From positions 186,001 through 250,000 of the forward strand of contig JABSSW010000048.1 in NCBI GenBank assembly GCA_018902385.1: a stretch of DNA of 64,000 bases. The letters are read 5' to 3'. The notes under the pieces were generated by a model. That model did not search any database. It had not been told where the DNA came from and saw only the letters and a program-made list of their open reading frames with translations. The position numbers and the translations under genes were made by a program. This DNA is from Physcia stellaris (lineage: Eukaryota; Ascomycota; Lecanoromycetes; Caliciales; Physciaceae). Of the stretch, positions 1 through 64,000 are shown one piece after another (the first letter of the stretch is position 1; each line of letters starts with the position of its first letter).

Positions 1-1740
1 TTCAATCATTCGATTTGTCAAGAAGAAACAAATAAACTGACTCAAAAAGACAAATTCGAAAATTAAAAACGTGTCGCATTGAACATTGTTGCAATTAGTG
101 CAAAGTCGAATCAAATTGAAATCACTCAATCATTCAATATTAGGCGAAATTCAATTTTCTGTTTTTCAAAGTTCAATCAAAAAATGATTGACATTTCAAT
201 AAATCAAACATCTGAAACAAGTTCAGACTCAGTAGCGATTGACAATGTCAAAACGAAAACAGAAATCATTGTCGCATCATCAAAAACTGAATTTTCAATT
301 ATCGTGAAAATCGAAATTATTGTCGCAACAAAAACTGAACTTTCAAACAATGTTGAAACAAATGCATATAATCAGACACTTTTTCTCGAAAGAATTGACA
401 AAAAACGAAAACGTTACAAAATTATTTCAACATTTGAAGCTCAAGTTTATTCTCAACAATTTATATTTACGCTTTCTTTGCAATCATCTAAAAAACGATT
501 CAGATTTAATTTCGAGAATCTTCAGCAATTCAATTGAAATGTGTTTATTGATCAACTCTTTTCAATCAATCTTATCAGCAGAGTAAGAGTCATTCGTTAT
601 TTATACGTAAAACATTTCGAAACAAAGTTTTCTGACACTGTACACGAAATTGCACAAATCATAATTGATCATTTTCGCGAGTCAAACGAGAAAAACACTG
701 AGAATTACGAGTATCAATTTTTTTTTTTCAAATTCGTCGAACTTTCATTTATAAGTTCATTATTTAGTTTTCAAATATCGAACTCATCGAATTCTTTCGA
801 TTTCTTTCGCTTAATCGCACGAACTTTTTTCAAATTTTCAAAATTATCATGTTCAATTCGGCAACTCAACTCGACGTCGAAAACGTTTTTTTCATCGTCT
901 TCGTTTTCGTTTTTTTTTCTCTTAGAATCATCATCAAAATCAGTGAGTCTCAGAGATATCTCAAGTGAAATCGAGAAATGAAAGACGTTTTTAAGTGAAC
1001 TCGTTTGTGAAAATATATTCAACGAACGTTTTCAACTGAGAATGAAAAAAATGAATTGTGTTGTATTGTTTTACGTACAGTTGTGAACGACGACTTGTAT
1101 CATAACATTAAAAATACGAATATGATCAAAAACGTTTGAAAAAAAATCATCAAAATTTGCAAATTCAAGAAATTCAATGCGCTCATGACTATTTATAGCA
1201 AATTTGAATTTCTCAAAATCTTTTTTTGCGTCGATATCAATGAATATGAATTCAAATTTCGAAACATCATTAACGAACTTGTCATTTATTCATTCAATTC
1301 AAAAATGAATGAAAATTGACTTATTTACAAATATTTTGCGAATCTTTCAAAATTCGCTCGTTTCTTCATTGATCGCTGAATTTCGAAGCATGAATTTTTC
1401 GACAATGATCAAAAAAATGATTTCAAACACGTTTTTTCGAACGTTATTCATTCATACGAAATTCAATGCATCAATTTTTTTGAAATTGCGATCATCAACG
1501 ATATTGATTTTGTTTTTTTAATTATCGATTTTGTTTCAAATTTCATCAAATCGTTTCAACAAAACGTCATTTTCGAACACATCAAAATTATCATTCAAAA
1601 AATCAAATGATGCGATCATTGTCAAAAATTTTATCATGATATTATCGAATGCATCATCAAGCATTTTCATTTTGTCGTTGTCAAACAAATTCGAAAAAAA
1701 AAAAAAAAACGACGCAAACGCAAAAATCAACAACGCAACG

Positions 1741-1794
1741 ATAATCAAAATCAAAATCAAAATCAAAATCAAAATCAGAATCAGAATCAAAATC
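1741..1794. repeat. TCAAAA hexanucleotide tandem repeat
   Basis: About eight tandem copies of a TCAAAA-like unit, with TCAGAA variants near the right end. It is a simple repeat within the AT block, with no coding meaning visible. Confidence 0.8.
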
Positions 1795-2799
1795 GAACGA
1801 GAAAAAACAAAACAAAAAAAACAACAAGAATAAAACGAAATTCGACGAAAATTTCTGAAAATCTGTGAACGAAGCGATAATCACGCATTCGATTTTCGTC
1901 GAAATTGTTGTTTTTTCGAAATCAATCAATTTTGACAAATTCATTGTCGTCAAAATTTTTTTTTTCATTTTTGTCATCATCAAGATTTTGAATTTCAACA
2001 TCGTTTGATTGTTCGATACGAACGTTTTTTTTCACATGATTAATAATCGTTGATTTTTCATCAATTTTGTTGTCATTTTCGATATTTCAATTGAAAACAT
2101 AAAAAAAAAACTCAAATTTTTCGATTACGATATTGTGCGATTTTTTTGCGACATTTTCAACGAAAATCGTTATTTATTCATTCATCAAATGCTTTACGTT
2201 TCAAATTGCATTTATAATTTTTTTTTTTTTTTTCAATTTCAGCAAGACGATTGTTTTTTATTTATTATATTCAACGATTTCGCAATGAACAACAAAAACA
2301 TTCGTGTTTTGAAACAACAAAATTTTTACGTTTTTCAACTCGACAAATTCGTGATTTGTTTAATTGTCAATCAAAACACGTTGAAAATGTGACACGAACG
2401 ATTGAATCATTTGAACATTCAAAATATCATTCAAATAATTTATCAACATGATATTGATTTTTTCAAATTATCATCATCGAATTCGTGCATTTTCTGCGAA
2501 AAATCAATGATAAAACGAAATTTCATCGAAAATTTATCAAATCAAAACGTCATGTTGACGATTTCATTCACGATAATTTGATGAATTTTTTTTCAAAAAA
2601 ACAAAATGATGTTTATTGAATAATGATTTGAATTGACGATTTCATTCAAATGTTTCACGTGAACATTTTATACGACAAAACATTTTTCGAAATTTTGATT
2701 TCATTCAAAAATTTTTGAATATCATTGAACACGATCATTTTCGTTGCATTCGTTTACGAATTGACAACGATGATGAATTTTTTGAAAATGTTTTTACGA

Positions 2800-5700
2800 T
2801 TTATCGAGAAAAACGCGACATCATAATGAAATTTTTATTGTTGAAAATTTTCAAATGAACGAATGCGTTGAACGTTTTAATCAAATTATCATGCGCAAAA
2901 TCAACACATTTTGAAAAATTCAAAACTGCTCATAAAATGATGATTCGAACTTGTTAATGTTGTCAATCACATTCGCAACGCTTTCATTTTCATTTTCGTA
3001 ATCGACGACAATGACAAGTCAATATTTTTTTATCAAAAGTCTATCGATCATGTTTATTTTATCGAAAAATTTCGTCGCATCGATCAAAAAAAAATATTTG
3101 ATAATCAAATTCAACATTGATTGAAAAAATTTCAAATCATCGTCAACGTGAAATTTTGATAAAATACGATGAAAAAATTATATATCGAATGATCATCATT
3201 TCGAACAACATTTATCGTTTTTTCAACGTCGAATGATTGAACAACAAACGATTTCATTCAACGACAAAATCATTTGCGCAAACATTTAAAAATCAAATCG
3301 ACATTTTTTTAAACAATTTGAACGTGAAATTCAAAAATGACAATCATTGCATCGATGTCATTTTTCGTTTCACACAAATTCAATCGCAAAAATTTTTTCA
3401 AAACAATGCGTTCGTGATTTTTGACACGTTCGATTTCGAAAACGATTTCGAAAAATCGCGAAAACAACGTCAATTTGCTTTTTCGTTTTTCATTTTGAAA
3501 AATTCAATTCGATCATTTTTTACGCTGTTTGATGATGATGTCGACGAATTGATCATCAACATTTTCGATTTCGTTCAATTCGAAATCGTCAATATTGTCA
3601 ATCAATTCGAAAAAACGTTGAAATAATATTTTTATTTGCGTTTTCGTCGCGATTTTTCAATGAATTTTTTGATTTTGTTGATTCAATATGTTTTTTCAAA
3701 TTTTCACAAATTCAAAATTTACAACGAGACAATGACGAACGTTCAACACAAAATAAATTGACAATTAAATATAAACAATGAAATGCAATTTCATAAAAAC
3801 AATGACATTTGAAAATTCGTGTTTTTCGTGTTTCAAAATCGTAAAGTTTTTTTGATAAATGAATTTATAAAACAAAAAAAAAAATCAATGATGAAATGAT
3901 CAAATATAAAACACGTTGATGTGTTCGAAATTTCGAACAAAAAAAAATTTTGATTATCACGAAACGTTTTCAATCGTGATTAAATTTATGAATTACAAAA
4001 TCATTTTCGTCATCGTCGTTGCGAATGATTGAAAAATAAAACAAATAAATGTCAAAATCGTTTTTTTGTATGAAAACATCGATGAAAAAATTTATGTGAA
4101 AATTTTTCATGAATATATTGATTTTAAACGAAAAATGTATTGTCGTTTACGCAAAATTTTTATGAATTCAAACAATCGTTTCGAATTTGATTCAATATTT
4201 TGATCAACTTTTTTAAAAAACATGAATTTTTTTTTTTGAATGCGAATCAAAATGTTTTTTTTAACGACAAAATCATTATCGTTATTTACGTGAACGATTT
4301 TTTTATTGTTGAATTCAACAAAAAATTCATTCGACAAATCAAAAAAATTTTCAATAAACGTTTTCAAATGACGAACATGAAATCACTTGTTTATTATTTA
4401 GACATGAACGTAACACGAAATAAACAACAACGAACTTTTTGTTTCAATCAAAAAATTTATTTGAAAAAAGTTCTCAGAAATCATGAAATGTGAAATGTTA
4501 ATTATAAAATTACATTTATGAACGTCAACATCAAATTTGAATTTGCTGATTTTGATTACATTTGTTTCGTTTTCGACAAATTTCGTTATCAATTCGTCGT
4601 AAATTTTTTCATGTACGCGATGTTTGAAATTCGTTTCGACATTGCATATATGATATCAATAATAAATCGATATGCATTTAATTTCACGAAAAATCATTGA
4701 AAAATTGTCATCAAAATTTTCAAATATTTTCGACATTTTTTCGATTTGTTTTTCATTTTTTTTGAATTTTTTCGTTTTTTGACAAATTACATCGATGTCG
4801 ATTGAATTGACGACAAAAAAATTCGTCGTTCAATTTTCGATTACATTTTCAATTTCGATAACGAAATTATCAATTGATCATTCAAACGACAAATCATTGT
4901 AATTTTTTTTATTTGTGAAATCGAATATATGAATCAAATTCAAATTGTCAAAAAAATTATCTGATTATCGAATTTGTTGAACGAATTGCAATTTTTCAAT
5001 GCGATCAAAAATAATTTAATTGTTTATGAAATTTTTGTTTATTGTTTCGTTGTCATTATTATTTATTGCGACAATCAAAAACACAAACGTTAATTCGTAA
5101 TTTCAATCAACACGTTCGAAACAAACACATCGATATTCAACAACATTTCGTCAAAAACAAAATGCAAAACGATATTTTGAATTTGTAACATGTTTTTAAT
5201 GATCAACAAATTGTCGACGATTTAATCAAATTTTTGTTCAAAAACAAATTTTTGAAATTTCGTCGCGACATTGATTTGATGTAATCGAAAAATGTTGTTA
5301 TTTGACGAATTTAAATAATTTTTTTTTTAAATAATAATTCGTTCAATCGAAATCATTTTTTGAACGATTAACACATTTTAATCAAAACACAATCATTTTC
5401 ATTTAATGATTTTCATGAATTTTTCAAAACGAATTTGTTTATGAATCAAAAATTTTAACGTTCAAATCGAATTCAAAAAACGTATCAAAAAATTTCTGTT
5501 ACATTAAACGTTTACAAAAATTTCATCAAAAAATTTCAACATTCAAATGATTTCATCAAAAGTAAAAATTTATTCAAAATTTCAACATTCAAATCAAATC
5601 GATTTTCGTCAAAAATTGATTTGAAAACGTTTCAAAAACGTTCAAAACGAACACAAACATCAAAAATTCGCATCACGAATCAATGTTCAAATTCAAAAAT

Positions 5701-6365
5701 CGTTATCATTTTTTTCGAAAGACGAAACTTATACAATTCATCGAGAATGCATTCAATCGTTATCATTTTTTTCGAAAAACGAAATTCATACAGTTCATCG
5801 AAAATACATAAAAAAAAAAAATTTTATAATTTCACGTTTAATTCATCAAACAACAACATTCGAACAAATTATTCAAATGTTTAATTTTCAAATCACATAT
5901 CAAATACGTACATTATTTCGAGCAAAAATTATTTATTTTCGCATTTCAATCATTTGTGAAAATTATTCATTGTTTATTGTTAACGTTTGAATTATGTGAA
6001 AATTATTCATTCGTTTTTTCGAATCATGTGAAAACATTATTCAATATTTTTTATTATTTACATTTATTATTTTCGTATTTTCGAAAATTCATCATTTGCA
6101 TTTTTCATACGTCAATTTCATTCAACAACGAAATCACATGAAATCATTCATATTTTTCATATATTTTTCGAATTCATTTTTGATTCAAAACAATAAACAT
6201 ACAATGAATTTCAAAAATAATTTTCAAAAATCGCGTTTTTGTCAAAAAAATACATTTTTTTTTATTTTCGCGCATTCAACAAAACGTTTCATCATCGACA
6301 AAAATTTGATTTCGAATTTCATATTGATTTTATCGTCGTCGCATGAAATTTTTTCTCGAACATAA

Positions 6366-6404
<39 letters not shown>

Positions 6405-6622
6405 CACAATTTTTTATTAACATTCACATCTCAAGAAAAAATGTGAAAGCTGTGAAAATTGTGAAAACAAATTAGAAAATACAAAATGCTGAAAAAATAA
6501 ATTTAAATGAAAATGTCAAAATTCAAATTTCGAAATTAGTTTTATATTTTTGTCACGTGATTTAGACGATCTTGACGTTTCAATATGTATATAGCGAACT
6601 CAAGTTCTCAGCATTCTTAACA
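2800..6622 (+). mobile_element. Ty1/Copia-type LTR retroelement remnant
   Basis: This is a heavily decayed Copia-family fossil on the plus strand. Recognisable parts lie in Copia order: integrase core end near 2855-2905 (an NExVERFNQ-like stretch), reverse transcriptase about 4130-4490 (an LxKxLYxFKQ-like stretch, then a YVND catalytic-box counterpart near 4290), the RT/RNase H connection at 4518-4700 (a MYAM...RxDIAY pattern) and the RNase H end near 5130-5180 (an HIDIQxHF pattern). A purine run at 6433-6441 is followed by TGTGAAAG at 6442, so 6442-6622 is a candidate 3' LTR. The left end was not found and probably lies further left. It is broken in well over ten places. Decay by hypermutation prevents dating. 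Confidence 0.8.
6367..6401 (+). repeat. 35-nt poly(A) tract
   Basis: An uninterrupted run of 35 A residues lies 40 nt upstream of the candidate 3' LTR of the Copia remnant. It could be a slippage-expanded A tract or the poly(A) end of an inserted LINE/SINE or retrocopy. No LINE coding was recognised to its left. Confidence 0.7.
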
Positions 6623-8779
6623 ATACAATGCGTTTTATCTTTTACTTTTTGACACGATTAATAAACGTTTATCGTTTAAACATATTTTTTCATGATATCG
6701 ATATTAATATTCGAAACGAAAAAATAAAAAAACGAAAAAATTTTCAAATTCAAAATTTTTTGTCAACAAATCAATCATTCAATCATCATATCGAAAAATT
6801 GTAATAATACGAAATTAAACATTCGATCATGAAAACAATAAACAATTGATAATCAAATTATTTTTTTTTTTCGAAATTATTCGAAAAAAATGTGTTTTTT
6901 TTCAAATTTTTAACGCAAATTGATTATTGAATTCGAACAAAAATATTTCGAAATGCGAAAATCAAAATCATAATGATTTTTTAAATTAATGCAACGTCAA
7001 AACAAACAAAATATATCAAAATTTCTGTTAACATGTTGATTTCAAAAAATTTCGATGTTTAAAAAAACGTATGTAAAAAATGAAAATTTAAAAAATTCGA
7101 AAAACAAAATCAAAAATTTCGTCAAGTAATTCGATTATCGAAATTCGAATAATTTCAAATAAAAAATTAATTTCAATCATTTTACAATTCGATCAACGAT
7201 AAATTCAACAAATTCATATTGTTAATCGAAATCGATCGAATTCGTACGATTGAATAAATAAAATGTAAATAAAAAGCAATTGCAAAACGTAAATTGTTTT
7301 GTAACGATTAATAAATTAATATATTACATTTCAAATTATACATTTTTGATGTCAATAATTCATTAAATTATATTATTTCTAATACGAATTTTACACGATT
7401 GATGATTTTTTTTTGATTTTTTAATTTTGATTTTTTTTTTCAAATCGAATCGTTGTAAATCGTTTAATTCGTCGATATTTCATGTTTGAACGTCGTTTTG
7501 AAAACATTTATGCAAATATGTACGAATTAATTGATTTTTTTTTTCGAAATAACAATCGATTTAATTGCATCGATGAATAATTACACGTTTTGATAATATA
7601 TTTTGTTCGTCACGATAACATAAATCGTTGTTCAAAACGATTCGAATTTTCGATAATCGAAATAATCGATATTTGTTAAATGTCATCGACGATTTGATTT
7701 GTTTGATCTGAATATTTGTTCGTTGAAATGATTAATTTTATCGAAAAAAACGAAAAGAATTTCTTTTTCACATGTAATTAAATTTTATAAGTCGAAATTT
7801 CTCGAAAATTTTTAATGTATCTTTTTTACATATTTTTGTTTTCAACATATGATAACATTATCGTTACAATCAATCGTCATTTTGTACAATTTTGATTTCA
7901 AAAAAATTTTATTTTGACAATCATCATAAAAATATTCGTTTATTTGAAAATATTTTTGATTTAATTTGTTTGTTTTTATTTTATCAAAATTTTCGTGTTT
8001 TCGCAATTTTGTTATTCGATGATTTTTTCATTTCATTTTTTTCGATCGACTTTTCATCAATGATCATTGTTTGAATATTTTTTTCTGTTTGTTTTTCAAT
8101 TTTGTCTGTGTAATCAATTTGTGAAAACTTTTCAAAAAAAATTTCACATTTTATTATTCTGATTAAAAAAACAATTTCAGACATTTTTCATTAATCGACA
8201 TTTTGATTTCTGTTTTTAATGAAATTATTCAATTTGCGTAATTATTTCACGAATTTTATCAAATCGATCACGAATTTATTTTTTTGTTCAATAGCGAAAA
8301 TCAACGTGCGATTCAAATTTTGATTGTCAAAAATTTTCGATTTTTCAAAATCAAAATCAATGATTTTTTTTATTTATTTCAATGAATCAACGACATTGTT
8401 TCATTACAAAACGTTATCAATCAATTTCGTGTCGATAATCAGCAATTCAAACAATCAAAAATTTCTTGCAATTTTTTGTTTCGATTTGAAATTATCAATT
8501 CAACGTTCAATAATTCAATTTTTTCATCGATGTCGCGCGTAATCAAACTAAAAACGTTCGTTCAATTTATTGTTTTTGATCAATTTGATATTTTTGTCAA
8601 ATCGAAATTTTGACGAAATAACGTTTCAAAAATTTGTAATTTTAATTTTTCGTCACGAACATTTAATTATTTTTTCATTATCAATTCTGATAATGAATCG
8701 AAATTTTTCGTCAATTCATCATCGAATCAAAAACGATTGACAATGAACATTTCATCAGCGTTCAAATTAACTGTAAAAA
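6623..8779. other. AT-rich spacer without recognisable genes
   Basis: About 2.2 kb of strongly AT-biased DNA between the Copia remnant and the Gypsy element. Only short, compositionally driven open frames are present (for example 7892-8074). I recognised no retroelement domain or host gene. It is presumably older, saturated repeat debris. Confidence 0.6.
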
Positions 8780-8968
8780 TGTAAACACTGCGTGACTAAA
8801 ATGTGCGAATAATAGTATTAATTGCTATGATAAATGCTAGACACATAATAGAATTAATTGTTAAAAAAACAAAAAGAAATTCGTGAAACTTCGAATATAT
8901 AAACACGAAATGCGACAGTTAAATTCACAACGTTTTAACGTTCGCTTGATCGACTTCGTTTTATTACA
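8780..8968 (-). repeat. 3' LTR of the Gypsy element
   Basis: A 189-bp direct repeat of 19318-19506 with TGTAA/TTACA ends. On the minus strand it is preceded by a purine-rich tract (seen on the plus strand as a T run just after 8968), which marks it as the 3' LTR. Confidence 0.8.
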
Positions 8969-11900
8969 ATTGTTTTTTTTCTGAATGATCGATTTTTCGC
9001 GTCAGCTATCAATGTCTTTATAGTATATCAGAAATGTATCGCAACAACGTTGTTTTGTAAATAATTTTGTGCTTTCGACGTGTAATTTTGAAACATTGTA
9101 ATTCAATAAACAAAAATAGCAATAACAATGTAATGCAATTTCAAATATCACGTTCGTGTTGTGAAATCGAATCGAAATAAATCGCGTCGTGTGTTGATGA
9201 ATGTTTATTTCAATTTTTCGATTCACTTTTTGAATTTTTTTTTAAACATTTTTATTTCATAGCATGATAAATATTTCATTTGATTTTTTTTGTTTTTGCG
9301 ATAACAACAATTATTGCGACAATGATGTCAACATGATATATCGTTGTTTGTACAATTATCACATCGTTTTTGCAAATGATGATGTTGTCGCAATGATGTT
9401 TCAATGACGACGAAATTGATTTTCGAACGTCGACAATGCAATGCGTGTGTTAACGATGCAATAAATTATAATTTCATTCTTTTTTTCGTCGTTGCTTGTT
9501 ACGTTTCGCAAAAACACGCAATTTGCTGTTTTTGTTGTAAATGTATTGTAAATAACGATGACGTTGCTGACGCGTGTTAAACTGATAAACTTTTTACGTT
9601 CGAATTGTTGAATACAATCAATACGACAAACATGTATTCGAATCGCGATGTTCGCGATCGCATTGTAATTAAATTCAATAAACAAATACACACAATTGTT
9701 TCATATCAATTTGACGCGTAACAAAATCAATTCATATATGATGTTAACGTTGCGTTCGAAAATTTCGCTATGATTCAAAACACGTTTGCGTTTTTTCTAA
9801 CGAAAACAAGCAAAACAAATGCGAATTTTGCAACAAAAACTTTCATTATTGTGAAAAAAACAATGTTTTTTACAAATTGCAAAACAACGTTCGCATTTTC
9901 GCTGTCAAAAATAACGACAATTTGAAATTGATTTTTCAACACTGAAAAAATAATAATATACGATTTTTGACGCATAACGTGATTAACATGAAACAAAATG
10001 ACATAAAAAAAATTCGTTGTTTTTTATCAAAATTTTTTTTCGCAAATTTGCGTTGATTGTCACGTCAAAATTCGTTGAAAAAAACATCATTCTGTTTATC
10101 AATTTTTTTTTTTCGTTTGTTTCTGCTTTTGTTCGAAAAAAAATTCGAATTTTTTCTGTTTCGCTTTTCGATTTTCGCGTCGTTTTTTTTTCGATTTTTT
10201 TCGTTTTCGTTTCGTTTGCGTTTGTTTCGTTTGTTGATTTCGTTGCGTTTGCATCGCAAACAAATTCGTTTGTTGTCGCGTTTGTTTTTGCGTCGATTTC
10301 GATTCAATCAAATCGCGTAATCAATGATAAACAAAATTTCATTAAACGCGACGACAATTAACATGACGCAATCGAAATCGATTTGATTGTTGTGATGTAA
10401 ATTTTGATTGATAAATTTATTGACGCGTTGATTTACATTTTCGTGTTTTTTTCGATTTAATAATCGCATGATTTTGTTTGTTGTTGTGTTTTTTTTTCGT
10501 TGAATGTTGAATTTTGTTTTTTGTTGTGACGTGTTGTTCTGTTGTTTGTTTGCTGTATGTAAATTGTGCATGTAATCAAAAACAATTTACAATATCATTT
10601 TATTGTTTGTGTTTTTGCGTCGTAATTATTATTATTTTTGCTTTTTGAATCGTTCACGTTTTTTCAATTTTAAAGATTGACGTGTTTGTTTTTTTGCTGA
10701 AAATTTTTCGCTCGATTTCGTTTTGAATTTGTTTGTTTTTCGACGTTTCGCAATTTTTTCAAATTTGCGTAATTCGCGCGCATTTTCGAATTTGACAATT
10801 GCGTTTTTCGCATTTTCGAAATGTTTCATTGATTTTCACGAATTTTCATATGACGATAAATTTATTCATGCAATAAAATATTCAAATTGATTTTTTTTAA
10901 TGCGCTTGTTTAGCATTTGCGATATCTTTTGATTTTTTTTTTCGTTTTTCATTAATATTGATTGCGATTTTGAATTTGCGTCGTCACGACTATATCAAAA
11001 TTCGAATAAAAAAAAACATGAAACACAAAATGTATAATTCATATTGTTTAAAAAAATCAAATTCGTAAATTTGCGTATTTATTTTTTTGACAATTTCGAA
11101 AAATTCAATTGTTTATGATCGATTTTTTTTGAAACGCAATGTGCGTATATTTACATCACGCAACAATATTTTTTTTTTCAAATTCAAAATTTTTCATTAT
11201 ATGATTTTCATTATAATATTTGATTTGCTGTTCGAAAATCGTTTTTCGCAATTTTATTAAATGCGTTCGATTGTTTCGCAACGTTTTTGCTTTGTTTGTT
11301 GCAAATTTTTTTTTTTTTTGAAAATTGTTCACAAAATCGCTGCTTAGAATCGCAACGTATTCAAACAAAAACTTTTAAAAAACTTGATCAATGTTTGAAT
11401 GTTTATTATTATTGTAAACAAATTGTGTCATAAATAACAATTTTGATCAATTATTTTGTTTGAAATTGCAATACACACGCAAATAATATTCGAACACAAC
11501 ATTTTGTTTTTTTGTTTGTTCATTTGTTTGTGAATGAAAAACAATGTTAAATTTACGTTTCGTTTTCAAATTTCAACACAAAATAAATCAGAAATTGTTT
11601 GTGAAAAAAATTTTTCGATTCGAAATAATGTTACGCATCATTTCATGACGATATACGAATTTTCGTCATAACAAATTCGCAAAATTTATCGCGTTTAACG
11701 TTTTTGTGATTGTTATATACGTTGCGTATTTCGTCAATTTGTTTATCAATATTAATATCGAATCGTTAATTTTTTCAATGTAAAAATTTCTAACAAAAAA
11801 CATATTTGTAATGAAATTCATGATAATTGTATCGAATAATTGTTTTTTTTTTCGACGAAATTGTTATCATATCGTCATAAAATTTATGTCGATAAATTCG

Positions 11901-12368
11901 CATTCGTTGACAATTTGAACAAATGCGTATATAATTTGTTATTTTTTTAATCATGTCAAATCAAAAGTATTTGCGTCGTACAGCATTTTCGATTTTTGTT
12001 CGCGCAAAATGTTCAACATTTGAATCGTCATGATTCATACGAAAAATTTCTTGTTTTGTAACGAAATTTTCAAACACATAAATTGCGAAATCACGACGAA
12101 ACAATTCATTTTTTTCAACATTTCATTTCGAAAATTCGTTTTGTTTGTTTGCGTATTTTTGACGTCATTGCTTTTTAACAACAAAAACGTTTTTTTGTTG
12201 TAATTTGAGTAATCACGCAATCATTGATTTTCGCAATTTCAAATAAAATTTTTTCGATTTCATAATTTGATGAATTAAAAGTCGAAATGCGACAATGTTT
12301 AGAATTTTGCAAACACATTTATCGAGAATTTTTTTATTCGAAACAGTATTTCGAATATTTGTCGTAAC

Positions 12369-12576
12369 TATTGAAAGAATCATGAGTGATTATCATTCTA
12401 TTGCTCTGAATTTCGTTGTTTTAGTAAATTACATGCAGATGAAAGCACAAGAAGTGTGCGGATGTCAAGGCACTAATTTCAACAAAAACGCACTAGTATT
12501 TTTTTCGTCAGATTATATTAACTGAATTCTGACTGCAGCATCTGCACAGCATATCTGCGAAAATTGTATTTCAACA
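12369..12576 (-). repeat. 3' LTR of the nested Copia-like element
   Basis: A 208-bp repeat matching 15435-15642 and, less mutated, 25393-25589. On the minus strand it begins TGTTGAAATAC. Confidence 0.85.
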
Positions 12577-13348
12577 TTTCTTCACAGCAGTCGCTTGTGT
12601 CTCCTGTCATGTATCCTGACGAGTTCAGTCAGGAACTTCCGTGCAAACTTTCTCAACGATGTAGATTTCGATATCAAAAGCTTTCTCAAAGCGGTGAGTT
12701 CTGGAACTTTCTCAGCGATGTATTGTCTGAAACTTTCGAGCAAGCTTTCTCGATGACGTAGATTCTGCAAGGTCAGGTCATACATCGATGCGAAAACTGC
12801 AGAAACAAGAACGAATCGAAATCCGATAATCTATTGATTTCAGATATGACGTAAGATCGATTTGATAAGACGTGCGATCGAGCATTTGAAGAATTGCGAT
12901 CGTGTTCAGAATTTCCATGAGGTGAAGCATCGATGCGAGAATTGATATCTAGAATTGAATAGAAGGTACATCAAGAAGCAAATATTTTATGTCTGAGTTC
13001 TGCGATGGCGAACGAGAATGCGGGTCACATCATGTAGCATCATTGTGTCTCAGAGTTTTCAGATATTTCTTGCGACATCAGTGGATCGATATCTATGCAA
13101 TTTGACTGTAAAAAGTTCATAAGGTATGTCGACGAGATGCGCAAAGCTGAAGACGATCGAGAAATCGATACGAAAAACATGCATCGATGCAAAAAGTGCA
13201 AAATCGAGCTTTTCTGATCTGACTAAAACCTGTCAGAGAATCAGGTCGATTAGTATGCGAAAAAATCAGATATTTCCAGTTCTTGATCGAATTCTTGTTC
13301 TTTTCGATCGAGTATTTTGCTCTGCAAGATCGAGATGTAATAACTGCA

Positions 13349-13486
13349 TAGTACGTTTTCCCGAAACGGTACTATCTGAACGTGAGCATCTTGATCAGTA
13401 CACTTTCCCGAAATTGTACTGTTTAGTAGGTTGCTTTTTCTCTTTTAACAATTGCACGTACAGTACGCTCTTTTGAGTTGTACTGT
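13349..13486. other. Three consecutive AGTAC...GTACT hairpins
   Basis: Three short inverted repeats lie at 13349-13374, 13396-13421 and 13460-13486. Each has an AGTAC/GTACT stem. The first two also share a ttcccgaaa loop core. They sit between the ORF and the 3' LTR of the nested element. The repeated architecture suggests a structured RNA segment of the element or degenerate internal repeats. No function can be assigned. Confidence 0.5.
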
Positions 13487-13923
13487 CACTCTTTTCTTCT
13501 CGTATTTATCGGGCGAATAACGAAGTCGCAAGGTGTAAAGAGTAGATGAATTTTCGTGTTAAATCAAGACGAAGTCACAACAGAAATAAGTTTTTATTCA
13601 TTAGTGAAACAATAAAACAAAGTATACAACAACTTTTAAAGCTTCCTCAGGCCGAAATAGGACGGGAGGGACGGATAAAAATTCATTAAAACAACAACTT
13701 TTATGCTTTTTCAAGCCATGGCCGATCAACGGTTAATAGGGTGAAGTGGGCGGGCAAAACAACAAACGACATGCTCCAACTCTCCCAGAGTAGTGACTTT
13801 CCCGAAAAGAGGTCAATACTTCCCCAAAGTAGGGCGAGGAGGAGCGAAACTCCAATAACGCTGCCTCATGGGTATCTCATTGTTCTCAACTCTTGAGGCA
13901 TTTGGCATGGCTCAGCCGGTGGG

Positions 13924-15072
13924 TCAATACGTGACGAAACGCCCTTGACAATGTTTGCAAACAGGAGGCGAGCGAGAGAATGCCGAATGAGAAGTGCGCA
14001 TCGAAGGAGAAGAAAATCGGGAAATTCGCGAAGATGACGTGCGGGCCGAGTGTTTCACCGAGACGTGTGCTGATGCAAATGCTTCAGATTTGGCCGTTTT
14101 CGAAGCAGGTGAGGTCGCCGCATGGAAGTATGACGTAATGCGACTTTGTATGGGACCACATTTGTTTGCGGAACTGCATTTGCCAGGGCCACGAAGAGAA
14201 AACGAGCGCATTTGGTGCCGCTGCAGGCCAAATGGACTCGGCTTTCCAGCGAACATGCGGACCAGGTCGTCCACGGTGAGATAGGGCCTCTGAATGCCTT
14301 GATGTTTCGGCGAAGGGGTTCGAGGCGGAATAAGCGGAGCAAGCGGGCAACAGACTGCGGGTTTCTCCAAGGCTTTGCTCATCGATTTGGGTGTCGCAAT
14401 CGGGAAACGAGAGGGTTTCGGCGCAACGACTGGTCGTGAGGCGATTTCTGCCCAAGATATCGATTTCTTTGGTGTTGCAATCGACGAGGATTCTGAAAAG
14501 ATTTCGGAAGAATGTGTGCTCTCTGAACGTTCGTTTACAATTTCTGGTGCGGGCATCGAGAGAGGTATGACTTTCGATGACGTGGCGGGTGAGGAGGTTA
14601 TCGATCGAGGTGACGAAGCAGGAGGTTTCGATTCGGAAGCAGATGAAACAACGGACTCAACAGGCTGCTGAGCAGGCGTCGATTTCGGTTTCTTTGCATG
14701 GCGAGTACGAACATGCTCATGAAACTTGGTGTTGTTGTCAAATCTTGTCTTGCAACGCCTGCAGGTATATCCTTCAGTCCGCTTCTTGATCAGGCGGGTT
14801 TTTTTTTGTTGTTTCAACAACTCTTTCGCTTTCTGCTTTATCTTGTTTTTCATGATCAACTCGTGCTTTCGGGCATGATAGGTTTTTTGTGTCTTTTTCG
14901 CCTGCACGTACCAATTGCAACGCAAAGTCTTGGCATTCTTAGTCAGATGCATGCTATAAAGCGTTTTGAAATTTTGCGTCATTGAGTGATCATCAGATAC
15001 GTGATCGCAAAGGGCAGACGAAAAAGATAAGAGATTAGATGTCGAGGTGGTCGCAGAAATAAAAGACGTCAT
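13924..15072 (-). CDS. C2H2-finger ORF carried by the nested LTR element
   Basis: A 382-residue open frame starts about 360 bp after the 5' LTR, at the position where a Copia gag-pol would normally begin. It contains one C2H2 zinc finger at about residues 104-125 (CX2C-X12-HX4H). A strongly basic lysine/glutamine-rich stretch precedes it, followed by a long Ser/Pro/Thr-rich, probably disordered region with an SWAEIASRP stretch near the middle and a YLTVDDLVRMFAGKP motif toward the C terminus. The last residues contain another CxxC pair. I have an impression of similar ORFs accompanying retroelements in Leotiomycetes, but no function is established. It could act as a nucleic-acid-binding, Gag-like or accessory protein. 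Base composition is near normal and tryptophan codons are kept, unlike the flanking element. It looks whole. Several overlapping plus-strand frames are shadows. Confidence 0.6.
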   Translation of the reverse strand: MTSFISATTSTSNLLSFSSALCDHVSDDHSMTQNFKTLYSMHLTKNAKTLRCNWYVQAKKTQKTYHARKHELIMKNKIKQKAKELLKQQKKTRLIKKRTEGYTCRRCKTRFDNNTKFHEHVRTRHAKKPKSTPAQQPVESVVSSASESKPPASSPRSITSSPATSSKVIPLSMPAPEIVNERSESTHSSEIFSESSSIATPKKSISWAEIASRPVVAPKPSRFPIATPKSMSKALEKPAVCCPLAPLIPPRTPSPKHQGIQRPYLTVDDLVRMFAGKPSPFGLQRHQMRSFSLRGPGKCSSANKCGPIQSRITSYFHAATSPASKTAKSEAFASAHVSVKHSARTSSSRISRFSSPSMRTSHSAFSRSPPVCKHCQGRFVTY

Positions 15073-15434
15073 TCTGATTGAGTGATAGATAGATTTCGCG
15101 TAGAGATTTCGATATCGTAAGGTAAATTCGATAGATAGGCGAATTCGCGAGGAATTCGTAAGGTGAGTAGATAGATCGAAAGGTGAATAGGTAGGTGTTG
15201 TTATCGATGTAACTGAAAACGTATTGAATAGTATTGTGTATCAAGATACTGAATGTTGCGATATGCAATTGAGTCGTTCTGGTCTGGTTTGACTGAATAC
15301 TCCCAATGAAGTTGATTATTGCTGAAATATTGCAAAATCTGCTGTATTGCTCGACGGCTGAATATTACTGCTTCGACATGCTGTAGTTGGTACTAGATGT
15401 AGTAGCGAAAGCTGCTAACTCGATTCTCATAATC

Positions 15435-15642
15435 TATTGAAAGAATCATGAGTGATTATCATTTTATTGCTCTGAATTTCGTTGTTCTAGTAAGTTACAT
15501 GCAGATGGGAGCACAAGAAGTGTGCGAGTGCCAAGACATTAGTCTCAACAAAAACGCACTAGTATCTTTTTCGTCAGATTATACTAACTGGACTTTGATT
15601 GCAGCATCTGCACAACACATCTGCGAAGACTGTATTTCAACA
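15435..15642 (-). repeat. 5' LTR of the nested Copia-like element
   Basis: A 208-bp repeat matching 12369-12576. The leader just inside it (about 15070-15434) is also repeated at 25005-25392. Confidence 0.85.
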
Positions 15643-18600
15643 GTAACAATGTTATGCAATCGCGTTGTCGATGTTGCAAATTTGATTGAAACAAACACAC
15701 GTTGATCGTTTTGCAAATTAAATTGATAATTTTGATTGCGAAATTTGTTTCGCAAAATAAACAAAAATTTATCGTTGTTTTTGTCGTTATCGTTCGATTT
15801 CATAAAATCAAATTTTTTCGACGACGCGTTCGTAAAATTCAATTTGTTTTTGCGATATTTTATATTGAAATCAAACGCAATTAATTTTTCAATTTAACGA
15901 ATTTGTTTCGCATTGAATTTTTTAATTGTCATAAAATATCGAAAATTGTTGTGATCAAAAATAACGCGAATGAAATGTTTGTTATTTTGCAAATAATGTT
16001 TTCAATTTTTGAAATCAAACATTATCGCATACAATTTCTTGTCATGTTTATTTCAATTAATTTTTGTTTTTTTGAATTTGTAATTGAAAAACGCAATAAA
16101 ATGTCATTGATCGTTTTTGTTTTTTTGATTGAGCACATTATTTGTTTCGCGATCAAAAACATCAATTTTCATGCGTAATTTCGTTTTTCAATCATAATGC
16201 GTAAAAATAAAAACAATCGTGAATTTAATTTTGAACTCGTTGAACGCAATTTTAATTTTTTTTGTCATAACAAATGAAAAACGATTTTTTTTTTTCGCAT
16301 CACGCGTCAAATTCGTAAATGATGTTACGATTTGCGAAAATCTTTTAATAAAACGTTTATAAAATTCAGCAAATTTGAAAAAAAATTATGATATTTTTTG
16401 CATTTTCGAATTCAAATCAATCAACGATTGCGTTTATACGCGAACGTTTCATTTGAATTTCATTGCGTTCAATAACGAAATTTAAAAAATTGATTTTTTT
16501 TTTGTTGAATTCGCATTTTTTCAATTTGACATACAAGCGATAACGTAACAACGTTTTAAACATCAAACGAACATGTTTTCAATGTTGTTGTTCATTTTCA
16601 AAATAAATCAACATATTATTCAAATACATCACGCAAAAAACGTCAATGTATGACTTTAATGTTTCATTAACATAAAATTGAAAAATAACAAAAACGTTAA
16701 CAAAATCGAAAAACATAATTTGATATTCGTATTGTTTATAACGAATACGAAAAACAATTTTTCATTCATTTTTTTGACGAATACGAATTTTATGATACGC
16801 ATTTCGAATGTTTATCTTGATGAAATGTTTAACATTCGCGAAACGTTTTAGCGTTTCAAACAACAACGACAATGAATAATTGTTTTTGATCGTGATTTTA
16901 TTGAATTTTCGATAATTCACACATAAACGCAAATTGTCATTTGATTTTTTGACAAACAACACAAATGTTTTCGCAAATACGTTGAAAAAACGAATTCATT
17001 TTTTCGTCAACGCGTTTTCGAAATAATTGCGTATAACAATAAATTCGTCATGTAACATATTGTATATAAATTCAAAACGCGATTTTTTGTTTGATTGCAA
17101 ATCAATAACATGTTCGATTTGATTATACGTATTCAAATTGTTCGACAACGTTTTGAAAAATATTTCGATTATTTTTTTGATAATATCAAAAATGTGATCG
17201 TTGCGATTCATTTGTAACGTATTATAACGAACAACATTTCGTTTTCGATATTGATAATTTTGTGTTAAAAAAACATTTGATATAATATTGCGACATAAAC
17301 ACGATCGCGATTCGCAATGATAATCATAATTAAATCAACGAATTTTTTCGCAAAACAAAAATTGATTGAAATTTGTTTGAATTTTTCATAATTATCATCA
17401 CGATATAATTAACGACGATTATGTTAACGAATGTCAAAATCGACAACATTCAATTATGAATATTCAAAAATCATGTCGTATTTACGCATGTCAATCGTTC
17501 AAAAATTAACATTTTGTTTTTTTACATGTTTTTCATTATTTCGTGTCATGATATGCACGTTTTCATAATATTTATACATTTGAATCACACGATCGTCAAC
17601 AATTTTTATATGTTGTTTAACAATTTTTTTGAATTCAAACAATTGCATTTGTTTAACAAAAATTTGTAATATAAAATTCGTTTCGACATCAAAATCAATC
17701 AAACAAATAATTGTTGTATTGTTTGTTTGCGTAACAAATGTTTTGATTGATAACGTAATTATCAAAACACGAAATTTATTTCGTTTTAAATTTATTTTCA
17801 ATGTTTCAACGACAAACATCAAATTCGTTTTTTTTTCGACGATTGATTTTGATTTTGATTGCGTTTTTTTTGAATTTGCGCATAATTTTCACACACAAAA
17901 TAATTTGTTATGTGATTCGATTTGTGACATGAAAAACATGTGCGTTTTTCGAATTTTGAAAATGCGAAATTGTGATTTTGATTTTGATTTTTTTTTTTTT
18001 GATGATTTTGTTGCGATTTCGAAAATTGATTTTGATTGTTTTTTTGAACGTTGTCAAATTCAACAAATTTGTTACGCGAAATTTTTTTGTTTTTATTTTT
18101 GTCATTGTCATTGTCATTTTTTTGATTTTTTTGATTATTTTCATTATTTTGTTTTGTTTTCGTAACATTGTTCGACGATTTATTTAAAATATTATCGTCG
18201 ACAAACAATTGTTTCGCAATCAACAAATTGACGATTAATTTGAAATAAAAATCGATTTTATGATTTCGCATTTTTACACATTTGATGCGAATGAAAACAT
18301 GAATTTTGATCAACAATTTTTTTTGTCGTTTTTCGTTCGAAACGTGACGTTTCAATTTGTTTTACAATTTGATTAAATATTGATTGAACGCAACAATGTT
18401 TTGTCGAAACAATTGTTTGACATTTTCAATAACGATAATCGTGTTTATGACACGAATTATCGAATTGTTAAACAACGTCAACAAATAATTTTTATATTGT
18501 TTTTATGTTTGTTTTTCAAATTGAACATCAACATAATTACGTTATTGATTTTTTTTTGTCGTTATCAAAAACGACGTCGATCAATTTGTTTTCATTTTTT

Positions 18601-19317
18601 TTATTTGAAAATTAACAAAATCGAAAACGATATATTTTTCGCAATCACGCAATCAATTTTTCAAATTGTTTTAATTTTTATATTTTTGCGTGTTTGAAAT
18701 TTTTGATCGTGCGATTCGTTTTTTGATATGCGAAAACGAATTTTTATATTGATTATTGTTGTTGCGACGACGACGACGATTTCGATCACGTTTCGTTTTC
18801 GTTTTGATCAAAAATATTTTAAAATCATTAAATTTTGATTCAATTTTCAACATTTTGATACGCATTTTTATTTGTTTGAAAATCACGTTTGAATCGACAA
18901 TAACAAACACAACGACATCGTTATTTGACGACAACGAAACAAAATCATTTTTTCGTTGTGTTTCATTTTGATTAAAATGCGTAACAAATGTTGAATTGAA
19001 AAATTGATCAACATTTGAAATCAAAAATTCGAAAATTGAAATGTATTTAATTGAAACGTTGACATTATCAAAATCGACAAAATCATTGTTTTCATCAAAA
19101 TTTTCGAATTGAACATCATCGAACAACTCAATAACTCGATTGATAAAAAAAAAACATAAAAAAATTGTTTGATGAAATGATGTTTGATTGTGATACAATC
19201 GATACAATCGCACGATCACGAATTTGCGAACGAATTTCACGACGACGAAACGCATTTGTTGAATTGAACATTTTTAATCGAACAATTTTTGATGTAAAAC
19301 AATTAAAATTATAAAAA

Positions 19318-19506
19318 TGTAAGCATTGCGTGATTAAAATGTGCGAATAATAATATTAATTGTTATAATAAATGTTAAACACATAATAAAATTAATTGTT
19401 AAAAAAACAAAAAAAAATTCGTGAAATTTCGAATATATAAACACGAAATGCGACAGTTAAATTTGCAATGTTTTAGCGTTTGTTTGATCGATTTCGTCTC
19501 GTTACA
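19318..19506 (-). repeat. 5' LTR of the Gypsy element
   Basis: A 189-bp direct repeat of 8780-8968 with TGTAA/TTACA ends. A gag-like frame on the minus strand starts shortly inside it (about 19255). Confidence 0.8.
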
Positions 19507-19990
19507 AATCGTAAAAAAAATATTAACGATTTTGTTTTTAATTACACGAAAAATTGTATTCGTAATTCGAATTTTGAAAATTTTCGAAATTTTGAATTCG
19601 AAATGACGATCAATATCATTCAAAAAATTTTTTTGATGTATTATCGTTTTCATTTTTCGAACGAATTTATGATAATTTTTGCATTTCGATAAATAAATCA
19701 TCGCATTAATTAAACGTTCGATGATAATTTTAAATAATTGATTAATTTTGAATGTATCAATTAAATTCAACGATATTATCAAATTATTAAAACGATTCAA
19801 ATATTGTTCGAAAATTTCATTTTTGTTTTTGAATTTTATAAAAAATTTGTTTTCGAAAAATTTATTGTATGCATTATTCATTTTATCGAAATTATCGCAC
19901 ACGTTTTTCAAATCGTTTATTAATTTTTTAATGAATTTATACAAATACGCGTTATCATAATCGACACGATGTTCAATGATATTTCAAATC
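19507..19990 (-). mobile_element. Gag fragment of a second Gypsy-type element
   Basis: Immediately outside the Gypsy LTR, a minus-strand frame has the helical, hydrophobic-spaced look of a Gypsy Gag, with FEQYLNRFNNL-like and KCKNYHKFVRKM-like stretches. It reads up to the LTR boundary, which suggests that the 8780-19506 element inserted into this older one. Its other parts were not found. It is broken, and its extent to the right is unknown. Confidence 0.5.
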
Positions 19991-22899
19991 AATTTTTTAC
20001 AATAATTTCGTGCGTAATAAATTTTATTTTTTTCGTTAAAAAATTGTCATAAATTTGATTCGAATTTGATTTTCAAATGAATTTTTTATTGTTTTCATTC
20101 GTTATGATTTTCATAAAAATTGAAAATGTTTTGATATTTAATTTTATGTTCGTATTGAATACAAAATATCAACAAATGTTTTTTTGAAAATGTCGATTCA
20201 TAAAAACGTTCGAAAATTCGTTTTTGAAAAAATTTATTTGATTTTCGCAAAAAAATTTTAAATAACAATTCGATAAAATTTTTTTCATATCGAAAATTTT
20301 AACGTTTAAATTTTTTACGAATATTTTTTTAATCAAAATTATCAATGTAATTTTTTTGACGTGTTTGTTTATTGATAAAATTTAAATTTTTTTTTTCAAA
20401 ATTGTTTTATTCAATCGAAAAATTTTTATTTTTTCGATTAATTTATTTTTTCGAATTCGATATTGATTTCGACAACGTTTCATTCGAACAATTTTCATTT
20501 TTTGATAAATTAAATTTTTGTCGACAATTTGATTAAACAACAATTAATTTTTCGTTTGAATTAATCGAAATTAAAAATCAAAAAGTTTTTGAATTTGAAC
20601 GATATTTTGTCGTTTTTGTTTTTTTAATTGAATATTTGTTTCAACATATTTTTGTTGAATTTTTTGTTTCAATTTTTTTATCAAATTCATTTTATCAAAA
20701 AACATAAAAATATTTTGTATTTAATTAATTGATCGATCGACAACGTTTTTGTTAAATTTATCAATATTTTTCATTACAAATGAAATTGATGATTTGACAT
20801 TTTTGTCAACGAATTTAAAATATAAAATCATCGTTTTTTTTTGCGATAATAATTTTTTGATTCGAAAATTCGAATTCGATAATGAATCGTCGATGAAAAT
20901 GTTTGTGTCGAAATCGACATCGAATTTTGATAATCGAAAATATAATTTGAAAATCATTTTTTCGTGTCGACGTATGAAAATTTTCGAATGCGATTTTTTG
21001 TGAATTTTCATTTTTTTCATTTTTTTTCGATTTTGAATTAAATATGTCGTGTTTCAATAACGAATTCGAAAATTCAAAAATTTTCGATTTATAAAGTTTT
21101 TTTTGAATGATTTGATTTTAAATATTCAAAAATTTTTTCATACGATTTAATCGAATATTGAAAATTGATTTTTAAAAAATTGATTTGATTGTTCGAAAAA
21201 AAATTCTGATATTCGATAAAAAAGTGTTTTTTCAACGAAAAAAATTCGAATAATGAATAAATTTTCGAATTCGATTGATACGATTTCGATTTGTTATGTT
21301 GACAATAATATATTTTGTAAATGTTTCAAATTTCGATTTTGAATGAATAAAAAATTTAAACGAATCAATTTAAATATGAAATTTTTTGAAGTTTGATTTT
21401 TGATTATGTAATAAAATTCGAATTTTGAAAATTTTCGAAAATTAAAATAAAAAGAAATGTTTGAAAATTCGAAACGTTATTTAAATGATAAATATGTATA
21501 ATTTAACATTTCGAAATAAATGTTTCGAAATGTTTGAATAATAAATAAAATGTGATTTTTGATAAATTGCAAAAAATGTAACACGAATTTCAATATTATG
21601 TTTTATCGTTCACGAAACAAAAATTGATTTTTTTTTTCGTCGTTCAATTTGTATATCGAACACGATGTTCTCGATGAAATTTTTTTTTCGCATTTTGATA
21701 TTAATTTTTCAAAATGAATGTTACATTGATATTTTTAATCGTAATTTTCAATTCACGATATTTTCGTTAAAATTGAATAATATTCGAAAAATTATTATTG
21801 TGTCATAAAATCACAATTTTCGATTCACGATATTTTCGTCAAAATCGAATAATTTCGAAAATTATATATTATATTGATATTTTCAATCGTAATTTTCAAT
21901 TCACGATATTTTCGTTCGAATTGAATAATTAACGCATGTTGTTCAAATTCACGATATTTTCGTCAAAATTAATTAATTAATGAAAATTCTTTTTCGCGTT
22001 TTGAAATTTTATTTTTTCAAATTGAAATAAACGATTGTTACAATGCGTCGAAATCGTTTTCGTCGTACGCAAAAATTGAATATTTTTCATACATGAATAT
22101 ACAATCACGATTGTTTTTGAAATCGTTTTCAAATAAATGATTCGTATCGACGATAAATATTGCGTATTGAAATCGTTCGAACATCATCAATATGAAATTG
22201 ACAAATAATTACATTTTTTGAATAATCGTCAAATTGTCAAATAAATGAATAATTAATATTGTGTCAAAAAATCGTCATATGTAATTAATTGTATTGAAAT
22301 TGACGAAAATATTAATTATGCAACGATATTAATTACATGTTAAAAAATTTTTTATTTGCGATAATCATTCGATTAATCGTTTCGATGATTCGCAAATTCG
22401 TTTAATTCGAACTTGACAAAAATTCGAAATCAAAATCATTACAAAAACAACGAAAACAATTTTAAATTGAAATGTTATTTTCGATGAAATGATAAATGTT
22501 TAATTATAATGAATAATTTTTAATGTTTTGTTTTATCGTAAAAAAAATTGTTGATTTAATAATTTAAATTTGAATTTTTAATAATTTGTTTTGACGATTA
22601 TTTTTGCAATTCGTTTTTTCGATAAATTTTTTTTGATTTATCGATTTTCGCGATAAATATTTTTTTTGAAAATTTTGCACAATATTAAAACGAATTATGC
22701 TTTTTTTTTTTCTTTGTTGATTCGTTGAATAAAATCGAATTTCGTTGTTCAATTTGATTTTGAAAAAAGAAAATAACGTTTTAAAATTTCGCATTGAATT
22801 TGAAATTTTGTTTATTGAATAAATTGTCGTATTTCGAACTATTTGAAAATATTGAATAATTTAAAAAAAAATATAAAATGTCATGCATTGATATAATAT
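19991..22899. other. AT-rich debris, no recognisable genes
   Basis: About 2.9 kb of saturated AT-rich sequence with short frames only (for example 22564-22794 on the minus strand). It contains a degenerate tandem repeat at 21752-21975. It may include further remains of the gag-bearing element to its left. Confidence 0.6.
21752..21975. repeat. Degenerate tandem repeat around a TCACGATATTTTCGT core
   Basis: Four copies of a TTCACGATATTTTCGT core start near 21752, 21823, 21900 and 21949. They are followed by AAAATTGAATAA-like sequence and spaced about 48-78 bp apart. It looks like a decayed minisatellite. Confidence 0.7.
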
Positions 22900-24713
22900 T
22901 GTAAAACGCATGTCTAGAAAACAAATAACATAACGAGAATATTTGATCTAAAAAGCAAATATATACAGATGAAAATCAAAAAATATGTGTAAAATTTGCG
23001 AAAGTCAAATTCTAATCACGTGCTTTTTTCAATTCTGCGACAATGTTTTCGAAACACGTTCGTAACATTATTTTTTTTTTTTTTTTCAAATTTCGTTTCG
23101 AAACGATTATTCATTTTTTCTATCGATCGACATTGCGAAAAAATTCATTGATTGTGATTCAGATATCTATTTGATCGTGATTGACGCTAAAAACTTCATG
23201 ACGAATGCGATAAACGTAAAGAAATAAAATTCAAAACAAAAAAAAATGCGAAGACAAAAAATATAAAATCACGAAAATGAAAATTTTGATCGCGAAAATG
23301 TTTGCAAATTAATATGATGAAACGATCGATGTTTCAAAACAAACGAAAACAAAAACAAAAACAAAAACAACAAAACGATATCGATTTCGCGAACGTATAT
23401 TGTTTCAAACTTTTCGAATTTGAATTTTTCGAATTTTTATTAATCGACGCGTTCTAATTGATTGCAAATATTCGAAATATGACGCGTTGACGACAAACAA
23501 ACAAAAATCTGTAAAAAAAACGAATTGATTTGATTGCATGACAAATTTACATTGATTGTTGTTTTTCATTTTTTCATGTCATTTGTTTTCGTATCGTTGT
23601 GTGTAATAAATTCATTTTTCATTGATGTTGATTGCGAAAATGTAAAAAATCGAAAAAAATAACGCATGCGTTTTTGATGTCATTGAAGCAAACTAATTAA
23701 TTATTGTAGCGATTCATTGAATGTCGTTGAAATAAACAAAAACTAAAACGAACGAAACGAAACGAAACGAATCAAACGAAAATTTTTGTTTGATGTTTTG
23801 AAATTGTTTGTTGATTTGATGATTTGATGTGAAATTGTTGTTGTGTGTGATTTCTATTTTTCTTTTCAACAAAACGATGTCTCAACGCTTAAACAAAAAA
23901 ATGACGATTGTAAAAATCATTTTGATGTAAATGAACAAATTGATTCGAAAAAACATGAAAATCGTTTATTGACTGAATGTCGACTGATTTCGACGAACAA
24001 GAAAGTCGATTATTGATTGTCATTTTCGCAAATTTACGATCATTTTCGTTGACTCACGATGCGCATAATAAAAATGAAATTCAATCATCATTTTCAAAGA
24101 AAAAATTTCACATTTTGGCGATTTTCTTTTGATTTGCGTATTTTTACAAATGATTTGACGATTTTCTTTTAAACATTCGCGTATTTTTACGAACGATGAA
24201 AATTTTGTTTTTATTCGTTTTTTTTACGAACAATTGACGATTTTTTTTTATCTCGCGTATTTTTACGAAATTGACGATTTTATTTTGTTTATTCGCGTAT
24301 CTCGACGAGCAATCTGTTTCGACAAAACGTTTGACGAATGTTAGTTAATTTCGCAAAATTCAAAACGAAAAATCGTGTTGTGTTGAAAACGTGAAAATGA
24401 TTTCGTCATCGTCATTGCAATTGATAAAAAGATTTCGTGTTGAAAATGCGATCGTCACGAAATGATCGATTTTGTTTTTTTTTATTCGCAAATCGTTTGC
24501 GAATGTAAATTTTACATCGTTCGTCACGATGAAAATCAAATATAATGTAAAACGCATGTTTAGAAAACAAATAACATAACGAAAATATTTGATCTAAAAA
24601 ACAAATATGTACAGATGAAAGTCGAAAAATATGTGTAAAATTTGCGAAAGTCAAATTCTAATCACGTGTTTTTTTCAGTTTTGCGACAATGTTTTCGAAA
24701 CACGTTCGTAACA
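22900..24713 (-). mobile_element. Small non-coding LTR element (TRIM-like)
   Basis: Two 168-bp direct repeats (22900-23067 and 24546-24713) have TGTAA...GTAACA ends. They enclose about 1.5 kb. A perfect 5-bp target duplication, aatat, lies at 22895-22899 and 24714-24718. A long T run just after the left repeat is a polypurine tract on the minus strand, which sets the orientation. No protein domain was found inside, so this is a terminal-repeat-in-miniature or similar non-autonomous element. The nine or so LTR differences are all transitions. Structurally it looks whole as an LTR-bounded unit. Its parent family is unknown. Confidence 0.8.
24117..24310. repeat. Minisatellite inside the TRIM-like element
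   Basis: About four to five degenerate copies of a 40-60 bp unit built from TGACGATTTT-like and CGCGTATTTTTACGAA-like segments, lying just inside the right LTR of the 22900-24713 element. Confidence 0.7.
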
Positions 24714-24718
24714 AATAT

Positions 24719-25004
24719 TAATACATAATTACACGAAAATTTCTAAATAAAAAGCAAATACATGAAAATTTGCAAAAACATATGTAAAAAATTTGATTTC
24801 TCGAATGCGTCAAAACGAGTTTCGATTTTAACATTCGATGTGATAAAATAACGATATTAACACGATGTTAATTTTGTCAAATATTGAATTCGATGTTGAA
24901 TTCGATGCACGTTCGTCACAAAGAAAAAATGATCAAAAAAGAAAATCAAATGCGAATTTTGATTCGAAAATGAAAAATGCGAAATTCGCAAAGAAAATAC
25001 GAGT
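24719..25004. other. AT-rich spacer at the compartment border
   Basis: Short AT-rich stretch with no gene. The part near 24725-24800 vaguely resembles the middle of the 168-bp LTR just to its left. Confidence 0.4.
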
Positions 25005-25589
25005 CGTCATTCTGACTGAGTGATAAATAGACGAATTCGCGAAGTATTCGTAAGATGAATATCGCGTAGAGATTCGAGTAAATAGATACGCGAGTTCGTA
25101 AGATGAGATCGATAGATCGAAAGCTGACTGTTTCGAAGAGTTCGTAGATAGATGTTACGGATGTAACTGAGAGTATACTAGATAGTACTGATCGTGTACC
25201 AAGATACTGGATATTGCTCGATGCAATTAGGCCGTTCTGGTCTGGCTAGACTGGATACTCCCAATGGAGTTGGATACTGCTGCGAGTACACTGCTGTACT
25301 GCCTGGCGGCTAGTTACTACTGCGCTTCGTCCTCTGACACGCTGTAGCTGGTACTAGATGTAGCGAAAGCTGCTAACCCGGTTCTCATAACCTATTGAAA
25401 GAATCATGGGTGACTACCATTCTATTGCTCTGAATCTCGTTTTTCTTGTAACATACATGCAGGTCGAGCACAAGAAGTGTGCGGGTGCCAAGGCACTAGT
25501 TCCAACAAGGACGCACTAGTCCTGCTTTCGTCAGGTTATACCAACTGGATCCTGACTGCAGCACACCTGCGGAGGCTGTATTTCCAACA
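25005..25589 (-). mobile_element. Copia-like 5' LTR plus leader at the AT/GC border
   Basis: This segment repeats the leader and LTR of the nested 12369-15642 element: leader about 25005-25392, LTR 25393-25589. It is much less mutated than the other copies. On the minus strand the LTR is followed by GGTTATGAGAACC, a candidate primer-binding site matching the initiator-Met tRNA anticodon arm. The element is truncated. Its body is missing or too decayed to see to the left. Confidence 0.75.
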
Positions 25590-25822
25590 CGTGTCAATAA
25601 TGAGTTTCGCAAAATGTTTGATTTGAATAATGTCGCGAAAGCAAATACGATCATTTCTCCGATTTTTGATCCAGACGTGTAGGAAAGATGCTCGAGTTCG
25701 GTGACGCTTCGGCTACACGGCCCGAGACAACCTCACCGGACTCTTGGAGTGAGAGAGAAATTCCCCTTATCATTGGTCTTAGATGGGTTCTTTTTACACA
25801 TTAAGGCTCTAATTGAGACCCG

Positions 25823-27062
25823 CTACATGTTGACCCTCTGGGCCTTCGAACCTCCATGATCCGCCAGTGCTAGGAAGCTACCTTTGTCTAAAGTCAACAA
25901 ACTTGGCCAAGCGCTTTGCTCGGAGAACACGGTCAGCTTGTTTCCCCAGGTATTGCCCCCATCACTGCTGCTAATCACCTTGGCCGCCGTGTGGCTCGTG
26001 TAGGCCCCGACCTGGCCTAAGTTCGAATCCTCGCTGGTTTGGAAACTTACGACCAGATTCCCGCCCACATCGATGATCTGAGGCGCGCCGGCGCTGTTTC
26101 CTGTACCGGTAGACTCATAGACGATGCGACGGTTTGACCAGGTCTTCCCGTCGTCGGCCGACGTGATGGACATGATGTTGAAAACCCCGTTCGTTTCGCT
26201 TTCGAAGACGGCCATGAGGTTGGAGCCTGCAATGGTAGCGACACCAAGCATACCGTCCCGTGCTGTGATGCCCGAGCCGGAGATGGTCCGCGCCGAAGAC
26301 CACGTCTTACCACCATCAGTAGAGACGCGTTCTAATGAGTCCTGATCCGTGGCGGAATTCTCGCGGGAGTAGTAAATTTGGATTGACCCATCAAGGGCCA
26401 AGCGAAGAAAAGGTTCCCAATTACCGTTCACAGGGCCGATGTCACTAGCTGGGGCGCTGAGGTATTTCCAGGATTTGCCTTGGTCGTCGGAATATGTGAC
26501 AGTGATGCGGAAGTAGGTGTATGCACCTAGAGAACGATCGAAATCAGCATTGACTCTCCGAAATGTCCGGGAAGTTGAGACTTGTCTCCAAATCGCAAAG
26601 TTTGGGTCCCCTTCGAAAGCGAGCGCTGCATGTTTTCGCACTGTACAGAAGAGCACGTGAAGATCCCAGAAAGGACTTACCAGTCTTGGGATCTTTGGAG
26701 TGATTTCTGAAAGCGCACAGTATACGACCGGTGGGAAGCTGAAGAACATAGGCATTGTCGATATCGTTGGCGTTCGACGCTCCTCGAGTCACCTCTCCTA
26801 AAACCTGCCATGAGACTCCTTTGTCGATACTTTTAACGGCAGTGATGACATTGTTGCCACCGGAGAAAGCAGTATAGACACCAATGATACTGCCGTCAGA
26901 AAGCTTGTTGGCGCGGGGGTAGGTACCTGGGCCGATAATAGCTGCGGCGCCAGAGAGGGTGGACCTTCTCGCAATTGACTCCGTGAGCGGAGCGGCCGCG
27001 CAGGTGAAAGCCACGATTGCGAATAGAACGATACGGAATATTAAAGATGTAAGGACAGCCAT
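25823..27062 (-). CDS. Secreted GH93-type exo-arabinanase (Asp-box beta-propeller)
   Basis: Two exons, 27062-26681 and 26526-25823, give 361 residues. The 154-nt intron (GTAAGT...CTAG) is phase-consistent and restores family continuity (KDPKTG joined to AYTYFR). The protein starts with a hydrophobic signal peptide ending near AAA at about residue 24. Five Asp-box motifs follow: SIDKGVSW, SDDQGKSW, STDGGKTW, SADDGKTW and SSDGGNTW, typical of a six-bladed propeller. Length and the VNGNWEPFLR stretch fit glycoside hydrolase family 93, fungal enzymes that release arabinobiose from alpha-1,5-arabinan of plant pectin. It could instead be a generic BNR-repeat sialidase-like protein. The stop codon lies only about 230 bp from a Copia LTR and the AT-rich block, so this is the gene nearest the compartment border. 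Confidence 0.85.
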
Positions 27063-28168
27063 TGTAAAGGTTAGGCTGGATTTGGTCGTGGTAAAAGAGC
27101 GTGAGAGGTCCTGACCTCAGCAATTAGTGGACCACAGTGATGGTGAGCACAAGTTCTTTCTAGGCTCAAGCTACCCAGGGACTTTTCCTCTGGCTCGGAA
27201 GACGTAGGCCGATCAGCTGTATGTGTAGGCGAATTGTAAAAGAAAGAAAAACGAGAGCTCTTATACAGAGCTGGCAGGTGCTGGTCTAGCCGTGTGCTGC
27301 CCCTGTGCGCAACCTCCAGTGATACATGGGTCCCTCGGGACGGTAGGACGGAGTGGGCTGGTAGGACTAGCCATTCCTAGAGTGATCTGGAACGAGGATG
27401 GCCCCCATACTAATGAGGCAGATAGAAGACGAGGGGCTGTCATGCCGCTTAGTGGGGTTGAAGCATGTTTGCGGAATCTTGGAAGGGGGATGAGAACGGT
27501 TGGTAGCCTGTCTCCGGAGTTTGGAAATGTCTCGAAGCACGGTAACAAGGGGTTAGGGACTCAGCGCGAGGACAAGTAATCGTAAAGCGCTCCCTTCAGC
27601 CCAGACACTAACTACAGTAACTTCTCCTCAGGAGCATGCAAACGTCTAGAGCAATCTGAATGCCACCTCACTCTGTCGAGTGTCGATGCATCAGTACTCT
27701 ATAACGGGTTGTTGAGGCTCACTGGAGTAGTATGCCTATTAAGACACTAGACGGTGCGAATAAGGTACCTTACATGTTCCTTAGTAAAGTATCTTGAGTC
27801 ACTTCTGTGTTGGTTCAAGGAAGCCCTATCGGCAGCGATATGCGCCATACTTAAGCGCTCCAAGCAGACGCGACCGGATCTTTGTTCTATTGATGCAGCC
27901 ACCAGGTGACCAGGGAATCCTCCCTTCGTTATTACTATTAATATGTACATCTATTCCGCTGATCTTGTGGAATAACATGCGGCTCGTCTCTGGTAGAGGT
28001 GGCAAATGATCCAGGATACGCCTCTATGATCAAGTTCACCAAAGTACACGGTACAAACGTTTGGGTATTTGCAATCCCCCCCGCCTTTTACCCCCTTCGC
28101 TATGCAAAAACAGGCACTTTTGAGCTGCATCCACATGCATAACCTAAATACAACCTCACATTCCGCAT
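27063..28168. other. Intergenic region, no gene supported
   Basis: About 1.1 kb between the 5' end of GH93 and the 3' end of SAC3. The longest frames (about 95 codons on both strands around 27261-27579) overlap each other and show no domain. I see nothing else in it. Confidence 0.5.
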
Positions 28169-31100
28169 TCAAAGTTCAATGGCGTCTTCCACACTAGACC
28201 CCGCTGTCGCTTCCACTGCCGTTTCTTTCACCGTCCCCATGCACGATGCAGCAAGGTTGAATGCTGAAGATGCTGCATGTGAGCGATCTAGTCGCGAGGC
28301 AGCTGCAGGCAAAGTGCTGATTCTGCCACTTGCATCTCCCCCAGAAGATTGTGGATCCCACCTTTGGGACAGTAGTCCGTGGGCCCCAGTCCGCCGCAGT
28401 CTCTGCTCCGTTCTCGATGGCGTCGTGGTAAACTCACGTAGTCTTTTCTGCTTTACAGTTTCATTCGGGGCCCGCTCTTCTCCACTGCTGCTAGCCAATT
28501 GGTTCTTGGCACCTTCTGCTCTGAACCAGGATATGCTTTCGGACAGGGTGACGTTTACGCTGCGCATCTGGGCAAATAATGCTTCGTCCGAATCCTCGCC
28601 TCCTTCTTCTGTGTCCAGAAGCTGCTGCGACGTCGTTGAACTGGTATCCCCACCGATCTGCGTCTTCCTCCCAAGGTGTGATAGGTCGGCATGCGAGAAG
28701 GCTTGAGATGGGTCTGTTCGCTCTTTATCGATGTATTTAGCGTCAGCTAATGATCGTCTTTCGATTGTACGTGGCACGACCGGCGTGTCTGGATCAAGGC
28801 CAAGCGCCTTCAGACGAAAGTAATCCGTCCTGGTCGTGTCACTTCGACCAGAGATCGAAGCACGTGCCCTTTTGAAACTGAGGTGTTGGAAAAACTTAGT
28901 ATCTTGGGGATCTGCGCTAGTCATCTTGGAATCGTTTGAAGGTCCTTGGGATCGACGAAGAATCCGGGTTCGCGCATGGGTGGTGACGGGGCTTGATCGC
29001 CTGTGGTGAGGTTTGCTAATTTTTGGTGGATGTACAGTCATGTGCTTTGGCGAGTCACGACGCTTCCTCTTGTTGCTCGAGACTTCGAGATCCCCTTTTC
29101 TTAGACACGTGTCAGGAAGATCTTCTGGAAGACTCGTTCGCCTTGAAGGGGAACCCCTCAAAGGCGTGTTACTCGGCATTCTGTTCAGATAACCATCGGA
29201 CTGGGTGTCTTCCGCCCTGCCTACCAATGGCCTTGGGACCGAGAAGGTTTGATCTATGTTGTGTATTGTGCCGTACATGGATTTTGCGAAAATCTTTCTT
29301 CGTTCTTTACCCTTGCGCAACAGTCCTGATTTCCAAGCATTTTTCTTCCAGATGCGGCCGTATTTCTTTCTAAGAAGCAACGATCGGCAAAGCACTGCCC
29401 TTGATCAGCATGATACATTGCGTAGTACTAGCACGAAAGGCGACTGACCTGCTTTCGTCCAGGATTGCTCGTCTTTCATTTCGTGTATAGATCTGGCAAC
29501 TATTGGGCCAACTACGTAGTCAACGAATTGCTGAAGAAGGCCATCATCCCCGAACATGATACCAGCCGAAAGCGGACTGAGAACAATTGATCTTTGACTG
29601 CAATTGATTGTTCTTGTCCGAGAGCCTGCCTCCAAGTCGGTTTGCACGGCATAGCTATTCTCGAATGGGGGTGTGATATTAGAGGGATTACTAGGCTCCG
29701 TGAAGAGAAACGACTGTGGACTCGTACGTGCCTTTGCAACATTGTGTTCTCCAATGTTGGCTGTGGATAGTAGAGATGGAGATGTTGTGGCGCTGGTTGA
29801 TGATACTTGGTGAGAGGCTATATTGAAAGGGTTTGTTGTGTTTGTCTTAGCCGCTGATAAGGTTTGGTCGGACTGGAGACTCATGGGAAGTGGAGAGAAA
29901 TCTGGCAATGGAAGCGATGTACCACCCGTCAAAGGGGACTCTTTCGTAGTCTTGAGGCTTCTTAGCGGTGATTGAAGGTTAGGTGGCGTGGGAAATAGAT
30001 CTCGCTCGGCAGGCTTGATAGTAAATGGCATTGGCGGAAACAGTCTGTCCGGTTGCTGAAGCGCGTTTTCTGCTGATTGCTGATTATGCGTCTCAGGCGA
30101 TGCGTCTATACTTTTTCCCCTGCCAGGTTTCGCTGCCTTTTCTGTCCAGCCCAAACCTTGCGCGCCATTTGGAAAAGATATTGTATTTGCAAAGGTAGAT
30201 CCGGCTGAGTTTCTAGGCAAGGCAATGGATTCAAATGGAGGTGTAGCATCATCACTCGAAGATGGGTTTCCCGCCTCCAGCGGGGCTCTTTTACTAACGA
30301 AGTTTATATGGTTGGCGGAAGAGCTATCCTGTACTTTAGACTGCTGCTCGAAAATTGTTTTGCTCGGCGTAGTAGTTGGTGAAAGTACCGGACCGATGTT
30401 CGGGAGAAAAGATGGCTTGCCGAACGAGCTGGTAGGTGGGAAAGGGGATTCGCAACCTGGTTTATCTTTTGATGTGGGAGATTTGTCAACGAAGGTTGGC
30501 TTCAGTGAGGTAAAAGGGTAAGTGTCAGAATTATCAAAAGAAACTGTTGGACCCCAGCTCGGAATGGTCATGCTCGAGAGGGTTGGATTGCTTGGGCTTG
30601 GGTTGAGCGCTTTTGTTACCTTACCGCTAGAGAACCTTGAGTTCTCTGGCTCTTCGTCGGATCCTTCTGTGACGAACAATGGCTCGTAGTGAGATGTTGC
30701 TGATTCATCTAGGTCGGATGCATCCTCGACCAAACCCTGCGAACGGGCTTCCGATGCGCTGATACCGTTGATAATGGCTGGCAACGTTCTTTTTAACCTC
30801 TTGCGCTCAACTATATTTCTCGAAAATAATTGCTCTCGTCGTGGATGGGAATCTATCACTGTTTGAGGAGTAACGGAGAATTCTGGCGGGAATGACTAAC
30901 CTGGTAGATGCTTGCTGGCAACGGATCCTAGATCGATATAAAGTACCCCGTCTTCCCTCTCCGCAACCGAAAATCCATGCTCTTCAACATACGTTTGAGT
31001 TTGTTGTTTGTCATCAAATCCAAGGATATGAGTTAACTGCTCGAGCCCCCAATCTTCAATCCTTGCTGTGCCTCCTCTTTTTCCTCTGTAAGCTTTCCAC

Positions 31101-32580
31101 ATGGTTTCCAAAGCTATCCTCCGAACAAGATCGAAATAGATCTCCGTCACACACGCCATGGTATAAGAGACAGTACTAGAACTAACGATATCCCAGAAGC
31201 GTCCTATATTCGCCTGAGCGATAGCAAAGGCAGCACGTGGCCGCAATGGTCCCTGTTCATCAGAGATATTGCTAGCCGCCGCGTATATCTTGAATGCAAT
31301 CTGTACCCTTGGGTCCTGTAATAGCGGCCGTGGCCATTGCTGTGCGCGGTCCTCCAAATCTGGTCGCTGGTCTTGAACTTCGAATATGATACAGTAAGCT
31401 CGAAATTCGGCCTCATTCGGAGAAGTTAGCTTGTGCCGACTGTCATCGTAGTAGTACATCAAAGATAGTAAGGTGTTGTTGAGCTGCTCGCGTTCCTGGT
31501 GGTGGTCAAACTCTCCAATATCACTGTCCGGTCGCGACAGTTGATGCAATGACAATATGTGAAAGCGCGCAACACGCTCGAAGCAGTTGATCGCAATCCG
31601 CAGATCATCTAATTTCGTGACTTGCTGTATGGAAAAATCATTCCTGATGCCTCTGGTGCGGTCCCACACAAATTTATGAACATTAGCCAGTGGTTGTTGT
31701 CCACCAACAACCTCATTAATAAGATAGTCGAGGGTCTTTTGAAGTACCCTTGGTGGCCGTATGTCTGATGGCAATTGCTCGTCGTAGCCAGCCGCAGACC
31801 GCCGAAACCGTTTGACCATTTTGCTTTCCTCAGGTTCCTTGGTACCAGAAGACAGCGTTCTCTATATTCAGCCATTAGTGCCATAGTCCCCGAATGCTTG
31901 GGCTATTCTAGATATCCAATCTACCTTCTCGCTGTTATCGACCATAAGCTGCACTATTCTTTCAACTCTCTCGAAACGTGGGCACATGTCTTCACACGTG
32001 CCAACAGGTGTGATCGCATTCGCCAACGAAGTTGGTTTATCTGGATCTGCGAGGGAGCCATTTTTGATTGCATTCCTTCTTTCGTGATCACGATCTTTCT
32101 TCAGCTGTAGGTGCAGAATAACATGAGAAGTCACTAAATGCCCAGTCGAGTCAGCAGTTGAAGGTGAGCTGCACGCACCTTTTGGTAAAGATCACCCATC
32201 CGCTTCTGGAGAGGAAGTGAGGCAGTTTTCAGGCCTGACGCTGGTCGTATCTCTTCAAATGTGGGGTCCATTGATGCTCGTGAAGCATGTGTAAGCATGC
32301 CGCCGCGGGATGGGTGTGTTCCGAACGGGGAAGACTTTCGAGAGTTATTTGGATATCCATCCTGCGAAGGCGAAGGTCTTGCGATAGGTGCAGGTTTGGT
32401 GGTAGTGGCTGAGATAGTGACGGCCTGACCGGACGAGCGAGCAGGTAGTTTGGCTCCAGCCTGACCTCTACCCCTCGGTGCTGGCGTTCCTCGACCTCGA
32501 ACTGCCCGGCCTCTCCCTCCACCACCTCGAGGCCTATGCGGTGCCGACATGGGGGCGTGTACTCGGCCTTGGTGGCGCAC
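28169..32580 (-). CDS. SAC3: SAC3/GANP family mRNA export factor
   Basis: Five exons: 32580-32179, 32104-31925, 31837-30901, 30858-29449 and 29394-28169. They total 4155 nt, or 1384 residues, with all phases consistent. The N terminus is Gly/Arg-rich (RGG-like). The SAC3/GANP hallmark GTCEDMCPRFER is at about residue 171. The conserved core continues through MVKRFRRSAAG and QLPSDIRPPRVLQKTLDYL to about residue 490. The remaining 900 residues are Ser/Thr/Pro-rich with a basic helical patch (RKKYGRIWKKN) near residue 980. Sac3 is the scaffold of the TREX-2 complex, which tethers active genes and mRNPs to nuclear pores. The third intron would be only 42 nt (donor GTTAGT), so that junction is the least certain. 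The start ATG is the first in frame before the RGG region. Confidence 0.9.
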
Positions 32581-33515
32581 TTATAGGTTCTCGTAAACAT
32601 CAGATGGGGTAGCTTATTTGGTAGCTGTGTTGTGTTACGTCGTGTGGACGAAGCGCATTGGCTACGATGTGAAGACAGATTGATGAATTTTAGTGATACG
32701 GCTGGCAAGATAGGGCCAACATTTCACTACCACCGCGGAGGGTGTTGTATCCGTGGATGGAATAATAATGGTTCAAGGTACAAGGTACTTTATGTCCGTT
32801 TGCGCTTGTCAAGGTACGAGTAAGGTTGCGGCCCGTCGGGAGTACAACTACGCCAAACGATGAATCAGGAATAGTGCCCTACAGGGTACCTCCAAGCTAC
32901 TAGTATCTACCCTCGATCACCTCGATCATCGCTATCTACTCGAATAAAACATCTATGATAATAACGCACTTGACAGCCTCATACATGCCAAGTTCTGGCT
33001 TGGCGAGCGGGCCTCTAAATATCATACATAGTAGCAATTGCGAATTTGACCTTGTAAGATTATGCAATTGGAGTATGAATTATGGGTGAATCTTACCAAG
33101 ATGTGGTCGGAGATGGGACGGCATTCTCGCAGCTGATGAGCGATACTGGAACTCGCCATGAGTGAATGCAGCAGCATCTAAAATACACGGACACAACACC
33201 GCAACCGAAGTCCAGCCCCCACAGCGTAAGTTGTAGTAATACGACTATCAGCTGTGCCCTGGTCCCCGAGGAATCTCACCGCCTGAGTATAGTATCTCCG
33301 CCCAAACGGAGAGGAACATTCCAGTTCAAAGGTCTGTCCACAGTGATTACCTGGACCTTCCAAGCGTACGGCGAACGATCGCGGAGGATGCCGCCAATCT
33401 CCCCAGAACCGCGCTGGAGGGCGACACTTGGTGATTGTAGACGTCAAAAAAGCCCACCCCAGCTGCTGAGAAGGCACCGGGTAATAATTGTATCGCTGAA
33501 GAGGTAAATGCTTGA
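32581..33515. other. Intergenic region between SAC3 and the DUF2841 gene
   Basis: About 930 bp holding the SAC3 promoter and the downstream flank of the next minus-strand gene. Short frames on both strands (for example 33166-33507) mirror each other and show no domain. Confidence 0.5.
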
Positions 33516-35515
33516 CTAGTCCGAAAACATCGATGACGACGGCATGTAAATTTGGTCGTCCAGCATGGAGTTTTGAAGACTCCGTTGACGATGGAGTGAA
33601 AGTTCACAGGGCTGGACGCTCATCAGATTTGACTTGAGAGGGTTCGTTATATGATGTGGAAGGTATTGGTGTTGCGGCATGCTTAATCCCAGAGGATATG
33701 GGAAGGGATTTTGGCCGGTACTTTCTTGTGGATTACTCATGGACGAATTTCCATATGCGTAATCGCTAGTTGAGCTATAAGATACCGGAAACATGCTGCA
33801 AGTATCCTCCCTGAGCTTCAAGGAGTCGTCCTGAACGTTCGAGAATCTACTGTACGCTAGCGCATTATCAAAGTAAGGATTGTTGCTATAATCGATTTTC
33901 GAGTCGTAGAGATTGATACCCGAGGCTCCAGGAAGGGTTGATGTACGAGTACATGCATCTGGGACTTCGGCGATCTTGTCAAAAGAATACGGTGAATTGT
34001 CAATCTTTGTCGATGAGTGCCATGCCTCGGTGTATGGTACGAAATCTGTTGGGATAGCCTTACAGTTCGCTGTACTGGAAGGCAGGCCTTTAATGGGTGG
34101 GTTTGTGGTTGTATGACTTGCTTGTCCAGGGCTCTGGCTTGGAGTGCTGAAGATCATGTCCTTGCCATTGGAGGCGCCAATTTCATTATATTGGTCGCCT
34201 AGTGATATGCTTGATGTATAGCTTTCAAATATCGAACCCGGCGTTGAGTCTTCGACCTTGAGTTGTGCAAATTCAGCTTCGGCGCTCTGAACGCCTGAAT
34301 TCGTAAGAGTCGACTCAAGATCGGTGAGAGGTAGCTTTTGCCTGTGCACTGTGTTTTCTTTAGTCCCAGTCAACTTCCTAGCTCCTGGTTTGGTGGACGA
34401 AGATGAAAGTTTGGGCATTTCGACAGGAATACTCGTGCTGCCATCTGATCATGGTGGTATTAGTCTGTAGACTTCGGCAAAAAGTGGCTTGGAGACGTAC
34501 GGATTTCCTCCTTCTTGTAGCGCTCTTGCTGACGTCGAAGAAAGTATATTTCGTTAAGATACTCCCTGGATGCTGGCTTGATGGGAGGTTGGATTTCCTT
34601 AGTGCTCTCTCGTAAATCGTCGACCGGGACGATTTTTAGCATGTACTTCATCAATAGGATTCGCTCTAGATAATCAGCAACCCGATGAGAGTCGATGGAA
34701 TCTTGACATTACCGGCCTTCTTGAGGTGATCGGGCTCTTTGTGGCGACAGCCTTCACCATGTTGCCAACCTTCAGTGGAGCACCACCATGAAGGCTTAGT
34801 GAGCTCGCCTGGGTTTTCATCTCCATAATTCTTTTGAGACTTTGCCTTTTTGGTGCCCCCATTGTAAGGAAAGCGAGTCTGCTTCCTGGGTTCTTTAGCC
34901 TTGATCCACGCTTTGACAACTTTCTTGCAGGCGTCCTGTTGCATCTGTTTGAGTCGAGTCTCGATGACATCCCATACTTTTTCGTCATCGTCGATTCTGA
35001 CGGTTTCTGATACCGAGCCTGCACCAACATATTCTTCAAATTCGTCTTGTTCATCTTCGGTCTCACTTTCTGGCTCCTCTTGGCTACCCACTGTCTCTAC
35101 CGAGGCGGCTTCCTTTTTAGATTGGACGCTCGATTTCCTCCTCTTCACTGGGAATGTCTCACTCGGTAGGGTTCGCTTGTGTCGGCTCGGCTGCTGACGA
35201 GTAGTACGCGATTCTGATTTCGAAGAGGCAGGATCTAAGTGACTGCTCTGAGCTTCGTGATAATTGCCGAGGCCTTTCGAGATATCAGTATTAAACTTGG
35301 ATATATAGCTGTGAGGTCGACTATAGCTAAGGCTGAGACGTACAGGTCTGATCAATGACCAACTTGGGGTTTAATTGAGCTAGTACTTGGGCGAACCACT
35401 GACGGCTTTTTAGTGGTGCTAGGTCCTCTAATCGTGGTTCAAGAAATGAGGAGCTCTTGGTTCGAACCTGGCCTGCATAATCTAGAAATATTACCAGGAA
35501 AGCCTGTGCCGGCAA
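33516..35515 (-). CDS. DUF2841 / YDR124W-like helical bundle protein, N terminus unresolved
   Basis: Three exons are well supported: up to 34713 (coding open from about 35348), 34665-34501 and 34444-33516. Their introns are 47 and 56 nt. The middle carries the family signature: KAWIKAKEPRKQTRFPYNGG, then KPSWW, then CRHKEPDHLKKAERIL across the first junction, then a YLNEIYFLRRQQERYKKEE helix. I know this as the DUF2841 (AFUB_079030/YDR124W helical bundle) domain. The C-terminal 300 residues are low-complexity Ser/Asn/Pro-rich. A nuclear or regulatory role is only inference, supported by a basic KRRKSS patch. No ATG exists in the first frame, so at least one upstream exon is missing. A frame near 35515-35390 (FLVIFLDYAGQVRTKSSS) resembles the usual N terminus of this family, but I could not fit a phase-consistent junction. 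Confidence 0.7.
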
Positions 35516-37096
35516 GGGTGGTAAGGTTGACTTTCGGGAATAAGACTTTCGATATCAGCTGCAAAGACAGAATATCTAGAAAGGGGATATCACTAACTAC
35601 CGAAGACTCTTGACACTGTCGTGCTACGTGACGGTGTGAGGCTGAAGGGAGGCGTGTGGCGGTATGAGCTCCTACTTCTCCCTGGCCACAACTGGATGGG
35701 CCATTACTCCCTGCTTCATCGAGGTGTCTCCCTGGAACTCGTCTGGATACCATACCAATAATGGTGCTCCACAACACCCAGCAAAGACCTATCGCTCTCG
35801 CAAGTCCTGTTTCACGAAATGACACTCACCCAAGAACACAATACGTGTCAGGCTTTCAGAGGTAATGAAACAAAACGGCACCGGTGAGACGGACGGTCGA
35901 GCTGGACAAGAAGTTCAAAATGTCAGCTGACTTCATCATACGGATAAGAATTTTCCACTCTCCATGCCCTGTTTCATTGCTATACTGGTCTTTCATGCTT
36001 ATGCAACAGTGAAATGATTGAGTAAGCATGGACAGCTCTCACAGCCGCCGATCCGGATACCTTCATAGGTTGTAGGGTGTCTGGTAGGTCTGGCAGAGAT
36101 AGAATGGTATCTTACCTTCAAGTTCTGGCAGATGAGGACGGAGAGAAACGTTCTATAGCAAGTATGGCCTTAGCCCTTTCAGCAGGCTCTTCCAAAGTTA
36201 GAAAGAGCTCGAGGACACCGAAACAGCGAGACAACAAGTCGTTTGATGTCGACGTGTTGAAGTACAAAGGCCCAGGCAGCGTGAGAGATCTATAGAGATC
36301 TTAATCTTCAGATCTACAAGAGAGGTCTCAGATGGTGATGAAGCATTGATATACTCAGGTTAGGAACAATAGTTTTGGTGGCAGTGTCCCAACTTGCCCG
36401 CAGTAAGGAGCAATGAAAGTTTGGCTGAAAACTTCAAGTGTGGTAGTAATAAAGATAGAGACAAGGGTGCCATCGGAAAGGTGTCTGGAGCGACGCAGAG
36501 ATATTCCGGGATCCAGCATGATGAAATACAAGAGCGCCTCGGATGTCACAGAGAGCGTTCCGTTCCGCAATCTGATTAGACTAAGGTAGTGATACAACTG
36601 TAGAGGCTTGCCCTGGGCATAGTTGTGCACCATTACTAGGATTCGAACATGTAGAATGAATGCATCTAGCAGGTTGGAAGCAGCAGCTGACTCGTTGTGG
36701 CATGTAAATATCCGTTGCTGCAACGAGCTTTTCGGGGAAGTTGAACTGCATCCGACGGCCCCAATAGCCTGCAGATCGCTCATCTCCTCTCACGGGAGGC
36801 GTAGATGCAAGGGTAATTTCTGCTTCTTACGCGAGTCGCAAGCAAACTTGACTCGGTAGTAGAATCCTTCAGAGATCGACAAGCTTTGGATCTCCTTGCG
36901 AAAACCAGGTTCAGATGTCACAAACAACCTACAGCCGCCTCTAATGCAAGCAAAGCGTGCGCAAGTGCTATGCAGCTCTTAGATTCCCAACCTCTCTTCA
37001 ACCAACCCGGTACTACGGGGGACGTTTCTGCAGCACGCGTTGTACAACTGCGCAGTTGCTGCCGCAGTTATGCTTAAGTAGAAGAAAATGTTAGCC
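35516..37096. other. Gene-poor gap, possible missing first exon
   Basis: About 1.6 kb. It may hold the start of the DUF2841 gene on its left. The remaining frames (36077-36295 plus strand, 36355-36783 minus strand) show no domain or splice support. I see no repeat or RNA gene. Confidence 0.5.
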
Positions 37097-42180
<5,084 letters not shown>

Positions 42181-43542
42181 CCCTACCGTCTGTGATTCTC
42201 AGCTTGCGTACTCCACCATCGATACTAGATTGGAGTTAGCAACATGATGATGGTCTCAAAGGCCAGGACATTGGCCATGAAGGCTGTAGACTGGGTCATT
42301 TGTATTGCAAACACACGTCGACCTTGGACAGCTCTCTCGAAATACCAGCCTGGAGAAATCATGTTGGATCACTTTGATTGTTAAGAGGCAGTGCGCCCTG
42401 TAACCCTAAATGTAGTAGTGCTTTCTATCAAATTCATGTACTCCGTAGGCCAGCGACGAGATCCACCTGTACGGGGTGCTGGCTACGAACCTGTTACCTT
42501 GTTGTAGCAGAGCCGAGAGGTCTCAAATCGACGAACGAGAAGCAGGTAGCAGTGCCCTCGTGGTGGCAAGGACACGTGTACGTACATTCGGTTCGAGCAC
42601 AACAACGATACGCGTTTCAGGCCGTGAGAGTTCGAATCTTCACATCGTCGATTTATCGATGGACAGGCAAACAACAGATATATACAAAGGGCACGACTAC
42701 GATTTACGATCAATATTCACAGACAATCCCTGACATCGATACTGCTACACCCGCCAAACATTCGCCTCGATTCGCCATTCTTCATCACGGTTTTTCCCTC
42801 TCTATTCAACATACTGAGTTTTTTCCGCGATGCTTGCCTTCGGGTTCGGCAAATGCAAGAGATGGAGGCTTCGATATTACGAGTACAAGGATGCACGGTG
42901 GACCAAACTTTCGTACGGACTACACGGGACGTTCACGGCATACGGGGAGGAGGAAAGGATTATAAGCACTGAACCGAATGTCGTGATCCGAGCTCGATTG
43001 GGGAGAGTACTGGGGGGTGATGGTGCTTGAAGGGAAATCCCCTAATAGTATGGATAGTATGAACCATTGTATCACAGAAAAACACCACTATAGTCATATA
43101 GCCGCATAACGGACCCCTAGCGGTCGGTTCCGAGAGCTTAATGAATCAATCAATCAATCAATCAATCATGTACTCCGTAGGGTTATCACACATCACGTTG
43201 AGATAACCAGCGGTGTTCAATACCTGGAACATTGTCTGCTGCGATATTACCTACATGTACCTTGCTTACTTTGACTACTTAGGGGTTCGATAAGTAAAAG
43301 TGCCATGTACTTGACATGCTGAGGTAGGTCCACGATACTACGTAAGTAATTTACACTCAATTCCATTTGCCGGCCCTTGGTGACCGTCGGCTGAGGTTGA
43401 TGGCTTGATGTTACAGGTATTATTCGGTGCCACCGGGTGTAGTAGCAGAGTAGTGCGCAAGCTCTCCTTCCGAAAGCACCTGATATGCCGTTCGGCCGGA
43501 ACGTAGAGAGCTACGTCTTGGCCCTCATGTCGTCGCTCGACT
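42181..43542. other. Intergenic region upstream of the ABC transporter
   Basis: About 1.36 kb, probably promoter and 5' leader of the transporter. A 195-codon plus-strand frame at 42378-42965 has no domain and odd composition. Six AATC repeats lie at 43144-43167. Confidence 0.5.
43144..43167. repeat. (AATC)6 microsatellite
   Basis: Six perfect tandem AATC tetranucleotides between the ABC transporter and the Rup1-like gene. Confidence 0.9.
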
Positions 43543-46266
43543 TTACTCCCCCATCTCCAGGTCCGAATTATACCCATCAAGCGTACGCTTGGCGGCAGTA
43601 TCATTAGTCTCTTGCATCTCCTGTCACCAGTCAGTCTCATTGATTTTCATTGATAGGCAGTGGATACTCAATGAGGCTGCGGTTCAAAGAAGAGGGAGAC
43701 CTTACCTTAAGTGACGTTGCATAAGCTCTAAGAGGACCGAAGTCCGATTCAGAAACCTCCTCACCCGACTGCCGGGGACTTGAGCTACTGGATTTTTTGA
43801 TGAGTGGTGATCGCTCTGACGAGTCTTCAAGGGGGATTTCCACTGCCTCTAACCCATCTTCCGAAGAGTGAAAGGACTCATCAGCATTACCGTATCGATC
43901 CCCGACCTTGCGCTTGCTGAGCGTTGTTACTTTGGGCGATTCATGTTTCTCTAATTCTGCGGAGAAGTTGAGATTATCTGCTCGTACGAAATTCTACTTT
44001 GAATCAGCATCCGGACGGCAAATCTATCCCAAAGACTCATTGATTACCTTTAATTGATTTGGTAGCTCTGTATGCTCAACAGCGAGAGCATTTTCGCTCG
44101 CGTAGACGAGTAGAGCCAGTCTTGAGTCATCCTTCGCTGCCTTTAATACTTCAAGTTCCTGAGCTCTCTGGGAGAAGGAACATGGACCGTCAGTCTGGCG
44201 TTCGCTTCAGCGTCAAATACGGCTTACCGTCTTCGAAACAGGTTGCGTGGTACCCTTCGAATAGGTGAGTTTCCACCATTGCCATTCTGAAGGCTCGATG
44301 ATATTGGGAACATGCCTCTCCAGAACATAAAGGGTTTCGTTTGATGATGATACACCACGAAGCGTATATCTGTAATGAGGCGGTTCTCTGACATCTTCAG
44401 CTGCGGTCGTAAACCATCTGGAAATTTCCTTGAGTTTCTCCACGGCGCTGTTCCTGGTGTTTTGCAAAGCTGGGCGGCCTACATCAGATCACTTAAAAGA
44501 TTGCATGGCTACACACTTACTCGCAACTTTAATTGATACGCTGTCAGCAAGGGTCTTCAACTCTTCAATGACATGTCCATTTTCACTGGTGTCAAGGGGA
44601 ACCCCTTTTCCAGCTACACTAGCAAAGTGTTCTAGTACTCTACCAAGGAGATTCGGTGCGTCGAACGTCGTGTCGCCGGTTGGGGACTTGTATCTTAAGA
44701 TTCTGTCACTCGAATCGTCTATAGCTTTAAGTTCTTCTCTTACAGTCCGCTTTGTTCTTAGCAGATCCTGAACTCGATCTTTAGAGGAAGCAAAATAGCG
44801 ATCAAGATACAGAACGGCAGGGATTTTAACTCCAGTGCCTCGATCTTCTTCCCTCTGACAGCTCAGCTGAATGCAAAGGATGTCGCCTGCTTTTTCGAGG
44901 CAGTGATAGCCTGCATCATTTTCTAGGTAATCTCCCCAGAATTGTCCGTCCATTATCTCATAGAGATCGCGTCCCGAATCCGCATCGGCGTCTGGGACTG
45001 AAATGTCAAAAAAATGGTGCAAAAGGCTTTCCACTTCCCTCTCATCGCTATCCGTAGTCATACTGGCAGTTTGGAACACCGTTGCAAAGGGGTTGTCTGC
45101 ATGGGCCTCAACTGTAGCTGAAGTCCACGCTTCTAGAAAGTGTCCTGCCACACGGTCATCCGGATGATTTTTGAAGGTGGGTATTTGTGCCAAAGCTTCA
45201 ACACTTCCATATGCTCGTTCGGTCTCTTCGAGGAAAGCAATGAGACGCTGAGTTTCGTAGATGATATCGTCACTTTCTGTGCCTCGACCTATCCCACTAA
45301 CCACTCCTAATTTCTTCATGTCAATCGGTACGCCATCCCACCAGTCTTCCTCGTAACCATAATCTGGCAGCTTGTAAGCTTGGTTGAGCAACGCCTCTCG
45401 TCCCATAGGAATCGTCTGCAGGATCTTGACTAATGCCGGTAGACGATGTCCTGCAAGTGAGGGTTTGAAAAAGGCCGGATCGCCAGAGCCACGCCTTCGG
45501 TCCGGTGGGTCAGGATTTTCCAATATTTCCTGCGCGAATGTGCTGGGTAGTGTCATTGTCCATTTCTGGGTATCATAATGCTCCCTGGTTGCAGGTCCGA
45601 AGTGTGGGTTATTCCCCGCAGTGATGCCGTTCTCCTGACCCCTTAGTTGATTATCGGTCATGGATTGAGACATGGCTTGCCGCATCTCATAATCCTCTCG
45701 TTCGGCCAAAGACATCGAGGGTATCGCTTCTGAATTGTTGGTCAGGCCTGGTGATACAACCCCGCCGGGAACATTGGCAGGAGATCATATACTCACCAAA
45801 GCCGCGAGTACCCTTCATGCTCACCCGCGAGGGAGGCCTTGAGGGGGCATTGTCGTTGAAAATTTGAGGGTTGAGGGTATCTTGAGCATGGACTGCGAAT
45901 GCTATAATGGCCGAGACCATTAGTATTGACCGGACAGCCCTCATGTGCATGTTTCCTGAGTGCCCAATACTTTTCATGGTCCCTTACATGGCGGATGTTG
46001 ACTCCCACCACTCGCTCTATCTGAATGAAAAGCGTCTTCATCCCAATCTGTCGATGCACTCTGGCTCAAAGGTCTCAAATCAGCGAAGATCTCTATATCG
46101 GAACCTGACCAACATTTTGTATTCTGAGAACCCCTCCCTCATCGTAAAAAGCATTTACAGCTTTAGCTGTATCACAGTTGTACGCCTTCAACCACCGCTC
46201 CGACTCTTTCGGAGTGAGGCTAGTAATGTTGACCAGGCCTTGGATTTGATCGGCTGTGGGGCCCAT
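43543..46266 (-). CDS. Rup1/Ucp6-like UBA-UIM ubiquitin-binding protein
   Basis: Seven exons: 46266-46110, 45892-45797, 45729-44521, 44478-44228, 44167-44048, 43993-43706 and 43620-43543. They total 2199 nt, or 732 residues, phase-consistent. The N terminus (about residues 3-45) resembles a UBA domain. Residues about 93-108 (EREDYEMRQAMSQS) match a ubiquitin-interacting motif. The large middle region, with a DGVPIDMKKLGVVSGIG stretch and a coiled, acidic C-terminal third, resembles fungal Rup1/Ucp6 proteins. In yeast, Rup1 links the ubiquitin ligase Rsp5 to the deubiquitinase Ubp2. Transfer of that role is inference. The first intron (217 nt, donor GTCAGG) is the least certain junction. One intron is only 42 nt. 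The gene is divergent from Cdc34 with about 680 bp between starts. Confidence 0.75.
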
Positions 46267-46948
46267 GGTTAAGTTGTATTGTTCTGGTTGTGAGAGGCCG
46301 ATGGAAAGTCTAGGATAGCCCGTATTACCAGAGTAGCATATGAATGATGTTGCTTGGGCCAAGACGGAAGACTTGTCAAGAAAATGATAAAGCTACTCTC
46401 TCATCAGAGTGAAGACATGATAGTTTGGTATCGAATGGCTCTCTTGCTTTATTGAATCCGTCAAGGAGCTTCCCGAAAACAAAAGAGACAAGCATTAACA
46501 TAGGCTTAAAGTGCGTCTGCCCTCTGATCGGGGGTGAATTGTTACCATGCCGAGCATGCGAGCAAAGAAAGGACGGAATCGGGCCGCCTGCAGCTTTTCG
46601 CAATCGGCATTATCATAGATATTAATATTCCATGGGCGGTTTATCACCTTGCCACTGGACCGAGTTTATTCACTTCGTCGCTTTCAGTGACGTCGAATTC
46701 GATAGATATGACACCATGATTGCTACCGAGAGAGTTATGAAACTATGAAGCTCATCACTGCTTCTGAACGTTTTCCTTGCTCAAGGTCAGCCGACCGCAT
46801 CCATGCTCTGCTTTACCCTCATCTAGTACATCTCATCGAGCCACACCGACCCTTTCAAGGATCCTATCCTCACAGCTTGTTCAGATCAATCCTATAGCTC
46901 GAACCTCTTTGCCGCTCGATAAGTACAACGCGTTGGCCAATCATCATC
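46267..46948. other. Divergent promoter region, Rup1-like / CDC34
   Basis: About 680 bp between two divergent start codons, both for ubiquitin-pathway proteins. No further gene is supported. Small frames at 46376-46625 overlap on both strands. Confidence 0.5.
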
Positions 46949-47805
46949 ATGGCTGAGCGCATTCTCATGAATGAATACAAAGCCCTCTCCCAGGAGACGT
47001 GGGTCAACGTCGACGTGAGTGTCTACAGACCCGGATGCGTTCCGTCATAGTAACCTTTGTTCTGTAGCTTGATAAAGACAACATCTTGGCGTGGGAAATA
47101 GCTCTCATCGTCATTAACCCCGACTCTCTTTACTACGGAGGCTACTTTAGAGCCGAAATGAAGTTCCCTGCGAATTATCCCTATTCCCCACCGAGTAACC
47201 TTGACCACGACCTTTTCATTTAGACATAGGACTGACTACCTTTAGGCTTTCGGTTCCGTCGTCCGCTCTACCACCCCAATATCTATCCCGACGGAAAGCT
47301 CTGCATCTCGATTCTACATACTCCTGGCGATGACGAGATGTCCGGTGAAACAGCCGGAGAACGATGGTCTCCAGTGCAACGAGTGGAATCCGTGCTTCTA
47401 TCCATCATATCTCTACTTGACGATGCTGAGTGCAGCTCTCCTGCCAACGTGGATGCCGGTGTTATGTTACGGAAACAGCCAGCAGAATTCAGAGTCAAGG
47501 TGGCGGCAGATGTTGAAGCAAGCAAGCAAGACATTCCTGCGGGTTTCGTGATGCCCACACATGAGAGTACTGTGGAAAAGCCCACTGTCGTTAAAGATGA
47601 CGACCCCGACTTTTGGGTCGATAGCGATAACGAAGAGGAGGGTTTCGGTGGGAGTGACACCGAAGCTGAGGAAGCTGAGTCTGGTGATGATGACGACGAG
47701 ATGCAGGAGCGTGAGAGTGACAATGAGGAAGAAGAGGATGGGGATCAAGATATGACCGGAACGGAAGATAACGAAGAAGAGGACGAAGACAGCACTCTCC
47801 ATTGA
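46949..47805 (+). CDS. CDC34: Ubiquitin-conjugating enzyme E2, Cdc34 type
   Basis: Three exons: 46949-47014, 47068-47194 and 47246-47805. They give 753 nt, or 250 residues. The UBC fold covers about residues 4-165. It has the HPN motif at 74-76, the catalytic cysteine at about 84 in GKLCISILH, and the Cdc34-specific insert HTPGDDEMSGETAGERWSP just after it. The C-terminal 70 residues are extremely acidic (DNEEEEDGDQD-like runs), as expected for the tail that binds the basic canyon of the SCF cullin. Cdc34 charges SCF ligases to ubiquitinate cell-cycle regulators. The gene lies tail-to-tail with the Cut12-type gene. Confidence 0.95.
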
Positions 47806-48203
47806 CGAAGATCCTTGAGGAGACTAGCCGTAGGCTGCGTCATCCCTGCTGCGATGATTTCCAACCATCTAGAGCTGAAATGGTTACCTTGATAGCATTT
47901 TCGGCGTAGCGAGAACGGTCACTACAAGGTGTTGGTGGCTTTAAGGGATGGAACTTGCGATCCAATAATGCATGGTTTCCGTATTGATTGCGCAAGCAGC
48001 TCAATGAGCCCACACTAAAAGTTGGACTTTTGCATCAGGTTTACCTAAAGCTATACTTCGATATCCTAGGGTGCAGAGGCCGATCATATGAATTTCAATA
48101 TCCGGAGCAGACGGGTGACCGTCGCTAAGGTATCCCGTTGTGTCCCGAATCTGAGCTGTGTTGATTTTTGGATATCCCAATGCTGCCATTCCTCCCACAT
48201 CTA
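47806..48203. other. Convergent intergenic region, CDC34 / cut12
   Basis: About 400 bp between two 3' ends. It should contain both polyadenylation regions. No gene is seen. Confidence 0.6.
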
Positions 48204-50527
48204 TCACGAGGTACTATTGCATTTGACTTGTGATCTTTTCTCTCCCTTTTTGGCCTCTAACCGTTTCCGGGCCGCCTCGGCCCTGTCTGGCGGTAAGCGC
48301 CCACCTCTGGAGCTCATCGTCGAGGTCCTCGTATCCATTGTTAGCACTCTACGCGGCTTCTCATCCCAATTATTGCTCGGTTCCGACTCTCGACGCGGTT
48401 CAGTTAGCATCAAAGGGTTTGGTGCAAAGCTAAGTAATGAAGGTCGTGACGAGGCATTCGTAGAGCGACGAGATCTCGACTGGCGAACAGCAGAACAGAG
48501 CTCTAATGTTTGCCAAGATTTGTGATCCGGTGGTTTTGGGACATTTGGCACTGGTTCTAATTCTCGCTGCAAATCTAATTTCGGGTTGTCTGGCTTTGGG
48601 CAGAGTCTGCCTGGAAGGGCGTTCTGGTCGATCTCTTGGAGCGCGTCATGAGTTTCTCGTTGCAAGAGACAGAAGCCTGAGTCCTGTAGACTTTCAGTAA
48701 CGAACAGAGTATTGTTGGCAAGGCTTTCCTGATTCCCATGCGCCTCGATGCCCATGCCCAAATCATCGACGATTGGTATGCTTGTATGTAGACTCTGCAA
48801 GCTGCCACAATCTGGTTGTGTCTTACTATCATGAAAAGGGGGACTTCGTGGTCTCCCAGTACTTGCAGTATTATTCATCTCGCTGGACTTTTCATCTCCG
48901 TTAGACGTCTTCCCAAGAGATGCTAAAGGTGCCGGAATTTTCTGTATGCTCTCCGGTGTACTTGCCATGCTATGACTGTCGCCAAGATCCAAAGTAGGCG
49001 CATTTGGTATCGAACTTCTCATTCCTTGCACCCTGGAAATTGCTGAGACGACCGTGCTTTTCCGCTCCAATGCGTCATTGGACCTTGGGATGCATTTCCC
49101 CTCGCCATGTGTGCATAACAGATTCTGGTGCTCAATATTAAGGTTGGCAAGCTTTGCTTCACAGCTTTCCTTCGTCATTTTGAGCTTTGCCTCTCTTTTT
49201 CTCAATTTCTCTTCCTTTCCCAAACGCCTTGTCTCATAATTCTTCATTTCGTCCTTCACCCGAGCCATTTTCTGCTTCAGGACTGTGTTTTCATGCTGAA
49301 GCCTTGAAGCTTTCTCACCTGCACTTCGGGCAGCTGCTCGTAGTTTCTCCAATTCATCTAAATTCGATGCGGTAGTAGTGGGGTTATCATCAAGAGAAAT
49401 TCGGACACAGTCGTCCAGTTGCCTTACAGTAGGGTCTGTCACCTTTGCGCTTGTGTTTTCCCTTCTGTCAAGAGAAGCCTTGTATCTATCGGCTTTCTGC
49501 TTGTAAAGTATGGCTAAGGTTGTTTGTTTTGCCAACTTGGTAAGCAGATCTGCAGATTCGCCTTGTTCAGTGGAACCATGCGCACGTGCTTCGGCAAGCT
49601 CCGTTGCCAGCTCAGATACTCTAGCTTCCATTGCGGCAACTTTGCCTAGTTCACTATTCAGTTTCTGACTAAGAGACATGGCTTCCGAATCTTTTCTATG
49701 AGCATAAGACTTGATTGTCTGCCCATGCTTGATAATACGCTTCAATTCTCTGTTCGATTTCCTGTGATAGTGCTCATATTCTTCTTTCCAATGCTTTCCG
49801 GAAGCCGAACACGGCATGTTCAAGTCCACTGTCGTATCTGGGCCATTCAGCAGAAGACATGTCGGCACACCAGGGCGAGCGTCCTCCCTTTGACCCAACG
49901 AGGTAGCCCCCTGCTTTTCCAGTGTTTGTAGAGCTGACGTTCTACTTATGCGTTGCTGTGAGTCCTTCAGATGTGCTTCGAAGAGCGATTTGGCCATTTT
50001 AGCCTCCTTCTCCAGGGGTCTGGCCCCTTTTTGAATCACGGAGTTCCGAAGGTCTGTCGTTGTCGTCTTCGACGTCAGAGGCTTCTCTAGAAAGAAACTA
50101 CTCGTGCTGTTCCCGCCTGCCGGCATCAGACTGCCAAATGACACGGTTTTGCGCTTGTTCGCCCCAGTTCCGGGTGTTACAAGGATTCCTTTGGTAGGGG
50201 ATAAGGGTGGTCCTAGTCTTGAAGCTCGAGAGGGTTCATTGGCTTCATATATGCTGGCAGTGCGGCCGTCCACGATGTGTTGCCCATTGTCCTCGGAAGG
50301 TGGAATTTGTTTAACATGGGGAGTCTCGAGCAAGGCGGATTTCAACGCACGAAAGGCAAATTGAGCGGCGGGTGTTTCTGCTTGATCTTCAATATAGAAC
50401 CGCTCTCCATCTGTGTCATTCATCAGACCAAGTCCTGCCACCGAAACAGCCATGGACTCTACTTGCCGTTTGAGATAGCTTCATGTTTCTCTGCGGGTCG
50501 CAAGGACCCAGTAAGCCAGTCAAGCAT
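48204..50527 (-). CDS. cut12: Spindle pole body protein, Cut12 type
   Basis: Two exons: 50527-50467 (61 nt) and 50377-48204, giving 744 residues. The first exon encodes MLDWLTG, which I recognise as the conserved start of this fungal family. Joining it in phase requires a GC-AG intron (GCAAGT donor, 89 nt). Starting instead at the downstream ATG (50453) would lose that motif. After a short ETPAAQFAFRALKSA segment comes GILVTPGTGANKRKTVSFG. KTVSF at about residues 97-101 is a PP1-docking RVxF-type motif, as in fission yeast Cut12. A long charged coiled coil spans about residues 230-430. The C terminus is low-complexity and ends in a basic RKRLEAKKGEKR tail. It is expected at the spindle pole body, promoting mitotic entry via Plo1/PP1. 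Function transfer is from the family. Confidence 0.75.
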
Positions 50528-50999
50528 TGTTTGCAAGCAATGAAGGATCAAGCATTATGCGACGCACACAGTTTCTGTAGAGATGAAGGTGGTTTCTTGA
50601 GCATAAGCAGCGGCGCGGTCATATGCCGAGCCGTCAACTTTTCTCTTGTTTTGTCTATTGTTTATTGTTTATGGTAGGTGTCCGAGCCGTATCCGTAAAT
50701 TACATTATGATCTGCAGCTAGTGCCGTTATAAACGCCTACCCGTCTCGCCTCGCTTCCGTGCATAAGCGACTTGGCGAGCGAGGCGAGGTTAAAGGCAGG
50801 ACGGGATCTCTCAAGGCTTCAGTCACCTCTACATTCACTCCGTCAGAAACAATTTAGCGACTTTGTGTATCGTGAGTCTCCGCATTAACAGGCAGCACAG
50901 TTTGGTATAAATACCAAGCCGTATATTTGAGCGATTGTTCTCGATGCCTTGATTCTCGATGCACTCGCCAAGATAACACTGTTCCTAAGTGCTACAATC
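50528..50999. other. Divergent promoter region, cut12 / GCN2
   Basis: About 470 bp between divergent starts. It holds a near-palindromic GC-rich patch around 50740-50800 (cgtctcgcctcgcttccg facing gcgagcgaggcgagg). No gene is supported. Confidence 0.5.
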
Positions 51000-53900
51000 A
51001 TGGCACCCAATGTGACCAACTATACCGAGATACAAAATGACGAAATTCAAGTTTTACGGGCCGTTTATATGGAGGATTTTCAGGAGAATGAAGCCACACC
51101 GGGACCCTGGAATGTAGGTAGACCATTCAAAAGCACTTTCCCTCTCACTTTGAAAGGCTACACGGCGTTCCAGACTTCAGTCAGAGCTCCTATTCAACGT
51201 AATTCTCGGTTAGCTGGACAATGTCTCTTCGTGGTATGATTCCTAAGGACTTAAGTGTTCGAGAAGCCTCCGAAAATTTTCCCATTTTGTATGTACGCAG
51301 GGAAATTGAAGTGATCTGCATATGTTACTTCGGGCTTTGTTGTCGAAGTCGTTTTGGTACCGATATAAGCTGCTGATACAACGTTTCTTGTGCAGAAAGT
51401 CGTGAATCGATCTTTCAGTATTAAGCTCAGAGCCTCAACAAGCGGGAGCAATGATTGCTCTCTTGATCTTTCGGTCTCTTTGCCTAATACATACCCCAAG
51501 TCTATTCCAAGGATTACGTTGGGATTCGGTGCTGGAGTTCGTTCCAAGATTAGACGGGAAGCCGAAGAGATCGTCAGCAGTAAATCAAAAGCCTTGTATG
51601 TACTTTCCCAATTATAGCTTTGTTGAGTCCGTCATGGTCTAGATCAAGGAACAGAAGCTGGATGTTCGGAGCTAGTCAACGCGGTTTGTAGTGAACAACC
51701 TTGAACTGCTTACCTATGCTTGAGGGAGACACGCCTACACGATTGAGGTCATCCACTAATGATCGCGCTCACGATGGGCTACTACATTATTGTACCTATC
51801 AGATGACCTGACATGGCGTAGAAACCATAGACACATCAGTCTTGTACGCCACAACTCATCTGACCTTGGGATACTCCGGCTTAAGCTAGCTATGGACCCA
51901 GCCAGCTAATATGCACATGTCATAGGCTTGGCTCAGAAATGATCTTTGAGATTGCCACTCTCCTTCAAGACGTCTTAAATCATGCTGCCCAGTCCACAGA
52001 GGTTCCTGCTTTAGATCAAGAAAGGGCGATGCAGATCGCTGCTGCTCAACATATGTCACATGCAGCAGCCTCAAGAAATCCCAAGCAAGAGGTCTCTGAC
52101 CTTGGGGATCAAGGAGGATATGCCGATACAAACGAGACCCAAGCCTTGACGGTCATGGTTGAGCAAACCAAGTTGCGGGCAGAAATGCGAAAAGGTAGAT
52201 CGCTAGAAAACCAACACGAGAAGAACGTAGAGGATTGGCGCCTTCGGTTCGATCGCGCCATGGTCACGAGAATGTCAAAAAGTTCTATGTATGAATTCGA
52301 CACTGTCCACAATCGAATCAATTGTACGTCTTCTCGAAGCTCTCCCTTCCTGTCAAAGCCGAACTCCAAGGCACGTTAAAAGAGCGATCCTTCCAAGGAA
52401 CGCCTCAAGCATCTCAACAGTTTCCCGATGATAAGATCGAAGTGCTGACCCCAGGTAACAAATAGATCGTCAAGGACCTGTGACAAAGGTTGCAAAGGTC
52501 TATGTCTATTCCCAACAGCGTGATGTCGAACCCCATCTGGTATTGAAGGAATCTCGCTTCAAGACAGCTGGCAATGCAAAGCTCGTCAAGGGTTTGATGC
52601 TCGATCTCGAAGAGAGACTGGAGAGACTTTCGAATATGAAAGATGATCCCAATATCTTTAAACCGCTTGGTTATACTATCAAACGCTCCGCAGATGACAA
52701 CAATGAAGAAAATGATGAGTGGTACGTCGGAATAATAGTTGGACTGGCCTCCAAAGGATCGATGCAGGATATGCTTGATACCGTTGCAATCATTGTACCC
52801 GAAACGTTTCGAGCTTGGGCACTTCAGCTTCTTGAAGGTTTACAGTTTCTTCACCGAAACCGTGTCCCCCATTCCAGATTACATCTTGGTAATATTCTTT
52901 TGGAGAGGTCGGATGCTGGGAATGTCGTCGCGAAACTGGCCGATGGTCATTTCCAGCATGCTTTACATGTTTTGCGAGTCAATGGGCTTGAGACTTCTCA
53001 AAGGCCTACTTATTCAGCTGGTTGGATTGCGCCCGAAGCGACACGTGGTCTCGGTGTCGAGGCTCTGCTCCCGACTGATGTCTGGGACTTGGGGATTTGT
53101 AGGTCTCTACTTTCGGCCACTGTACCTTGATCCTTACACACGCCTCACACCAACGGACAGAAGGAGCATCTCATTTTTTCAATGCACGCTTAAGCTTGGA
53201 TTGTCCTTTTCTCGTACCCGCGATACTGATCTGCGTCTCTAATCAGGTTTCTCACAAATGCTTTTCGGCGTGGGCGTCCGAGGGGCGCATGCTTCTCCGA
53301 AAGATCTGATTAAGAACCTCGAGCTTTCGCCATCTCTGGACGAGCTGTTGGTAAAAGTATTTAAACCAGACTTCAAGCAACGTGCTACGGCATTTGACCT
53401 CCTCCCTGCAGCTTTTCTCCGGAATGAAGATACAGTCTTCATGCAGCCGTTGGGCACAGCAACGGTCCCGAAAGGGTTGTTGAATCATCCAATTAAATCA
53501 GAGACTACTGGTCGTCGACCTGAATCCACTGCAGTTTCAAGATACAGGACCGACTTTGTCGAGGCTGGTCGTCTTGGTCGCGGAGGATTTGGCGAAGTGA
53601 GTACATTTGGGACTCTTCGGTCTTCCCTCCTGTGAAGTGTAACAAGATGCAGCGCTGCCTTCTCAGATTAAAGTTTCGCATAATGTCTCAGCTTGCTCAA
53701 ACTACATCTTTAAGACAACGCTAACTCCGAAACCTGCTCAGGTAGTCCGGTCGAGAAATAAGCTGGATGGACGCTTCTATGCTGTGAAGAAGATAAAGTC
53801 CAAGTCTGCTGCTGCCCTAAATGGTGTGCTCAGCGAGATCATGATACTTTCTCAGATTAATCATCCATACGTCGTTAGATATTACAATGCGTGGCTCGAA

Positions 53901-56900
53901 AGTGAGAGGCCCAGACAGGATGACTTCGACAAGCAATCAGCCTACTTTGAAGAGTCCCCCAGCAGCGAAGCGGAGGACAGCCATCTGGGTCCAGTTCCAT
54001 CAGGTCTTGACTTCATGAGCCAGAGCGGACCCGACGTGGACGTTGTGTTCGGGTCAGATTCAGACCAAGAAACAGATCCTGAAGACAGCGGGGAGGAATT
54101 CCGTCGGGCAGCCGAGAAAGCTATAGATCGTGTCTCCAGTAATAACGTGGGGTACGACTGCGTCTCCGTTGAGAAAGACGAGAACAATTCAGATTGCGAT
54201 GGGACGGACAACTTTCAATCTCGGAAGGATTCGGATACAATGGCGTATTCTGTCCATTCTACGCTCTATATCCAAATGGAGTATTGCGAGCGTAAGGTAA
54301 TCATAATCCTTTGACGTCCATGTCGACCACCACTCGCACTGACAATCCTTTAGACTCTTCGGGATCTCATCACAGCCGAGATTCATACGGATAGTGTCGA
54401 AAGCTGGAGAATATTCCGTCAGATATTAGAGGGTTTGGCACATGTTCACGCTTTGTCCATTGTGCATCGTGATTTAAAACCAGAGAACATCTTCATCGAT
54501 GCCGAGAATGATGTCCGCATCGGCGATTTTGGCCTGGCCAGACATGGAGATTACCAGCCTTCGGTTCAGCCAACTAACATAGAAGCCTACACAAGCTTCA
54601 CGAAGAGCATCGGAACTACTTTCTACGTGGCTCCCGAGGTTCGTTCGGCAGGTAGAGGCAAGTACAACGAGAAGGCAGATATGTATTCTTTAGGCGTCAT
54701 CTTCTTCGAGATGTGTATTCCTATGATGACCGGAATGGAGCGTGCAGACACACTTCGCAGGCTGCGAGAAGAAGAGTACGTCCTTCCGCCGATCTTCAAG
54801 CTACCAGAGAAATCTGCGCAAGGAAGCATAATAGTCTCTCTTATCAACCATGACCCTTCTCATCGGCCTTCAAGCTCTCAGTTGCTTGCAAGCGAAGGGA
54901 TTCCAGGAGAGGTCGAAGATGACAAATGGACCCGCAACGTCCTTCGCCGTATCAATGAGGGCTCTTATCGGAAAAAGCTTCTTGAGGGTTTATTCCAGAA
55001 GCCCGACGAAACCGAGATGAGTCGATCAAGACCGGATCACATACACCAAACCCGCTTAGGACAATCGAACTTGCTTGATCCAGACGATGATAGTGACTTC
55101 GACCCAAGGCTACGGCCCCAGGAATTGACGTATGACACCAGAGATCGTTCAAACAATGCCGACGAGCTATTACTGAGAAACATCGTAAAAGAAAAGGTCG
55201 CCCAAATCTTCCGTCGTCACGGTGCTGTCCCAATGGATAAAGCGGCCATCGTCCCCTTTTCATCGCACTACTTGAGAAAATACGATCAGATAGTGAAGCT
55301 GCTGAGTTCCAATGACGACTTCCTCCAACTCCCATTTGATTACACTCTTCCAAATGCGAGGCTTCTTGCAAAAGCAGCAAAATCCCCAAGGAAGACTTAC
55401 ACATTTGGCGACGTCTACCGTAATGCAAACGGCAGCTCTCCTCGTCGTATTAGTGAAGCTGATTTTGATATCGTGTCGTACGATTCACTGGATCCTGCGA
55501 TTCGCGAAGCTGAGGTCATGAAGACTGTTGATGAAATTGTCAATGAGTTTCCTAGTATGGCTTCTATACCAATGTGTTACCATGTTAACCATTCCAGACT
55601 CTTCAATGCCATTCTTGCATATTGTAAGGTTCATCCCTCGAAGTGGGCTATAGTTAAGGATACCCTTGGCACACTTCAGGGAGGCCAGTCGAATTGGTCA
55701 AAGATCAGGGGGACGCTTCGGAACCCAGCCATAGGTGTTGCAGCAACTTCGGTAGAGGAACTAATGCGGTTCGATTTCAGAGAGAGCTATGACAAAGCAA
55801 TACCAAGGTTGAGAGCTCTTCTGAACGATGAGGCTCTCGAGCCTGTCTTCTCACATGTGAAAGATCTGACAGTCTACTTGAGAGGCTATGGGGTGTCTAG
55901 AAAGGTTTTCGTCAGTCCCCTTAGTAGCGTCAATGAGAATTTCTACCGAGGCCACCTCTTCTTCCAGTGCATCTTTGACACATCCAAAAAAGAAGTCTTC
56001 GCGGCTGGAGGGCGCTACGACCATTTGATAAGAGCACAAACGGCTGGTTATCAGCCAAAGCTTGCGCGTGTCGAGCCTCGTGCTGTCGGATTCAATTTTA
56101 ACTGGGAAAGACTTTGGATGTCCATGGCACGGTACCACAAGGCCAACGCCAAAGTCAAACCCAGAAGAAAGGGCAATGTTGAAGCTCTCAATATAAAGAT
56201 ACCTAGTCGCTGCGAGGTCTTGGTGGACAGTTCTGATCGTGAAATCCTACAATCTGCCGGACTTGAGATTATTCAAGGATTGTGGTATGTTGCCATCCTT
56301 GTTACCATCTACTCCATTTCCGGGTGCGGACATAGAGTCACGGAGTCTCCTGTTGCAATAACAATTCTTCACGATTAACTTGATTGTCGGTATATATGGA
56401 TGCTGATGTGGATAAAACTACCAGGGCCAATGACATCAGCGCAGAGCTGATTATCGACACTGATGCCGGCGAAGCTAACTCGGTTTACAACTCGACTAAC
56501 GAAAGTAAGGGGTCTCATGAATGGATTGTCTTCATCAAGCAGGACCGCAACCTTAGGGTCCGCAGCGTGGCGAAGAAAGAAGAATCAGAGCTTCGTGCCT
56601 CTGAACTGCTCGTATGGTACGTTCGAATTTTGTCAATGAAGATAGTATATAGCGCGTTGGGCCGGGCATGATTTCGATGACGAGCAGAAAGGCTTACGCC
56701 TGACAGGGCCACAAAGTCTCGAGCGGGAATTTGAGAGCAAAGCTCTCGTCATGCCGTTGTCTAGTTTCTTGGCCTGTTACAGGCTATTTTTTGCGAAGAA
56801 AGCTGCTGCATTGTTGCTGACCAGAGGTGTTCCTGTAGGCTTCGCAACGAGATACGGGATCGAGATCGATCAGAAGCCCGTACGAGCATAGCCAGGACTC

Positions 56901-57355
56901 CCCGTGCGACCAGTCATCAAGATTCGGGCCCATCGGCCGGTGAGCTTGATGTAAAAATAATAACCTCCTCGAGCAAAGGGAAGAAATTTAATCGCAAAAG
57001 TGTACTCGAAGAAGGTAAGCAAGTACCTAGTCTCGGAACTCCAACGCTCAAGTGACTACAAGACTAAAAAGAGGCAGCCAATACAGCCATGCGAGAAACG
57101 ATCAACGGCTTCCTTGAATGTCCACTTGTAGCAATCGAAACTAAAGACGAGATCTTCGAGCGCATACGAGATACGAGACTATCTGATCCAGAGAGTTGGA
57201 AAAGGTTCATTCAGAATAGCCCTGCTGACGATCGAGCCTATCTCAAGAACCTCCAAGAGTGTCTTCGAGACATGGCAAAGGAGCATCCAAAACTTAATGG
57301 CGGTTTTATCTATAATTTTCGCACGAAATCTTGTGTCTACTACGACCTTGGATGA
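51000..57355 (+). CDS. GCN2: eIF2-alpha kinase GCN2 (cpc-3)
   Basis: Ten exons: 51000-51113, 51396-51595, 51926-52323, 52466-53098, 53247-53596, 53742-54296, 54354-56284, 56425-56616, 56839-57014 and 57087-57355. They sum to 4818 nt, or 1605 residues, phase-consistent. Order: RWD domain (about 5-130, binds GCN1), charged linker, pseudokinase (about 240-455), active kinase (about 545-915; GRGGFGE split across an intron, HRDLKPEN at 789, DFG at 810, T-loop GTTFYVAPE), a HisRS-like domain (about 1020-1500) and a C-terminal ribosome-binding/dimerisation domain ending FLYNFRT-like and YYDLG. It senses uncharged tRNA and phosphorylates eIF2-alpha during amino-acid starvation. Introns 1 and 2 are long for this genome (282 and 330 nt). 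The exon 3/4 junction is the weakest: the RQGPVTKV side is firm, the donor side is less so. Confidence 0.92.
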
Positions 57356-57666
57356 AGGAAACGGGTCTCAGCTCTCAAGATATTCACGCAAGATGTACGC
57401 CCAGTAGGTGCCAAGTCGTAACGTTGGATTAGTGGGAGCACTCGCTTTTCGAAGTGCGCGAACACGATTCAGAGCAGCTTAGCATCTATGAACGTCGTAA
57501 TATACCCTCACACAAGGAAGCAAATTAGATCCAGAGAGGAAACAAGCAGGAGCCGTGGGCTTACGGAGGTATACCTGATACCTCTACCGTTTCGTGCAGG
57601 ACAGGGAGCAGCAACAGTCACGCCTACCGGGTCGCAATTGTACGTCTGGGAGAGGGCCATTATTAT
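57356..57666. other. Convergent intergenic region, GCN2 / FUN14
   Basis: About 310 bp between two 3' ends. No gene is seen. Confidence 0.6.
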
Positions 57667-58311
57667 TCAGAGTTCAGCAAACGCAGCCAACATGAATGTA
57701 GCACCAAAGCTAAGTTTGAAGGCCGCGTTATCCTCAATGGCGGAGCGCAGATTTGTCCCCTTCACATATCGTTGTATCCGAGATGTTGGGACAATGTTGT
57801 AGCCGTGAGATGCAGCCCACTTGCGCAAATCATCGTTAGTCTTTTGATGCCTTCGCGCCATCAAACGCAACCGTAGATTGATCTTTCTTACCTGAAACCC
57901 CCAGACAGCAAGTCCCAGCAGAAACGCCAACGTCTTGGAAAATGTGCTTACCGCCAGGCCACCTAGGAGACCTATAGCGTGATAAGTATAGATAAGCTAT
58001 AGCACATCCTTTGCGCTCTTGTAGTGATGGCCTTAGAAAGGGTCATGAATATACACCATACCGCAGATACTGCCCGCACTCAATTGCTTGTAGGCGGCAG
58101 GATTAGGCCTTCCATTTCGAAAGACAGGTACTTTGGCTTCTTGTGAGTAAAGTCGAAAGTTTTCTGATACATTTCGAGCTGTAGGCGAACCATCGCAGAG
58201 AAGCGGCCGGGGTCTGTAGAAGGAGTGTATTGCAAAAGCGGTCGTGATTCCCAATCCGATTGAGATTGGGGTCGACATAGGACGTCGGAATAGAAACGTT
58301 GAGGTCATCAT
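57667..58311 (-). CDS. FUN14: FUN14 family mitochondrial outer-membrane protein
   Basis: Three exons: 58311-58062, 57971-57892 and 57819-57667, giving 160 residues with consistent phases. The N terminus (RRPMSTPISIG) is basic and could be a mitochondrial signal. The conserved FUN14 core runs from QLSAGSICGLLGGLAVSTFS through AFLLGLAVWGFQ, then GYNIVPTSRIQRYVKG and an AFKLSFGATFMLAAF hydrophobic end, so two to three membrane segments are likely. Relatives include yeast Fun14 and human FUNDC1, a mitophagy receptor. Whether this one is a receptor is not shown. The second intron contains a clear GACTAAC-like branch site. The gene is divergent from PDX1. Confidence 0.88.
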
Positions 58312-58765
58312 CGTACGAGGCTGGTTCAAGAGGCACTATGTGGGTGAACGCGTTGACGCAACGATACATGCCCGTACCTAATGTAGGTACTACGTAGTCC
58401 GAGCTCGAGCGAAGTGGCTAGTAGCTTATACAGGTAGGACTCGGAATTATTCCGAAGAGCCGCATGGCTTTTGATCGTTATCGATAAGATAACGAAGAAG
58501 ATTTTCTTTCACTCCGAACACGGAGGACATAAGGGACCATATAGTTGGGCATTCCGCACCATTTCTTTGCTTGTGCTTGAAGAAAGGCGCAATGCCTATG
58601 CCATGTTCGACTTGTTGTTTTGTTGATAAATTATAAACATTCAGTGTCCAAAGGCGTTTGTGGCAAACTTGGACAGCGCGAAGACATTCCCTCCAAAGAG
58701 TAAGCATCGATTGACGAGCCAATTCGATTTACGAGGTGATCACGTTCATACCTACCTTTTTTGCA
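58312..58765. other. Divergent promoter region, FUN14 / PDX1
   Basis: About 450 bp between divergent starts. It contains a perfect TCGGAAT/ATTCCGA inverted repeat (58441-58455) and an actacgtagt palindrome. A 91-codon minus-strand frame here shows no domain. Confidence 0.5.
58441..58455. promoter_or_regulatory. CGG-N7-CCG palindrome, candidate Zn2Cys6 factor site
   Basis: The 15-bp perfect inverted repeat TCGGAATTATTCCGA contains CGG and CCG half-sites spaced by 7 nt. That is the arrangement bound by dimeric Zn2Cys6 regulators of fungi. It lies in the shared FUN14/PDX1 promoter, about 130 bp upstream of FUN14 and 310 bp upstream of PDX1. The regulator is unknown, and the match is by pattern only. 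Confidence 0.35.
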
Positions 58766-59771
58766 ATGGCAAGTGATGCTGCCGTCAATGCAAATGGAAA
58801 TGGCGCTCCCAAGGAAGCTAAACCCACGAATTTCACCGTCAAGGCCGGTCTGGCCAAGATGCTAAAGGGCGGCGTCATCATGGATGTCGTCAACGCAGAC
58901 CAGGCCAAGGTTGCTGAAGAAGCCGGCGCTTGTGCTGTTATGGCCCTCGAACGAGTCCCCGCAGATATCCGAGCACAGGGTGGAGTTGCACGAATGTCGG
59001 ATCCACAAATGATCAAGGAGATCATCGAGGCCGTCACGATCCCCGTGATGGCAAAAGCTCGGATCGGACATTTTGTCGAATGCCAGGTACGAGAAAGATC
59101 TATTGTTGGAGTAGCGCTTTGATGGTTGACCTTGAATATTGACATAATCTACTCGTTAGATCCTTGAAGCAATTGGTGTAGACTTTATCGACGAGTCCGA
59201 AGTCCTTACACCAGCTGATGCTACTCACCACGTCGAAAAGCACCCATTTACAGTCCCTTTTGTGTGCGGCTGTCGTAACCTTGGTGAAGCGCTCCGGCGC
59301 ATCTCCGAAGGTGCGGCAATGATTCGCACCAAAGGTGAGGCAGGCACAGGCGACGTAGTAGAGGCTGTACGCCACACAAGGACAGTCAATGCTGAGATCA
59401 ACAAGGCCAAAAGCTTGGATGCAACCGAGTTGAGGGTTATGGCGAAGGAGATCGGGGCATCCTATGATCTTCTGAAGGAGACCGCCGAGCTGGGTCGTCT
59501 GCCAGTTGTCAACTTTGCCGCAGGTGGCGTGGCGACGCCTGCGGACGCAGCGCTCATGATGCAATTGGGATGCGATGGTGTGTTTGTGGGAAGCGGTATC
59601 TTCAAAAGTGGCAATGCCGCATCAAGGGCTAAGGCCATAGTGCAGGCGGTGACCCATTTTAGGGATGCAAAGATATTGGCCCAGGTGAGTGAGAATCTGG
59701 GGGAGGCAATGGTTGGTCTGAACGTGGATAAGCTGAACCACGAGGAGAGGCTGGCAAAGAGAGGTTGGTAG
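58766..59771 (+). CDS. PDX1: Pyridoxal 5'-phosphate synthase subunit Pdx1/Snz1
   Basis: Two exons, 58766-59086 and 59160-59771, give 310 residues, normal for PdxS/Pdx1. The TIM-barrel synthase carries the expected residues: [14 protein letters not shown] at about 35-48, the imine-forming lysine in VMAKARIGH (about K97), the second lysine in RTKGEAGTG (about K165) and the phosphate-binding [15 protein letters not shown] and [11 protein letters not shown] loops. It condenses ribose 5-phosphate, glyceraldehyde 3-phosphate and ammonia to PLP. Ammonia comes from the glutaminase partner Pdx2/Sno1, which is not in this window. The start MASDAAV is preferred because the upstream extension lacks an ATG. 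Confidence 0.97.
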
Positions 59772-60174
59772 GAGGATGAAGTGGCGAGAAGGAGCACACA
59801 CAAGCTATCCGGAATTACTTCAGACGCTTGTTCCAAGACTAACAAGGGAAATCCGAGTAGTATTGTACCTGTTTTCTTCCAATTATTGAAAGACGGAGCA
59901 AGGTTGGTTTGGATGCACGGGTCAAGCGGGTTATAGTTCGGCCGTTCCGAGCAAGTAGTTGAGGGTAGGGGTTAAATCAATATAAGCGTGACTAGACAAT
60001 AACATGTGTCCTCTGTTTTTTCAGCATGTTTGGGTAATTCTTCTCAACCACTCCCCACGCTCCTTCGTCACAACCGACAACTTGCATGCCCGTATCTCAG
60101 TTTCCTTACTCTTCCCTATACTCTGATATCAGTCTGTAAGGAGTTGAAGTCCGCTCAGCGGCATCATCGCGAGG
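59772..60174. other. Intergenic region, PDX1 to SEC61
   Basis: About 400 bp with the PDX1 3' region and SEC61 promoter. It includes pyrimidine-rich stretches just before the SEC61 start. No gene is seen. Confidence 0.6.
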
Positions 60175-61830
60175 ATGAGTGGTCGTCAGTATCCCAGGGC
60201 ATCCCACTGATGCTGCTTGTACCTGAACTGAGATTCTTCACTCCATAGTACGATTCCTTGATCTTATCAAGCCCTTCACTCCTTTACTCCCAGAGGTGGC
60301 CGCCCCCGAAACTAAAACGCCCTTCAACCAGAAGCTAATGTGGACGGGTGTAAGCACCCTCACCACACTCGAAACACGAGAAGACCTCAACTAACCTACC
60401 CTTTCTAGTTGACACTTCTTATCTTCTTAGTCATGAGTCAGATGCCTCTTTACGGCATCGTGTCTTCGGATAATTCAGACCCTTTGTACTGGCTCAGGAT
60501 GATGCTGGCTAGCAATCGAGGCACGCTGATGGAATTGGGGACCACCCCGATCATCTCCTCCGGCATGGTCTTTCAAGTATGGGCGAGGTCTATTGAGAGA
60601 CCGAGCAGCTCGCTGATCTTATCTGTAGCTACTTGCTGGAACCCACCTGATCGATGTCAACCTGGATTTGAAAACCGACCGAGAGCTTTACCAGACAGCT
60701 CAGAAGCTCTTTGCCATTATCATATCCTTCGGTCAAGCCTGTGTTTTCGTTCTGACCGGTCTTTACGGACAACCCTCGGATCTAGGTGCTGGCGTTTGTG
60801 TGCTTCTGGTCGTGCAACTAGTCGTTGCTGGACTTATCGTCATTCTACTGGACGAACTCCTGCAAAAAGGATACGGCCTGGGTAGCGGAATCTCACTCTT
60901 CATCGCAACCAACATTTGCGAGTCTATTATCTGGAAAGCATTCTCCCCAACCACCATCAACACGGGCCGCGGGCCGGAGTTTGAGGGAGCTGTCATTGCA
61001 CTCTTCCATCTTCTTCTGACGTGGCCTGATAAGCAGCGAGCTCTCCGTGAGGCCTTCTACAGGCAAAATTTGCCCAACATCATGAATCTTCTGGCTACAC
61101 TTGTCGTTTTCGCTGCAGTCATCTATCTCCAAGGTTTTAGGGTTGAGATCCCGGTCAAATCGTCTCGCCAAAGGGGCATGCGTGGCTCATACCCAGTACG
61201 CCTGTTTTACACCTCCAATATGCCAATCATGCTGCAATCTGCCCTTGCATCGAACATCTTTCTGGTCAGCCAGATGCTCTATTCACGCTTTTCCGATAAC
61301 CTCCTTGTCAAGCTACTGGGGGTTTGGGAGCCTAGGGAAGGGTCTGCTCAGCTTTATGCTGCGTCCGGAATAGCATACTACATGTCTCCACCTTTGAATT
61401 TCACCGAAGCGCTACTTGATCCAGTTCACACCGCGATCTATATGACTTTCATTGTCGTTGCTTGCGCTGTCTTTTCGAAGACATGGATCGAGGTTTCTGG
61501 ATCGGCGCCCAGGGACGTCGCGAAGCAGCTCAAAGAGCAAGGGCTAGTAATGGCTGGGCACAGAGAACAAAGCATGTACAAGGAGTTGAAAAGAGTGATC
61601 CCTACAGCTGCTGCCTTTGGCGGAGCATGCATTGGCGCTCTATCGGTAGCCAGCGATCTTTTGGGTGCGTTAGGCAGTGGCACTGGTATCCTCCTGGCTG
61701 TCACGTAAGTCATCGAACCCTTGTCTCGTATTCCCAGCTCTGACTTGCATCAAGCATTATCTACGGTTACTTCGAGATTGCCGCCAAAGAGGGCGATATG
61801 GCTGGACTCAAAGGTATGGTCATGGGCTAG
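60175..61830 (+). CDS. SEC61: Sec61 alpha, ER protein translocon pore
   Basis: Five exons: 60175-60184, 60249-60349, 60409-60576, 60629-61704 and 61755-61830, giving 476 residues, exactly the family size. The first exon is only 10 nt (ATG AGT GGT C) and joins to give [13 protein letters not shown], the conserved start. Ten membrane segments are expected. Landmark stretches are [20 protein letters not shown] (plug region), [31 protein letters not shown] and [18 protein letters not shown]. It forms the channel for co- and post-translational import of secretory proteins and insertion of membrane proteins. Conservation is near complete, so the exon boundaries are well constrained. It ends tail-to-tail with ArgJ, about 230 bp apart. 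Confidence 0.97.
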
Positions 61831-62064
61831 GTTGACAGAATCGATACTCATACTGCTAATCTCCTAAATGTGCCAATCGACGATAGGACATCTAAAAGCA
61901 TGGCGGTGAGTTGGGAAGTGCCACGAGAATTAGCTTCGCAAGTTCTGGTACCCTTGTATATAGGTTCAACTTGTATGAATATCCAGGGGCCTTGTCGAAT
62001 GGCAGTTTTAGATTTGTGTGAAAATGAAATTGGATGTGATCTAAGGCATTGCCACTGGTCATCC

Positions 62065-63580
62065 TCACGTTCGGTAGTCTCCGTTAATTGTCTACTCTGT
62101 GTTAGCTCTATCTTTAATTGCCAGCGACTCCATATTCAACTTACTACGTATTCGTGACTAAAATCGCAAAACCAATAATTCGCTTCTTCTTTTCCACCTC
62201 CCGTGGCACCACCTCCAAGGTCAATGCGAATCTCGAGATCCTCAGCCTCCAGAATCTTTGCCGCCCTGTCCTCGTCGACAATTTCAGGTTCGCCTCTTGT
62301 GAGAAGCTTCAGAGCCTCGCTCCCGTCCGTCGGCACGAAGCTCACACTCGTCTTCTCTGGAACCACAGTACCCTCATTCAATTCACCAGTATACCCTACC
62401 GCGCAAAGGATACGTCCCCAATTAGCATCCTTGCCATACAGCGCGGTCTTTACTAAAGGAGAGCGGGCAACAGTGCTGGCTATTTTCTTGGCATCATTAT
62501 ACGAAGGAGAGTTCGTGACATAAACCCGCACAAATTTCGTGGCACCTTCACCGTCCCGTACCACGAGCTGGGAGAGTCGTTGGGTGAAGGAGGTAAGAAT
62601 CTCTATCATGGCTTGCCCGTCTTTGCAGCTTAATGATTCTATAGGTGGGCCGCATGCTGCGCCATTCGCCAGCAGAGCCAGTGTATCGTTCGTGGAAGTG
62701 TCACCATCAATTGAAATCGCATTGAAAGATCTGTCGACTGCATGATTCAGAAGAGCTTGAATGACGGGCGCCGAGATGGCAGCATCGGTGCAGAGAATCC
62801 CCAGAAGTGTTGCCATATTAGGATGAATCATCCCAGCGCCTTTCGTCATACCAGCAAGGGAGTATGTGGTTTGGGGAGATGAGGGAAGAGAGAAGTTCAT
62901 TGACAGAAGCTTCGGAAATGTGTCGGTTGTGCAGATTGCACGGGCTGCTCGCAGCCACGAACTGTGGGATGAGTCAAGGGCAGCAAAGCCATTCGGTATG
63001 CCACCGAGTATCTTGGAGATAGGTAAGCGTTGACCAATGACGCCTGTAGACATTACAAGAGTGCTGCTACTCGGTGAGGGGGATCCAAAGCATTTATCCA
63101 CGGTGCTTGCCATACTCGATGCATCGTGCAGCCCACCTCTGCCGGTGACAGCATTTGCACAACCAGAATTGACGACGATGGCACGGACACCCTCGCCGTT
63201 GCGCTTCTCAAGGGTTTCGCGGCTGACAGTCACAGGAGCAGCCTGGAATTTGTTCTTGGTGAAGACAGCGGCAGCAGAGCAGGGTGTTTCCGAGTAGAGA
63301 AGAGCAAGATCGGGAAAGGACTTGTTGCTGGGTTTCACACCAACATGAGTGCCTGAGCAGAGGAAGCCTTTGGGGTAAGTGCCGCTGTTAGGGATATATT
63401 TCTGTTTGGCCAATGGGACGGCATGATCCAGCGGGGCCGAGTAACGGCGTACTTGAGAGTTGCTCAAGTATTGTAAAAGCCTCCATCGAGGTGCTCCCCC
63501 TGGGCACAATTGATAAGTCGATGTGGTAGGTGAGAAAAACAGGAAAGCAGACCTGGTACAGGGTGAAGAGTCATTAGCAT
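62065..63580 (-). CDS. ARG7: Mitochondrial ornithine acetyltransferase ArgJ (Arg7/Ecm40 type)
   Basis: Exons 63580-63553, 63499-62145 and 62091-62065 give 469 residues. The large exon carries the whole ArgJ fold: [53 protein letters not shown] with the self-cleavage A/T pair (about residue 237), [12 protein letters not shown] and [17 protein letters not shown]. The enzyme recycles acetyl groups in the arginine pathway (acetylornithine plus glutamate). The last exon restores the typical TINGDYR end. The first exon is tentative because its donor (GTCTGC) is weak, but it supplies the only usable ATG, keeps phase and yields an Arg-rich, acid-poor mitochondrial presequence ([19 protein letters not shown]). 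A TGACTC Gcn4/CPC1-type hexamer lies at the start of the gene. Confidence 0.93.
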
Positions 63581-64000
63581 GAATAGATGACTTGGAAATT
63601 TATAATGGGAAAAGAGTTCTGATAGTCAGCTTTTGTCGCTTTCCTCCAGAACCGCCTCCAAGAAAATCCTAGAATGGTAGGTGAACCTTCCTGTAAAGAC
63701 CGAGGTAGTGACCAGCGATACCAGAATGCTCTTCCAATCGTAGTATTAAGTTCTATCATTTGAGATGTGAATACGTTAGAAGCAAAACTGAACTCCCGAA
63801 ATTAATGCTTCATTGTTGCGAATGGACCGAAGAATGACTGGGGTGGAACCTCAATAATATTATCGAATGCTAATGGCTGATATTTGTATCTCAGAAGGTA
63901 CATGATAGTTACCCTTCCATGGCTTGCTTGGCTCCTTAGGTACGAGTATGATACTTTAAAGTCCCTATCTCCTGCCCCTACCAGCTGCCCTACTGCGTAC
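63581..64000. other. ArgJ upstream region
   Basis: About 420 bp of promoter-side sequence to the window edge. No gene is supported; one 61-codon minus-strand frame has no features. Confidence 0.5.

Follow-up and report, generated by a model that had tools for sequence, protein, structure and literature searches.

Hypermutation of repeats at CpC and CpT, sparing most CpA and CpG, in the lichen fungus Physcia stellaris

Which process could have removed nearly every CpC and CpT from an AT-rich stretch of a fungal genome while leaving CpA in place? The question is raised by a 64-kb window (the whole stretch of DNA analysed) from the lichen fungus Physcia stellaris, in which positions 1-25004 form the AT-rich part and 25005-64000 the flank. 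The genome is a draft hybrid Nanopore/Illumina assembly, and the sequenced culture was derived from ascospores (PMC7513301). A preliminary description had proposed C-to-T hypermutation at CpT and CpC in this AT-rich half, and the composition reveals a stronger effect than was claimed. The observed/expected ratios in 1-25004 are 0.12 for CC, 0.28 for CT, 0.30 for AG and 0.31 for GG, as compared to 1.37 for CA, 1.22 for TG, 2.91 for CG and 0.42 for TA; TpC, at 1.32, is not depleted. In 25005-64000 the ratios for CC, CT, CA and CG are all near 1. CpA and TpG thus remain abundant, as had been stated, and CpA/TpG depletion with an excess of TpA was not seen. The features of the window are as follows:

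1-1500, no strand: less mature part of the island, with CC/GG nearly absent (2 in all) and CT/AG still partly there
1501-12335, no strand: saturated CpY-hypermutated block, from dinucleotide counts
8769-8969 and 19307-19507, no strand: 201-bp direct repeat pair, from repeat finding, 89% identity
12336-15642, plus strand: nested element of a high-copy family, only partly mutated, with terminal direct repeats at about 12336-12576 and 15402-15642
13924-15240, minus strand: 438-aa open frame inside the nested element; its CxxC...HxxxxH motif looks zinc-finger-like by eye
15643-24994, no strand: saturated CpY-hypermutated block, from dinucleotide counts
16477-16950, minus strand: RVT_1 reverse transcriptase domain in a mutated retroelement, from a PF00078 profile search (E 6.8e-16; C48:202477-202950)
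22896-23067 and 24542-24713, no strand: 172-bp direct repeat pair, 94% identity
24995-25564, plus strand: fragment belonging to the same family as the nested element, lying at the island edge (C48:210995-211564 matches copy L007 at 79%)
25565-64000, no strand: unaffected gene-bearing flank, GC 0.49, dinucleotides near expectation

The saturated core (1501-12000 and 16001-24500, 19 kb) contains no CC and a single GG. Its first part has CC 0, GG 0, CT 90, AG 56, CA 754, TG 621 and CG 550, with 11901-12300 alike, and its second part CC 0, GG 1, CT 41, AG 29, CA 451, TG 562 and CG 467. CpY and RpG together number 146 and 71 in the two parts, where shuffling the mononucleotides gives means of 1312 (sd 25) and 1005 (sd 22). 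Relative to 26001-64000, the comparison flank, the density of all CT and AG pooled is 8.4%, whereas CT retention counted per trinucleotide is about 11-12%. If flank-type DNA, with a GC of 0.49, lost every CpY and RpG, its GC would fall to a predicted floor of 0.244, and the observed value for the core is 0.244 (24.4%). Conversely, the other cytosines are close to balance between core and comparison flank, with 31.2 vs 31.5 per kb for ACA+GCA, 25.5 vs 24.9 for ACG+GCG, 31.7 vs 36.2 for TCA+CCA and 28.1 vs 29.7 for TCG+CCG. Consequently, the cytosines of CpA and CpG have largely been retained.

The preliminary description needs correcting for the segment at 12.3-15.6 kb, which is the nested, only partly mutated element, with ratios of 0.61 for CC/GG and 0.95 for CT/AG. 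Its terminal repeats (12368/15434) differ at 22 positions, 21 of them C/T at CpY (15 CT, 6 CC) and one at CA. No Pfam match above the cut-off was found for its 438-aa frame, the window copy giving a sub-threshold match, and the protein of an unmutated copy matched 0 Pfam families. In 1-1500, consecutive 500-bp bins hold 0, 0 and 0 CC, 1, 1 and 0 GG, 16, 21 and 12 CT, and 16, 24 and 5 AG. At the opposite edge, CC/GG are scarce in the first 200 bp of the 24995-25564 fragment and normal beyond, in 100-bp bins. The 10 differences of the 22896/24542 pair comprise 7 at CT, one at CA, one at CG and one transversion, and the 23 of the 8769/19307 pair 15 at CpT, 4 at CpA and 4 at CpG. The differences in the three supposed LTR families are mostly at CpY, as proposed. 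Whether the 8769/19307 pair consists of LTRs is doubtful, judging from an open frame (19399-19983, minus strand) that overlaps one of the two repeats.

The context rule was measured against unmutated copies. For the nested-type family, comparing 16 mutated with 11 unmutated copies gave C-to-T fractions of.597 at CC,.363 at CT,.060 at CA and.073 at CG, over a baseline between unmutated copies of.083,.073,.039 and.062, respectively. In a second, unrelated family, a Ty3-type element (13 alignments, 7 loci), C-to-T was found at 936 of 1000 CC, 85.5% of 928 CT, 14.1% of 967 CA and 6.9% of 908 CG sites, with other changes at C of about 2%; the changes are thus C-to-T/G-to-A transitions. The base at -1 has little effect (CC.58-.65 and CT.35-.38 across 5' bases), and that at +2 is likewise minor. 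CpC is mutated before CpT, as seen from graded copies as well as from the comparison with unmutated copies. The dominance of CpY reported for the repeat pairs, and the proposed dependence on a 3' pyrimidine, thus hold in two unrelated families; CpG had been ranked second, but it is CpA that comes after CpY, and CpC precedes CpT. Both strands are affected alike, with same-strand adjacency z-scores between -2.0 and 2.3 in 16 copies and an equal drop of CC with GG and of CT with AG. Strand-biased patches suggested by 100-bp bins disappeared after allowing for the sites available per strand.

The signature extends beyond the window. In a random genome sample of 114 bins of 500 bp (16 low-GC, 97 high-GC), 15 of the 16 low-GC bins had at most 3 CC/GG and all 97 high-GC bins at least 28. 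Mutated blocks matched as repeats wherever this was tested, in a subset of the low-GC stretches, and the nested element's family alone yielded 92 matched pieces from 40 scored of 240 first-look candidates genome-wide. One mutated copy in normal DNA, L013, provides a clean case of confinement to the repeat, with 12.9 CC+GG per kb, flanks at 109 and 127, and sharp borders. Other copies (L006, L007, L008 and L065/L066) are unmutated inside saturated islands. Within the nested-type family, likeness between unmutated copies does not exceed 84.5% in 55 pairwise matches of at least 1 kb, and for one such copy none of the 40 scored out of 212 candidates was more than 86% alike over 1 kb; such low likeness is expected if close duplicates are mutated. 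However, two unmutated Ty3-type copies, on contigs C5 and C12, are 96% identical over 6.7 kb, with no CpY excess in 204 differences over 5 kb (CC.066, CT.070, CA.050, CG.045), which implies that the process does not always act fast. The LTRs of the copy on C12 are identical, and this copy may be too young to have been mutated. The existence of graded copies is in itself compatible with slow and with stepwise mutation alike.

The spared contexts also determine how reading frames are lost. CAA, CAG and CGA contain CpR, hence stops arise almost only via TGG to TGA. In 150 reverse transcriptases, 286 stops were counted (250 TGA, 33 TAA and 3 TAG), new stops were TGA in 332 of 362 cases, and the RVT_1 domain in the window has two TGA inside.

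Much of this is shared with repeat-induced point mutation (RIP) in Neurospora crassa and other Pezizomycotina, i.e. exclusive C-to-T/G-to-A changes on both strands, AT-rich islands, RID-type and DIM-2 homologues, and a gradation between older and younger insertions, with limitation to repeats as a probable further likeness. The order CpC > CpT >> CpA > CpG differs, and neither the CpA target nor a raised TpA/ApT is found; RIP follows CpA > CpT > CpG > CpC in N. crassa, and CpA ~ CpG, then CpT > CpC, in Trichoderma reesei (PMC5496416). Indices tabulated for large RIP-affected regions are about 1.6 for TpA/ApT, 0.2-0.3 for (CpA+TpG)/(ApC+GpT) and 1.3 for the composite (PMC7882544), whereas 1-25004 gives 0.45, 1.41 and -0.96, the composite of normal DNA being -0.50. 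That standard indices misjudge the region, as anticipated, is borne out, the indices being negative; 3 of the 114 random bins fell within the classical limits, at GC 0.46-0.48, and these are not islands. CpT is favoured also in Magnaporthe oryzae, Botrytis cinerea, Sclerotinia sclerotiorum and Colletotrichum truncatum, but alongside CpA. It has been reported as a predominant context beside CpA in M. oryzae and a Botrytis strain (PMC4352252), and the CpT-biased families of C. truncatum show strong CpA loss, a TpA/ApT of about 1.6 and a substrate index of about 0.1 (PMC6180176), while P. stellaris has CpC in the lead and retains most of its CpA. Among lichen fungi, Cladonia rangiformis has strong RIP and resembles P. 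stellaris in its sharply bounded AT-rich islands of transposable elements and its RID and DIM-2 homologues. Its local GC peak near 16% (PMC12542154), as far as described there, lies below the 24% floor of CpY-only mutation from 49%, so its context is likely broader. Endocarpon pusillum gives classical RIP indices (PMC3897900). Repeat-associated C-to-T mutation of the CpG type, e.g. in Microbotryum and Tuber, likewise differs, CpG being best preserved here. A survey of more than 1,200 fungal genomes arrives at a CpA preference common to RIP-like defences (PMC12543289). A CpC-led, CpA-sparing signature was not found among the open-access papers searched, which agrees with the earlier remark that no fungus with dominant CpY was known, the CpT context of M. 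oryzae and Botrytis being a caveat.

Could the pattern have another origin? Residual differences among saturated copies can mislead, and alignments in classical RIP fungi have reported them with dominant CpT (PMC2621366, PMC7882544). A misjudged CpA-type RIP is still highly improbable, since the composition itself carries the CpA/TpG excess and TpA depletion, which refutes it for the sampled islands of P. stellaris, and only 6-14% of CpA is mutated against unmutated copies. UV damage typically gives C-to-T at dipyrimidines, and APOBEC enzymes, here acting on cDNA, also produce C-to-T. Either origin is just as improbable; a UV signature needs loss of TpC too, whereas TpC is not depleted here, the 5' base is nearly without effect and no one-strand bias exists. 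An APOBEC_N profile search gave 0 matches, but was uninformative as its control was without match as well. An assembly or base-calling artefact, for which a draft hybrid assembly (PMC7513301) might leave room, is the least credible origin, given a signature that is graded between copies, ends at element borders, follows codon-level predictions and recurs on many contigs.

Two alternatives carry more weight. Methylation of CpY in heterochromatic repeats during vegetative growth, by DIM-2 or another enzyme, could be followed by decay of 5mC to T without any RIP-type recognition of repeats in the sexual cycle. The genome encodes a DIM-2 homologue, the Neurospora enzyme is described in a review as methylating non-CG sites with CpT preferred (PMC13297926), and functional dim2 in Zymoseptoria promotes mitotic C-to-T at CpA (PMC8016269). 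However, unmutated copies inside islands and the mutated L013 in normal DNA imply that region alone does not decide, albeit the unmutated ones may be young, and we regard such slow decay as unlikely. Somewhat easier to entertain, though still doubtful, is a pair of overlapping mutators on the same repeats, one strong and directed at CpY, the other separate, weak and directed at CpA (e.g. classical RID- or Dim2-type). Saturated copies of one retroelement, six in all, show TpA at 7.8% of CpA sites (n=12371), with transversions at 0.3% and changes at CpG at 2.3% (n=10270). CpA loss, unlike CpY loss, also seems to depend on the +2 base in the four most alike of these copies (CAT.165, CAG.157, CAC.120, CAA.060, from non-independent pairwise counts), and three methyltransferase homologues are available. 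Still, a single enzyme with graded preference would give the same result. The suggestion of a second process after RIP is accordingly left in part; as CpA cytosines are largely still present, a prior classical CpA round is unsupported, while the weak CpA component keeps overlapping processes in play.

The most plausible reading, in which we have fairly good confidence, is that the AT-rich blocks are repeats hit by a RIP-like genome defence causing C-to-T on both strands, with the 3' neighbour setting the target: CpC ahead of CpT, CpA slower by a factor of about 10 to 35, and CpG slowest of all. Context rule, saturation, strand symmetry, genome-wide occurrence and, in one clean case, repeat confinement are seen directly in the data; what counts against this reading is that the preference for CpA by which RIP is usually recognised is absent, along with the 96% identical unmutated Ty3-type pair and the unmutated copies inside saturated islands. 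By analogy with RIP, duplicated DNA would be recognised during the sexual cycle and a candidate cytosine methyltransferase homologue would carry out the mutation. The suggested check for Rid/Dim-2/Masc1-type enzymes returned three homologues, one of which is probably the mutator: DIM-2 (contig C3), a RID-type protein (contig C5, 932-aa P0001) and a DmtA-like protein (contig C6). PDB 9bap, the structure of Neurospora DIM-2, is matched by the gene on C3 at E 2e-181. The DmtA-like protein is a candidate lead for the enzyme behind CpY mutation; in a tree of 32 proteins the stem of its clade is long, at 0.98 changes per column (support 100/99).

More tentatively, in P. stellaris, and perhaps in Caliciales more widely, a mutator enzyme might read the 3' pyrimidine, taking CpC first and excluding CpR, next to a separate weak CpA mutator. 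If so, the end state would be nearly deterministic, with every CpY lost and GC pinned near 24%; open frames would die almost only by TGG to TGA, and saturated copies would stay alike. What sets this repeat hypermutation apart from RIP is that it is aimed at CpC/CpT, spares most CpA and CpG and is invisible to standard RIP tests. By index scans, these islands come out as RIP-free, even more clearly than normal DNA does, and similar systems may therefore have been overlooked. Gene disabling is altered as well, the usual route from CAA/CAG to TAA/TAG being closed. A near-exclusive CpC/CpT mutator would mean that the context preference can invert with the rest of the RIP-like picture unchanged, and such an inversion would make target recognition by the enzyme directly testable.

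The AT-rich part of the window, at positions 1-25004, has lost most cytosines followed by a pyrimidine (CpY, or RpG on the other strand), in agreement with the preliminary description: CC, CT, AG and GG stand at 0.12, 0.28, 0.30 and 0.31 of expectation, whereas CA and TG remain abundant at 1.37 and 1.22, with CG at 2.91 and TA at 0.42. Outside this part the dinucleotides are ordinary. CC and GG are both zero in every 500-bp bin from 1001 to 12000, and a 19-kb core (1501-12000 plus 16001-24500) holds no CC and a single GG, with 217 CpY/RpG against ~2,317 in shuffles. Sums over trinucleotides that are alike except for a 5' neighbour which can itself be a target are approximately equal in core and flank (ACA+GCA, for example, at 31.2 and 31.5 per kb, respectively), and thus C before A or G has mostly been kept while C before C or T is gone. 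Computational removal of all CpY/RpG from the flank gives a GC content of 0.244, identical to that of the core; the exactness of this match is in part luck, since the starting sequence was not identical and some CT is left. Positions 1-1500, adjoining the saturated block in which CpY/RpG is almost wholly lost, display an intermediate state with CC/GG almost gone and CT/AG in part retained. The unaffected flank carries an ordinary gene, a big frame at 38995-42198 on the minus strand matching a yeast YCF1-type ABC transporter (E 8e-268).

The mutation context was further studied in the family of the element nested at window positions 12336-15642, for which 40 of 240 first-look candidates were scored. 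Across 30 copies, with GC spanning 0.53 to 0.28, CC/GG is lost first, followed by CT/AG (observed/expected ratios of 0.10 and 0.98 in copy L020, 0.00 and 0.42 in copy L014). Eleven copies with GC >0.505 were compared with 16 copies with GC <0.47, the 3 intermediate copies being excluded. C was read as T at 59.7% of CC (n=39,517), 36.3% of CT (n=38,061), 6.0% of CA (n=39,880) and 7.3% of CG (n=34,015), where n is summed over copy pairs and the sites are not independent; the corresponding baseline among unmutated copies is 8.3, 7.3, 3.9 and 6.2%. The baseline-subtracted rates for CC:CT:CA:CG stand at approximately 37:17:1:0.5. With the -1 base, CC ranges over 0.58-0.65 and CT over 0.35-0.38, and the +2 base has a small effect except for a lower CCC (0.50), as expected if the next C goes first. 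Eight GC-normal copies (L006, L007, L008, L010, L017, L018, L025 and L029) keep frames of ~350-530 aa with a CxxC...HxxxxH motif, for which Pfam gave no match; the GC-normal copies are ~75-85% alike, and several sit within saturated islands. The family, which is high in copy number and bears terminal direct repeats, may represent a non-autonomous element, or else genes that have multiplied and persist through divergence.

A Ty3-type LTR element is present as two unmutated copies with 96% identity across 6.7 kb, both in saturated islands:
C5:1164500-1169500, unmutated Ty3-type copy (L065)
C12:58300-63300, unmutated Ty3-type copy (L066)
The C12 copy is probably a recent insertion, because its 224-bp LTRs are identical to each other. 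Nearby, at C12 ~64.3-65.9 kb (in locus L072), an AT-rich stretch holds a tandem array with self-matches every ~150-160 bp. When segments of the C5 copy served as the reference, 13 alignments (each at least 150 bp) at 7 loci gave C-to-T changes at 936 of 1000 CC, 85.5% of 928 CT, 14.1% of 967 CA and 6.9% of 908 CG, with other changes at ~2%. The best single alignment (1465 bp, at locus L006) gave 158/162, 205/214, 30/191 and 6/152, respectively.

Still, a weak CpA component is evidence against a strict CpY-only rule. The retroelement at window positions 16001-19000 was compared across six copies (at least 92% identical): CpA is read as TpA at 7.8%, with 2.3% for CpG and 0.3% for transversions, and the saturated copies differ from the window copy at more CpA (65-81) than CpT (15-31) positions. 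For CpA-to-TpA among the saturated copies (window 16001-19000 and loci L055-L059), CAA lies below CAT, CAC and CAG.

The borders of the affected DNA can follow those of a repeat copy. In the mutated nested-element copy L013 the CC+GG density is 12.9 per kb, against 109 and 127 per kb on its two sides, and the change takes place within ~100-300 bp of the copy ends; conversely, the unmutated copies L006, L007 and L008 have 122-136 CC+GG per kb, whereas the DNA on either side of them has 0-2 per kb. Unmutated copies of the nested-element family are at most 84.5% alike (55 pairwise matches of at least 1 kb), and L007 has no relative >86% across 1 kb among 40 scored of 212 candidates. This low likeness fits a mutator that would require close similarity. 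The C5/C12 Ty3-type pair does not fit such a requirement, unless the pair is young; no CpY excess was found among its 204 differences in 5 kb, and 128 of 150 differences in its longest frame fall at codon position 3.

The genome searched comprises 43.97 Mb in 147 contigs (the window being C48:186001-250000), and the published assembly is given as 46.57 Mb in 184 scaffolds with a scaffold/contig N50 of 594.86/586.07 kb (PMC7513301); the version searched, being smaller, may be a reduced one. Random sampling of the 32 largest contigs, confined to their initial 540 kb, gave twenty 3-kb stretches, of which one, nearly all N, was dropped; C32:338597-341596 (L054) reads N at 2946 of 3000 bases. GC was <0.36 in 16 of the resulting 114 bins of 500 bp, 0.36-0.42 in 1 and ≥0.42 in 97. 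CC+GG was ≤3 in 15 of the 16 low-GC bins and 9 in the remaining one, and ≥28 in all 97 high-GC bins (mean 57). None of these 16 low-GC bins fell within classical RIP index limits, bearing out the earlier expectation that standard indices miss such DNA. At least one 1.5-kb flank with CC+GG ≤3 was found for 18 of the 30 fetched nested-element copies.

The context is also visible in the stop codons. CAA, CAG and CGA contain CpR and are spared; TGG contains GpG and becomes TGA. When mutated copies were set against the reading frames of unmutated copies (49,344 codon comparisons), 362 new stops were counted (TGA 332, TAA 23, TAG 7), 271 of them TGA from the 550 TGG compared; CAA became TAA at 2 of 904 and CAG a stop at 4 of 736. 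Reverse transcriptase domains genome-wide (150 scored of 527 candidates) contain 250 TGA, 33 TAA and 3 TAG, with TGA as the sole stop type in 112 of the 140 broken domains.

The proposed inspection for Rid/Dim-2/Masc1-type cytosine methyltransferases returned candidates: a genome-wide profile search gave four PF00145 matches in three genes. The DIM-2 homologue (L002, on C3) aligns to PDB 9bap (E 2e-181) and has the ENV motif, and its BAH match falls under the Pfam cut-off. The RID-type protein (L003/P0001, on C5; 932 aa) is 99% identical to a protein named for Physcia stellaris and falls in a lichen-protein clade marked by PPCQ and EQT motifs. The third gene is:
C6:790057-794028, DmtA-like methyltransferase (L001), whose close relatives make up a long-stemmed clade
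The L001 clade is marked by PPCQ and EET motifs, with 60-94% identity inside this clade and 48% or less beyond. Its conserved C-terminal pieces are found in the next frames, an arrangement that we read as introns rather than damage. In a tree of 32 proteins the L001 and L003 groups are each supported at 100/99, and the stem of the L001 group plus two further proteins is 0.98. The labels RID-type and DmtA-like are provisional, based on match-list names, N. crassa RID lying outside the comparison set.

In the accessible portions of the literature, published signatures are CpA-led, CpA plus CpT, CpG-led, or CpA plus CpG, and the accessible portions of the P. stellaris genome paper (PMC7513301) contain no RIP analysis. 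The preliminary view that no fungus is known to have been described with dominant CpY stands in part: no CpC-led or CpA-sparing signature was found in the open-access texts as far as available, but CpT dominance in alignments has already been reported (PMC2621366, PMC7882544, PMC4352252). CpY hypermutation is firmly established here and likely represents a RIP-type process; as far as those CpT-dominant signatures are described in the accessible text, that of P. stellaris differs in being led by CpC, with CpA largely spared.
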